The position numbers and the translations under genes are program-made. Source: Viola odorata (taxonomy: Eukaryota; Streptophyta; Magnoliopsida; Malpighiales; Violaceae). Taken from it: 64,000 bases of DNA. Where the stretch lies: positions 14,626,564 to 14,690,563 of the forward strand of contig OY829541.1 of the NCBI GenBank assembly GCA_963691705.1, given 5' to 3'. Position 1 is the first letter of the stretch, and the number at the start of each line of letters is the position of its first letter. The notes under the pieces were generated by a model. It was not told the origin of the DNA. It ran no database searches and saw only the letters and a list, made by a program, of their open reading frames with translations. Positions 1 through 64,000 of this stretch are shown here, one piece after another.

Positions 1-1272
1 AGAAATATAAACAGATCGAGTGCAGGAAAAGTAATGCAGAAGATATTAATCAAATAGAACAAGATCTTAGCGAAAGGTGCTCCCTTGGGTTATTTTCTAG
101 GTCGGCTAGTCATCGGTACAGAGGTATTCCATACTCATGTGCAGATCTGCTATAGGGACCGCGTTTCCACACCACATCCCCTGCTTACCTTCTTAGATAA
201 AAGTCACCCCCCGTTTCCACATATGAGGTGACCTTGACGTTCCGCCATCCTCCCAAGCACGAATACGGGGAGGCCAAACTCAGAACGCCCATAAAGGGGA
301 GGTAAGACAGATCTAGGGCGCGATAGCTCGGCTTGTCAGACCCGTATCCCATACCCTAGATAGCTGTTTACCCCTAGATAGAGGTCTCTCGCGCTACCTC
401 TGCTAGGTGTCTACTATTATTCCAGGGCTTCGCGTCAGGTATAACCCTGGAAATGACATTCACTCATGCAGAAATACTAACAGGTGATCAGATTCTTAAT
501 ATCCCTATACGAGTATGGAGTTAAATCGGTAAACAATCATGTGTCACAAGAGAATATGTTAAGCATGCATTAGACCTCTCAGCCGCACCCTACAACCCTT
601 GAAACACCCTTCACCAAGAAGGGGGTATTTAGCTACTCATACTATAATATAAACAGTAAGTATATAGAATCATACAATAATAAAGAAAGTAAAAGGGAGT
701 AGAGGAAACTGGTAGACTAATTAATAATCGAAGAGGAAAGTTGCGCCAAAGGCTGTTCTTGATGACAAGAGGAGGAGATCCCCAGAAAATAAACACTGAA
801 ATTAATGTAAGAAAATATCCTTGGACAGCCGCCCTTACAAAAACCCTAGCACTATGCTTATATAGCCTAATACTAGCTAGGAGACAAAACAGCAAAGGGC
901 AATGAGGACGTGACAGCACATGTCCTTGCAAAGGGAATATTTTGGGATTCTTGACACGCCTGATGCCTTCTGGAAGCGCCTGGGATTCTGCGCGTATCTT
1001 TGAAGATGCTTTTCTTTGGTGGAAGGTGCAGAACTGTCGAGGCCTTGAGACAGCGCACTGGTCTGGTTCGCGTCGAGGTCTTGATGACGTTCTTTCTTCT
1101 AGGCCTGGAAACTGGAATTCCTCATAAATGCTCTAAAATTGTTTCTTTTCGATCTTTTCCCTCTTTTGATGCTAATCTGCAAATAAGATTGGAATAAGGG
1201 TCAAATAGCAACATCAAGCCCCCGAAAGGACTAGAAAAGAGGGTAAAACTGAGACTATGAAACGTGCTATCA
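1..1272 (-). repeat. Left (3') LTR of Athila element Ath-A, cut by window edge
   Basis: This stretch is a direct repeat of 11041-12276, so it is the 3' LTR of a minus-strand element. Comparison with the complete right copy shows that about 272 bp lie outside the window. The inner boundary is ..CTATCA at 1272, which reads TGATAG on the element strand. The copies differ by scattered substitutions and by about 36 bp present here near 1040-1090. A TATA motif (TATATAAGC on the minus strand) lies at 856-865. The three-hairpin leader block lies at about 150-275. LTR identity is certain from the repeat; the Athila lineage follows from PBS, gag and ORF3. Confidence 0.95.
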
Positions 1273-1295
1273 AACATCCCCACACTGCCCCTATG
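1273..1295 (-). other. Polypurine tract of Ath-A
   Basis: On the minus strand a purine-rich GTGTGGGGATGTT stretch directly precedes the LTR start TGATAG. This is where the plus-strand primer of an LTR retrotransposon is expected. The same AGTGTGGGGA core precedes the LTR in Ath-B (34805-34815) and, split by Ath-B, in Ath-C. Confidence 0.85.
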
Positions 1296-3050
1296 CTTGC
1301 CCTCGAGCATAAACAAAATTAGAAAGCCACCTCATTCAGAGACATACATAATCAACACCGAATACATAGAATTGACATGTCATACTACAAGCTACACCCA
1401 ACCAGAACAAATCCAGACCAAGAAAAGCACCTGCATTTGGCTGATAGAATAACGACCCTATCAACCAGACTTTCCCAAATCTAGCCTACTCACCAGCAGT
1501 CCTCACAAAGATATGTATTTGCACTCATACTCAGAATAAAACAAGTGTTTAGGCTACCACTCATGAATGCAAATAACACAACACAGGCATAGTTTGCACG
1601 TTAATCCGAGTACTGTAGAACACATGCATGGGCAATCAACAATCGGAAAAGCAATGCATCAGCAAAAAGAAAGAAACGGGATCGAAAGAGCTAGAAATGT
1701 GGAAGAGAGAAGTAGGAGATGAACAGAAGAAAAATGAGGGGAGAAAAGAAGGAAAGAAAAGAAAGAACCAGGTAAAACCTAGTTGGATCCCTTGGCTGGG
1801 AAAAAGCGAAGTGGCAAGGCAGCTTTTACCGAGGGCACGTTGATGATTCGGGGGCTAGACAAAGATCTTGGTTCGAGGGCTGGGGAACGTCTTTGCTGAG
1901 GCTTTTACTTGGAAGTTCAGTGCCCTTCTTCTTTTATTTTGAAATTTAAATGTTTTTTTTTTTAGAGGAAAGAAGGGGTTACGAACATGGTACAAATTTT
2001 TTGATTCTACCATGGCGTGAAACTCCCAAATTTCTTTCGTTCGGCGTTTGCCCTTGATCTGTTTCCAGCATCGATGGTGACTTCTTTTTCGCTTCCCCAC
2101 ACTTGAATGTTTCTGGGGCTCGAATAATCTAGGGCTCGAAACTCTTTCAACCTTTTACTTTTTCTTACCCTAGATTCCTGCTTTCTGTTCTGAAGTCTTT
2201 TGCTTTTATCTTCCTTCCCCACACTTGAACTTGTCTGCGCGCTCTTTGGGTGTCTAGCCCTCGACGTTACCCTCAATAATCGCTACCTTACCTGCCAAAG
2301 AAAAAGATCAAGAAAATACAAATGGTTAGGAAAGAATATGAGAAGAAGGGGAATGTCGGGGGCTCGAAAAGAAAAGGGAGAGAGAGGGGGAGAAGAGAAA
2401 GAAAAAGACATTGATGTGAAACTTTCCGTCATATCTAAGCTTTCCCATGTCTAACAGTGACTATACCCAGGGATATTATGCAAACCTAGACCGTGCCTAG
2501 CTAAGCATTTTCACTAAAAAATAAAGGGCATGAAGCTCAAATATGCTCACGGGATCAAATTGTGACTACTGGTGTCGTGGCCTAGGTATGGATATAAGGG
2601 CTAGCAGGTTTGAAAATGCATGTTCAGGTGCAGATGCGATGGATGCCATGCTTCTTCTATGCATCGAAAGTTGAAAAATGAATGCCAAAAATGAGGGTTT
2701 GAAAACTGGTAGTGGGAAAATTTTCCTAGCGTGGCTAAAAATAAAATCTGTAAAACATACAAATCATGCAACAAATGTGAAATTAAACATGCAATCATGC
2801 AGGCAAAGCAGGTAAATAATTCTCTTCCCACACTTAGGCAGCGCATTGTCCTCAATGCGGGGAGAGCAAAAAAAAAATAGTTCAAGAAATATAAGTACAA
2901 TACAATAATAAAAGGCATGAAAATTGTTTAGTGCCCTTTTCGGGGGCTGGAGAGATGAAATTGTTCGGGGGGGGGTTACTGGGGTGGCAAATTTCTGCGG
3001 GCAACCTCAGCCGTCAAAGCCTGAAGTTCCCGCAGAATGGCCTGGAGAAG
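1296..3050 (-). other. Ath-A 3' noncoding region
   Basis: About 1.75 kb between ORF3 and the polypurine tract, without a convincing reading frame. It holds three further polypurine-like cores (complement of AAGTGTGGGGA) at about 2096-2104, 2217-2226 and 2826-2835. A small inverted repeat, CATTG/CAATG with a 4-nt loop, lies at 2844-2857; the same arrangement occurs in Ath-B at 33433-33446. Words such as GGGCTCGA and GGGCACGA recur throughout. Small ORFs here look incidental. Confidence 0.75.
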
Positions 3051-4901
3051 TCACGTTTGAGTGGGATCATAAACAATGAGAGGTATCGGGGGTTGGCTTG
3101 CTGCTGCCGCATTCTGGGCTTGATGATCTGCTTCTGCTGGGGGTGCTTGCTTTTCGAGGGCTGGAGGGATGGAATTGGAACGGGGATCCGAAAGATCTGG
3201 GTAGTCAAAGATGCCACCGTTCTTGATCCCGAAAACCTTTTCTGTTGCGGGGGCACAACCTGGGTAAAAACTCATGACACCCCGTGAGATACAAAAATGG
3301 CCCATGACATCCAAGGTTCGGATATCCAAATCCTTGAATGCCAGGGGCTCAGAAAGGTTACTAGCATTTAGGTCAATATTATGCATCTTCACAGCAAACA
3401 AGGAGATAAGCGACCCAAAAATTGGCCCACGGCTACCATTTAACACATGCAAAACGCCCGAAGCTACCTAAAAACCAAGATTGACCCTTCGTTTGTGTTT
3501 CATGCACCATAAAAAGAAAAGTTCCTGCACAGATATCTGCCCTGAGGAACCAAATCGTGCTGAAAAGGTGAGGGCCAGATACCTGTGCAAGATACGCAAG
3601 GCAGGATCGGTGATTTCATGGGCTTTACTACCCTTAGGGTCATACTTAACAGCAGGCTTATTGGTAAGTTCACAAAAAGCAGCATTGGCATAAAAAATAT
3701 AAGGTATAACAGTCAAAGCATTCTTGTACAGAGGAGTGTTCAATTCATCTTTTGTGACAAATCCTAACCAGCAATTAAATTCCCCAAGGGTCAGATGCTC
3801 CCATTTGTTAGCTAACCTAAAGTTGATCAGACCAGGGGTAGAAGAGTTCGGACCGACCTTACCCTTGGGCCTAAAAGTACCATCTACCCAGAATGTAGTG
3901 AAAAACTCAAGGGAAAGCTCAACAAAGGTCGGGTGTTCCAAATAGAACAGAGATTCCCAACCAATATTGGATGCATACTCCCTGACCTTGGATTCAATAC
4001 CCATCTTAGCAAGAAAATCAAAATCCAGGCACGCACATGAGCTAACGCCCTTGGAATTCAGCATATTCAACTTATCAAGGGATGGTTTATCATTAAATAC
4101 GATCCATTCATGAGGTGAGGAAAGGTCAGAAGTCACCTGTTGGGAGCTAGATCTGGGGATGGATGAAGACGCGGGGGTCTCGGTCTCGACATCATCTTCT
4201 GTGTCGGGGGCACGAGGCTTCTTGGAGCTCGAGGGCTTGCCTGCACTGGTGGATGAGAGCTTCCTCTTGTGGCTCACTGGTGTATCAACTACAGCCGGTT
4301 GCTCTGGTTTGGCATCAGCCTTGGATTTGCCTTTCTTAGCCGCTAACTTTACTGCGGCTGCTTTTTGCTTCCTCTCTGCCTCTTCCGCAGCTTTCTGGGC
4401 CTCGAGATCTTCTTCTTCTTCATCTGCTTCGCTGCCCTCGACCTCTCCACTTTCTCCTGTGCCCTCCTCCATGGCCTCGAGATCAGCTTCTGCTTCGCCG
4501 TTACCAGGCTCAGCCTGCTCCTCCACGGCCTCGACTTCTTCATCTGATACCAGGATGTCCTTGAGGACCTCCTCAACAGTTAAGGCAGGCTGGGGAGCTA
4601 GAAAATGGTCGATGGTTGCGTCAAGGGGGAGTTGTTTGGCGGATGGAGAGGGCTTTTTGGACTTAAGGTCATCGTCCACCGGGGTGAACTCTCGGATCTG
4701 CTCTGCAGTTGTTGGCGAGACCGCCGTAGGAGAGGGAATGGGAAGTGGGGTGATAGACGGTGGTGTGACTGTTTTGAATGAGGCCGAGTTAGGGGTAGCG
4801 GATTGCGATCTGGATTTGGAAGGAACAGGGCTGGAAGTGCCCACCGGCTTAGGTCCAGAAGCGTTCTTACAGGCTGGTTTTTTTGTTTTTGGTGCCATTG
4901 A
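3051..4901 (-). pseudogene. Athila ORF3 (plant retrotransposon ORF-1-like protein), one internal stop
   Basis: A frame of about 616 codons downstream of pol, in the position where Athila elements carry an extra ORF. I chose the start at 4901 (MAPKTKK..) because the matching Ath-C protein also begins MARSKK.. and the upstream extension is low complexity. The N-terminal half (about residues 1-300) is rich in Pro, Ser, Lys and Glu and looks disordered. The C-terminal part (from about 300) is globular, with an IGW..LEHPTF..EFFTTFW block and an NKWEHLTLGEFNCWLGF block. It is conserved in Ath-C at 38466-39700 and resembles the Athila ORF-1 family from memory. A single in-frame TAG at 3468-3470 replaces a Trp that Ath-C keeps. 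I see no membrane segment, so an envelope role is not supported. Function unknown. Confidence 0.8.
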
Positions 4902-5420
4902 TGATGAGGGGAGAGATGGCAGTAATGGAGATGGAGATGGGAGTGGAGAGAGGATAGGGTTGCATGTTTGGTGAAGGAGAGAAGTGAAAGTGATGTGTTT
5001 TGAAAGTGATATGAGTGGAAACGAAATGGGAGCGTGGGAGAGAGAGTAGTAGTCATAGCTGGCATTTAATGACGCGGCTTTTTCATTGATGAGGCCACGT
5101 GGCACCCTGGGCGTGGAGCACGACGGCCCACGCGTATCTCAACTGCCTAAAAAGGATAACAACTTTTAAATTTAAAAAAGGCAGTTGGTTAATATAAGAT
5201 ACAGACAAAAAGAGAGAATAAAGGTGAGTTAATGCTAAATAAAAGGAATAAAATCATAGGGAAAAAGGAAACAATAAAACATGGAAATAAAATCAAATAA
5301 AAATCAGAGAATCCAAAAAGATGCAGAGAAGATAAGGGAGAGAGAAAGGATGCAGACGGCATATCAAATGCCTCCAGTGTGGTCCGTTTACTCGTCGGGA
5401 CCTCGACGTGCGTTGATACT
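4902..5420 (-). other. Ath-A spacer between pol and ORF3
   Basis: About 520 bp, A/G-rich on the plus strand. It contains no frame matching a known domain and probably holds the ORF3 leader. Nothing else recognised. Confidence 0.6.
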
Positions 5421-8400
5421 CTAGGTCTGGAGAGGTGGGACATCCACCATGGCCTCTTCAACTATCGAGGGCTGGAAAGCTTCGTAAAAGGGTTTCAGTC
5501 TCTGGCCACTGACCTTGAAGATGATTCCTGTGACTGGGTTCTGAATCTCAACTGCCTCATGGTTGTAGACTGTCGTGACCACGAAAGGTCCTGACCATTT
5601 GATTTCAGCTTTCCGGCAAAGAGTCGCAGGCGTGAGTTGTACAATAAGACTTGCTGCCCAACTGAGAATGTTTTGGGACGAAGGTGTCGGTCATGGTAAG
5701 TTTTTGTCTTGCCCTTATAGAGCAGGGCATTTTCATAGGCATCGTCCCTCAATTCTTCTAGCTCTTGGATTTGCAAACGCCTGTGTTGATTAACGAGGCC
5801 TAGATCTGTATTCACTTTCCTGATGGCCCAAAAAGTCTTGTGCTCTATCTCCACTGGAAGATGGCATGGCTTGTCATAGACAAGTCTGTAGGGGGTCATC
5901 CCGATTTGGGTCTTGAAAGCTGTTTGAGTAGCCCTAGCCTCGACCCATTTGGAAACATAATCGACGGCCAGAAGGATGTAGATGTTGCCAAAGGAATTGG
6001 GAAAAGGGCCCATAAAATCTATACCCAGATGTCAAAGATCTCGCAAGCAATAATGTTTGTCAAGGGCATCTGATTCATGGCCCCGATATTTCCAATGGCT
6101 TGACATCGGGGGCACGAAGCGCAAAACATGTAACTATCCTTGAAAATTGTGGGCCAGTACAGACCAGCTTACAGGACCTTCAGAGCAGTTTTCTTGGCCG
6201 CGAAATGGCCTCCTTCTGAATTGCAGAATTTAAGGATCGAGGACACCTCATCCATGGTTACACATCTACGTATTATTTGATCCGAACAGTGCTTCCACAG
6301 CTAGGGGTTGTCCCAAATGTAGTATTTTGCTTGCCTTCTAATCTTATTGCATTCAGACGGAGCGACATCAGCTGGGTAAGTGCCCGTAGCACAGAAGTTT
6401 GCAATACCGGAAAACCATGGGGAATAAACAGCTTGGGCTAGACATAATTGCTCGTCTGGAAAAGTATCCTGGATTGGCTCAAGCGAATTATCTTCTTGGG
6501 CTGGAAGTCTACTCAAGTGATCTTCCACAAGGTTTTCTTTTGCTGCCTTATCTTTGATAGCGATGTCAAATTCTTGTAGGAGCAGGATCCAACGAATAAG
6601 CTGTGGTTTGGCATCGGCTTTGGTCAACAAACACCGAAGGGCAGAATGGTCTGAGTAGACGAGGACGTGAATGCCTAGCAGATATTGCCTGAATTTGTCT
6701 AGGGCATAGACTACGGCTAGGAGTTCTTTCTCTGTGGTAGTGTAGTTCTGCTGGGACGGGTCTAGTAGCTTGGAAGCATAATAGATGACATGGGTCTCTT
6801 TATCCTTCTTCTGACCCAAAACGGCGCCAAGGGCCTGATTACTGGCATCACACATGACCTCGAAAGGTAGTATCCAATCGGGGGCACGAATAATCGGGGC
6901 CGAGATAAGTTTGTTCTTGAGAAGTTCAAAAGCGATTTTGCAGGCCTCGCTGAAATCAAAGGACACGTCCTTCTGGAGCAAGTGACACATTGGTTGAGCA
7001 ATCTTGGAAAATCCTTAATGAACCGTCGGTAGAAACCAGCGTGGCCTAGAAAAGATCGCACATCGCGGACACAGGAGGGGTAGGGCAGGGATTCTATTAC
7101 TTCAATCTTGGCTTTTTCAACCTCAATTCCTTTGGCCGAGATAACATGACCAAGCACCAGGGCTCGATCCACCATGAAGTGACATTTTTTAAAATTCAGG
7201 ACAAGATTCGTCTCTATGCAGCGATTTAGGCATCTCTTCAGATTGTTCATGCATTCCTCAAAAGAATTCCCATAGACGGTGAAGTCGTCCATGAAGACCT
7301 CGATTCCATCCTCAACTAGTTCAGAGAAAATGCTGACCATACAACATTGGAAAGTGGCAGGGGCGTTACATAGACCGAAGGGCATGCGTCTGTACGCGAA
7401 GGTCCCGAAAGGGTAGGTAAATGTGGTCTTTTCCTGGTCTTCAGGAGCAACTGGGATCTAATGGAATTCGGAGTAACCGTCTAGACAGCAATAGTGGGTC
7501 TTACCGGTGAGGCGTTCTAGCATCTGATCGATGAAGGGCAGGGGAAAATGATCTTTTCTGGTAGCGAAATTCAATCGGCGGTAGTCAATACACACTCTCC
7601 ACCCATTCTGAATCCGGGTAGGAATGGATTCGCCATCTTGACCGATGGTGATGGTTATGCATGTTTTCTAGGGCACGACCTAGATAGGGCTGACCCAAGG
7701 GCTATCTGAGATAGGGTAGATAACTCCCGCATCTAGCAACTTGAGAATCTCTTTCTTTACCACTTCCATCATAGGCGGATTAAGTCACTGTTGGGGCTGG
7801 CGAATGGTCTTGCTCGCGTCTTCTAGGTATATGTGATGAGTGTATAATGCTGGGGACAAGCCCTTAATGTCCGCAGTGGTCCATCCTATGGCTTGTCTGA
7901 AGTTCCTTAGCAAGGAAACTAGCTTAGACTCCTCAGGATCTTTGAGCTTGTTGGAGATAATGACAGACAAAGAGTTATCGGGGCCTAGATAAGCATATTT
8001 CAAATGGGTAGGCAGTGGCTTCAGATCTAGGGCTGTAGCCTAATCAATAAAGGGAAATAACTTAACATGGCCTGGATATTCAGGAGACTGCCTTGGAGAC
8101 TCATGCTGGGTAACAATGCATTCTTCTAGGGCAGCGACGACAAAGTGTAATTCAGGTGGAATAGGAAGCGTCGAGGCCACGACATCTAGAAGAGCGGGTG
8201 TCAGACTCCTGTCAAGGGCAAATTGCAAGGGGTCAGTAGAATATATGTCATCAATCTCCCCTATAATGGGGTCTACAATATCAACATAATTCACACTAGA
8301 GAATTCGGAGGGGTATCGCATGGCTTCTAGCATATTGAATTTGATGATCTCTCCATCAAATTCGAGGGAGGTGGTGGCATCATGAACATCAATCTTTGCT

Positions 8401-9390
8401 CGGGCTATGGCCAGAAATGGGCGGCCTAGAAGAACATCTGTAGATTTGGTGGAGTCCTCGTTCTCCATTGCAATCACATAGAAATCTGCAGGGAACAAGA
8501 ATTCTCCCACTTGGACTAAGACATCCTTGATTATCCCCTCGGGGTAGATGATAGAGCGGTCAGCAAGCTGGATACGGGAGGTCTGTAGGCACGAGAGGCT
8601 CGAGGCCTAGACTGTGGTAAATTATCAGGGGCATGACATTAATTCCTGCTCCTAGGTCACACATGGCCTTGCCAATATTGACTGTGCCGATTCGACAAGG
8701 GATAATGAACATGCCTTGGTCTTTGCATTTCGGAGGGATTCGACGCTGGATATGTGCAGAAGCGTTGGCCCCTACGCTGATCTTGTTAACTTCGGCGAAC
8801 TTGTTTTTGTTCGTGTATAATTGCTTCAAGAATTTAGCATAGCGAGGGACATTCTTCACGGCCTGGAGAAGGGGGATGTTTACAATCACTTTACTGAACA
8901 TTTCAAAGATATCGCGATCCTCCTTATCTTTCTTGGCCTTGACCAATCTGTGAGGGAACAGGGGCTCGAGAATCTTATGAATGTACTCTTGAGTAAATTC
9001 TGGTGGGTTGGGGTCATTCCGTCGTGAGCCTCTAGGGGAGCGGATTCTGTCCTCCTTGACTTCCACGAATGTAGGGACTTTGGGGAGCTTCGCTCTAGGT
9101 TTAGGCCGGATTTCGGCCTCTGGAGAATTTTCAATATCTTGGGCTGGAAGCTCAGGTGGGTTCAAGGTCGTTCCACTACGCAAAGTTACTGCGCAGACAT
9201 TATGCTTTGGATTTATTTCGGTCTGGGGTGGCAGTCTGCCATGGTTTGTTAATTCTTGCATTTTGGCAGTCATGGCACTCATTTGCCTCTTAAGTTCATC
9301 TATTTCTTTTTGCTGCTCGGGATTCTTAGGCATTTCAGCAGTCAGGGGCTGGACAAAAGTCTGGTCCTGAGGATGGACAAAGGTCTGATC
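5421..9390 (-). pseudogene. Ath-A pol: protease, RT, RNase H, deleted integrase
   Basis: Decayed Athila pol, readable by alignment to Ath-B and Ath-C. In order on the minus strand: a region with the protease active site CDLGAGINVMP (near 8635), reverse transcriptase with an FMDD catalytic motif (near 7290) and MPFGLCNAPATFQ (7385), RNase H with CDASNQALGAVLG and TEKELLAVVYALDKF (6860-6690), zinc-binding and integrase region (6300-5900), and the pol C-terminus (to 5421). Stops lie at 8040, 7785, 7458 and 6301. Frameshifts lie near 8570, 7005 (one T lost in a T run) and 5600. About 300 bp of the integrase core is missing between [10 protein letters not shown] and the [13 protein letters not shown] block, near 5930, including the second catalytic Asp and the Glu. 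The element cannot make integrase. Confidence 0.92.
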
Positions 9391-10710
9391 CTAAGGAGGT
9401 TGGCGTTGATACTGATTCTGATGGAATGTGGGTCGGGGTCTGAAATTTGGCATGTTAGGAGGGGGGTTTCCATAGGGGTTCTGGTGTCGTTGATGGCTAG
9501 GTCCCGAAAGCTGAGTGTTTGGGACCCATCCTGGATTTGGCTGTTTTCAGCCTTGGTTGTAGTTTTAAGCGTATGAGACTGGAATAAATTGGTCAGCTGC
9601 ATTCACTTGTATTTCCTCTGGAATATGGGGACATGCATTGGTGGGGTGATCCATAAAATTGCATATCTGGCATGCCTTGACAGGTGCGGGTTGTCCGATT
9701 ATGAAATTCTAGAACATTCCTGTAAGGGATGATATCTGGTTCTGAAGGGCAGCTACTTGGGCATCCTGGCTTGGATTGTTGGCAAGGTCATCAAAGACGT
9801 TCTTGGCCATGAGCTCTATGGTTGCTCGAGCGGCTGTTGGGGTTAGAGCAGTCAGAGATCCTCCGGCAGCTGCGTTAAGCAACGCCTTATCATGAGCTTT
9901 GAGGCCTTCGCAAAAATACTGAACAAGGGCGTGCTCGGTAAGGTTATGGGCTAGACAGCTAGACTGCATCTTCTGGAACCTCTCATAGTACTGGTCTAGA
10001 GTCTCTTCTTTCTTCTGAACTATGGAGATGAGTTGCTTGCGCGTGGTGTTGGAGATAGAGGTTGGATAATACTTAGCAGTGAAGATTTTTGATAGGTCTG
10101 CCCAAGAGTGAATGGATCTTGCGGGAAGGTCATAATACCAGTCGAGGGCATCATCTTTGAGAGACCACTGGAATGCGCAAAGCTTGGCTTGCTCAATGCT
10201 GACATTTGCGGGTTTCATGGCCTCGCAAATAGAGTGGAGCTGTTGGAGATGACGAAGAGCATTTTCCTTGGCTACCCCCTGAAAAGTAGGCAGATGATGA
10301 AGTACGGCTGACTTCAGAGTCTAGTCATGAGGGACGTTGGCCCAGTCAATGCAGCTACTTGCCATATCGGGGGTTGCATGGAAATTATCTATGGTCTGTT
10401 GTTTTGGGGGTGGTGGTTGATCTTCGCGGTTCTCACGGTTGTTACGGTTGTCATTGTTGGCTAGGTCATCCATTGCTGGGAAATTAAAAGGGTCTGGTAT
10501 GGGATTTTCGGGGTTACGATGGAGAAAGGTCAGGTCTACGAAAAGCTGGAGTTCCTGGTCAGTCAGATTGGAAGGGGATACGTCGAGGGCAGGATGTGGG
10601 ATTACTCTATGATGAGCGGATGTTCCTTGAGCTTGCCTACAGAGTCCTCTTTCTGTTCTGGTCAACTCGAGGTCTAGAGGAAGTAGATCGGGGGCAGATC
10701 TCCTGGTCAT
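9391..10710 (-). pseudogene. Ath-A gag, interrupted by stops
   Basis: Starts with MTRRSAPDLLPLDLELTRTE, nearly the same N-terminus as the intact Ath-B protein, which fixes the start at 10710. A retrotransposon gag domain lies at 10218-9720 (LKDDALDWYYDLPARSI.., YYERFQKMQSSCLAHN..). It is followed by a Cys/His region near 9660-9600 and a Gln/Pro/Asn-rich tail. In-frame stops lie at 10321, 9709 and 9391, with others around 9540-9570. At the first three, Ath-B or a simple one-step ancestor has Trp or Gln, so each fits a C-to-T change on one strand. Gag and pol share a frame in Ath-B, so this was one polyprotein. Confidence 0.92.
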
Positions 10711-10740
10711 ACAAGAAAAACAAAAACAAAATTAGTACCG

Positions 10741-10763
10741 TTCAATCCCCGGCAACGGCGCCA
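10741..10763 (-). other. Primer-binding site of Ath-A (tRNA-Asp type)
   Basis: On the minus strand the sequence is TGGCGCCGTTGCCGGGGA followed by TTGA. The plus strand therefore reads like the 3' end of plant tRNA-Asp including CCA, with one mismatch in the part I can recall. It lies 5 bp inside the LTR. tRNA-Asp priming is usual for Athila. Confidence 0.88.
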
Positions 10764-10768
10764 AAATT

Positions 10769-12276
10769 TGATCGTCACTCAAATATACTAATATTTTCCT
10801 GGTGCCTAGATGCACAAATTAATGTGTACAGGGCAAGACAGGGTCGAACCGCAGAGATTGAAGGAGTAAATTGCTAATGAAGATGTATGACAAGGCAATA
10901 TGCAACAGATCTAACCAAAGTATCACTACTGGGGGGTTTTATGTTGATTAACGAGTTAATCAACGCAGAGTATGAGAGCTAACAAAACAGAATTGTAAAG
11001 TACTTATCTAGGGCACGAAAGTAAAATGTGATCCAGGGCTAGAAATATAAACAGATCGAGTGCAGGAAAAGTAACGGAGAAGATATTAATCAAATAGAAC
11101 AAGATCTTAGCGAAAGGTGCTCCCTTGGGTTGTTTTCTAGGTCGGCTAGACATCGGTACAGAGGTATTCCATACTCATGTGCAGATCTGCTATAGGGACC
11201 GCGTTACCACACCGCATCCCCTGCTTACCTTCTTAGATAAAAGTCACCCCCCGTTTCCACATATGAGATGACCTTGACGTTCCGCCATCCTCCCAGGCAT
11301 GAATGCGGGGAGGCCAAACTCAGAACGCCCATGAAGGGGAGGTAAGACAGATCTAGGGCGCGATAGCTCGACTTGTCAAACCCGTATCCCATACCCTAGA
11401 TAACTGTTTACCCCTAGATAGAGGTCTCTCGCGCTACCTCTGCTAGGTGTCTACTATTATTCCAGGGCTTCGCGTCAGGTATAACCCTGGAAATGACATT
11501 CACTCATGCAGAAATACTAACAGGTGATCAGATTCTTAATATCCCTATACGAGTATGGAGTTAAATCGGTAAACAATCATGTGTCACAAGAGAATATGTT
11601 AAGCATGCATTAGACCTCTCAGCCGCACCCTGCAACCCTTGAAACACCCTTCACCAAGAAGGGGGTATTTAGCTGCTCATACTATAATATAAACAGTAAG
11701 TATATAGAATCATACAATAATAAAGAAAGTAAAAGGGAGTAGAGGAAACCGGTAGATTAATTAATAATCGAAGAGGAAAGTTGCGCCAAAGGATGTTCTT
11801 GATGACAAGAGGAGGAGATCCCCAGAAAATAAACACTAAAATTAATGTAAGAAAATATCCTTGGACAGCCGCCCTTACAAAAACCCTAGCACTATGCTTA
11901 TATAGCCTAATACTAGCTAGGAGACAAAACAGCAAAGGGCAATGAGGACGTGACAGCACATGTCCTTGCAAAGGGAATATTTTGGGATTCCTGACACGCC
12001 TGATGCCTTCTGGAAGCGCCTGGGATTCCGCGCAGATCTTTGAAGATTCTTTTCTTTGGTGGAAGGTGCAGAACTGTCTAGGCCTTGACGACGTTCTTTC
12101 TTCTAGGCCTGGAAACTGGAATTGCTCAGAAATGCTCTAAAATTGTTTCTTTTCGATCTTTTCCCTATTTTGATGCTAATCTGCAAATAAGATTGGAATA
12201 AGGGTCAAATAGCAACATCAAGCCCCCGAAAGGGCTAGAAAAGAGGGTAAAACTGAGACTATCAAACGTGCTATCA
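10769..12276 (-). repeat. Right (5') LTR of Ath-A, complete
   Basis: A 1508-bp LTR with TGAT..ATCA ends. The outer end is ..CTATCA at 12276; the inner end at 10769 lies next to the PBS. TATA on the minus strand is at 11896-11905. The hairpin block lies at about 11190-11315. A G6 run (C6 on the element strand) at 10933-10938 matches C runs at the same place in the other Athila LTRs. The target duplication cannot be tested because the left flank is outside the window. Confidence 0.95.
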
Positions 12277-13696
12277 GTCCACGTGTCCTCGTTGTCGTGC
12301 TCCCACGTGTCACCTCTGATGGCTTCCAGAAGATTCTGCGCAGATCCCCAAGAATATTCTCTTTAGCTGTCATGCCCTCGAGGCTAGTCTATCGTCATGC
12401 CCTCAAGGCTAATCTATAGTCTTGCCCTCGATGTCGTGTGCTTCTAGAATATTCCCAGAATATCCCCTTTGGGACTTAAGATATTTATTCTATGTTTCTA
12501 AACCACTTAGCTGGATTTTGTCTTTTTATAATCCCTTAGCTGGTTTTTGTCTTCTTATGGGCATGAGGGCCTATATAAGACTAGTTTTTAGGGTTTAGAC
12601 AACATCACCTACCACATATTCATAGAAAATCTTTTTGTGTGCTTCTCTTCAGTTTTCTCCCCTCCTCCTTTTGGAGGAGCTGAACCAGAACATTTCCAGC
12701 AGCGTTGTACATAAACCGGAGCTTTGCTCCTGCCGGTAATATTTACTAGTTTTCTCCTTTATCTCTTCTTTACTTATTTTGCTTTCTAGATCTAGATTTG
12801 TGTATTTTCCAGCATGCGTAGTTGATTTGTCTTGTTCTTAGCAAAGGTTATTTGAAGGTTGCATGGGTAGTTAAGAGGCCTAATGCATGCTTAATATATT
12901 CTCTTCTTTAATCCCATGCTTGTTTAGGAATGTTAAGGGCCTGATCAACTGTTGATATTTCTGTATAATTACTGTCATTCCCTTGGTTATAACTGACGAG
13001 AAGCCTTGAGTTAGAGTAGACACCTAGTGGAGGCAGCGCAAGAGGCCTCTGTCTAGGGGTAAACGGTTATTTAGGGTATGCGATAAGAGTCTGACAAGCT
13101 GAGCTATCGCGCCCTGGATTTGTCTTACCTCCCCCTTCATGGGCGTTCTGAGTAGTGCCTCCCCGCATTCGTGCTTGGCAGGACGACGGAACGTCAAGGC
13201 CACCTCATATGTGGAAACGGGGGGTGGCTTTTATCTAAGAAGGTAAGTAGGGGATGCGGTGTGGAAACGCGGTCCCTATAGCAGGTCTGTACTTGAGTCT
13301 AGAATATTTCTGCGCCGAGGATTTTCATGCCCTCGATGCAACCTGTGAAACCTTTGCTAGCAATCTTTCTTATCTGCTTTCATGTCTTTATTTTTCATTC
13401 TGTTTGCATGTCATGCCCTTGATTTATGTTTGCATGTCTAGCCCTAGAATACTATTTTAATTAGTTAACTTGTTAGCTCTTATCTCTCTTGGTTAACTTG
13501 TGAGCCAACCAACTCCCCCCCCCCCCCTTCCCTTTTTTGTTGCTGTCTTGGTCTGTTTGTCCTTGTCATGCATGAAAGTTAGAGTCTTACCCTAGTCTCC
13601 GTGGATCGACCCTGCTACCACTATGCACAATTTATTATGCACTTGATAGCAGGTCTTTATTATTTGTTTGATCATGCACTTGACAAGCACGCATCA
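12277..13696 (+). repeat. Ath-H: solo Athila LTR, plus orientation, 5' end missing
   Basis: This aligns with the reverse complement of the Ath-A LTR over the leader block (about 13000-13290: TCTTACCTCC, ATGGGCGTTCTGAG, GTGGAAACGGGGGG) and over the 3' end (GTGGATCGACCCTGCTACCA near 13600). TATA is at 12571-12580. The 3' end is ..GCATCA at 13696. No PBS follows, so it is a solo LTR. The expected U3 start is absent at 12277, where the Ath-A LTR abuts. The simplest reading is that Ath-A inserted into the U3 of this LTR. A C run near 13506-13519 is part of the conserved U5. Confidence 0.82.
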
Positions 13697-15306
13697 AAGA
13701 TCAACGACTCTCCTTCTCCCTCAACCCTTCCCATCACCAATTAAGGCCGCCGCATCGAAGTGCTTGTTGTTCACCGCCGCTATCGTGCTCTGCCGTAGCT
13801 GTTGCCATTGTCGCTGTGGTGCTGCTCCGCTGCTCCGTTGCCACAGCTGCTCTCCCTTGCCGTCGCTGCCTTACTACTGGTTGGTTGCTGGTCGGCTGGA
13901 GAAGACGAAGGCTTTTGCTAGTCGGCTAGAGAAGGTGACGGGCCGGTCTGGTTTGCTGTGCAGGCGAGAGAGGAAGATGATGAACAGGAGAAAGGAGGGA
14001 AAGGTGATGGGCTGAGGATGCATGTTTTAATTTAAAGGGAAAGTGGGTTGCTGGCCTTCGGCCCAAGCGAAGGAAGGAAAGGAGGGGGTTGCGCCTTGCG
14101 CAAGCCCAGCTGGAGAGAAGGGAGGGCCAGCCAGCCCACACACGGGCTGGGCTGGTCTATTTTGGGGATGGACTGTTTTAAGCCCAACTGCAGGGCCCAG
14201 TTTCCCGGCCCACCGTAGGTATTTTTGTAACGATTATCGTATGCTTAATGTTTAATTAATTATTTTTCACATGCTTTTAATTGTTTAATTAATTATTCGC
14301 ATGCTTTTAATTGTCAAATTAATTGTTTTGATTGCTTTTAATTATTAATCATTTTATTTATTTGCTTAATATTTATTTTACTCTTACTAATAATGTGAAT
14401 TTGTAGGGTAAAATTTAAAGTCTTCACTCGTAAGTACACTTCCTACCTCTCTTTTATTTATTTAATGCTTTTCGCAAATATTATTCGTATGCATGCTATT
14501 TAGAAATGTTAAAAACTCATATCATAATCGTAAGCATGACATTTAGAATTGTTAGAAATTAAAATCAACGCACATGTATACGTGTTTAAATCACTTGCTT
14601 TTTATACCATGAAATTAATTGTTATATATTGATACATATGTATGGTGGCTTCGATCCCACACGTTTTCATAAAAATGGTACTTTGCTACTTTCATCCATG
14701 ATAGAATCACGTAGTAATTAATTAATCATGCATGGCCCGATGATGATAAAGAGGGCTCTCGCTTTAGTAAAAAGACCAACGATTAATCAGTCTCGACCAG
14801 TCCCGACCAGAAATGATTAATCAGTCCCGACAGTCCCGATCGGAAATAACAAAAAATACTAAAGCGATGAATACCTCTGAGGGCCCAAGGACAAACGGAA
14901 AGTGGCCCAATTTTCGTAACAGGATTTCGATTGACACTCTGCGATCGTTTACCCCGTAAATGATTGGAAAGTGGCGCGTTTCCATGCGCGGGATTGGTTG
15001 ACGCTTTTCGGTTATTGTCTCATTTTAATGTTAAAAAATGTTTTCCAAACACCTTTTTACCGGTAACCTTTGAAGGATGTGACTTGGGTGCCTAACACCT
15101 TCCTGAGTCAATAATATGACCTCGAACCGTTGTTCTTTGGTTTAGACCTATATGTGCCTTAGTTTTATTTTTTATGCCATAACGATTAGGTTCTCTAAAC
15201 CTAGATAAATAGGGTGGCGACTTCATTGCATTATGCGAAGCATCCATTTATGCTTAGCATACGTCCCGAACCTGTTCGCGTTAAAAATCGAAAAGGGGGT
15301 GCGATA
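13697..15306 (+). repeat. Tat-G 5' LTR, 3' part only
   Basis: Matches the second half of the long Tat-type LTRs of Tat-D: the AATTAATT-rich stretch, AATCATGCATGGCCCGATGATG, CACCTTTTTACCGGTAACC, GACTTGGGTGCCTAACACC and the end GGGTGCGATA (GCGACA in other copies). The 5' half is missing because the Ath-H LTR and Ath-A sit there. The first 350 bp (13697-14040) have biased composition and match the GC-richer middle of the other LTRs only loosely. The ORFs in it are not convincing. Confidence 0.8.
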
Positions 15307-15378
15307 GCAACCATCTTTACTGCTTATCAAAATTTCAATTACACTGTATTTTTTATTAGACAAAAAAGAGGGGGCAAC
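15307..15378 (+). other. Residual 72-bp internal region of Tat-G with polypurine tract
   Basis: GCAACCATCTTTACTGCTTA and the following AAAAAAGAGGGGGCAAC (15362-15378) match the last 70 bp of the Tat-D interior (53857-53926). The PBS, gag and all else are absent, so the 5' LTR is fused directly to the end of the interior. Confidence 0.85.
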
Positions 15379-18033
15379 TGTTGCTACCCGAATTTGGATT
15401 TTTCGTCCCAACTTTATGCATTTTATTGTTTATCGCATTAATAGCTCTTCTACGTCAAATTTCTGTCAATTTTTGATCTTCGGCTATTTGTTTTAATATT
15501 TCGCGTCATTTCATGCCTTTTTAGTTTTTCGTATTTTTTACTGTCTTTTCGCTCGAACTTCTACCGGTTCTGAGTAAATCTCCTCGGACCATAGATCGAG
15601 CGCGTTATTTATTTAATTGATAATTACCTACTATTTTTCTCTTTCACGTCATCTAATTTGGTTTCGTTCAATTTTTGTCGTAATGGCATTTATTTTGCGT
15701 CCGAACTTTTGACATTTTCGAACGAGAAAATTTGTACGTTAAATCAAACTTTTTTCTTTATTTACTGTATACTAGTTGTTGTGTCTTATTTTTATACACC
15801 TTTTGTTCCTGTCGGTTTGGACATTTTTTTATCTCAAGCAAGTTCACTCGCGCCACAGCTCGAACCAAAATATCCCGTTCGTATCCAAATTAATGGATTA
15901 ATGGCAATTAATGCATGTTTATCCAAAATCACCTCACCTTTCCCTCTAGATAGCCTCACCGACGCCGGATGATCATCATAAACCTCCCATCAGCCATCCT
16001 TGGCCACACAAGCCAAGCATCCTCATCCAAACCTCGTCACCTTTTCCTCCCAAATCCGGCGACCGATTTCCACCCACACACCCAAACCGACTCCAATTTT
16101 CCCTATAAAAGGAGACCTCAAGGCAACAAGAAAAGGGCACCTAATTTCACTCTCACTCTTAATTTCTTGCACTTCCTTCTTAGTTTAAGCTCTCCTGGCA
16201 AAGGTAGCTCTCTCTCTCTAGCTTTCCTTTAAATCTTCGTTTGTGCTCTTAGAGGATGAATTAATTGTTCAAACTTGTTTCAAATGCTCTATTATTAAGT
16301 TGAAATCAGTGTGCTTGCTTCAATTTAATTGTTTAAGGCTTTGGTTAATTAATTGAGCAATTGTTGCTTTAATCGCTTATTTTCATTTTTGTTGAAATTG
16401 TCACTGTTTCACGTCAAATTTCTTGTTGGTTTTATTTGTGTTTATTTGTGTGAGTTTCGTGGTCGGATTGTACCTTGGGGCCGGCGACGCAAGGAAGAAG
16501 AAAGGGAAGAAGAAGGGCTTAGGGGGGAAAATGAATGGAAAGGTGATGGGCTTGATTTCATCACAAGCCCATCTTGATTAAATGAGGGCTGGGCTTGATT
16601 TTATCCCAAGCCCGACCACTATTTTGATCAAATCGAGGCACGACCCATTTATTTTTCGTAAGCTTTCGTGATTAATTGTCGTGTGATTTCTCGTATGCGG
16701 TAAACTATTTATTTTGCTTCCATTTTCACATGCAATTGTTCCATGTTCACATGCGATAAACTGTTTATTTTACTTCATGTTTTAAGTTTCGTATGAAATT
16801 ATTCGTATGGTCACATGATGTTTTGTTTATTGTATGCCATGTTTAATTATCATACAAAAACTGCTTGTATGCTCATATGTAATAAATGAAATAATTTGTC
16901 TACTTGTTTGCCATGCTTGCTTGCTAGGAATTAAATAAATATTTGTATGCGCTTTTATTATTTATTATCTTTTGAACTATCGCTAATACTTTTAATTTGT
17001 AGCTTAGAAATTTAAGTCTTCGCTCCAAGGAATTATTTTAATCGTTGTGTTGTAATAAATAGTTAGGTAATTATTTCAACTGTTGGTTTGTAATTATTAG
17101 ATAAGTAGTTATTATTATGAATTGTGGTTTGTAATAATTAGTTAAGTAATTAGTTAAAAATCGTGTATGGTTGTTTATACCTATATTATTATCACTTGTC
17201 GCTAATCATGGTTTGGAAGGGACGGATCGATCGGGGTTCATCAAAAAATCGTAAGCTTATTTTAAAACTCTTTTATTTATTTTTCGTACATTTGTATGAA
17301 TGTTTATTAGAAATGCTAGAAATCCGAATCGTACGCATGACCACTTAGAAAGTGTCAAAACCCACCCAATCGTATGCATGACATTTAAAATTATTAGAAG
17401 TTAAAATCAACTCACATGAATACGTGTTTAAATCACTTGTTCTTAAATGCCATGATTGATTGTTTTATTTTCCGTTTGTATTGATTCATGTGTATGGTGG
17501 ATCTGATCCCACACGGCTTATTTGTGCATTCATAAAAATGGTATTTTGTTAGCTATCCATGATAGAATCATGTAGTAATTAAAATTTAATCATGCATGAC
17601 CCGATGATAATAAGAAATCGCTCGCTTTAGTAAAAAACGGTAACAATTCCGTTAAACAGAAATACTTGTCCCGAAGTAGTCCCGACTTGTCCCGAAGTTG
17701 TCCCAGCCCTACGAATACTAAAGCGACATTTCCTATGAGGGCCCAATTACATATTTTTAAAAATGTTTTCTTTAAAGACCTCGTTTACCGGTAACCTTGT
17801 TTCGATGTGACTCGGGTGCCTAACACCTCCCCGAGTCCATAATACGACCTCGAACCTTTGTTCTTTGGTTTAGACCCTTTGCGCCTTAGTTTTATTTATT
17901 TTATGCCATGACGATTAGGTTCCCTAAACCTAGGAATAAATAGGGTGGCGACTTCATTATGTGAGGCGAGTCCAACGCTTGTCTCGCATTCCCGTCCCGA
18001 ACCATTTCGCAAAATTGAAAAGGGGGTGCGACA
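15379..18033 (+). repeat. Tat-G 3' LTR, complete
   Basis: A 2655-bp LTR that starts TGTTGCTACCCGAATT directly after the polypurine tract and ends GGGGGTGCGACA. TATA box CCTATAAAAG lies at 16102-16111. It aligns along its length with the Tat-D LTRs but is clearly diverged. No frame with a recognisable product. Confidence 0.88.
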
Positions 18034-18969
18034 ACGCCCATTCCAGAGATGTTCACAGACAACCGACGTCATCACGTCCAGCCAACAACGTGATGATGCC
18101 CATTCCAGTAGGCGCATGATCCTTAGACGCAGCCTCGGCGTGATCACGCCCATTCCAGTAGGTCGTCATCCGCTAGGATCTACCAAGACGTAATGACGCC
18201 GCCTCTCGACGTGATGACGTCGAGAATTCCAGTTTTCACGCAAAGAAGAAATTTCTGACTTTCCATTCTTTGATCAGATATTTTTATTAATTAATTAAAT
18301 TAGTTTGGATTTATTATAATTAATTAATTAGAAGTTCTATTAAGGAAAGGATTCTTATTATAAGGATTTAGGGTTTCTCCTATTTAAAGGGGCCACCTTC
18401 ATCATTATTATTTTAGGTTATCTTTCAAATAAAATATCGAGAATTTTCTCAATTGTTCTTCACGAACCTTGTTCCTCATTGAGTCCGGACACTCGATTAG
18501 GATAGCAAGTAAAACCCGAAAGTTCATTCTATTAGTTCGTTTACTCTAGGTTGGTTCTCATAGGTTGAGTTCAGGGTTAGAGATCTGAATTAAGAACCTC
18601 TCTTGATTCGTTAGGGTTGGTTAACACAAGTTGATAATAGGGTTGAACATTCAAGGCGAGTTACCTATCTTCCGCAACAAAATCCAAGCCTAGAACTAGA
18701 TCAAATACGTGCTACGAGCCTCGGGTGATCTAGGATCATATCACTTAGGGCTTGCGATGGATATTTTGCTTACTCGTGGTCCTCGGTATGGTGTTCGATG
18801 AGCGTCAAGGTCCAGTTCTTGGTTTGATGAGCTTCTCCAGGCATTGTGGCCTTAATCTAAAGTGTGAGTCTCTTGGCCATGCTTTGTGTGATGGGGCCTT
18901 GTGGCAAGGTGTCCACGGGTGGTGTTTCCATGATCACATCATAGAGAGACCATGTACTCTTAAGTCTCC
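18034..18969 (+). repeat. Unclassified LTR-like remnant
   Basis: No gene seen. The first 200 bp repeat the phrase GCCCATTCCAG(TAGG) three times (18037, 18098, 18148) together with CGTGATGACG-type words. After an AATTAATT-rich stretch there is a TATA-like TATTTAAAGGGG near 18383, then leader-like sequence. This order resembles a plus-oriented LTR (U3 with short repeats, TATA, R/U5). No second copy, PBS or target duplication is visible. Confidence 0.45.
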
Positions 18970-19740
18970 TGCTTTCCTTCGTACGAGAAGCAAATCCAAA
19001 CTACGCTTACGAAGAGGCCTTGATAGTTCGATAACCCCTAAGGTATGCTTATAGGGATTTAACTGCAATGCCCATGAAGAGGAGGAAAGACACACCTAGG
19101 GCAAGACAAACAGTATGCTCGAAACCTTTAACCCTAGTCAGTTGTTTACTCTACTAAGATTGGACTAACGACTTAGTGACTCTACACTCTCTATCAAGTA
19201 GTTTCGTATAGTGGCTAGGTTACAAGAACAACGTTAATTACCTAAGTACAATTATAGGGTGGCCGATCTTCTAATCAGACAGAGATCAATTGACATGCAA
19301 GTAGTAAACAAGTGAATACAAATTACAGAAATTTATTAAGAACGATTGGACCACACAATTGGAACTAAGGCAACCTTCGATGATCTTTACTAAGGAAAGG
19401 AGATTTAGCTACTCATGCTCATAATTAAATAAACAAGAGATAAATAAAAGAAAATATAAATAGAATTAAGAAAAAGAAAAGAAGGAGTAGACACTGCGAG
19501 ATTGCAGCTCTCCAATGTCGCTACAAGGCCGATCTGAAGTTCCGAAATAAAGAGTTACAAAATTGCCCGAAGAGAAGTTCTTCTAAAAACTCTAAAAGTC
19601 TAAATATATATAATAGCAATAAAAAAATGTACAACTAGTTAAACTATAGTCGCATTAAATGCTCTTTGATAAACTGGATGTACGAGAGAAGCAATTGTAG
19701 CCCTATCGGAATTTTCCCTTTCCGGATTTTCCATTATTGG
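18970..19740 (-). repeat. Old Athila LTR fragment upstream of the kinase gene
   Basis: Diverged minus-orientation copy of the Athila leader block. TACGCTTACGAAGAGG, TATGCTTATAGGG, GCCCATGAAGAGGAGG and CACACCTAGGGCAAGAC follow the same order as in the Ath-C LTR at 25640-25800. TATA-like sequence lies near 19608. Ends are unclear. It reaches to within about 200 bp of the kinase start codon and points away from it. Confidence 0.75.
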
Positions 19741-19930
19741 CTAACTAACAATCACGTGAACTTATTAAATAAAAATTAAAAGGGAATGGGTCTTTCTTTC
19801 TTGCACCATTTAGCCAAATGAAAAAAAAAACTAATTAATGTCGTGTGTTGAGAGAAGTCTTCGTGGTCCTCCCAAACAACGAGAGAGTACATAATTCCTA
19901 CCAGCAAGCCAAGCCTGCTTCTTGTAAAAA
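19741..19930 (+). promoter_or_regulatory. Probable promoter and 5' UTR of the receptor kinase gene
   Basis: This is the only non-repeat DNA between the old Athila LTR and the start codon. It holds a CACGTG (G-box) at 19753-19758 and an AT-rich TTAAATAAAAATTAAAA stretch at about 19765-19781 that could serve as TATA. The upstream ATG at 19845 opens a frame that overlaps the kinase start in another phase. No transcript evidence is available. Confidence 0.4.
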
Positions 19931-22392
19931 ATGTCTCGCCAATTCCCCCAAATCATCCTTGCTGCCCTCATCATACTTCACATCCCGACATCTCTCTCCG
20001 TCGACTCAGAAGATGATCCGTACCGATCCTGCTCCGCTCTCTCAACCTGTGGAAAAATTCAGGGCATCGGGTATCCATTTTGGGGAATAAACCGGCCAGA
20101 GTATTGCGGGTACCCTGGATTCCGGCTCGATTGCATTGGCTTAAACCCTGTCATCACCATCAACCAACAAACTTACTCCATCCTCGACATCAACTCCACA
20201 TCCCGAACACTCAGAATAACCAGACAAGATTACCTCCAACAAAACACCTGCCCAACAATCCTCCTGAACACCACTTTGGACACCAACCTTTTCAATTACA
20301 CGACTTCATCAGATACTGTAACACTTTACTATGGATGCCCCGTTCTTGCAAGTTCAAGGGTTCTGCATCAGTTTAATTGCAGCATAAACAGTACTACCGC
20401 AACGGTGGTAGTTGGCGATTTTGGCACTAACGGGCTGAAATTGTGCAATAACAGTGTGGTGGTTCCGGTGAATGATGAGTTGGGTAATAACATCTCAAGT
20501 GAAGGGGATTTGGTTGCTGTCCTGAGGGAAGGTTTTGGGGTGCAGTGGAGTACTGGAGATGACAGTTTGTGTCAGGGATGTCAAAGGTCTGGTGGGCTGT
20601 GCGGACGCAACACTAGCATAAATGGATTCTCTTGCTATTGCCAAGATCGGTCATACGTAACCAATTGCCCCAGAAAAAAGAAAGGTAACACACCTCATCA
20701 TAGAAACAACATTTATCAAAATTCTTACTTTTAGTTGCTTTCCTGACCAAACAAAATGTTGACAAAAATTCCAGAAAAAATACAGTAATAGTTCATCTAA
20801 AAAATTCCAATAATTAATCATTAGGTTGAGTAACGAATTCTGTTTGAGGATGATCTAACAACACTTCTCGCATCATTAGTATATATCATATTTTCCTTGT
20901 TCTAAAGACAGGTCATACACTATTAGTATATATTATAATTGTCATTACTAGTAGAATTTATTTACACTTAAAGGGAATGAAATCGGAAAGTTTATCACTA
21001 AACTCATACTCCCTCCAAATTTTGATAAATGAAGCTAGGTATGAGAATTAAGGTAATAATTAATAAAAGTATTTTTAATATTAAACAATCATCTCTCTTT
21101 TTTATATTAATCAAACTTATCAATATGTACTTTTCTCTCTCTTCCATATTTAATAAATTAATCATAAAGTACTTAAAAAATTGTAAAACATCATTTATTC
21201 TAAATTAATTTTTTACACCTAAAACGTCATTAAAAAGAATTCGAAGAAAATATGTTATTAATTAGACGATCCCTATCTTGATAGTTGACATTAATTAGTT
21301 TCTTTTTCCTTTGGACGAAAACCATGTATTGACTAAGTGTTTAGGACGCAAATTCAACATTTATATTGGAATTTTCAACATTCAACGTATATAACTTGGT
21401 CTCGCTAGCTACAAACGAATTTTCCACAAAAAAATCATTTGTTTATTTACGGAACTTTAATTTAAGTATATTAATTAGACTATTAGTCCATTCCCCTCCC
21501 CATGAGAAAATCTAAAGAATTAAAGTCAACACAAATCTCGCCAGTTTAATAATCGCAAGCTATATACCATGAGCAGTATTTTTTGCAATATATCTAGATT
21601 AACTAAAAGACGGAGGTAATTTATTTTTAATGATAATGTCAAAAATCCGAGTTATCATTAAAAATGTCTCAAATACTTTTATTGATTTCTTAATTTCGAA
21701 GAAACTACCCTAGTTTAATCTCAACTTTAATTTATAAACGAGCTGGTCCCTACAACAGCGCACATGGCGCTTGGATATAATTAATTTATAACTTTTTCCA
21801 CCAAACTATTTTGAAGAAAATTATAGTATTATTTTAGAAGAAATGCACTTAAGACAATCAAACTCATTTAATATATTTGAGTAAACTAAAATTTCTTTTA
21901 CCTTTTCAATGTACATTCTTACAAACCTCTCCTCATATGCGATTCACACTATATATAAAAAATTAAAAACAAAAACAAAAACGCGTGTACTCCGTAATGA
22001 ACACATGCACAAATGCTAACAGAAAAACCACTACAAAAGCAAAGATTTATAAACGCGTCTTATGCATCTGTGTCGTTGATAACCAGATGTCTAGTTGATA
22101 AATTTGTATGAAATGAAATACACGAACTATATAGTTCGCGGGTTTATGAAAAAAATAATTCCTAAACTATATAGTTCTGTGGTATAAGGAGAAAACACTT
22201 TACCACTAAACTAAACCTAATACGTTATTATGTATTCTTTTTTATTTCTTCTATATTACCATTTCTAATAAAAAATAATTAAAAATTTACTTTCCGAATT
22301 TTATAAATTAATATCTTAATTTTTTACAGTACTTCTACTATCGAAATTAATGGGAATTTCATTATATAAATATCTTAAATTTATTAATAATG

Positions 22393-22449
<57 letters not shown>

Positions 22450-24524
22450 AAATGGGATGGATACATGTCTCTCCACACACTTCAAATGTACCGCACATAA
22501 AAGCCTTATAATTTCTAAAATCTTTCACTTTAGTCTCTATAGTTTTAAAACTTATAATGTTAATTTTATGGCATCTTAAGAGTTGCAATTTTTACATTTA
22601 TAGTGATAAAATAATTAAAATTTGATAAAAAATATAAAATTGCGAGAGAAATGTAATAAATTTGATAAAATATTATAATTTTTTATTTATTCACACAATT
22701 ATTATTTTAGTAAATTATACATATCTGCTTGTTGTAACATTTAATTTCCTAAATTAACTATTTGTCACAGGTCGAACATACCGTGTGGCGCAAACAAAAG
22801 GTCTTACAGGTACAACATTTTATTAAAGCTTATTTTCCTTCTTTTATGGAAAAAACTATTTATATTATTAATTATTATTACAATATCTCGAATCAATAAT
22901 ATGAAATAACTCATAAAGAGCATATATTTTAAAGCTATACATTATAATTATTATTAAATACTTTTCATTTTTTACTTCATCAATTTCCCATCATTTTTGT
23001 AAATTTCTAGTTGCTGTATATCGCAGTAAAATTATGATAAGTTAGTTGTTTATCTAACTTATAGAATCAGTTGATACCAGATTTTGTGTTTAACACGTGT
23101 AATTTAGCTTTTAAATATTTACACGTAATAGAAAGATTTGTATAAATCATAAATTGCAAATTTAAAAACGCTTTATTGATTTTTTTTATAACATAGTAAT
23201 TATGTTAAAAAAATAAAACATCAAATATATTGACATACATTTGTTTGAAGAGGAAAGCTAAAATACATTTGTTAAACACCCACTGGTAGCCAAAGTTTAT
23301 CCCAAAAAGAGACATCATTGTTTTGTTCATATTAGAGGACTACCATAATTATAAAGTTAAAACTATATATATCTGTGTGTGTAAGAACTAACTTTTGAAT
23401 TTTTTCCAGCTTTAAGTATTGCCGTGTATACAACAATAGTAGTCGCTATCTTACTGATATTCTTCACAAGAAAGGGAAGATTATCGAGTGGATTTTGGAG
23501 AAGTGCAAACTGCAATGAAAGGATCGAGACTTTCATTATGATCCATGACTCCCTTGCTCTGAAGCGTTTTTCATTTTCAGAGATCAAGAAGATGACCAAT
23601 ATGTTCAACAATAAATTAGGCGAAGGTGGATTTGGCAGTGTATACAAAGGGAAGCTACAAGATGGCCGGCTCGTTGCTGTAAAAGTTCTAAGTAAGTCCA
23701 AAACGGAAGGGGAAGAGTTCATTAATGAAGTTGCAAGCATTAGTAAGACTTCCCACAAAAATATAGTTGCACTTTTAGGGTTTGGTTATGAGGGAAATAA
23801 AAGAGCTCTAGTCTATGAATACATGCCTAATGGATCTTTAGATAAGCATATATATAGGGAGAAATCTTCACATACCACTCACCATTTAGAATGTGAAGCA
23901 TTATATGAGATTGCCATTGGTATTGCTAGGGGTCTTGAGTACTTACATCTTGGATGTAACACAAGAATTGTGCATTTAGATATAAAGCCTCACAATATTC
24001 TTCTCGACGAGAAATTTTGTCCCAAGATTTCTGATTTTGGTCTTGCAAAGTTGTGCAAGAGTGAAGAAAGTAGTGTTTCCATGACGGTTGCAAGAGGGAC
24101 TATTGGATATATAGCTCCAGAAGTATTTTGTAGGAAATTTGGAGGAGTTTCTTGCAAATCTGACGTGTATAGTTACGGGATGATGGTTTTGGAAATGGTT
24201 GGAGGAAGAAGGAATGTGGATGTGGGTGTATCTAACACTAGTGAGGTGTACTTCCCAGATTATATCTATGACCGTCTTGAAGAGGGAAATATGATTTTCG
24301 ATCAGGAGGTTATAACAAATGAAATGGAAGAGACTGTGAAAAAAATGATTTTAGTTGGATTATGGTGCATTCAGTTCAATCCATTAGACAGACCTTCAAT
24401 GACAAAAGCAGTAGAGATGCTCGAAGGTAGTCTTCAATCATTACAACTTCCCCCTAAGCCCTTTCCATCTTCTCCCAAGACATCGCTTGATGCGAAATCT
24501 TGCAAATTTAATATCATTAAATAA
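19931..24524 (+). CDS. LRK10L-type receptor-like protein kinase, three exons
   Basis: Exons 19931-20684, 22771-22809 and 23410-24524 join with GT..AG introns, both phase 1, giving 635 residues. Residues 1-24 look like a signal peptide. About 30-95 is a GUB_WAK-type Cys-rich domain (CSALSTCGKIQGIGYPFWG). About 210-250 is a WAK-associated C-terminal Cys cluster (CQGCQRSGGLCG..GFSCYC). The 13-codon middle exon is followed by a membrane segment (about 265-284). The kinase has GEGGFGSV (from 335), Lys356, HLDIKPHN (Asp455), DFG (473) and GTIGYIAPE. The catalytic loop is HLD, so this is a non-RD kinase, as is common in this family. By family it should be a plasma-membrane Ser/Thr kinase, with members linked to pathogen and hormone responses; ligand unknown. 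No stops or frameshifts, so it is probably functional. A wall-associated kinase is less likely because no EGF repeats are seen. Confidence 0.93.
20685..22770 (+). other. Intron 1 of the kinase gene
   Basis: A 2086-bp AT-rich intron with donor GTAACA and acceptor TTGTCACAG. It contains a TACTCCCTCC motif near 21008 and a GACGGAGGTA motif near 21609, which resemble degenerate Stowaway-type MITE termini in opposite orientation but too far apart to call an element. It also contains an (AT)n run. Retention would add 16 codons after residue 251 and then stop (20734). Confidence 0.7.
22395..22446. repeat. (AT)n microsatellite in intron 1
   Basis: About 26 uninterrupted AT dinucleotides. Length is likely variable between individuals. 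Confidence 0.95.
22810..23409 (+). other. Intron 2 of the kinase gene
   Basis: A 600-bp AT-rich intron with donor GTACAA and a pyrimidine-rich acceptor TTTTTTCCAG. Nothing else recognised. Confidence 0.8.
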
Positions 24525-24964
24525 ACAACTTATTTAATGTAAATAGCAAATTAAATACTTTTTTTCATTATGTAAAATAAGTTTAGTCACATGTTATGTA
24601 TATATTGATATGATCCAATTATTGTTTGATAGAGATAAGATTATTTTGTCCATGGTTACATATGTGGAGTATGGTTTGTGTTAACTTAAGGGTTCATACC
24701 CATGCTATTAATTTTGGACGGTGTTATTTCTCCATTACACGGTGGCATCCCCCGAGTGATGTGGCCAATTGTGGCTCCTTTATTTTGAAGACAATTCTTA
24801 CATGTTGGTGTAAATTAAGACAACAATATATGTAGTAGCAATCATGACACACAACCTTCCTCATTTAGTTATATTAATTACTGTGCTTGTAAATCCCTTA
24901 AATCATGGGATACTGATCATGGGATCCTTTAAATCATGCGATCTGAATTGAATGTAAAGATACA

Positions 24965-25030
<66 letters not shown>

Positions 25031-25303
25031 CAATACCTCTCTTTCCTTCAATTTTAAATTGTTCATATGGTAGTGGAACCTTATGGTGAGGAAAGAATTT
25101 CTGTCCAAATGTCTTCATCCAACCCCACTACAACAAAATATCCCTATCCCTCAATACTGAATGTTGGAAACTTTGTTTCCATCCAATTAACCCCCAATAG
25201 CTATCTTTTGTGGTGGAATTCCCATACCACCACAATGCATCATGATAGTATGTATTTTATATGTATTTTTCTCTATCTTTCGACTACATTTTTGATCTAG
25301 ATG
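24525..25303 (+). other. Downstream flank of the kinase gene
   Basis: AT-rich DNA holding the presumed 3' UTR (AATAAA overlaps the stop codon region at about 24519) and unique sequence up to the Ath-C LTR. I see no gene; the short ORFs look incidental. Confidence 0.6.
24967..25027. repeat. (AT)n microsatellite downstream of the kinase gene
   Basis: About 30 AT dinucleotides, a second long (AT)n run about 440 bp past the kinase stop codon. Confidence 0.95.
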
Positions 25304-26665
25304 TGATCGGTTGTTGAAGCCATCAAAAATAATAATAAAACCTGCAGTCAATTGCACAATAAATTGTGTATAATGGCAACAGGGTCGAACACAGGGATTA
25401 AGGGTTAACACTCGATTCAATTTAACAAACAAGGAAATCCACACAAGAAAGTAACAAAGGGGGGTTTTGAATGATTGTTTGATTGTTAATTATCTAAAAC
25501 AGTAATAAGGAAGATTAAAGAAAATAAGAAATCAATAGAGAGAAGGTTCATATTAAGAATCTGCGTCCGGTTGCAATTATGGTCAGTCGATCATCGGTGC
25601 AAGTATAGTCTACCCCTAGCTGATAGACGTGCTATGGGGACCAGGTACGCTTAGGCCCCCTGCTTGCCTTGGTAAGAGAAGCTACCCCAAGGTACGCTTA
25701 TGGGGTAACCTTGACAGTTCGCCGCCCTCCAAGGTACGCTTATGGAGACAATACTCGGCTGCCCATGAAGAGGAGGTAAGACACGTCTAGGGCGAGACAC
25801 TCGGTACGCTTGAGGCTCTACCCTAACAGCCTGTTTAACCCAGCTGGATGAGACCAGGAACCCGATTACTTCCAGACTGGTTGCTTACTTTACCCTGCAG
25901 CTTTGCGTTAGTTATAACCACAGAGATGACTATATTTTCCTAGTTTAATTGCTAGTTGATAAATCTTGTAATTAATTCTAGACAAATTGACAATATAATA
26001 TTAAACAAGATAGATACCGACTAGGGGTATGTTAAGTACAATTCGACCTCTCGGCTTCCCTAGGAACCTTTTACGATTCTTACCAAGAACAATGAATTTA
26101 GCCGCTCATGTTAACAGAAGCAAGAAATAAATAAATAAATTGCATAATTAAAAAGGGAGAAATGAAGAAGAAAGAAATCCTATTTATTACCGGCCGGAGC
26201 AAAGCTCCAGTTCATTGAAAGTAAAATAGATTGTGTCGGAGGTAGAAGTAGCGGGAATATGGCAGCGCCAAAGTCTAGAGGAGGAAGAGCGAGAGAAAAC
26301 TTAAATTACTAAAAGTATTTATAACTATTATAAAAATAAACTCCTAATCCGATTGGAATAATATTCCTCAATTGTCTTCTAGTGAGATCGGGATTCGTGG
26401 AGGAATTAAAGAGCAAATTCTGAAGTTTCCTTCTTTGCGATAGTTTCTTTTTCTCGCTAGGACTCTGTTGCCTTCTACGAACATACGACTGTAAGGCCTA
26501 GCTGCTCGATTCCTTCCAGAAAGTGATGAAAAATGCTTCTTTTGTATTTTCCTCCTAAATAGCCAAGATCTGTAAAAAGTGAAGAAACACAGCACCATTA
26601 GTAGCATTAAGATCTAAAAATGCATATAAATCGAGGTGAAATTATGCACATTAAACGTTCTATCA
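25304..26665 (-). repeat. 3' LTR of Athila element Ath-C
   Basis: A 1362-bp LTR with TGATCGG..TTCTATCA ends, in the same orientation as Ath-A. It contains the leader block in its best-preserved form, with the word GGTACGCTTA four times (25643, 25690, 25732 and near 25810). TATA on the minus strand lies near 26317-26327. The left flank AGATG (25299-25303) should be one target-duplication copy, but the other end of Ath-C is missing, so it cannot be checked. Confidence 0.9.
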
Positions 26666-26677
26666 AACATCCCCACA
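26666..26677 (-). other. Ath-C polypurine tract, LTR-proximal half
   Basis: AACATCCCCACA follows the LTR end. The tract resumes after Ath-B at 36716 (CTACCCCAATG..), because the CCACA at 26673-26677 is duplicated at 36711-36715. Confidence 0.88.
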
Positions 26678-28571
26678 TGATATGGTGTTTAAATGCATGT
26701 TTTTCTTATTGATTTTAGTCCCATTTTGAGCATGATACTTCTCATTTGCTCCTGTTTTCACCTTATTTGCAGGATTAGATTAAAAATGTCGAATTCGTGG
26801 AATTGTTAGCTTTTTGGAGGATTTTATGCACAATTCAGTGTCGAGACCTGGATGACAATTTTGCAGTCGAGACCTGGTCGAGACCTGGATGTCATTTTCA
26901 TTGTCGAGACCTCGACACCTTGAAGATTCCAGAAGCTTCCTTTCCTTTCCAGACCATGTCAGTTGACTCCGAGGAATATTCTCTGAAAGTGCACTCACTA
27001 TTTTCGTGCATTTCCCCCATGCTACCATCTGTCAATCGCACTTACTTCCTTTCCTCCATGTGGCCACGTCTCGATCGCACTCACCTCCTTTGGCTCATGC
27101 TGTCACATGGCTGTGCAGAGAATATTCTTATTCAGGGCATCTGCCCAGACTTTGTTCCCCACTCTTGTAATATTTTATCTGTCTGACCAGACCCTGACAA
27201 TATTTTCCCCCATGCTGTGTCAAGACCCAGACGAATATTCCTGACAATATTCCTGACCTGAGCATCAGTCCAGGCCCTGACAGCTCCACTCTTGTATTTG
27301 TTTAATTAGCTGAATTCCTTTTGTTCCCCATGTGTGTATGGGCGATTTTATTAGTTTATTCCCTTTTGTGGATGTTCCTCCCTATAAAAGAGAAGTCTTC
27401 ATCCATTGTGAAGGGGGGGTGACACAAACACCGAATTATCATCACCAAATTTCTCTTAGATAGTTTTAGTTTTATTCAGAGGTTTTGAAGGGCTTGTTCG
27501 TCCTTCTTGGTGTCGAGACCTCGACCAGTTTTTCTTCAATCCGGAGCTTTGAGCTCCGGTCGGTATTTAATACAATTTTCTCCTTCTTTATTTATTTTCC
27601 TTCTATGTTTATGTCAATTACATCTATTTATCATTTATCCATGAGTATGAGTAGCTAAATCCTTCTTCTTAGCAGGGGTCAGTAAGGGTTGCGTGGTCTA
27701 GACATGAGACCTGAACGTTCTTCATATGTTTTATGATTGTATTTGGTTGTTTGCCGAATTTATCTCATGATTTTAAGAGTTTTGTTAATTGATTAATCTC
27801 CTATTAACTTATCTTTTAAATCTACAGTCACTCCTTTGGGTAATAACTAACGTGAGGGTCAAAGGAGATAGTAGGCGACTAGATTGATGGTTGATCATAT
27901 TAATCCTCTCATCTAGGGCAAGCAACCGATCAGGTCTGACTTATCAGTGTCGAGACCTGGATGTGTCTTCTCTCAACTTCATGGGCTCTCTGAGTATTGT
28001 CATCATAAGCGTACCTTGGTGAACGGCAGAGTGTTAAGATCTCACCCATAAGCGTACCTTGGGTTTGGTTTCTATTAAGAAGAGAAGTAGGAGACCTAAG
28101 CATACCTGGTCTCTATGGCACGTCTATGCCTTGGAACAAAATATTTACGCGTCGATGACCGTCGAGATCTCGACGTAACCCTGTGTACCCTTGCTAGGAA
28201 CTTTTCTCCCATTTGATTTTCTCTCTCTCTCTAGTATTTTTATCATTGCTATTTATTGTGATTTGTACGATTTTCTCTGTGTGTTGGTTATTAAGTTGAT
28301 TGGTTTGATTTAATCGCTTTATTTACTTTTATTGTCTTTGTTAGCTCTCAAGATCATCTCGCTAGTAGATACATCTACTAGCGTAAAAACCCCCCTTTGT
28401 TACTAATTTCGTATGCTCTTGCTGCAGATTCTTCCTTGTCAGACGACGAGACCTCGACGTCAACGCTTTGTCCCTGTGGATCGACCCCTTGCTGCTATAC
28501 ACAAGCTTAATTGTGCATCTAGGCCTAGGGTTATAAATTGTATTTTTGAGCGTGCTTCAACGGCCGCATCA
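26678..28571 (+). repeat. Ath-B 5' LTR
   Basis: Begins TGATATGG and ends GGCCGCATCA. TATA box CCTATAAAAG at 27381-27390. The three leader hairpins are at 28000-28022, 28043-28064 and 28091-28113. A C6 run lies near 28391. The 14-nt palindrome-like word GTCGAGACCTCGAC occurs at 26903 and 27512, with shorter forms at about 26841, 26867, 26878, 27949 and 28446. Confidence 0.96.
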
Positions 28572-28576
28572 AATTT

Positions 28577-28594
28577 TGGCGCCGTTACTGGGGA
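28577..28594 (+). other. Primer-binding site of Ath-B
   Basis: TGGCGCCGTTACTGGGGA lies 5 bp after the LTR. It differs from the Ath-A site (TGGCGCCGTTGCCGGGGA) at two positions, both transitions, so tRNA-Asp remains the likely primer with imperfect pairing. Confidence 0.88.
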
Positions 28595-28626
28595 TAAACG
28601 GATACTGATTTCTTTGTTTTGTTTGT

Positions 28627-31600
28627 ATGACCAGGAGATCTGCTCCAGACCTTCTACCCCTTGATCTCGAGCTTACCAGGACAGAAAGAGGATATCGGCA
28701 GCAAGCTAGGACATCTTCTGCTTCTAACAGAGAAAACCTAGGTCGAGACCTCGACCAACAACCTAGCCCAGAAAACTTCCTTTACCTTATCAACTCTGAC
28801 CAACGAGACCAAGAATTTTTAAACCCTGAAATTCCAATCATGGCAGTACCACTACCACCAAATCAACCCATCCCTCCAATCCAAACAGTAGATGACTTAA
28901 ACACCGCACCCGAAACACCACATAGTTGTATTATATGGCCTGAGGTAGCCCACGACTGGATCCTCAAAACAGCTATCCTCCACCATCTACCCCTATTCCG
29001 AGGAACAACCAAAGAAAATGCTCACCGTCATTTACAACAACTCCATTCTATTTGCGAGGCCTTGAAGCCACAAGAAGTCAGCATCGAGCATGCCAAACTT
29101 CGCGCCTTCATGTGGACATTAAAAGATGATGCCTTCGACTGGTTCTATGACCTACCACGCAACTCCATCACGTCTTGGACTGATATGTTCAAAGCGTTCA
29201 TTGAGAAATATTTTCCAGCATCCATGGCAGCAGTCACAAGCAAACAGCTTGTGTCCATCCTCCAAAAAGCCGACGAAAATCTAGCCCAATACTATGCTAG
29301 ATTTAAAAGAATGCAAGCTCTATGTCCATCACACAACTTGACAGACCACGCCTTGATCCAATATTTTTGTGAAGGTCTGAGAGGACATGACAAGGCCTTG
29401 ATCAATGCCGCAAGTGGAGGGTCTTTATGTGCTTTAACACCAGCAACTGCCAAAGCCACCATAGAACTCATGGCCAAGAACATTGACTCCGAAGGAAGCC
29501 CTTTCTATCAAAATTCCCAAGTGGCCGAAATGGGAGCTCAATTGAAAGCTATCACAAACATGTTGCAAAATGTGACAATCACACCAAATATACCGACTGC
29601 CCAGGTCAAGATGTGTCAATTTTGTAGTCTCACGGACCACCCAACAGACGCATGTCCATTCATCCCAAATACCCCAGACGAGGTCCAGGTCAATGCAGCC
29701 GGTCAGTTTTATGGACCGAACTTCAACCAGGGCTGGAGACATCCGAACCCAGGATGGAATCAGAATGCACAGCAGTCGGGACCTAGTCAGATGAATCCCT
29801 ATGGAATGCATCCTCCTCCCTTCAACATGCAGAATTTCAAACCCAGACTTACTTTCAATCAAAATCATAATCAATATCAGCGTCAACCCGATCCCACATT
29901 TGTTGCTCCGCCCCAAGATGACCATGCGAGGTATCTAGAGCTCGAAAAACAAGTCAATCTTCTCATGGCAGAAATGAAAGAGTTAAAGAACAGAGGACGA
30001 CTTCCCTCTCAGTCAGAAGCGAATCCCAAAAGTGAAGCCTGCGCCATGAATCTTCGCAGTGGCTTATCTATACCTTCAGCAGATGGTCGAGACCTCGACC
30101 ATAAACCAGAAACAGAAATCATCGTCGAGCCCTCGACTGATATATCATCCAAGAAACCCTCGAAAGACAAGAAGAAAGAACAAGGGATCCCTGATTGCAT
30201 GGTAGACAGGATCCGCTCCCCCAGGGGGTCACCAAAGAATGACGAGAGACCACCCGAGTTCACCCAAGAATACATTCATAAGATCCTTGAACCTCCTTTC
30301 CCTCAAAGACTCATCAAGTCGAAAAAGGAGAAGGAAGATAAGGATATTTTTGAAATGTTCAGCAAAGTTATAGTCAACATCCCACTCCTCCAAGCTGTGA
30401 AGAACGTGCCTAGATATGCAAAATTCCTAAAGCAACTTTGCACAAACAAATGCAATCTCACCGGTGTTAACAAGATAAGTGTGGGGATGAATGTCACAGC
30501 CCACATCCAACAAAAGCTTCCCCCAAAGTGTAAAGATCAAGGAATGTTTGTCATTCCATGCAAAATTGGGGCGCACGATGTTGGGAAAGCCATGTGTGAT
30601 CTTGGAGCCGGCATTAATGTCATGCCCTCGACAGTCTACATTCGTCTAGGTCTCGGCCCCTTGAAACACACCAAACTTGCTATCCAACTAGCGGACAGAT
30701 CAGTCATCCATCCGGTGGGGGTTATTGAAGATGTCTTAGTCCAAGTGGGAGATTTCCTTTTCCCAGCTGATTTTTATGTTATCAAAATGGATGACGAGAC
30801 CTCGACCAAGCCATCTGATATTCTCCTTGGAAGACCATTCCTTGCGACCGCCAGGGCCAAGATAGATGTTCATGACGCCTCAATCACTCTGGAGTTTGAT
30901 GGCGAGACCATCCAGTTCAATATGCTAGAAGCCATGCGCTATCCTTACGAAATCTCTAGTGTTAATTTTATTGATATTGCTGATCCTCTCATTGATGAAA
31001 TTACTAATGTTAATTCTGATGATCCATTGCAGGTAGCCCTCGAAAGTCTCACATCAGAATCTTTGACTGTCTTGGCCTCGACCATCACAGTCCCTGAGAA
31101 ACTTCATTCGATCGTGGCAGCCTTGGAAGAAACTCCAGTATATGGTGGCGAGATCTCGCCACAGAATCCTCATGCAAATGCCCATGATCAATTGCTCTCA
31201 TCAAATGAGCAACCTCCAGCCCTCGACCTCAAAGAACTTCCCTCTCATCTCAAATACGCCTATCTTGGTGCCAATGACTCTCTTCCCGTGATTATATCCA
31301 GTAGACTTGATCAATCCGAAGAGCATGCCTTGATCACTCTCCTCAAAAAGTTTAAACAAGCCATCGGATGGACAATAGCCGACATCAAGGGCCTGTCACC
31401 ATCCCTTTGCACCCACCACATCCATCTAGAGGACGAGACCAAGACAGTCCGACAACCTCAACGACGTCTCAACCCACCCATGATGGAGGTTGTCAAGAAA
31501 GAAATCCTAAAGCTGTTGGATGCAGGAGTCATTTTTCCCATATCCGATAGTCCTTGGGTCAGTCCAATCCAAGTTGTTCCAAAGAAGACCGGAATCACTA

Positions 31601-32874
31601 TCACCACTGGTCTAGACGGGACCTCCATACCTACAAGAATCCAGAACGGGTGGAGGGTCTGTATAGACTATCGGCGTCTCAATGCAGCAACAAGAAAAGA
31701 TCATTTTCCTCTTCCCTTCATTGATCAAATGCTAGAACGTCTTGCTAGCAAGACTCATTATTGCTGTCTAGATGGCTACTCCGAATTTCATCAAATTCCA
31801 GTTGCTAAAGAAGACCAAGAAAATACCACTTTTACTTGTCCATTCGGGACCTTCGCTTACAGAAGAATGCCTTTCGGTCTTTGCAACGCTCCAGCAACAT
31901 TTCAGCGATGCATGGCCAGTATATTTTCCGAACTTGTGGAAAATGGGATCGAGGTCTTTATGGACGATTTCACTGTCCATGGCAACTCCTTTGAAGAATG
32001 CATCTCCAACCTCCAGAAATGCTTGCAACGATGTGTCGAGACCAACCTGGTGTTGAATTTTGAGAAATGTCACTTCATGGTCGATCGAGGTCTCGTTCTC
32101 GGACATATCGTCTCCAGTAAGGGTATTGAGGTCGACAAGGCCAAGATCGAAGTGATAGAGTCTTTGCCCTATCCAACTTGTGTACGTGATATCCGGTCAT
32201 TCTTGGGCTACGCTGGCTTCTATCGACGTTTTATCCAAGATTTTTCAAAAATCGCTCAACCGATGTGCCGCCTACTTCAGAAAGACGTGGATTTTATTTT
32301 TGATGAAAAATGCAAAATCGCTTTCGACGAGATCAAGATCAAGCTGATCTCCGCACCCATCATTCGAGCCCCCGACTGGTCTCTTCCCTTTGAGATCATG
32401 TGCGACGCCAGCAACCAGGCCTTGGGAGCTGTCTTGGGCCAAAAGAAAGGAAAAGAAACTTATGTGATTTATTATGCTTCCAAGCTCTTGGACCCTGCTC
32501 AGAAGAACTACACCACCACCGAAAAGGAGCTTCTAGCTGTCATCTATGCCCTCGACAAGTTCAGGCAGTATCTTCTTGGGACCCATGTCCTCGTCTACAC
32601 TGATCATTCCGCTCTTAGATGTCTGTTGACCAAGGCTGATGCCAAGCCTCGTCTTATCCGCTGGATTCTCTTACTACAAGAATTTGATATTGCAATTAAA
32701 GATAAGAAGGGATGTGAAAATCTAGTGGCAGACCATTTAAGTAGACTTCCTGCCCAAGTTGATGACTCCAGCATGCCCATTCGTGATTATTTTCCTGACG
32801 AGACCTCGACGTCAACGCTTTGTCCCTGTGGATCGACCCCTTGCTGCTATACACAAGCTTATTTGTGCATCTAG
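28627..32874 (+). CDS. Ath-B gag-protease-RT-RNase H polyprotein, integrase replaced by LTR-derived tail
   Basis: An open frame of 1415 codons from MTRRSAPDLLPLDLELTRTE. In order: gag domain (about residues 120-290), CCHC zinc knuckle CQFCSLTDHPTDAC (about 330-343), a Gln/Pro/Asn-rich linker, protease with CDLGAGINVMP (about 655-665), reverse transcriptase (about 960-1170; RVCIDYRRLNAATRKDHFPLP, catalytic FMDD near 1112) and RNase H (about 1250-1375; CDASNQALGAVLG, TEKELLAVIYALDKF). At about residue 1391 (FPDE) the frame leaves pol and reads an inserted LTR end for 25 codons to the stop. A full Athila pol would continue into integrase, as Ath-C does. The frame has no internal stop although the other Athila copies here have many. 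It could supply gag and reverse transcriptase but not integrate alone. Confidence 0.95.
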   Translation: MTRRSAPDLLPLDLELTRTERGYRQQARTSSASNRENLGRDLDQQPSPENFLYLINSDQRDQEFLNPEIPIMAVPLPPNQPIPPIQTVDDLNTAPETPHSCIIWPEVAHDWILKTAILHHLPLFRGTTKENAHRHLQQLHSICEALKPQEVSIEHAKLRAFMWTLKDDAFDWFYDLPRNSITSWTDMFKAFIEKYFPASMAAVTSKQLVSILQKADENLAQYYARFKRMQALCPSHNLTDHALIQYFCEGLRGHDKALINAASGGSLCALTPATAKATIELMAKNIDSEGSPFYQNSQVAEMGAQLKAITNMLQNVTITPNIPTAQVKMCQFCSLTDHPTDACPFIPNTPDEVQVNAAGQFYGPNFNQGWRHPNPGWNQNAQQSGPSQMNPYGMHPPPFNMQNFKPRLTFNQNHNQYQRQPDPTFVAPPQDDHARYLELEKQVNLLMAEMKELKNRGRLPSQSEANPKSEACAMNLRSGLSIPSADGRDLDHKPETEIIVEPSTDISSKKPSKDKKKEQGIPDCMVDRIRSPRGSPKNDERPPEFTQEYIHKILEPPFPQRLIKSKKEKEDKDIFEMFSKVIVNIPLLQAVKNVPRYAKFLKQLCTNKCNLTGVNKISVGMNVTAHIQQKLPPKCKDQGMFVIPCKIGAHDVGKAMCDLGAGINVMPSTVYIRLGLGPLKHTKLAIQLADRSVIHPVGVIEDVLVQVGDFLFPADFYVIKMDDETSTKPSDILLGRPFLATARAKIDVHDASITLEFDGETIQFNMLEAMRYPYEISSVNFIDIADPLIDEITNVNSDDPLQVALESLTSESLTVLASTITVPEKLHSIVAALEETPVYGGEISPQNPHANAHDQLLSSNEQPPALDLKELPSHLKYAYLGANDSLPVIISSRLDQSEEHALITLLKKFKQAIGWTIADIKGLSPSLCTHHIHLEDETKTVRQPQRRLNPPMMEVVKKEILKLLDAGVIFPISDSPWVSPIQVVPKKTGITITTGLDGTSIPTRIQNGWRVCIDYRRLNAATRKDHFPLPFIDQMLERLASKTHYCCLDGYSEFHQIPVAKEDQENTTFTCPFGTFAYRRMPFGLCNAPATFQRCMASIFSELVENGIEVFMDDFTVHGNSFEECISNLQKCLQRCVETNLVLNFEKCHFMVDRGLVLGHIVSSKGIEVDKAKIEVIESLPYPTCVRDIRSFLGYAGFYRRFIQDFSKIAQPMCRLLQKDVDFIFDEKCKIAFDEIKIKLISAPIIRAPDWSLPFEIMCDASNQALGAVLGQKKGKETYVIYYASKLLDPAQKNYTTTEKELLAVIYALDKFRQYLLGTHVLVYTDHSALRCLLTKADAKPRLIRWILLLQEFDIAIKDKKGCENLVADHLSRLPAQVDDSSMPIRDYFPDETSTSTLCPCGSTPCCYTQAYLCI

Positions 32875-32944
32875 GCCTAGGGTTATAAATTGTATTTTTG
32901 AGCGTGCTTCGACGGCCGCATCAAATTTTGGCGCCGCTGCCGAG
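32797..32944 (+). repeat. Internal copy of Athila U5 end plus PBS inside Ath-B
   Basis: From GACGAGACCTCGACGTC to GGCCGCATCA (32923) this matches the last about 125 bp of the Ath-B LTR (28447-28571 and 36586-36710). A PBS-like TGGCGCCGCTGCCGAG follows at 32929. It is closer to the 3' LTR (CTTCGACGG) than to the 5' LTR (CTTCAACGG). It starts exactly where pol would read TTTCCTGACGAG, so GACGAG is shared microhomology at the join. Confidence 0.93.
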
Positions 32945-33420
32945 TTGCTGAAATTTGGGCATGGTGCCGTGAAAGGTGAAGGGTGGTAAAGATGTGATGT
33001 GGTCGTTTTTATTTGTTGGATGATGGTCGGCGAAGAAAGAAGGTGTTTCAATGGAGGTCTGTTTTTCTTTTTATGTGTAAGATGTTTTGAATTGGAAAAG
33101 AAATATGGTGTGGCAATGGAGGTTGAGAGTAGTTTGCGGAAGAAGATGAACGTTGGAAGAGAAATCAAAGGAATTAGAAATGGGTCAAAGACATTAGAAA
33201 AGGATTTAGAAAAGAAAAGGACCACGACTCCGATTCCGACGCCGATTCCATTACCGGAGCTCTGGCCAAGCCTTCTGTTCCCGTTCAACCGCCGTTTGGC
33301 CCTCACCATCGCTCTGGCCAGTCCAGCACATTCCGGCTCCATCACCGCCCTTGTCCCTTCCCAAACTCTGTTTATTTTTTCTGCCTTCCCTTGAACTCTA
33401 ATTTTATTTTGTACTGTTTT
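32945..33420 (+). other. Unassigned segment of Ath-B replacing integrase and ORF3
   Basis: About 475 bp directly after the internal PBS. I cannot align it with Ath-A or Ath-C. It could be the tail of a deleted ORF3, leader sequence of another element, or a captured host fragment. Frames on both strands (plus 32999-33394, minus 33345-32812) are open but match nothing I know. Confidence 0.5.
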
Positions 33421-34079
33421 ATTCCCTTCTCACATTGAGGACAATGCGATGCCTAAGTGTGGGGAGGGCTTCTCTGTGTTTTATGTTTGTTTGTTTTTAT
33501 GCTTGCTTGTTTGCATAGTTTTTTTAGCTCTGCCTGCTTGCTTCTCTTTATGCATCTTGCCCTAGACACTACCTTTCTGCCTGCTAGTCCTTATAGCCAT
33601 GTCTAGGTCTCGACATCAGATATCAATTAAACTGTGAGCACTTGAGCCAAACACTGTTATTTTTTTATGTGCGAATGAATGTCCAACTAGACACAATTTA
33701 GATTTGCACTAAACCCCTGGGTGAAACACCATCAGACATAGGAAAGCACCAATATGACAAAAGTTTTTGCATCATTTTCTTCCCTTCTTTCACTCTTTCC
33801 CTTCTTTTAGCTTATCCAGCCCTCGACACCTTCCCTTCCTTATTCTTTCTATCTAGACCCTTTGAGCTAATTATTTTTGATCTTTCTCTTTGGCAGGCGA
33901 AGCTGTGGTTGTTGGGAGCGATGTCTAGAGGCTAGACAGAAAGTAAAGGCAAAGTGTGGGGATGACCAAGATAAAGAATCAAGAGCTGAAACGAATCTGC
34001 ATCCTGCCCTAGATAAGAAAATCAAAAATTTCCAAAGGTTCGTGCTTACTCATGCAAAATATATGTAGTTTCTTCCTCC

Positions 34080-34113
<34 letters not shown>

Positions 34114-34819
34114 AAAAATTAAAAAAAAAATAATAATAATAAGAAGGAAAAACAGAAACAAAAATTAAGCAACAAAGTTTATTATGAGTAAGCACAGAAA
34201 GAAACATGAGTCCCGACCAGCCTTCTCAGCGAGATCTCATCCCCACAAGAAGAACGAAATTTCTGTCTAGCTCTCGTGACGAGCCCTCGACGCTACTGCC
34301 TAGCCACCTCTCTTCTTTCTGCCAAGGAACTCTGCCAGGTTTGGTCTTGAATCTTCATCTTTCTCCTCTTCCATTCTTCCCTTCTTACTTATTTCACTTG
34401 TCTTTGCATTCCACCTTCCATAACCTACCACTTTTTTCTGTTTATTCTTTCTTGATGCAAAACTATCTTTTCGATTGGATGATTGCCTATGCTTGTGTTT
34501 ATTTACTCGGGTTGACATGCAAACTATATTTTGTGTTGTGTTGTGTACATTGTTGAGCGTTAAACACTCACCCTTTGTCTGCGAGTGGGAGCGAAAATAG
34601 AGGTCTTGTGAGGATTTCTCTTGTCGAGATCTCGATCTGGTAAAGTCCAACCTTAAGGGTCGTTATCCTTCTGGTTCGATGCAGGTACTAACCTAGGCAG
34701 ATTGGTAAGTGTTACGGGTAAGTTTGCTGTTGAGATTTCTATCCTTTGTGTGTTTTGTTTGAGTTTGTGTTCAGCTTTTTGAATGCTCGAGGACGAGCAT
34801 TGGGCAGTGTGGGGATATT
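33421..34819 (+). other. Ath-B 3' noncoding region and polypurine tracts
   Basis: Contains the CATTG/CAATG mini-hairpin at 33433-33446, polypurine-like cores at 33455-33465 (AAGTGTGGGGA), 33951-33962 and the LTR-adjacent 34805-34815, and an A-rich tract at 34083-34132. The block from about 34290 to 34820 aligns with the Ath-E interior (60225-60780). No gene seen. Confidence 0.8.
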
Positions 34820-36710
34820 TGATATGGTGTTTAAATGCATGTTTTTCTTATTGATTTTAGTCCCATTTTGAGCATGATACTTCTCATTTGCTCCTGTTTT
34901 CACCTTATTTGCAGGATTAGATTAAAAATGTCGAATTCGTGGAATTGTTAGCTTTTTGGAGGATTTTATGCACAATTCAGTGTCGAGACCTGGATGACAA
35001 TTTTGCAGTCGAGACCTGGTCGAGACCTGGATGTCATTTTCATTGTCGAGACCTCGACACCTTGAAGATTCCAGAAGCTTCCTTTCCTTTCCAGACCATG
35101 TCAGTTGACTCCGAGGAATATTCTCTGAAAGTGCACTCACTATTTCCGTGCATTTCCCCCATGCTACCATCTGTCAATCGCACTTACTTCCTTTCCTCCA
35201 TGTGGCCACGTCTCGATCGCACTCACCTCCTTTGGCTCATGCTGTCACATGGCTGTGCAGAGAATATTCTTATTCAGGGCATCTGCCCAGACTTTGTTCC
35301 CCACTCTTGTAATATTTTATCTGTCTGACCAGACCCTGACAATATTTTCCCCCATGCTGTGTCAAGACCCAGACGAATATTCCTGACAATATTCCTGACC
35401 TGAGCATCAGTCCAGGCCCTGACAGCTCCACTCTTGTATTTGTTTAATTAGCTGAATTCCTTTTGTTCCCCATGTGTGTATGGGCGATTTTATTAGTTTA
35501 TTCCCTTTTGTGGATGTTCCTCCCTATAAAAGAGAAGTCTTCATCCATTGTGAAGGGGGGGTGACACAAACACCGAATTATCATCACCAAATTTCTCTTA
35601 GATAGTTTTAGTTTTATTCCGAGGTTTTGAAGGGCTTGTTCGTCCTTCTTGGTGTCGAGACCTCGACCAGTTTTTCTTCAATCCGGAGCTTTGAGCTCCG
35701 GCCGGTATTTAATACAATTTTCTCATTTATTTATTTTCCTTCTATGTTTATGTCAATTACATCTATTTATCATTTATCCATGAGTATGAGTAGCTAAATC
35801 CTTCTTCTTAGCAGGGGTCAGTAAGGGTTGCGAGGTCTAGACATGAGACCTGAACGTTCTTCATATGTTTTATGATTGTATTTGGTTGTTTGCCGAATTT
35901 ATCTCATGATTTTAAGAGTTTTGTTAATTGATTGATCTCCTATTAACTTATCTTTTAAATCTACAGTCACTCCTTTGGGTAATAACTAACGTGAGGGTCA
36001 AAGGAGATAGTAGGCGACTAGATTGATGGTTGATCATATTAATCCTCTCATCTAGGGCAAGCAACCGATCAGGTCTGACTTATCAGTGTCGAGACCTGGA
36101 TGTGTCTTCTCTCAACTTCATGGGCTCTCTGAGTATTGTCATCATAAGCGTACCTTGGTGAATGGCAGAGTGTCAAGATCTCACCCATAAGCGTACCTTG
36201 GGTTTGGTTTCTATTAAGAAGAGAAGTAGGAGACCTAAGCATACCTGGTCTCTATGGCACGTCTATGCCTTGGAACAAAATATTTACGCGTCGATGACCG
36301 TCGAGATCTCGACGTAACCCTGTGTACCCTTGCTAGGAACTTTTCTCCCATTTGATTTTCTCTCTCTCTCTAGTATTTTTATCATTGCTATTTATTGTGA
36401 TTTGTACGATTTTCTCTGTGTGTTGGTTATTAAGTTGATTGGTTTGATTTAATCGCTTTATTTACTTTTATTGTCTTTGTTAGCTCTCAAGATCATCTCG
36501 CTAGTAGATACATCTACTAGCGTAAAAACCCCCCTTTGTTACTAATTTCGTATGCTCTTGCTGCAGATTCTTCCTTGTCAGACGACGAGACCTCGACGTC
36601 AACGCTTTGTCCCTGTGGATCGACCCCTTGCTGCTATACACAAGCTTAATTGTGCATCTAGGCCTAGGGTTATAAATTGTATTTTTGAGCGTGCTTCGAC
36701 GGCCGCATCA
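34820..36710 (+). repeat. Ath-B 3' LTR
   Basis: A 1891-bp near-copy of 26678-28571. TATA at 35523-35532. Differences include CTTTATTTATT versus ATTTATTTATT near 35725 and CTTCAACGG versus CTTCGACGG near the end. Confidence 0.96.
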
Positions 36711-36715
36711 CCACA

Positions 36716-38465
36716 CTACCCCAATGCTCGCCCTCGAGCATTAAACTTAAAAACATCACCTTGTTCGGAACACACAACCTCAGTCCAAAACACACTTACT
36801 GGACCACCTCCACATACGCCTCGACCGAGCAGTACACCACCCTCCTTCCTAGATGAACTCTGCACTACTCTTAAGGATTAACGAAACCAGAAGAGTAGCT
36901 TTCCTATGTCAGCCTGGTGCAAGCAATCCTCACAAGATAAAGTGTTTACCACTCACGCTCAGAAATAGAGTTAGGTGTTTACGCTCAATAATGTGAATGA
37001 CGATGCACAAAACTAGATTTGCAATAGCGACCCGAGTACGTAGTACACATGCGTGGGGTAATCATACAATCAAATAAACTTTGCAAGGGTAAAGCAAGAG
37101 AATATGCGAGAAGAGGACAAAAGGTTCAAGAGAGAGAAGGAAGGATAGAGGGTTTCTTAGCTGGAAAAAGGCAAAGTGGTGAGATTGCCTCCTGGTGGCA
37201 GCAGCGGGGGCAAGACAAAGAGGGTTGATGGATAGTGGGGTATTTTCTTCTTGTTGCAGTGTTATCGATCTTCTGGTTTTCTTCATGCTTTGCTCCGCTT
37301 CTGATTTGTACTCCTCTTTTGCCCAAATTTTTTTTGTTTTTTTTTTGAAGAAGAGCAAAAGGGGAGCGTACAAGTTGTTTTCATCTGTTGGACTGGAGTA
37401 GCGAATTTTTTTTCATCGAATCGACTTGGCCTCAGCGCTTGACTGCTTTCAGTGGCTCGGGCTAGCTCTTCATTTCCGTATCGCTCGTTGAATGACTTGG
37501 TTTGAGCGTTTGATCTAACTGTACATTATCCCCACACTAGAGGTTTTGGTTCTCTTGTGTTTTGTAGTCACTTGCCATACTACTGCTTTCAGCATCTCGA
37601 TCTAGCGGGTGGACGTTATATTTCTGTTCTCAGTATCTACTTCTGGTTTCAGCTTCTAGACCTTGCATCTCGGTACCCCCACATTAAAGATGTTGTTTCT
37701 TTTTGCCCCACCTTACTTACTGCCAGAGGAGATCTCTCACCTGCTAAGAATAGAAAGGAAAGGCTCAAATAGTTAGAAAGGTGGTGAAAAAGAGTTGAGC
37801 AGCAAGGGCGAGAAGATAAAAATAAGAAAAAAGATAAGAAGAAGGGTGCAAAGGTTATAATCACATCGTCGCTTTCCCACGTCTAATGGTGCCTATACCC
37901 AGGGGTCTCATGCAAATCCAACCAGTACAAAATCATGCATTCACTTAGAAAAAATTGCGGCATGGAAATTCAAACACTCACAGGGTAAAATACTTTGATT
38001 GCAAGCAGCTAGGGCAAGACGTAGTAATAAGAGCTAACAGGCAGTATGGTGTGCAAGTGGTTTTGGTGTAGTGGGTAAAGTGTCCATGTGTAGTGGGCCT
38101 ACTCTGCACATTCCATACAAGGTGATTTTCAAAACAGGGGTAGTGCAAACAGTAGTTGAAAACAAGTCGTAGGTGGAAAAATTCCAAATCGGGGCAAAAC
38201 ATTCAAATGCAAGGGCAAACAATCATGCAATATAATAATAATCATGCAATCATGCAAACATGTCAAAAATGCACACAAAAATGTTACGAAAATACGAAAT
38301 CCCTCCCCACACTAAAGTAACACACCGTCATCGGTGGGGAAAAAAGGAATCAGTAAAAGGAGTTCAAGGAAAGGGAAGATAAAAAGGGATAAAAGGAAGT
38401 GTGCACCGGGAAATCAAAGTACAAAAATAGCCCGAAGGCAAATGGAGAAGAGTTTGGGGGAGAGA
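36716..38465 (-). other. Ath-C 3' noncoding region
   Basis: Starts with the rest of the Ath-C polypurine tract and the conserved CTCGAGCATT sequence also found next to the Ath-A tract. Polypurine-like cores (complement of TAGTGTGGGGA) lie at 37529-37540 and 38304-38314, with a weaker one at about 37674. No convincing ORF. Confidence 0.75.
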
Positions 38466-40739
38466 TCAAGGACTAGCGGAAGGACGCAACCTCATAGCTA
38501 GCTCATCAGGAAGGGCCTGGAGAAGAGAGATCACGGTCCGGAGGAGGGTGTTCGTCTCAGCAATGGCAGCAACAGTAGGGGAAATGATTGGTGCATCAGG
38601 AACAACTTGCCCGGGACGTTCATTGACAGAAGGAGGAGCAAGGGAAGCAGGAGGAGTAGCGGTTGTCAGGTCTGGCCATTCGAATACGTCGCCATTTTGG
38701 GAGCTCCAAACACTGCTGCTGCCGCCAGTGTAGCCTGTGTTGAAAGTCAAAACACGACCCGTCAAGTACAGATGACCCATACCATCGAGGGTACGGATGT
38801 TAAGCAATTTAAAGCCAACGGGAATAAAAAGATCATAGCTAGACACATCAAAATTACGCTGCTTAATAGCCAAACGAGTAATAAGGGAACCAAGGATGGG
38901 ATTGCGATTACAAGTAATAATGGCATGCAGTTCATGAGCAATCCAATAACCTAGGTTGGCCTTATGGCTTGTATGCATACACCACAGAAAGAACAACTCC
39001 TAGACACATAGGGTGCCCGAGGATTGTATCTTGCCCGCGAAGTTGATGGTGAGGCATCGATGCATAATACGGAGAGCAGGGTCACGAAGCTCATGGCCTT
39101 TAGATCGTCGGGAGCTGTACTTTGCAGAAGGGTTACCAGTAAGCTCTCTAAAGGCAGTGGTGACATCGAAGGTGGGGGGATAAGCAGCGTAAGCACCGAG
39201 ATACCAGGGGCACCCAAATCAGACTCTTTGACAAAATCAATCATTGCATTAAACTGATCAATAGACAGACGGGACCAATCATTGACCAAACAAAAATTAA
39301 TCACCTTATCAGCCCCTAAATGCATGCTACCCTTACCCTTTTGCTTAAGACGACCACTGTCAAACCAAAAGGACGTAAAAAACTCATGGCTCAATTCAAG
39401 AAAAGTGGGGTGCTCCAGTTCAAACAAAACCCACCAACCAATATTATCAATCAACTCATCAACCCTAGCAGAAATACCCATTTTTTTTCAAAAACTCACG
39501 ATCAAGTTGAGCACAAGGGGCAACACAAATACCATGCAAAGCTAACAGTCTATCATTACTAGGCTTATCAGGAAAATCCAACCAACCATGAAGGTGAGAA
39601 AGGTCGGGCGTTACCTGGGCTAAGGGCACGGCTCTACTTGCTCTGGCATGGGTAGAACGTGCGGCTGGAGTGGGCATGGACGTCTTGCCCGAGCTGCTAG
39701 TGGTGTGAGCTGATTTCCTGGGCTGAGAAGGAGCAGAAGGTGTAGTAGGGGCTTTGCATTTGGAGCGAATTGGGGAAAGGTCCTCTCCTTCCACAGAGGT
39801 GTCCTCGATGGTGTCGGTGGTGGGAGGTACAAACTCCGTGTCGTCCTCATCATCATCATCGATAGGGACCGTGAGCTTTACCTTTTTGGGCTTCCCCTCG
39901 GCGTAGTAAACGAGCTCAATCAAGCGACCACGGGATGTCATTCCGCAGCCCATGGGCAAACCGTTGGGCGTAGGAATAGATCTAGTGACCTAGACATCGC
40001 TCGCGGACGTAGGAGTGAGGATTGTGACAGTCGGGGCCTCCTTGGTCTGAATCGGACTGGTGGGGGTCGCGACATCATCTTCTTCCTCGGAAGCCTCTTC
40101 AGAACCCTCGTCAGAACCTTCTTCTGACTCCTCCTCGCTAGAGGAACTGCCAGACGTGGTGGTCGTAGCGGCAACAACAATAGCCGCCGTATCGGAGGCA
40201 CTCGGCGGTGCTGCAATGGGTGGAGCTGATGGAGTAGTAGTGGCGGTCTCAATGGAGTCGGCAGACTCGCCGAAGTCAGTCTCATATTCGCCGGACGAGG
40301 TAATGAGGGCTTCGTCATCGGTAGCAGGTGCGGCGGGTGTAGCGGGAGTGGGTTTCGGCGCAGAAGTGGTAGGTTTTGAAGGTGAGGTAAGGATGGGTCT
40401 GGCTGTTGGTGTCTTAACGGTTTCGGGGGTAGGAGGTGGCTTTTTAGCGGCGGAAGCGGTGGTTGCGACAACGGCGGTGGTTGCGACAACGGCGGTGGTG
40501 GTAGCAACTAGAGTAGTAGCAGCGACGGGGATAGTCGTCTGCGGTTGCTAGGGTGAGGGGAGAGGTGTTTTGCGGGTGGTTGGCGATTTGGTGGCAGTAG
40601 TGGTCATTGGAGGTGAACCAATGATGGCAGAGACGGTGGCTGCAGTGGGAGTGATGGGCGCGGCGGCGGTCGGGGTACTCTGGGAGCGGCGACCGGAGGG
40701 GAGGTCGGGGCGTGCATCGGATTTCTTGGAGCGAGCCAT
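38466..40739 (-). pseudogene. Athila ORF3 of Ath-C, broken
   Basis: Homologue of the Ath-A ORF3. The N-terminus at 40739 is MARSKKSDARPDLPSG. It is followed by long Ala/Thr/Pro/Ser runs, a Glu/Ser stretch near 40130-40080, and the conserved globular part (IGWWVLFELEHPTFLELSHE, FFLWCMHTSHKANLGYW, DIRTLDGMGHLYLTGRV in the Ath-A-like order). Damage: TAG at about 40548, 39990 and 39000-39002 (Gln in Ath-A), a frameshift in the A/T run at 39481-39488, and another near 39205. It keeps the Trp that became a stop in Ath-A. Function unknown; no membrane segment seen. Confidence 0.8.
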
Positions 40740-41213
40740 GGAGAATGCACAGAGTCGGTGTGGGGAAGAGAAATTTGAAAAGAAAAAGGGAGAAGATGGA
40801 AGGTAAAGTGGAAAGTGACAAAAAGGGAAGAAAACGTTCTCCCTTTATGGCTGCCAGCTGCTAGCCATTGCCCACGTGCAGATGTGGTGGCTTGTGATTG
40901 GGGCCCATCAAATCCCAACTGCAAAATCCCAACTGTCACGCTCCCAAACCTAATCAGGAAATTCAAAGTTTGAAAATGGGAATTAATTGGGTTAAAGAAG
41001 GGGAATAAGAAGAAAAAAATGAGGAATAAAAGGGGGGTAATTAAATAAAATAAAAAAAGAGGAGAAGAAGGGAAAAGATCCAGGGGTGGAGAAAATCAAG
41101 GAATTAAATAAAAAGAAAAATAATTAAAGAAAGTAAGGAAAGGGATAGGAACGTGGGTTGCCTCCCACAAAGCGTCGTAGTTAACGTCTCGGGCTAGACG
41201 TTGGTGACGAAGA
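40740..41213 (-). other. Ath-C spacer between pol and ORF3
   Basis: Purine-rich on the plus strand, no recognisable product. Corresponds to 4902-5420 in Ath-A. Confidence 0.6.
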
Positions 41214-42507
41214 TCAAGGTTGGTCAGGAGGGCCAGTCACCTCCATCTCCTTAGTGGTGAATGGCTTGAATCCCTCGTCAAAGGCTTTGAGACGGTGCCC
41301 ATTGACTTTGAAAGTGACTCCAGTTTCTAAGCTTCGAATTTCAACGGTGCCATAGTCGTAAACGGCTGTGACGATATAGGGTCCGGTCCACTTAGACTTC
41401 AGTTTGCCTGAAAACAACCTTAGACGAGAATTATGCAACAAAACTTTCTATCCCACGGTGAAAGATTTATGAGAGAGAAGTTTGTCGTGGTAAGCCTTTG
41501 TCTTGCCATTTGTAGATGAGGGCATTCTCGTAGGCATCGTCACGAAGTTCCTCCAACTCCTGGATCTGTAGGCGGCAATGCTGCCCAGCCTCATCAAGGT
41601 TGAAGTTTGCTTTGCGAATGGCCCAAAAAGCTTTATGTTCGATTTCAATGGGTAAGTGGCAAGGTTTACCGTAGACAAGTCGATAAGGGGTCATACCAAT
41701 AAGAGTCTTGAACGTTGTCCAATAAGCCCATAAGGCGTCGTCAAGCTTCAAGCTCCAATCCTTGCGGGATTGGTTGACGGTCTTCCCTAGAATTGACTTG
41801 ATCTCGCGGTTAGATACCTCAGCCTAGCCGTTGGTCTGCGGATGATAAACTATGGAGACACGGTAGGTAACTCCATACTTGTTGAGCAAGCTGGTGATGA
41901 AACGGTTGCAGAAGTGGGTTCCGCGGTCACTGATAAGGGCACGTGGGGTTCCAAACCTGCTGAAAATACAAGAGCGAAGAAAGGCTGCAACCACTTTGGA
42001 ATCATCAATTCTAGTCGCCTTAGCCTCAACCCATTTAGAAACATAATCAACCGCTAGGAGGATGTATATGTTGCCAAATGAATTGGAGAAGGGACCCATA
42101 AAATCAATACCCCAAATATCAAAAATTTCACAAGTAATAATACCTGTGAGGGGCATTTGATTTCGAGCACCAATGTTACTTGTACTCTGACAGCGCGGAC
42201 AAGAAGCACAGAACATGTAGTTGTCCTTGAAAATAGAGGGCTAGTAGAGGCCGGCTTCTAGGACCTTCATTGTTGTCTTCTTAGCTGCGAAGTGTCCTCC
42301 TTCAGTGAAAGAGTGGTAGAAACAGAGGATGGATGGAATTTCTTCAGTGGTCACACATCGTCGTATAATCTGGTCTGAACAAAATTTCCAAAGGTAGGGA
42401 CTATCCCAAATATAAGACTTGGCTTGTCTTCTGATACACTTTTGTTCCGAGGGGGATGAATCTGTGGGGAAATGACCTGTGGCATAGAATTAGCAATATC
42501 AGTAAAC
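41214..42507 (-). pseudogene. Ath-C pol, integrase half
   Basis: Downstream part of the Ath-C pol, separated from the RT part by Tat-D. Near 42190 the zinc-binding and entry region reads CASCPRCQS. The integrase core keeps DFMGPF (first Asp), ISDRGTHF (second Asp) and a downstream NREIKSIL (Glu) block. The chromodomain-free C-terminus ends GPPDQP at 41214. Damage includes TAG at 41824-41826 where the family has Gln, and frame breaks near 41450 and 41520. This copy shows what Ath-A (deleted) and Ath-B (replaced) have lost. Confidence 0.9.
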
Positions 42508-42512
42508 CAAGG
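42508..42512. other. Target-site duplication of Tat-D, left copy
   Basis: CAAGG, identical to 56668-56672. Confidence 0.92.
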
Positions 42513-44983
42513 TATTGCTACCTGAATTTTGACCTGCGTCGCAAGCTTTTTTGCACTTTTAATTCGTTTATCACGTTTAATAGCTTGTCTAGGTCAAATC
42601 TCTGTCAATCCATGGTCCTAGGCTAGTTTGTTTAATATTCCGTGTCAATTCGAGTCTTTTTAGTTTTTCGTAGTTTCGACTGTCTTAACGCGAACTTCTT
42701 TCGATCCTGAGTAAGTTTCCCAGGACCGAGGGTCGAACGCACTATTTCTTTGTTTGATAATTACGTGCTAATTTTTTCTTTCACCCCACCGCGTTCAGTT
42801 TCGTTCAATTTTTGTCGTAAGGACATTTATTTTGTGCGCAAACGTTTTGACACTTCCGAAAGAGAAAATAAATACGTTAAATCAACTTTCGCATTTCTTC
42901 ACTGTATATTAGTTTTCTTGCCTTATTTTTCTACACATAGTTGTACCCTCGGCTCGGATTTATTTTCACTTTCGTACGATTTGGCTCGTACCAAAATATA
43001 CCGTTCGAACCAATTAAATAAATATCTCCCAAACTTGCTCATCACCCAACCACACAAACCCCAAACTTGGCCTCCACTCCGGCCATCCTTATCCATCCAC
43101 CTCCTCCGATTTTCAACCACACAAAGCACAACCAACTAAAAATTCCAACTCTATAAATAGAGAGCTTCAAGCAACAAATCAAGGGGACCAAAAATCTTCC
43201 CTAAAAATCCCCTTTCTTGCACTACCTTCTTGGTCAAATTGCTCTCCCGGAACAAGTAATTTTTATTTTCCATTATAATGCATGAATAAACTATTAAAAC
43301 TTGTCTAATATGCTTAGTTTTCATGCCATGTATGCTCTCCTTGCCTCAATTTGATTGCATGATGCACTAGCTAATTAATAGCAACTTATGCATGTTAAAT
43401 AGCTTAATCTTTCCATGTAAAATCACCACTGTTTTTGTATTATTTTACTTGCTGTTTTTGGTGCTATATTTTACTGTTTTGATACTCTAAATATTGGGAC
43501 CATTTAGGTAAGAATGGTGGAGGTTTAGAGTTTGAGTAATTGGCCATGGTTGTCGGCGTTGTGGTGAAGAAGAAAGGAAGAGGTAAGGTGATGACGGGAA
43601 AGAAAAAGAAAGAAGAAAGATGGTGGGCTTAGACACATCTTTGTTTTAAATTAAAATTTGGGCTTGGCTTGTGCCAAGCCCATTTTTTAATGTCCAAATT
43701 GCCAACGTAAGGCCCGACCCAATTATTTTCGTCAATTTTCGTATGAAATATTCGTATGCTTGTGTGTTTAATTAAATTGCTTGCATGTTATAAATGAGTT
43801 GTTAATTTATTTATGCCATGTTTATTTAATTAAATACATGTTGTAATTAATTTGTTTATGCCATGTTTACTTAATTGAATGCTTACATGCTTTAATTAAT
43901 TTGTTATGCCATGTTTATTTAATTAATTGCATGTTGTAATTAATTTACTTATGCCATGTTTTATTTAATTAAATGCTTGCATGTTTTAATTAATTTGTTT
44001 ATGCCATGTTTATTTAATTAATTGCCTATTTGTCATAAATTAAATAAATGTTTTGCATGCGCTTTTCTTATTTATTATTTTCGAAACCATCGCAAATGCT
44101 TTAAATTTACAAGGTAGATCAAGATCATGCAACGCAAGTACGCCCCTTCTAAGTCTCTTTTATTTATTCAATGTTTTCCGCAAATATTACTTATAGACAT
44201 GATATTTAAAAATGCTAAAAAACTCATAAATTGTGTGCATGATAAAATCAACCCACTTGCTTACGTGTTTAAATCACTCGCTTTTATACCATGAAATTAA
44301 TTGCTTGCATTGATATATGAGCATGGTGGCTTCGATCCCACACGGTTATTTGCATTTCATTAAATTTGTATTGTGCTAGTATTTATCCATGATAGGATCA
44401 CGTAGTAATTAGGTTAATCATGCATGGCCCGATGATGAAAAAGGAGGAACGTCCGCTCTAGCATAACGAACAAACGGTAACCCCGTCCTTCGTGTCCCGA
44501 TCGGGAATAACATGCCCCTACGAAAATGCTAAGATGTAACGTCACCTTTGAGGGCCAAATCACGTCAAAAATGTTTAAATAATCGGAAAGTGTCCCAATT
44601 CGGTAAGCGGACTCTGTTGACATGATCCAATCATTGGCCTATGTAAATGATTGGGAAGTGACTTGAGTTCGTGGGAACAATTGGTTGACATGCTTCGATC
44701 ATTAAACAAATCTTTGTATATCAAAATTGTATTCAAACACCTTTTTACCGGATGTGACTTGGGTGCCTAACACCTTCCCAAGTCCATAATACGACCTCAA
44801 ACCTTTGTTCAATGGTTTAGACCAATTGTGCCTTAGTTTTTTTATTTTTTGTCATGACATTAGGTTCCCTAAACCTTAGAAAATAGGGTGGCGACTTCAT
44901 TGCATTATGCGAAGCATCCATTTATGCTTAGCATCCGTCCCGAACCTTAAACTCATTTTTCAATGAAAAAGGAGGGTGCGACA
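42513..44983 (+). repeat. Tat-D 5' LTR
   Basis: 2471 bp, ending GGGTGCGACA. The first bases read TATTGCTACC whereas the 3' LTR has TGTTGCTACC, so the terminal TG has mutated to TA. TATA box CTATAAATAG at 43151-43160. A 45-bp minisatellite lies at about 43790-44035. A perfect hairpin lies at 44627-44654. Confidence 0.95.
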
Positions 44984-44986
44984 GTT

Positions 44987-45004
44987 TGGCGAATTCACTG
45001 GGGA
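44987..45004 (+). other. Primer-binding site of Tat-D
   Basis: TGGCGAATTCACTGGGGA starts three bases after the LTR. TGGCG-type sites occur in Tat/Ogre elements, reported as tRNA-Arg primed. I could not verify the tRNA here. Confidence 0.65.
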
Positions 45005-46059
45005 CTAGTAGGGTCGAAGCCGGTTTCTTTTTTAAAGGTGTTTGTTTTTTTTAATTATTTACTTGCTTTGATAAACTGTTTTCGTGGCTATCTGTTATTG
45101 CTTTGATCAACTGTCATACGCATTGCATGCATAGGCCCTCCACCCAGGTGTCGCCATACCAAATAAGTTTAGGACAGTTAGTAATGACTCCCCGGAACTC
45201 ATGTCCTAGGTAGTGTTTACAAAAACCAACCCGCTCGAACCCTTAAAGCTAGCAGGAAGGTGGCCCAATTCTGGTAAGCGGATTCAGTTGACATGATCCA
45301 ATCATTGGCCTATGTAAATGATTGGAGAGTGTCCTGGATTCGTGGGAAGGAATTGGTAGGCACCCTACGATACTTTTTGGACCACTCTATGGTATCGTCA
45401 GGAACTTTCAGGCCGTTAGCACTTTAGTCAACGTCAAAAGCCCTCATCACGTGCATCACACTTATTTTTCCATGGCTTGGTTTACCATGTTTTCTACGTT
45501 TTTCTCCTTTCCGCAATATTCCTAGTAATGCATGTAAAAAAAAAAAAACTAGCTAGTAACACATTTTGTGCAAATTACTAATACTTGAACTCAGTTTTTT
45601 TTCCGCAAGACCCATCCTGCTTTGTTCAAATGACAGTGCCTATGCTACTTTCCATTGATACTTTTGGGGGGAAGAATTTTTGAGAACCAAGCTGCACGAG
45701 GGCATATGTTGAAGACCGGTTTCATTCCCGATACTACAACCAAGATTGGGATGGAGGAAGTGGTGATGCAAAAGGAGAGGTTGTGTCGTTAGAATATTTT
45801 TAATGAGCAAACGGGCCCCGACTCTCAAGATTGAAGCCCTTCGGAATCAAGCATCAGTTACTTAGATTTTTCTTTTACCCCATGTAACAATGTTCCTAGA
45901 CTTTGTCTACTAGGTTTGGGTAGATCTAGATAGTCAAAACCAACTTGTAATGCTTGTAAATCCTTTTGGATGAAAAAAAAATTCAAGGACAAATTTCGTA
46001 AATTACTCGGATAATTATGAAATGCGTTTTTTTCTCTCACTCATCCAAAAGACATCAAG
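45005..46059 (+). other. Tat-D leader with duplicated LTR segment
   Basis: No gene. 45249-45368 repeats the LTR segment at 44582-44700, including 37 identical bases with the hairpin arms CCAATCATT and AATGATTGG (45298-45306 and 45317-45325). An A-rich run lies at about 45536-45549. Confidence 0.8.
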
Positions 46060-48300
46060 CGGCTATCACCTACAAATATATAACCTTCCCCAAAATAAAC
46101 CACATATAAAGCCCACGAAAAAAAAACACAACACGAAGGACTGACCTTGGAAAAAAAAAACACGCTCACAAAAAAATTCAGAACACAAGAAATTGTTATT
46201 TTTGGGTTCAGCCGCAGGCCCTTTTATCTTGGCCAATATGAATGTATTTGGCTCCAAATTTTCACTCAACCAAAACACAAAAAATGTTCGTAACACATAA
46301 GACTCCACCCTTACCAAATTTCATAATTTTCGAAACAGCACATCTCTCACGAAAAAAATTCGAAGCGCAAGGGCAGCTACTCCTCGGTCCCAGCTGCGCG
46401 ATCTTTTATCTTGACCAAAACGGAGATGATTGGCTCGGAATTTCCACTCGGCCAAAACATAAAAGATGTTCACAACATGTTGAAGTTTAACCCTGCAATA
46501 TTTCATGAAGTTCTGGGAGACCAATCTCTCACAAAAAAATTTAGAACGCAGGGGCAGATGCTCCTCGGTCTCAGCTGCACGATATTTTTTTTTGGCCAAT
46601 ATCAACGTGATTTACTCGAAATTTCCGCTTTGCCAAAACACGAAAGACGTTCCCAACATGTTGAAGTTCATCCATACCAAATTTCAGATTTTTCAGAGCA
46701 GCGTAGCTCCATCCAAGGAGGCCGCAATCGGCTCCCAAGCCTGTCTCTGGCGGCATGCCGCCTGGCCCTTAGCTCATTCCGCTAGCTTCGCTCCAAATCC
46801 CATTAAAATCATATTTTGGCCTCTGAAAATCATCCGCTCAGCTGCGCGATCTTTAATTTTGGCCAATATCAACGTGATTTATTCAGAATTTCCTCTCGGC
46901 CAAAATATGAAAGATGTTCCCAACATGTTGAAGTTCACCCATGCCAAAATTTAGAAAGTTCTGGGAGGCCAATCTCTTGCAAAAAATTCTAAACTCGAGG
47001 ACAGCTGCTCTACTCTATCCCAGCTGCGCGTTCATTTATTTTGGCTAATATAAATACGATGGACTAGGAATTTATAGTTGGCCAAAACATGAAAGATGTT
47101 CATAACACATTGAAGATTGTCCATGCCAAAAATGAGAGTTTTCCAAGTAGCACATCGCTCGCAAATAATTTGGACATAAGGAGGACAGTTTTCTCGGTCT
47201 CAGCCGTGCGATCTTTTGTCTCGGCCAATATGAATGCGTTTGGCTCCAAATGTCCTCTCAACCAAAACAGGAAAGATGTTCAGAACACATTGAAGTACAT
47301 CCCTACCAAATTTCAGAATTTTTGGAGCAGTGCACCTCAGCCAAAAGTAAGGCCCACGAAAGGCCATCTCTGGCGGCATGCCGCTTGGCCCCTAGCGGCA
47401 TGTCGCTAGCTTCGGCTCCAAATCCCTTCAAGTTCATTTTCTCAAAACAGTTTCGGCTGCGCACTCATTTGTTTTGGCTGATATCAACACGATGGACTCC
47501 GAATTTCCGTTCGGCCAAAACACGAAAGATGTTCGCAACACATTAAAGTGTGTCCCTACCCAATTACAGAGCATTATGGGCGACACATCTCTCGAAATTA
47601 ATTTAGGCGTGAGGATGACCTCTCTACTCAGTCTCAGCTGCGCGTTCTTTTTGTTTTGGACAATATCAACACGATCAGCTAGGAATTTCCACTTGGCCAA
47701 AACACTAAAGATGTTCATAACATATTGAATATTTTCCATGCCAAAAATGGGGTTTTTCCAAGTAGCGCATCTCTCGCAAATAATTTGGACATAAGGAGGA
47801 CATTTCTCTCGGCTTCAGCTGCGCGATCTTTTGTCATGACGAAAATGGAGGTGTTTTGCTCAGAATTTCCATTCGGCCAAAACACAAAAGACCTTCATAA
47901 CATATTGAAGTACATCCCTACCAAATTTAAATTTTTTTAGAGTAGTGCACCTCAGCCAAAAGCAAGGCCCACGAAAAGCCATCTCTGGCGGCATGCCGCA
48001 ACCTTGACACCAAAATCATTATTTGGCCTCCAAAATCATCCGTCAGCCGCGCGCTCATTGGTTTTGGCTGATATCAACACGATGGACTCAGAATCGCCGT
48101 TCAGCCAAAACACGAAAGATGTTCATAACAGATTAAAGTTTGCCCACACCAAATATCAGAACTTTCCAAGCAGCACATCACTCACAAATAAATTTGACGC
48201 AACGAGGACAATTCTTCGGTCACAACCACATAGTCCCTTTGCCTCAACCCGTATAAATACGTTTGACTCCACATTCCCATTCAGCCACAATACATAGAGC
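46060..48300 (+). repeat. Tandem array of diverged about 180-bp units in Tat-D
   Basis: About ten to twelve units, each carrying in order CTCTCAC(A)AAAAAATT, CTCGGTCTCAGCTGCGCG, TTTTGGCCAATATCAACG, CGGCCAAAACA(T/C)GAAAGATGTTC and ACCAAATTTCAGAA. Clear unit starts lie near 46152, 46345, 46527, 46971, 47154, 47590, 47770 and 48180. Pieces containing the palindrome GGCATGCC (46752, 47376, 47400, 47990) interrupt it. Small ORFs in it are repeat artefacts. Confidence 0.82.
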
Positions 48301-48646
48301 CTCCCGGCATGATCACCTTTCCCTTTCAAAAAAAATAAAATAAATGGGTCCATTAACCGATCGCTAAAGAAAAAATTCCAAACAAAATAAAACCTAGCCC
48401 CTCGCACACATTTGTTCGGAAAAGTTCCACCCGAGGACATGTTGTGTAGTCACGATGGCTCCCTTTACGTCCTCACTAAGAAAGCCAGCCCAAGATGCAC
48501 CTGTTTCTCGCTTCCCCTAAAAGTATCAAGTGAAAGAGTGGCTGGAGGATTGATAAAAGCAGTGTGGAGGCCTCGAGGTTGCACATAATACGCACATTAT
48601 CACTTATACTTATTTCTCTTCACTTTTTTTTCTTTTCAGGATAACG
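48301..48646 (+). other. Tat-D sequence between the repeat array and gag
   Basis: Unique sequence of about 350 bp. A pyrimidine-rich tract ending TTTTCAG at 48634-48639 lies just before gag and would serve as a splice acceptor if a leader intron exists, as proposed for some Ogre-type elements. That is inference. Confidence 0.4.
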
Positions 48647-50276
48647 ATAGCTCCTCGAAAGAAAACTGCTCCACCAAGGCTCCCCGTAACTAGACTACAA
48701 GCAAGAAAGATGGCCGAACAAGTTAAGACAGATGAAAGGTTGGCCGCTAGGATAACCGAGTTGGAGGAATAGGTCAAAGTTGCCACAGAAAGGGTCGCTC
48801 GAGCCGAAAAAGAGCGAGCTGAGGCCACTGAATTCCCACCCGGTTTTGATCCAAGCCACATGATGGGACCCTCCTCGTCCGCTATCTCTGGGCCTTTAGG
48901 ACCCCAAGTATTTACTATTCCTGGGGTCAGTGGAAATGGGTTGATCCCTTCATTGCATCTACCAACACCAACACCAACCCTAACACTGGGGGAGAGAACA
49001 TTTCAAACTTACAACATTCCTTGGGTAACCTCGCTTTGGACCCCGGGCAAAATTTGATCCATTAAGAAGTCCCAGGATTCCGCCCTCCCCAAAGCCACTA
49101 CACTCAGATCATAAACCCCAATCCTACGGGGACCCAACCACTGTTTACCAACCCAGCACAACCACTATGCGCACAAGAACCCCTTAGTTCTAACACGATC
49201 TTTATGGAGAAGCCAAACATCGATAGATTGAGCCTGCTAGAAGAAAGGCTCAGACCCATTGAAGGAACTGACCCCTTTGACCCCATGGGCCCCGCCGACA
49301 TGTGCATGGTCCCAGGAATCGTAATGCCTCCAAAATATAAGGTTCCAGATTTCGAGAAGTATACGGGAGTCGAATGCCCAAGGACTCACTTCAAAGCCTA
49401 TTGCAACAAAATGGCCGAAATGATACACAACGAGCCCCTGTTGATCCATCTGTTCAGGGAGAGTTTAGCCAAGCATGCTTTGACTTGATACATGAGCCTA
49501 GACAGAGCCAAGATCAAAAATTGGAGGGATTTGTCCTATGCTTTTTTCAAGCAATACAAATTCAACATAGAGGTAGCCCAGACCGTTCTGATCGCCAAAA
49601 TCTTGAGAAAAAAATGGAAGAATCGGTGAAAACTTATGCTCAGAGGTGGAAAGAACTAGCTTCCAGGATGTCTCCTCCTTTGCATGACAAAGAGCTCTTG
49701 TCAATTTTTGAGGACACCTTCAAAATTCCTTACTACACCTATCTTATCTCCAATCCATCGAGTAACTTTTCCGACATGGTTCTAGTGGCCGAAAGGGTAG
49801 AACAAGGAATCAAGTCTGGGGGGATTGTTGTTTCTGCACCAGAAGTAACACCTAAGAAAGCACCTCATTTAAAGGAAGATGTCAACTTGGTCTCACATCG
49901 ACCTGGTAACAAACAACCTTTCACACCACTGGGCGGCCCGCCGAATAAACCAAGCAATCAAAATGAACGAGGTAACCATAGGGACCAAGGGTCACAACTA
50001 TTCTTTTCCGTCCCTGCAAAGGAGGTTTACGAGCATCTATTAGCGGCTGGGAAAGTTACGCCCATCCCCACTCCGCCAGCACAACCTCCTTACCCGAAGT
50101 GGTACAATCCTAGTGTTACATGCGAGCACCATGCTGGGGCTCAGGGACACACTTTAGAAGACTGTTTGGCATTTAAAGGGAAGGTTAGGCAATTGATCAA
50201 ATGCGGACGGTTCGCTTTCGAAGAACTAGCCAAAGGATCTAGCACGACCGCCAACTCTACTCCTACCAACTTTTGA
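48647..50276 (+). pseudogene. Tat-type gag of Tat-D, degenerate
   Basis: Readable across three frames. The N-terminus starts at an ATA (48647) where ATG is expected, followed by APRKKTAPPRLP and an acidic/basic coiled coil (ARITELEE..VARAEKERAE). The central gag block is MCMVPGIVMPPKYKVPDFEK, then RTHFKAYCNKM. The second block (49600-49800) is VKTYAQRWKELASRMSPPL and NFSDMVLVAERVEQGIKSG. The C-terminal CEHHAGAQGHTLEDC motif (50120-50165) is the Cys/His motif of Tat gags. Stops: TAG at about 48770, TAA at 49070, TGA at 49486. Frameshifts: G run near 48990 and near 49590. No pol follows. Confidence 0.85.
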
Positions 50277-51978
50277 ATAATCCTCTTTGGCGGCCCCTGC
50301 TGCATGCTATCAACAGAAGTCTGTTTCCTTTACTTTGTTTTCTATTTTTACTATTGTACGATCCTTATGTAAGTCCTTTTAGGGGGAAACTTTTGACATC
50401 TTTAACAGCTTTTTGGTCCTTGTGATTATAAAATAAAACTTCGCTTGATGAAAATCCTACATTTTTGAAACATTCCTTAGATCAAGCATATTCATCATTT
50501 TTATTAATTCACGTTTAACTTGCGTGTTCATTAGAAGTTGTATAAGCATACGTGATCTTATCTGTTAGCTCTTATATCCATGACATGTTTAGATGTAAGC
50601 AGTCACAAAACATATCCCTGTGAGTACTTAGGGCCTTCACGCCTTATTTCTTTCATGAGTGTAGATGCTAAACTAGGTGCTAGTTAGATTTGCATAATAT
50701 CTAGGGTACATGAACTGTCAGACATGGGATAGCGGTAAGATGACATTGGACTTTGCTTTTGCTCTTCTTCCACATTTTCATTTTTAACCTTTTTACCCTC
50801 AAAACACATACTTGTACACCATGTACAACTCTATCAAACACCCAAAAACCTTTTAACCAAGTGAGTTAGTGCTCGACTGGGACCGCTAAATTGGAGTTAC
50901 ACATCAAGCAAGGGAATGACAAGGAAGCCCTTGGAGGATCGCTGACAAAACAACGTCAGAAGAAGGGCAAAACAAACCAAGACTTGGAAGCTTCTGCCAA
51001 AGACAGAGAGGATGACAAACCAAATAAAAATTGTACTTGCTTTGCTTGCTCAATCAAAAAAAAATCATCATCAATAAAAAAAATAAACAAAAAAACAAAT
51101 CAAAAATCAATGAAAAAGTGTTCAAAAAAATATGTTCAAAGAACACAATCAACAAAGGCAACAGCAAAAGCAAGTACAAAACAATAAAAACTGCCAAATA
51201 TCAATGGCAAAATGATCTAAAAAAGACAAGAGATCGTTCCCCGTGAATGTTGAAGAACTTGGGCAAAGAGCCCTCAAAACAATCAAGAAGTAACATCTCC
51301 AGCAAAGATTCAAGGATTTGTGCACTTTCCTCTCACCAGGGTCAAATGGTCGAGCATCGTTCACCATAATTTGTCTTCATCACAATCAGTCGTCGAGCAC
51401 GAACCAAAAAAACAAAAAAAACAACAAACACAACACCTCTCCTTTCTTCTACAAACTCCTCCTTTCTTATTCCCTCGCAAAGTCCTTTTGATTATTGGTA
51501 GACTCATGCATGTGCATCTTCATTTGAAGTCTATTCACTCGGATTGACATTGCAAATTTAATTTTTGTGCTATGTTTATTGCATTTTTAGGAGTGTAAAT
51601 ACATAACCTAGTTTTCTGAGCGTGAGCGCAAACACTAATATCTAGTGAGGATTGCTTACAGCTGCATGTCGTGGGAAAGTCTTGTTCTTGAGGTCGTTAT
51701 TTCCTGAACAAGACGTAGACATTATCTAGACTTGAATCAACCATGTTCATATAACGAAAATTGGACAAACATTTTAGCCAAAAAATGCTTGAATTTATTT
51801 TCTTAAACAAAGAAATCATTTTCAAACAAAAAAACTTAGGGGCAAGTCATGGGTTAAATGTAGGAATATGCGATATTTCTCACATTATCAATTGCTCTCT
51901 CTTTTTCTATCTGTTGCTGCTTCGCGTTTGCTTCCTTCCTATTTGCAGGACACAGATATTCTTCGTTGGAATCAAATT
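50277..51978 (+). other. Tat-D region without pol
   Basis: About 1.7 kb where pol would be expected. I find no catalytic motif on either strand. A Lys/Thr/Ser-rich ORF (50891-51187) comes from A-rich sequence and is not convincing. Confidence 0.7.
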
Positions 51979-52260
51979 GGGTCTTTGATGCAACATCGTT
52001 GTAATGCCCTAACCTTGGATTTTCATTAAAATCAATCAACATCGAATGGAGAACGTTACCACTCCTCAACCATGGGTCTTCGATGCAACATCGTTGTAAT
52101 GCCCTCACCTTGGATTTTCATTAAAATCCGATCAACATCAAATGGAGAACGTTACCACTCCTCAACCATGGGTCTTCGATCACAACATCGTTGTAATGCC
52201 CTTGTCATGGATTTTCATCAAAATCCAATCAAACATCCGACCAGATCAACTTTCCTCATT
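51979..52260 (+). repeat. Three tandem copies of a 95-96-bp unit in Tat-D
   Basis: GGGTCTT(C/T)GATGCAACATCG starts copies at 51979, 52074 and 52170. Each continues with TTGGATTTTCATTAAAATC and ACGTTACCACTCCTCAACC. Confidence 0.92.
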
Positions 52261-52264
52261 ATCA

Positions 52265-53180
52265 GAGAAGAGAAGATCACCATCGTCCTCAATATCAGAG
52301 ACAACCGACTTCAATATCAGAGATTATCAACGTCCTCACTATCAGAGACAACCGATTTCACTATCGGAGATTATCAACGTCCTCAATATCAGAGACAACC
52401 GATTTCACTATCAGAGATCATCCACGTCCTCAATATCAGAGACAACCGATTTCACTATCAGAGATCATCCACGTCCTCAATATCAGAGACAACCGACCTC
52501 AATATCAAAGATTATCAACGTCCTCACTATCAGAGACAACCGATTTCACTATCAGAGATCATCCACGCCCTCAATATCAGAGACAACCGATTTCACTATC
52601 AGAGATCATCCACGTCCTCAATATCAGAGACAACCGACCTCAATATCAAAGATTATCAACGTCCTCACTATCAGAGACAACCGATTTCACTATCAGAGAT
52701 CATCCACGTCCTCAATATCAGAGACAACCGATTTCACTATCAGAGATCATCCACGTCCTCAATATTAGAGACAACCGACCACAATATCAGTGATCATCAA
52801 CATCCTCAATATAATAGATCATATCAAAGACAACCGATTTCACTATCAGAGACAACCGATTTCACTATTAGAGATCATCCACGTCCTCAATATCAGAGAC
52901 AACCGATTTCACTATCAGAGATCATCCACGTCCTCAATATCAGAGACAACCGACCTCAATATCAGAGATCATTAACATCCTCAATATCAGAGATCATATC
53001 AAAGACAACCGATTTCACTATCAGAGATCATCAACGTCTTCATTATCAGAGACAACTGACCTCAATATCAGAGATCATCAATGTCCTCACTATCAGAGAC
53101 AACCGATTTCACTATCGGAGATTATCAACGTCCTCACTATCAGAGACAACCGATTTCACTATCAGAGATCATCAAACGAG
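52265..53180 (+). repeat. 47-bp satellite-like tandem array in Tat-D
   Basis: About 19 copies of a 47-bp unit built from two half-units that both contain TATCAGAGA: TATCAGAGACAACCGATTTC and TATCAGAGATCATCCACGTC. Consecutive units start at, for example, 52394 and 52441. Occasional half-unit steps and small insertions occur (about 52800, 52990). Because the unit contains almost no stop codons, ORFs up to 406 codons cross it. These are not genes. Confidence 0.95.
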
Positions 53181-53909
53181 ACAACCCTCCCCATCTCCCT
53201 CAGAAACATTTCGCCAAAGAAACATTTCCCTCAAAGGTACGTTACTATCCACCAACATCAAACCAAAGGTACGTTCTAATTCTCATTTATAATTCTGCAA
53301 TTTACGCTTTTCCTCACTATCAGAGTGGTTGTCATTTGCAATTCTGCAATTTATGTTTTTCCTCACTATCAGAGTGGTTCTCATTTACAATTCTGCAATT
53401 TACGTTTTTCCTCACTATCAGAGTGGTTGTCATTTACGTTTCTGCATTTCTGCATGCTCCCTCAATATCTGAGTAGTCTGCATTTATTTTCCCGCAATTG
53501 GCATTGTTTCTGAAGTTCCCAAAGTAATTCTCCATTTCTGCATAATTACTACTCCTCCTTGAGCGACTATATCTTTCAAATCATGTCTTTAAATTCACGT
53601 CTAATTACTACTCCTCCTTGAGCGACTATATCTTTCAATTCACGTCTAACCATTACTCCTCCTTGAGCGACTATGTCTTTCAATTCCTATCTTTCAATTC
53701 ATGTCTATCTAAATGCTCCTCCTCGAGCGACTATGTCTTTACATAATTCTACATTTCTGCATAGTTATTACTTGAACGATTACCTTTCAATTCATGCATA
53801 AACCCACACCTCAACCAGTTGTGATGTAATTCAAAACATGGTAAAAAACTAGGGCAACCGTCTTTACTGCTAATCAAAAATCTCAGTTACACTTTATTTT
53901 TGATCAGAC
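53181..53909 (+). repeat. Further short repeats in the Tat-D 3' region
   Basis: Three copies of a roughly 60-bp unit (ATTCTGCAATTTACG..TTTTCCTCACTATCAGAGTGG) at about 53290-53450, reusing the TATCAGAG core. Then three to four copies of ACTCCTCCTTGAGCGACTAT at about 53548-53740. The last 70 bp matches the residual interior of Tat-G. Confidence 0.85.
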
Positions 53910-53910
53910 A

Positions 53911-53926
53911 GTAAAGAGGGGGCAAC
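53911..53926 (+). other. Polypurine tract of Tat-D
   Basis: GTAAAGAGGGGGCAAC lies directly before the 3' LTR start. Tat-G has AAAAAAGAGGGGGCAAC in the same place. Confidence 0.88.
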
Positions 53927-56667
53927 TGTTGCTACCTGAATTTTGACTTGCGTCGCAAGCTTTTTCGCACTTTTAATTCATTTATCACGTTTAATAGCTT
54001 GTCTAGGTCAAATCTTTGTCGATCCTTGGTCCTAGGCTAGTTTGTTTAATATTCCGTGTCAATTCGAGTCTTTTTAGTTTTTTGTAGTTTCGACTGTCTT
54101 AACGCAAACTTCTTTCGATCCCGAAGAAGTTTCCCAGGGCCGAGGGTCGAATGCACTATTTCTTTGTTTGATAATTACGTGCTAATTTTCTCTTTCACGC
54201 CACCGCGTTCAGTTTCATTAAATTTTTGTCGTAAGGACATTTATTTTGTGCGCAAACATTTTGACACTTCCGAAAGAGAAAATAAATACGTTAAATCAAC
54301 TTTCGCATTTTTTCACTGTATATTAGTTTTCTTGCCTTATTTTTCTACACATAGTTGTACCCTCAGCTCGGATTTATTTTCACTTTCGTACGATTTGGCT
54401 CGTACCAAAATATCCCGTTCGAACCAATTAAATAAATATCTCCCAAACTTGCTCATCACCCAACCACATACCCAAACTTTCTCATCACCCATCCACATAC
54501 CCAAACTTGCTCATCACCCTACCACACAAACCCCAAACTTGGCCTCTACTCCAGCCATTCTTATCCATCCACCTCCTCCTCCGATTTTCAACCACACAAA
54601 GCACAACCAACTCAAAATTCCAACTCTATAAATAGAGAGCTTCAAGCAACAAATCAAGGGGACCAAAAATCTTCTCTAAAAATCCCCTTTCTTGCACTAC
54701 CTTCTTGGTCAAATTGCTCTCCCGGAACAAGTAAGTTCTTTCTCTCTCAACTCTCTTTAATTTTTATTTTCCATTGTAATGCATGAATAAACTATTAAAA
54801 CTTGTCTAATATGCTTAGTTTTCATTCCATGTATGCTCTCCTTGCCTCAATTTGATTGCATGATGCACTAGCTAATTAATAGAAACTTATGCATGTTAAA
54901 TAGCTTAATCTTTCCATGTAAAATCACCACTGTTTTTGTATTGTTTTACTTGCTGTTTTGGGTGCTATATTTTACTGTTTTGATACTATAAATATTGGGA
55001 CCATTTGGGTAAAAATGGTGGAGGTTTAGAGTTTGAGTAATTGGCCATGGTGGCCGGCGTTGTGGTGAAGAAGAAAGGAAGAGGTAAGGTGATGGTGGGA
55101 AAGAAAAAGAAAGAAGAAAGGTGGTGGGCTTAGGCCCATCTTTGTTTTAAATTAAAATTTGTGCCTGGCACATTTTTTAATGTCCAAATTGCCAAGGTGG
55201 GGCCCGACCCAATTGTTTTCGTCAATTTTCGTATGAAATATTCGTATGCTTGTGTGTTTAATTAAATTGCTTGCATGTTATAAATGAGTTGTTAATTTAT
55301 TTATGCCATGTTTATTTAATTGAATGCTTACATGCTTTAATTAATTTGTTATGCCATGTTTATTTAATTAAATGCATGTTGTAATTAATTTATTTATGCC
55401 TTGTTTATTTAATTAAATGCATGTTGTAGTTAATTTGTTTATGCCATGTTTATTTAATTAAATGCATGTTGTAGTTAATTTGTTTATGCCATGTTTATTT
55501 AATTAAATGCATGTTGTAATTAATTTGTTTATGCCATGTTTATTTAATTAAATGCATTTTGTAATTAATTTGTTTATGCCATGTTTATGTAATTAAATGC
55601 ATGTTGTAATTAATTTGCTGATGCCATGTTTTATTTAATTAAATGCTTGCATGCTTTAATTAATTTATTTATGCCATGTTTATTTAATTAATTGCCTATT
55701 TGTCATAAATTAAATAAATGTTTTGCATGCGCTTTTCTTATTTATTATTTTCGAAACCATCGCTAATGCTTTAAATTTACAAGGTAGATCAAGATCACGC
55801 AACGCAAGTAAGCCCCTTCTAAGTCTCTTTTATTTATCCAATGTTTTCCGCAAATATTACTTATAGACATGATATTTAAAAATGCTAAAAAACTCATAAA
55901 TTGTGTGCATGATAAAATCAACCCACATGCTTACGTGTTTAAATCACTCGCTTTTATACCATGAAATTAATTGCTTGCATTGATATATGAGCATGATGGC
56001 TTCGATCCCACACGGTTATTTGCATTTCATTAAATTTGTATTGTGCTAGTATTTATCCATGATAGGATCACGTAGTAATTAGGTTAATCATGCATGACCC
56101 GATGATGAAAAAGGAGGAACGTCCACTCTAGCATAACGAACAAACGGTAACCCCATCCTTCGTGTCCCGATCGGGAATAACATGCCCCTACGAAAATGCT
56201 AAGATGTAACGTCACCTTTGAGGGCCAAATCACGTCAAAAATGTTTAAATAATCGGAAAGTGTCCCAATTCGGTAAGCGGACTCTGTTGACATGATCCAA
56301 TCATTGGCCTATGTAAATGATTGGGAAGTGACTTGAGTTCGTGGGAAGAATTGGTTGACATGCTTCGATCATTAAACAAATCTTTGTATATCAAAATTGT
56401 ATTCAAACACCTTTTTACCGGTAACCTTTTTAAGGATGTGACTTGGGTGCCTAACACCTTCCCAAGTCCATAATAAGACCTCGAACCTTTGTTCAATGGT
56501 TTAGACCAATTGTGCCTTAGTTTTTTTATTTTATGCCATGACATTAGGTTCCCTAAACCTTAGAAAATAGGGTGGCAACTTCATTGCATTATGCGAAGCA
56601 TCCATTTATGCTTAGCATCCGTCCCGAACCTTAAACTCATTTTTCAACGAAAAAAGGGGGTGCGACA
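53927..56667 (+). repeat. Tat-D 3' LTR
   Basis: 2741 bp, TGTTGCTACC..TGCGACA. It is about 270 bp longer than the 5' LTR because of extra copies of a 45-bp minisatellite (55300-55690; unit ATGCCATGTTTATTTAATTA..), two extra units of a 29-bp repeat (about 54460-54520) and smaller indels. TATA at 54626-54635. Hairpin at 56297-56324. Confidence 0.95.
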
Positions 56668-56672
56668 CAAGG
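56668..56672. other. Target-site duplication of Tat-D, right copy
   Basis: CAAGG, identical to 42508-42512. Confidence 0.92.
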
Positions 56673-57935
56673 GAATTCAATGGCTTGGGCAAGACAGAGT
56701 TGTTCATCAGGGAAAGTGTCGCGGATGGGAATCAGTGAGTCGTCTGCCTGGGTAGACATACGGCTCAAATGATCAGCTACTGAGTTCTCAGTCCCCTTCT
56801 TGTCTTTGATCTCGAGGTTGAACTCTTGAAGCAAAAGAATCCACCGTATAAGCCGAGGCTTAGCGTCAAGTTTCATCAAGAGGCATCTGAGGGCCGTGTG
56901 GTCTGAATATACAGTGACCTTTGTTCCCAAAAGGTACTGGCAAAATTTATCCAATGCAAAGACCACGACGAGGATTTTTTTCTCCGTAGTAGTGTAATTA
57001 CGTTGGGCAGGATCCATGAGTGTAGAGGCGTAGTAGGTGACGTAGACCTCTCGGTCTTTCTTCTGTCCTAACACTGCTCTTACGGCATTATTACTTGCAT
57101 CACACATGATTTTGAACGGAATGGTCCGGTCTGGTGCGCGAATAATGGGGGCCGAGATGAGTTTCTACTTAAGGAGATCAAATGCGGTCTTGTAGCTCTT
57201 ATCGAATACGAACTCAATGTTTTTCTGTAGCAGCTGACACATTGGTTGTGTGATCTTGGAGAAATCCTTTATAAACCTCCTATAGAAGCCTACATGACCA
57301 AGGAAAGAATGTACTTCTCGTATACAAGTAGGATATGGGAGAGACTCGATTACCTCAATTTTGGTTTGTCCACTTCGATGCCTTTGTGAGACACGATGTG
57401 ACCTAAAATTAAACCCTGATCTACCATGAAGTAGATCAAGTTAGTTTCTACACGTCTCTGTAAATTTTTTCGTAAAGTGAGTAAACATTCGGGAAAAGAA
57501 TTACCATAAATGGTGAAATCATCCATAAATACCTCAATGTCGTGTTCTACTAGCTCGGAGAAGATACTGACCATGCAACACTGGAAAGTGGCAGGCATAT
57601 TACAAAGACCAAAAGGCATCCTTCTGTAGGCGAAAGTGCCGAAGGGGCAAGTAAAGGTGGTCTTGTCTTGATCGTCTAGGGCAACTGGTATCTGGTGAAA
57701 TCCAGAGTAGCCGTCGAGGCAGCAGTAATGTGTCTCACCAGTAAGGCATTCCAACATCTCGTCAATGAACGGCAAGGGGAAGTGGTCTTTCCTCATGGCA
57801 GTGTTCAACTGGCGGTAATCGATACAGACGCGTCATACGTTTTGTATGCGAGTGGGAATCTATTCGCCGTTTTGTCCGGTGGTGATCGTGATACCTATCT
57901 TCTTCGAGACAACTTGAACTGGGCTGACCCATGAT
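56673..57935 (-). pseudogene. Ath-C pol, reverse transcriptase and RNase H half
   Basis: Minus-strand reverse transcriptase (MRKDHFPLPFIDEMLECL, GTFAYRRMPFGLCNMPATFQ, catalytic FMDD near 57515) and RNase H ([43 protein letters not shown] block). Compared with Ath-B, six residues are missing in frame near 57430 (ETNLI joined to YFMVD). A frameshift follows near 57355, and a TAG lies near 57167. Homology to Ath-A stops at about 57935, so protease, gag, PBS and the 5' LTR of Ath-C are absent. The rest of this pol continues at 42507. Confidence 0.9.
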
Positions 57936-60220
57936 ACAGGCCAGCTCACCAACCCTCACAGCCCTTGATGTCCTTGCTTTTCCTTATGCCTTAGTGATTG
58001 CTAGAAGGAAAGGTGAAGGAAACCGAGATGATGCTCAAGAAAGAATGCTTGATTTGAGCACCAAATTGGTTTAGAGTAGATAGATATATGTGCGGAAATA
58101 AAGAAAGAAAAACACTAAGACAAGCTACTCAAGAAAAGACTCAAGGAAATGAGACAAGAAAATACAAAGAAAAATCAAAACCGAAAGATGTAAACCTAGG
58201 GTCGGATATGTGAGGAGAAGTGTGGTGAACAAGCTGAAATGCTTGGCTCACAATGCATGTAAATACTAGGCTCACAATAGGGGTGATGTGGCCGGCTAGG
58301 AGTGGAGCACAAAATTTGGCACTTAGCTAGGCAACAAGCAAGTCCACATGGCTCTCATGGACACCATAGGAAGCTCCAATAATCAGCCAACAATTACCAC
58401 AGATAAGAGGAGAATTAAACCACACAAACACCAAGTTTTTGGAATTTTTGGTTCCCACAACATCAAACACAGAAAGCAAATCGGATGCAAGATGAACACA
58501 AAGAACACCAAGCAGACTTTCGCCTTCTGGCCACAAGGTATAGAAATCGTGGAGCAAAAATTATGCAACTCAACAGACAGACTCAAAACACACCGATATA
58601 CAACTTTGTAGAAGGAAGAAAAACATGATTCCAAGTGGAAGACACTCAAAACAGACGCACAACACAAGACTGTTTTTCTCGAGCAATTTCTGCACACTTT
58701 TCTTCAGAGGTCAAAAAGTGTGGAAACATCACAGAGTCAGCAGCCGACTCCAAAACAATATTTTCTATACTCAGAAAGATATTTTAGCAAACAAAGTTTC
58801 AAATTTTTCTAGTTGAGAAAACTGACACAAAACAGAAAAGAAAAGAAACTCAAAAATGATTCCTGAACAGAAAAATTCTGACCAGCACAAATGAATAAAA
58901 GAGAAGAAGGGGAAGCAATTTTAATGGAGGAAATGGTGAGATGAAAAAGAAGAACCAACCTAGAGGATGACTGGTGCTCCGCTACCACATGATAAGGCCC
59001 AAGCGCCTCAAGAGAAGATGAAGGCGCTGATGAAGAGCAACGGATCTAGTCCTTGTACATGGATGGTTCCTTGATGGGTTCAGATGAATGATGGACGTTT
59101 TTGTGGGGAAATGGAGTATGGAAATGCAGCGAAAATGAAGGGTGTTTAGAGGTGTATAGATGATAACATAAATGGAACATAGAATCCGAGAAAACCCTCT
59201 TGATAACAAGATCAAGCAACCTTTCTATACAAAAACTAAGGATCTCTTTCCAATAAATTAACCCACTTAAATGAAAGTTTAAGGGATTTGATTACAAGGA
59301 AAAGATGATGGATAAACAATGGCTTTAGACACTAGTAGCCATGGTGCCAAGAACCCTAACAAGGCCTAATTAAAGGCACGACTTAAGGCTTAAGAGAAGA
59401 GTATTCATCAAAATCAAAAGCAACCTAAAAATGAAGACAAGTCCTTCAATTTATAGGGAAAATAAATACAAGGGTAAAATGACCCATAATACCCTTGGAC
59501 AAAGGGTCTTGAGAAGCTTGGCCACGGGTTAGGCCAAGGGCTCGGACGCTGGCTCAGACACTGGCTCGGACGCTGGCTCGGACACGGGCTCTGCCACGAG
59601 CTCGGACGCGGACTCGGACGCGGCGTGTGACAGGGCTTGGGCATGAGCGACATGGCTTGGGCATGGTCGTGCGACATGGCTTGGGCACGGTCGTGGGACA
59701 GGGCTCGGGCATGGCCGTGCGACATGGCTTGGGCACGGTCGTGTGACAGGGCTCGGGCGCACGCTGGCAAGGTAAGGCAAGGACGTGCGAAGGCAAGGCT
59801 AGACTCGGGCGCAAGGCTGGGCTCAGGCGCACGCTGCCAAGGCAAGGCACAGACGTGCGAAGGCAAGGCTAGACTCAGATGCTCGGGCGCGGGGTTGGGC
59901 TCAAGCGCATACTGCCAAGGCAAGGCACAGACGTGTGAAGGCAAGGCTAGAGTCGTAAACTCGGGCGCAAGGCTGGGCTCAGGCGCACGCTGCCAAGGCA
60001 AGGCCGAAGGCCGAGGTGCGGGCGATGGCAAGGTCGAAGGCCAAGGTGCGGTCGATAACAAGGTCGTAGGTCGAGGTGCGAGTGATGGCAAGGCCGAAGG
60101 CCGAGGTGGGGGTGATGGCAAGGCCCAGAGGGAAGCACGAACGAGAGCAGAAAAAAAAAATCCAGCACCACATCAGAAGAAAAACTCTCCCACTTGAGAA
60201 GAATCAAACGTTTAGCCCTA
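57936..60220 (-). repeat. Probable LTR of an unclassified retrotransposon
   Basis: No coding domain found. On the minus strand the order resembles an LTR: GC-rich minisatellite (U3-like), TATA box CCCTATAAATTGAAGG at about 59446-59461, a long leader, then TTTGGTGCTCAAATCA near 58050-58065, which could be a PBS. Possible ends are TGATTT near 58050 and AATCA near 60207, but flanking bases do not match as a target duplication. Alternatively it is unrelated repeat DNA between Ath-C and Ath-E. Confidence 0.4.
59520..60130. repeat. GC-rich compound minisatellite
   Basis: Three blocks: GGCTCGGACGC(T)-type units (59535-59630), CATGGCTTGGGCA(C/T)GGTCGTG-type units (59640-59760), and three units of about 70 bp (GGCAAGGCTAGACTCGGGCG.., 59790-60000). 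A run of about 30-33-bp AAGGCCGAAGGCCGAGGTGC units follows (60000-60125). The GC content is far above the surroundings. Frames on both strands stay open because of the repeat, not because of a gene. Confidence 0.9.
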
Positions 60221-60780
60221 GCTGCTGCCAGCTGACGAGTGTTGCTTCACCGACTTCTCCTTCTTTCCAGCTAAGGAATCTTTTCTGAACTCTGAGTTGG
60301 TCCTCTCCACTCTTCTTTCTTATCTCTGTTTTCTCCTTCTTATTCTCCATCTTTCCTTTACAATTCAAAATGCACGCCATCTACCCTTTTTTTATGCAAA
60401 ATCTTTTAGATTGCTAGATTGCCCATGCATGTGTACTACTTACTCAGATTGACGTTGCGAACGTGACAATGTGTTGTGTTATTTGCATTCTTTTGAGCGA
60501 TTAAACACCTATTCATGTTTGTAAGTGTGAGCGCAAACACTTTATCTTGTGAGGATTGCTTGTGACTAGGTCTGGTGTGAGAAAGTCTTACCTCTATGGT
60601 CGTTATCCTTTTGGTTTGATACAGACGCATGTCTAGGTAGGAGTTGTGTACTGTAGGGTGTACTGTGATGGTTGATGGATTTGTTCGTGTGTGGAGGTTG
60701 ATTGTTTGTGTTCTGACTAGGGGAGGTTTTCATTTTGGGTTAAATGCTCGAGGACGAACATCAGGCGGTGTAGGGATATT
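60221..60780 (+). other. Ath-E interior, 3' end only
   Basis: Aligns with 34290-34819 of Ath-B (GAGCG(A)TTAAACAC.., GTGAGGATT.., GGTCGTTATCCTT.., ATGCTCGAGGACGA). It ends with GGCGGTGTAGGGATATT, a polypurine tract with one interruption. Everything upstream of Ath-E is missing. Confidence 0.85.
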
Positions 60781-62174
60781 TGATATAATGTATTTTGTGC
60801 ATATTTTCCCTTCCTTTCCTAGCCCTTTTTAGATCTTGATGCTACTGATTTGCCCTTATTTCTTTACTTTTAGCAGATTTGGGCTTTAGGAGAGGAAATT
60901 CCAGAAAGATACATTATCTGCTCGGTTTTGACGGATGTTGAGCGTCTAGGCCTAGATGCAGATCGTCTAGGCCTAGCTGTCGAGCGCTGCAGGTGCTTAC
61001 AACTCTGACACGCAAAAGGAAATTCCCGAAGAAGATCTCCAGCAGATCTAGAATCCCATTCCCTGTGGTCTTCTATTCCAGCAAGGATTTTACTTCCATC
61101 TTTTGTAATTCTATTAGGAGTAGAATTCCATTTTTTTTTCCACTTTTAAGACTTCCTATTTTGTAGCCTATATATGGTTTCTCGGTTTAGGGTTAAGGAC
61201 GTTTTTTTAGTATCATTCTTCCTGGATTTTTATCACCGCTGCTGCCGCCGCTGTCTTGTAATAAACCGGAGTTTCGCCGGCCGATAACATTCAATATTAT
61301 TTAGTATCTTCTTCTCTTTTTTTATGCATTCTTCCATTATTTATTTTATTTGTTTTATTGTTATGAGCGACTAAATCCCTCCTTCTTAGCAGAGGTAATT
61401 CAATGGTTACTTAGGATAGTTATGAGGTTATTTCGTGCTTAATAAATTCCTTGTTCGTATTTGCTCACTTGTCAAGATCTTACCAATTTGCCTAGGGTTA
61501 ATTAGAAGCCTGATCAACTCTTAAATGAATCTAGGTGATTGAAGTCATCTTTGTAGTAATAACTAACGTGAGGCTACAGAGTAAAGTAGACAACTAGTTC
61601 AGAGTCATCACGTCGACCTGGTCCAATCTAACTAGGGCAAGTGGTCCACTAGGGCAGTGCCTCGAACGTACTGAGTATCTCGCCCTAGGTGTGTCATTTC
61701 TCTGCTTAATGGGCCTCTGAGTATTGCTCCCATAAATGTACCTTGGGAGACGGCAAAGTGTCAAGGTTACCTTATAAACGTAACATGAGGTAGCTTCTCG
61801 TACGAAGAAGAGCAGGGGGCCTAAACGTACCTGGCCTCTCTAGCACACCTATGACTAGGAGTGGAATATATCTAGACCAGTGATTGACTAGGCCTAGATA
61901 CAATCGGAGAATGGACCTCTTCTAGGATCCCTTCCTATCTGATTTTATATCATTATTTATCTATTTTATTTAGTTTAATATTATTTTAATCAACAACTCT
62001 CAAACCCCCCCCCCCCCTATTTGCTACTGTTTTGGTTTGTTTGTCCTTGTCACACACAAAAGTCAGTGTCAACCCTTAGTCCTTGTGTTCGACCCTGTTA
62101 CCACTATGCACAATTCTTTGTACACTAGATAGTAGATTTTCTTTATTATTTTTGACGGCTTCGACAACTGATCA
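60781..62174 (+). repeat. Ath-E 3' LTR
   Basis: 1394 bp, TGATATAATG..ACAACTGATCA. TATA CTATATATGG near 61168-61177. The three leader hairpins lie at 61727-61749, 61768-61792 and 61818-61836, with loop word TAAACGTACCT or close variants. A C run lies at about 62005-62019. Its repeated word is (G)TCTAGGCCTAG (60946, 60970), where Ath-B uses GTCGAGACCTCGAC. Confidence 0.9.
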
Positions 62175-62339
62175 GGCATATAAGGAAGTAATTTCACTCC
62201 TTCAGAGTTATGAACCCGTGTTCAACTTCATCGCTCAATTATGCAAGTAACACCTCAGATGGCGTTTTATGGATAACAAACCATTAGTAATTTCCATGGC
62301 AAAAACCAGCTGCTAGGTATGAGGTCCAATCACTTTAAC
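62175..62339 (+). other. Junction between Ath-E and copia relic
   Basis: Short stretch following the Ath-E LTR. It probably includes degraded copia gag sequence, but no frame is clear. Confidence 0.4.
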
Positions 62340-62536
62340 TCTAGAGGTCATGGGTTTATTCAAGGTAACAGAACTAGTACCCATAAAACAAGTAGTGGGA
62401 GCTAAAATCCTGGACCACAACCCGATCCTAAGTTCGTGAAAGATGTTCCTTTTTGTCAAATATGTGGCAAGAAAAATCGCAGTGCCCTCAATATTCATAC
62501 CTCTTGTAGTATCAAATATAATAAAATTACTCATTA
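62340..62536 (+). pseudogene. Ty1/copia gag relic with decayed zinc knuckle
   Basis: One frame reads GHGFIQGNRTSTHKTSSGS, a stop, then DPKFVKDVPFCQICGKKNRS and ALNIH. This matches the Gly/Asn/Ser-rich linker and CX2CX4HX4C knuckle (CQICGK..HSALNC) of copia gags. The expected His is Arg and the last Cys is Ile here, so the knuckle is destroyed. A minus-strand 98-codon ORF over the same place is a shadow. Confidence 0.7.
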
Positions 62537-63621
62537 ATTTGATTGCAAGCTTCATGAGTGTTGAAATATATACCTTATATATTTGCCTCCATAAATAAGC
62601 TCTCTGCAAACATAATTAGCTAGATAAAATATTACCACAATTGATCAATACCACTTTAATTAGGAGACAATTACATTGCTCATATTAATACCCACAACTT
62701 CCACACTTTTAATCAATCTACAACAGTAACAACCACACCACTTAAGAATAATAAAACCATTATCCACTTTATTTTCATAATCAATTTAGAATAATATGGT
62801 ATATTAAAAATTCATTTATATTTGCACCGCTTAGTCCATTGCCACATTGTAACAGTAATATAACAATTAATATTGGTCATTCACTTCTTGTCATTGTTAG
62901 ACAGATCTTGAGTAATATGAAACACTGACCAAAAAATTTATGAAGCACATGGAGAATAATATACCTTGATACATACTTGTATTGCATCTGCATCACTATT
63001 AAAACATACCCTTCACTAGAATAGCTCAGTTTATGTAGTTTGCAGTAGCAGATAACAACTTAAAGAGTTAAACAATATACTAGAGTGAAAAATAAATTTG
63101 TTACTATCTTTAATTGGTAGTCTTACATCTGATCAAAGGCTCTTTTGTAATTGCTCCAATGAGTAGTACTACCACCATAGAATAGGAGATCAATTGGTTA
63201 AGTAATACACACACATAATACATACGAACTATTTTTAATTGTTTATAATTAATTTATGTCGTAGACAAATTGTATTAACATTCAAACTCTCCATGTTAAT
63301 TGACCCAAATAATTATTAGAAACATATCCTCTTAATTATGGATACTATTAATTTACCACAAAGAAATTGTTGAGGTTTGATCTATTTATTTCTGTTTGCT
63401 TCTATCATTAATTCTTGTGAAGTGTCAATATCATATCCTGAAAGTTAATTTCAAGTATAATGAAACAAAATGAGCTTAGGGGGAATCTTTGCTTAATTGA
63501 GGTGGTATATATTTGGTGCATTTGCTGGAATTTATTTGAGGGTGCTTGGTCTCTTTGCACGCTCTAAATTTTTTATTTAAGATTACAGAATGAAGGACTT
63601 CATGTTTTGAAAGGCTCAAGA
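62537..63621. other. AT-rich DNA without recognised features
   Basis: About 1.1 kb of AT-rich sequence. I see no ORF of note, no RNA gene and no repeat shared with the rest of the window. Confidence 0.6.
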
Positions 63622-63873
63622 TGTTGGTTTTTAAACCAGTAAGAAATTCGAAAGAAAGAAAAAACTCTGAGGATTTTGGTGATGCTCAACTTGCTTGCAT
63701 CATTTTCTGGTTTTCTTAATATAAGTAAATACAAAGAACATAACTGCACCACTAACATTACATCCCACGTCTTCTAAATGTAATACTGACCACTAACTTC
63801 TAACTTCCTAAAATATGCATAACGTGCAAAATATACGTGGACAATTTCTTGAGGCAACTAGATTAACTCATCA
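63622..63873 (-). repeat. Probable 3' LTR of a Ty1/copia element
   Basis: The right edge (..CTCATCA at 63873) lies directly beside the polypurine tract and pol end of a minus-strand copia element, so an LTR must start here (TGATGAG on the minus strand). The left edge at TGTTGG (63622) is a guess from the TG..CA rule. A TATA-like ACTTATATTAAG lies near 63715-63726. Confidence 0.45.
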
Positions 63874-63882
63874 ATCTCCTCC

Positions 63883-64000
63883 TTAAGCTTGTTGTCCTCC
63901 ACTGACGATCTGCACACCAGTTTCGTCTCTCATCTCCAAGAACTTCAATCTTGCAAGTGACTTTGTCAAAATATCAGCACGCTGATCTTCTGTACAAACA
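63883..64000 (-). CDS. Ty1/copia pol, last 38 codons (RNase H C-terminus), runs off the window
   Basis: Open minus-strand frame reading VCTEDQRADILTKSLARLKF followed by LEMRDETGVQIV and a TAA at 63883-63885. The ADILTK..L..KF..R..GV block is the end of copia RNase H. A purine tract (AAGGAGGAGAT) follows at 63874-63884. No stop within the visible part, but 38 codons cannot show whether the element is intact. Confidence 0.8.
   Translation of the reverse strand, partial: VCTEDQRADILTKSLARLKFLEMRDETGVQIVSGGQQA

Follow-up and report, generated by a model that had tools for sequence, protein, structure and literature searches.

The LTRs in this stretch of the Viola odorata genome carry short hairpins that present the same loop word again and again, which raises the question of whether they belong to a working RNA signal and, if so, what might read it. 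The stretch analysed (the window) is 64,000 nt long (assembly GCA_963691705.1, contig OY829541.1, 14,626,564-14,690,563, forward strand). The first-pass annotation had listed arms and loops of such hairpins in families B, C, E, A and H, and we found them again at their places. Details differ: in the B hairpin CACCCA/TGGGTT the arms and position are right, but the outermost bases, C28043 and T28065, do not pair, and the third hairpin of C, which had been called weaker, has GGGGGCC paired with GGTCCCC (25652-25660 with 25636-25643).

The three hairpins (SL1, SL2 and SL3) are real, but they are not free-standing, as had been assumed: they sit within an RNA domain of ~190 nt, enclosed by helices P1, P2 and P3 (Table 1). 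This multibranch fold is closed by the outer helix P1; P2, with SL3 beside it, encloses SL2 and P3, and P3 is capped by SL1. On the 5′ side of the core lie two more hairpin units, SLb, which has a near-invariant loop and is broken in family H, and P0/SL0; the fourth copies of the loop word in C and E had gone unlisted. Folding of single sequences, with no alignment, draws SL1, SL2 and SL3 in B and E; in C it draws SL2 and SL3, with SL1 drawn otherwise.

A covariance-model search finds eight copies of the domain in the window, among them a further B copy and the decayed copy D; the model behind the bit scores was built from these window copies themselves. Genome-wide (699 Mb), a strict pattern of the block gives 1417 matches vs none for the reversed pattern. 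Our collection of 109 blocks, in the making of which partial matches (11 + 3) were dropped over two rounds, includes the window's own C, B1, B2 and E blocks refetched (L036, L066, L067 and L106), which leaves 105 places, and some of its blocks are the two LTRs of a single element.

Table 1. Positions in the window of the core domains and of the helices and hairpins that compose or precede them
Feature	Position	Strand	Remarks
Core domain, family B copy 1 (B1; P1-P2-P3 with SL1, SL2, SL3)	27947..28135	+	model match 200 bits
Core domain, family B copy 2 (B2)	36086..36274	+	204 bits; other LTR of B1's element
Core domain, family C	25615..25800	-	model match 189 bits
Core domain, family E	61675..61860	+	model match 186 bits
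Core domain, family A copy 1 (A1)	133..326	-	187 bits; GAAA in SL2 and SL3 loops
Core domain, family A copy 2 (A2)	11173..11366	-	model match 184 bits
Core domain, family H	13104..13298	+	model match 176 bits
Core domain, decayed copy D	18928..19109	-	151 bits; P1 and P3 partly broken, several non-standard pairs
P1 (B1)	5′ arm 27958..27966, 3′ arm 28118-28126	+	double changes at P1 pairs
P2 (B1)	5′ arm 27967..27973, 3′ arm 28081-28087	+	CTTCTCT, AGAGAAG
P3 (B1)	5′ arm 27984..27992, 3′ arm 28027-28035	+	
SL1 (B1)	28000..28022	+	loop TAAGCGTACCT
SL2 with lower stem (B1)	28037..28071	+	loop TAAGCGTACCT
SL3 (B1)	28090..28114	+	loop TAAGCATACCT
SLb (B1)	27833..27866	+	conserved loop GTAATAACTAACGTGAG
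P0 around short hairpin (B1)	27930..27960	+	TCAGGTC/GACCTGG; last bases abut P1
SL0 (C)	25800..25815	-	CTC AAGCGTACC GAG; fourth loop-word copy, upstream of the three hairpins
P0 enclosing SL0 (C)	25787-25793 with 25820-25826	-	
SLb (C)	25893..25925	-	
SLb (E)	61549..61581	+	
P0 around SL0 (E)	61649..61688	+	CTAGGGC/GCCCTAG around CTC GAACGTACT GAG

The first-pass annotation had argued that stems change while pairing is kept, and had named covariation above the phylogenetic background as the check. Such covariation was found, in diverged sequences that all come from one genome. The alignments have 16-17 rows, seven of them from the E clade. With 16 diverged rows RNAalifold gives −39.1 kcal/mol, compared with −6.8 ± 2.9 for 1833 structure-free alignments evolved on the same tree; family J was excluded here, its SL1 being misaligned by MAFFT. 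None of the tree-evolved null alignments folded as well in three tests (0/300, 0/2151 and 0/1833), nor did any of 500 column shuffles. Among the window copies, 16 of 45 pairs are changed on both sides (slid controls, 0 to 3), every core helix contributes such pairs, and the exchange of GTCACC/GGTGAC in A for GCCACC/GGTGGC in H is indeed compensatory. The decayed copy D was kept in this count, in the column shuffles and in all tree-null tests.

Statistics for individual pairs are modest. Within the 45-pair set four pairs reach E < 0.05, one each in P1, P2, SL1 and SL2; with all 18528 column pairs taken into account, one of 40 pairs stands at E ~0.05, and column pair 25-141 (P2) is the only one above the E 1 threshold. 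The 31 distinct arm pairs of P3 reach 96.8% pairing vs at most 85.5% in 2000 shuffles. Shuffles were not beaten by the number of further pair types in the core (71/500 reach the observed count) or by the number of SLb/P0 pairs altered on both sides (69/500; alignment A4, without D).

The three tree-null tests gave z of −8.5, −9.9 and −11.2 for the sense strand and −1.2, −2.05 and −1.06 for the antisense strand, which is near background; the signal thus belongs to the LTR-sense RNA. G-U pairs are retained at columns 40-91 and 95-127 in all eight window copies. A sliding-window scan of the five-family leader (sense, B1 positions) has few shuffles as low at 27779-27897 (1/100), 27898-27994 (4/100), 27995-28108 (0/100) and 28053-28167 (2/100); 27838-27937 (70/100) and 27938-28052 (20/100) do not stand out, and the z of −27 at 27553-27662 and −13.7 at 27720-27837 come with near-zero null spread and so mean little. 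On the antisense strand the scan gave z −2.5 at 27995-28108 and z −3.5 at 27503-27610. In the LTR-sense strand many pairs have had both bases replaced without loss of the fold, and this persistence points to a working RNA signal.

Within single families the minor-letter rates in paired and unpaired columns are 0.055 and 0.065 in C (42 copies), 0.029 and 0.030 in B (24 copies, 20 distinct) and 0.057 and 0.049 in E (28 copies). Variability is about the same in both kinds of column, and hence there is no sign of selection once the copies have inserted. Changed cells are still paired in 145/240 cases in C, 47/64 in B and 107/179 in E (observed counts, with no expectation alongside), and compensated doubles make up 32, 5 and 6 of the still-paired cells, respectively.

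The block had been placed downstream of TATA and upstream of the PBS. Both hold in B, where it lies between a TATA word at 27383 and a PBS-like word at 28577, the LTR ending at 28571; in A2, H, C and E the TATA word also lies upstream, and the same word search found no PBS word. The LTR pair of the B element is 99.4% identical, and its open gag-pol frame has Retrotrans_gag, RVT_1 and RNase H matches, so the element has gag and RT of the Ty3/gypsy type and, directly behind its LTR, the PBS-like word. It has 7944 homologues; among the 120 listed, the names, where given, are those of plants. Marks specific to the Athila lineage are the ATHILA ORF1 model, RT phylogeny and tRNA type; the name Athila is that of the first-pass annotation, and no ATHILA-named Pfam match was found among seven pieces scanned. 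The block is best explained as a conserved RNA domain in the long 5′ leader of these Ty3/gypsy elements, and would be included in their transcript.

Searches for relatives of the domain gave little. No description of it was found in Rfam or in the literature searched. In the window no match reached the gathering score of any Rfam family, and a laxer scan of 27600-28600 yielded a single match at chance level (E 4.1), on the opposite strand; no ribozyme motif, as would mark a hammerhead retrozyme, was found in the LTR by the Rfam scan of the window. An exact 16-mer scan of viral contigs yielded 34 loci, none fitting the block profile, and RT scans of these contigs found no relative; the RT search of genome contigs gave one match, 40% identical, in a Bradyrhizobium assembly. 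A miRNA precursor was set aside by judgement, the stems being only ~5-11 bp.

The word TAARYGTACCT occurs nine times in the window (0.06 expected), each time within these blocks; the domain displays one loop word three or four times, on stems that differ in sequence. Loops of B, C and E are of the 11-nt kind UAARYGUACCU; some of those in A, H, H2 and K belong to a different, GNRA-like kind on an unchanged scaffold, and J is mixed. The claim that the loop word changes together in several loops is mostly right, but the hairpins of an element are not always in step: the variable loop base of SL1-SL3 is G,G,G in 58 of 109 blocks, A,A,A in 17 and A,A,G in seven. When 12 loop words were compared with five element or LTR regions for cis complements (20 shuffles each), only one run was longer than any in the shuffles: 13 nt for the SL1 loop of A, against at most 12, which we take as chance. 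Cis partners at chance level and loops that are inconsistently palindromic favour a protein as the reader.

A packaging, dimerisation or strand-transfer role had been offered as conjecture by the first-pass annotation. Judging from sequence, we regard the domain as a candidate Gag-binding, packaging-type signal, with a probability of about one half. The scaffold would present the loops as an array, and the loops would be sites recognised in trans by a protein, most likely the nucleocapsid of the element's own Gag; the domain may in this way tag full-length RNA to be packaged in virus-like particles, as a Psi-like signal does. Where some hairpins of a family bear another kind of loop, its specificity may differ. 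A bolder and rather doubtful extension is a family-specific lock and key, with the scaffold and its three or four like loops kept and the loop kind swapped hairpin by hairpin together with the family's own Gag; each family in a shared genome would then package RNA of its own, and copying the loops would let non-autonomous elements travel along. A leader domain that covaries and repeats its loop word would give work on plant elements a defined target open to mutation, and searches for relatives, non-autonomous ones included, a structural marker. For comparison, a survey of 130 plant genomes, in its available text, describes structured RNAs with only modest covariation (PMC12218528).

The alternative that survives best, though we consider it unlikely, is that the same domain acts through a host protein in nuclear export of the full-length RNA or in a switch between its translation and replication. 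A structured leader with a repeated loop word fits any repeated protein site, and upstream of 76 of 104 blocks examined there is a short frame of three codons, of the type ATGAGYRRCTAA, which makes translational control in the leader plausible; yet with a host factor it is hard to see why families in one genome should have different loop words. Kissing of two RNAs through a GUAC core, that is, a dimerisation signal, appears improbable: GUAC is self-complementary and present in most loops of B, C and E, but it is only four bases long and is lost in B SL3 (AUAC), E SL2 and several loops of D, and the A and H loops lack it, while the scaffold persists. So short and unconserved a palindrome disfavours pairing of the loops.

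Still harder to sustain is the view that the loop word is a DNA-level repeat, such as a transcription-factor site with a GTAC core, flanked by incidental arms; the word does recur at similar places in every class I LTR of the window, but this view predicts neither the covarying arms nor the G-U pairs nor the strand bias, and GTAC is missing from the A and H loops and from those of single H2 and K copies. Least credible of all is an artefact of shared ancestry or alignment, with one hairpin duplicated in tandem and apparent covariation arising from few related sequences: the rows are few and from one genome, as noted above, but tree-based nulls never fold as well, the same loops stand on different stems, and the alignment-free folds draw the hairpins in B, E and, for SL2 and SL3, C.

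How does the putative packaging signal compare with known systems? The minimum-energy fold gives GAAA tetraloops in SL2 and SL3 of A1 and in SL2 of A2 and H, and by eye a GNRA tetraloop can also be placed in SL3 of H2, K and J; this likeness to GNRA-tetraloop hairpins is confined to some families, whereas A2 and H fold without a tetraloop in SL3 and the remaining loops are 11-nt and non-GNRA. BARE, a plant Ty1/copia element, has conserved dimerisation and packaging signals, but it belongs to another superfamily and the available text of that report describes no corresponding fold (PMC3735527). In Ty1 and Ty3 packaging determinants lie near the RNA ends; a review describes their sequences and structures as not clearly defined, and its available text shows no repeated-loop multibranch domain (PMC4974528). 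The domain resembles retroviral Psi, as in HIV-1 and MMTV, in being a multi-hairpin domain in the leader of genomic RNA. Classical retroviral Psi lies after the PBS and not in the LTR itself, which counts against the packaging reading. The domain described here differs from it in being located within the LTR and 5′ of the PBS, in repeating its loop word three or four times, and in that its binding of Gag is inferred. In the MMTV leader, according to the available text, exposed loops are likewise proposed as Gag sites (PMC8096270).

The first-pass annotation had described, in the leaders of several LTR-element families, three hairpins in a row that share a repeated loop word. Their arms and loops were found at the stated positions, and RNAalifold folding of the window copies makes these hairpins (SL1, SL2 and SL3) parts of a single fold. 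An outer helix, P1, encloses SL3 and a second helix, P2, which in turn encloses SL2 and a third helix, P3, with SL1. The P1 arms are AGACGUG/CACGUCU in family C, AGGUGUG/CACACCU in E and AGAUCUG/CAGAUCU in A; the P2 arms are CUUACCU/AGGUAAG in A, CUUCUCU/AGAGAAG in B and CUUUCCU/AGGAAAG in D, with one mismatch each in C and E. In D, both P1 and P3 are partly broken. Two further units lie upstream of this core. The first, SLb, keeps its loop (GTWATAMCTRACG) nearly invariant while its stem varies, being UUCCAGGG/CCCUGGAA in A, CCUUUG/CAAAGG in B and UUGUAG/CUACAG in E; it is broken in H. The second is P0, inside which C and E have SL0, a fourth hairpin with the loop word.

Searches with a profile of the sequence and with a covariance model, each built from window copies, located eight copies of the block in the window and none further; B1 and B2 occupy the two LTRs of one element (LTR identity 99.4%). 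The word TAARYGTACCT occurs nine times in the window (0.06 expected), all nine inside the blocks.

Blocks and neighbouring small features in the window
Feature	Copy	Position	Strand	Basis
Block	A1	133-326	-	profile + covariance model
Block	A2	11173-11366	-	profile + covariance model
Block	H	13104-13298	+	profile + covariance model
Block	D	18928-19109	-	profile + covariance model
Block	C	25615-25800	-	profile + covariance model
Block	B1	27947-28135	+	profile + covariance model
Block	B2	36086-36274	+	profile + covariance model
Block	E	61675-61860	+	profile + covariance model
Three-codon frame	A2	11680-11669		
Three-codon frame	H	12814-12825		
Three-codon frame	C	26109-26098		
Three-codon frame	B1	27647-27658		
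Three-codon frame	E	61363-61374		
Post-TATA hairpin	B	27541-27559		by eye
Post-TATA hairpin	C	26194-26210	-	by eye
Post-TATA hairpin	E	61266-61280		by eye
LTR-end hairpin	C	25355-25368	-	
LTR-end hairpin	B	28500-28515		
LTR-end hairpin	H	13626-13639		
Palindrome CTAGGCCTAG	B	28519, 32871, 36658		
Palindrome CTAGGCCTAG	E	60946, 60967, 61888		

In the eight window copies 94.7% of core cells are paired (37 to 50% when the partner is slid) and 16 of 45 core pairs have changed on both sides (0 to 3 when slid). Column shuffles, when refolded, gave −12.5 ± 3.2 kcal/mol against the observed −36.1, with 0/500 as low; the ‘further pair types’ measure was reached in 71/500 shuffles and the other four measures in none of 500. 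When the observed substitutions were re-dealt along the inferred tree, the observed value was −42.1 versus −10.9 ± 3.7 (0/300 as low), with an antisense z of −1.2. G-U pairs at columns 40-91 and 95-127 are retained in all eight copies, which fits an LTR-sense RNA and not a DNA inverted repeat. For SLb and P0, pairing is 92.4% on seven copies (28 to 55% in slid controls); 8 of their 15 pairs have changed on both sides, a count matched by 69/500 shuffles, and the 19 cells so changed were matched by none of 500.

Every row of the wider sample comes from the genome holding the window (699,142,476 bases). Blocks C, B, E and A, used as DNA queries, gave 3742, 1349, 2162 and 2305 first-look candidates, the best 40 of each being scored. 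Extraction of loci was confined to C, B and E, with 30 loci apiece and a further 10 short regions. With three partial blocks dropped, 109 full blocks remained including those of the window, four of the 109 being window copies fetched again. Sixteen representatives (mutual identity <90%) plus H, which is closer to A, made 17 rows, seven of them from the E clade. These rows gave −33.9 versus a null of −5.6 ± 2.9 (0/2151 as low; antisense z −2.05). A single P2 pair (E ∼0.05) alone passed the E 1 threshold among 18528 column pairs, and hence is the one of 40 structural pairs to do so. With J (L050, a block kind present in one copy) removed and the rows realigned, the values were −39.1 versus −6.8 ± 2.9 (0/1833 as low; antisense z −1.06), and E was <0.05 within the structure set for 4 of 45 pairs, one each in P1, P2, SL1 and SL2, with one SL3 pair at 0.055. 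Significance at the level of pairs is modest. Paired columns within families showed no excess conservation among copies, as expected of decaying insertions; this does not help the case.

The pattern CTTCATGGGCN{4,8}TGAGTN{30,50}TGTCAAG has 716 + 701 matches genome-wide (reversed control, 0 + 0), of which 100 were listed, all on contig C1 and 85 with letters. Among the matches listed, 37 distinct strings gave 31 distinct P3 arm pairs, 96.8% paired; 2000 arm shuffles averaged 79.8% and reached 85.5% at most. These shuffles ignore relatedness, and the pattern itself fixes some arm letters. One P3 column pair shows GC, TA, CG, GT, TG and one AC.

The loop word had been said to change together in several loops, and mostly it does, not always at once: the variable base in SL1, SL2 and SL3 is G,G,G in 58 and A,A,A in 17 of 109 blocks, A,A,G in seven, and mixed or unclassed in 27. 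Related copies share ancestry, so that these counts do not represent independent events. The SL2 and SL3 loops of A and H carry TGTGGAAACG or a near copy. Minimum-energy folds have GAAA tetraloops in SL2 and SL3 of A1 and in SL2 of A2 and H; SL3 of the single-copy kinds H2 (L061), K (L130) and J can be drawn by eye as GAAA or GGAA tetraloops. GUAC is not retained in every loop, and loop complements within elements are at chance level except for one 13-nt run complementary to the A SL1 loop (shuffles reach 12).

The B domain lies between TATA (27383) and a PBS-like word (28577), and would be included in the transcript of an element whose gag-pol frame is open. The data themselves establish the fold, its covariation, its strand, its copies and its position; transcript inclusion, binder and function are inferred. 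An RNA-strand fold presenting a repeated loop, whose copies sit on unlike stems and mostly change in step, is most readily taken as a set of binding sites arrayed for a single trans-acting factor. Since loop identity differs between element families in one genome, the element's own Gag nucleocapsid would be the most economical candidate. With such an array and such a binder, a packaging-type signal is the favoured explanation, at a probability of about 0.5. Its main rival, control of export or translation by the same domain, we consider rather unlikely.

Other features accompany the block. Five families have a three-codon upstream frame, ATG AGY RRC TAA (ATG CGT AGT TGA in H), 194-264 nt after TATA; it precedes 7/7 window blocks, 23/42 C, 22/24 B, 21/28 E and 3/3 K/H2/J (four window copies recounted among C, B and E), with 0.009 expected per shuffled stretch, and may be a micro-uORF or only conserved sequence. 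Not far beyond TATA comes a hairpin such as CCGGAGCTTTGAGCTCCGG; it adjoins AATAAA in two families (at 26188 in C, at 61260 in E) and resembles the retroviral poly(A) hairpin. Near the LTR end a small hairpin such as CACAATTTATTGTG follows a conserved TTCGACCC or GATCGACCC word, and the palindrome CTAGGCCTAG occurs six times in the window. The B element (26840-36596) has dispersed words, GTCGAGACC and GAGACCTCGA, in LTRs, leader and body (15 plus-strand and 10 occurrences in the window). An LTR element lacking the block (42515-56667; LTR pair ∼42515-44983 and 53929-56667) is apparently nested in another element's pol, and holds 47-nt tandem repeats (52180-53290) and ∼181-nt repeats (46165-48357). 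Host-type genes encode a wall-associated-kinase-like extracellular part (19931-20734) and a protein kinase domain (23424-24524). A Bradyrhizobium sp. MOS002 assembly includes a 5-kb contig, probably contamination from a eukaryote, with a retrotransposon RT 40% identical to that of B (L035, 1208-2047).

The name Athila is that of the first-pass annotation and is provisional: no ATHILA-named Pfam match was found among the seven pieces scanned. Rfam at its own thresholds gave no match in the window; a laxer scan of 27600-28600 gave one, at chance level. PMC10418216 deals with hairpins that are synthetic RNAi constructs, and PMC3276544 with a small RNA from Athila6, mentioning a possible fold-back of that transcript. 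Among the titles and abstract openings listed in the literature on RNA structure and packaging of Athila, plant and Ty3 retrotransposons, a body that mostly excludes subscription papers and so does not imply absence from print, the domain was not found described. RNA structures in retroelement leaders are already known. For Ty3 there is a probing paper (PMC11381356). As far as we found, this multibranch domain with a repeated loop had not been described.
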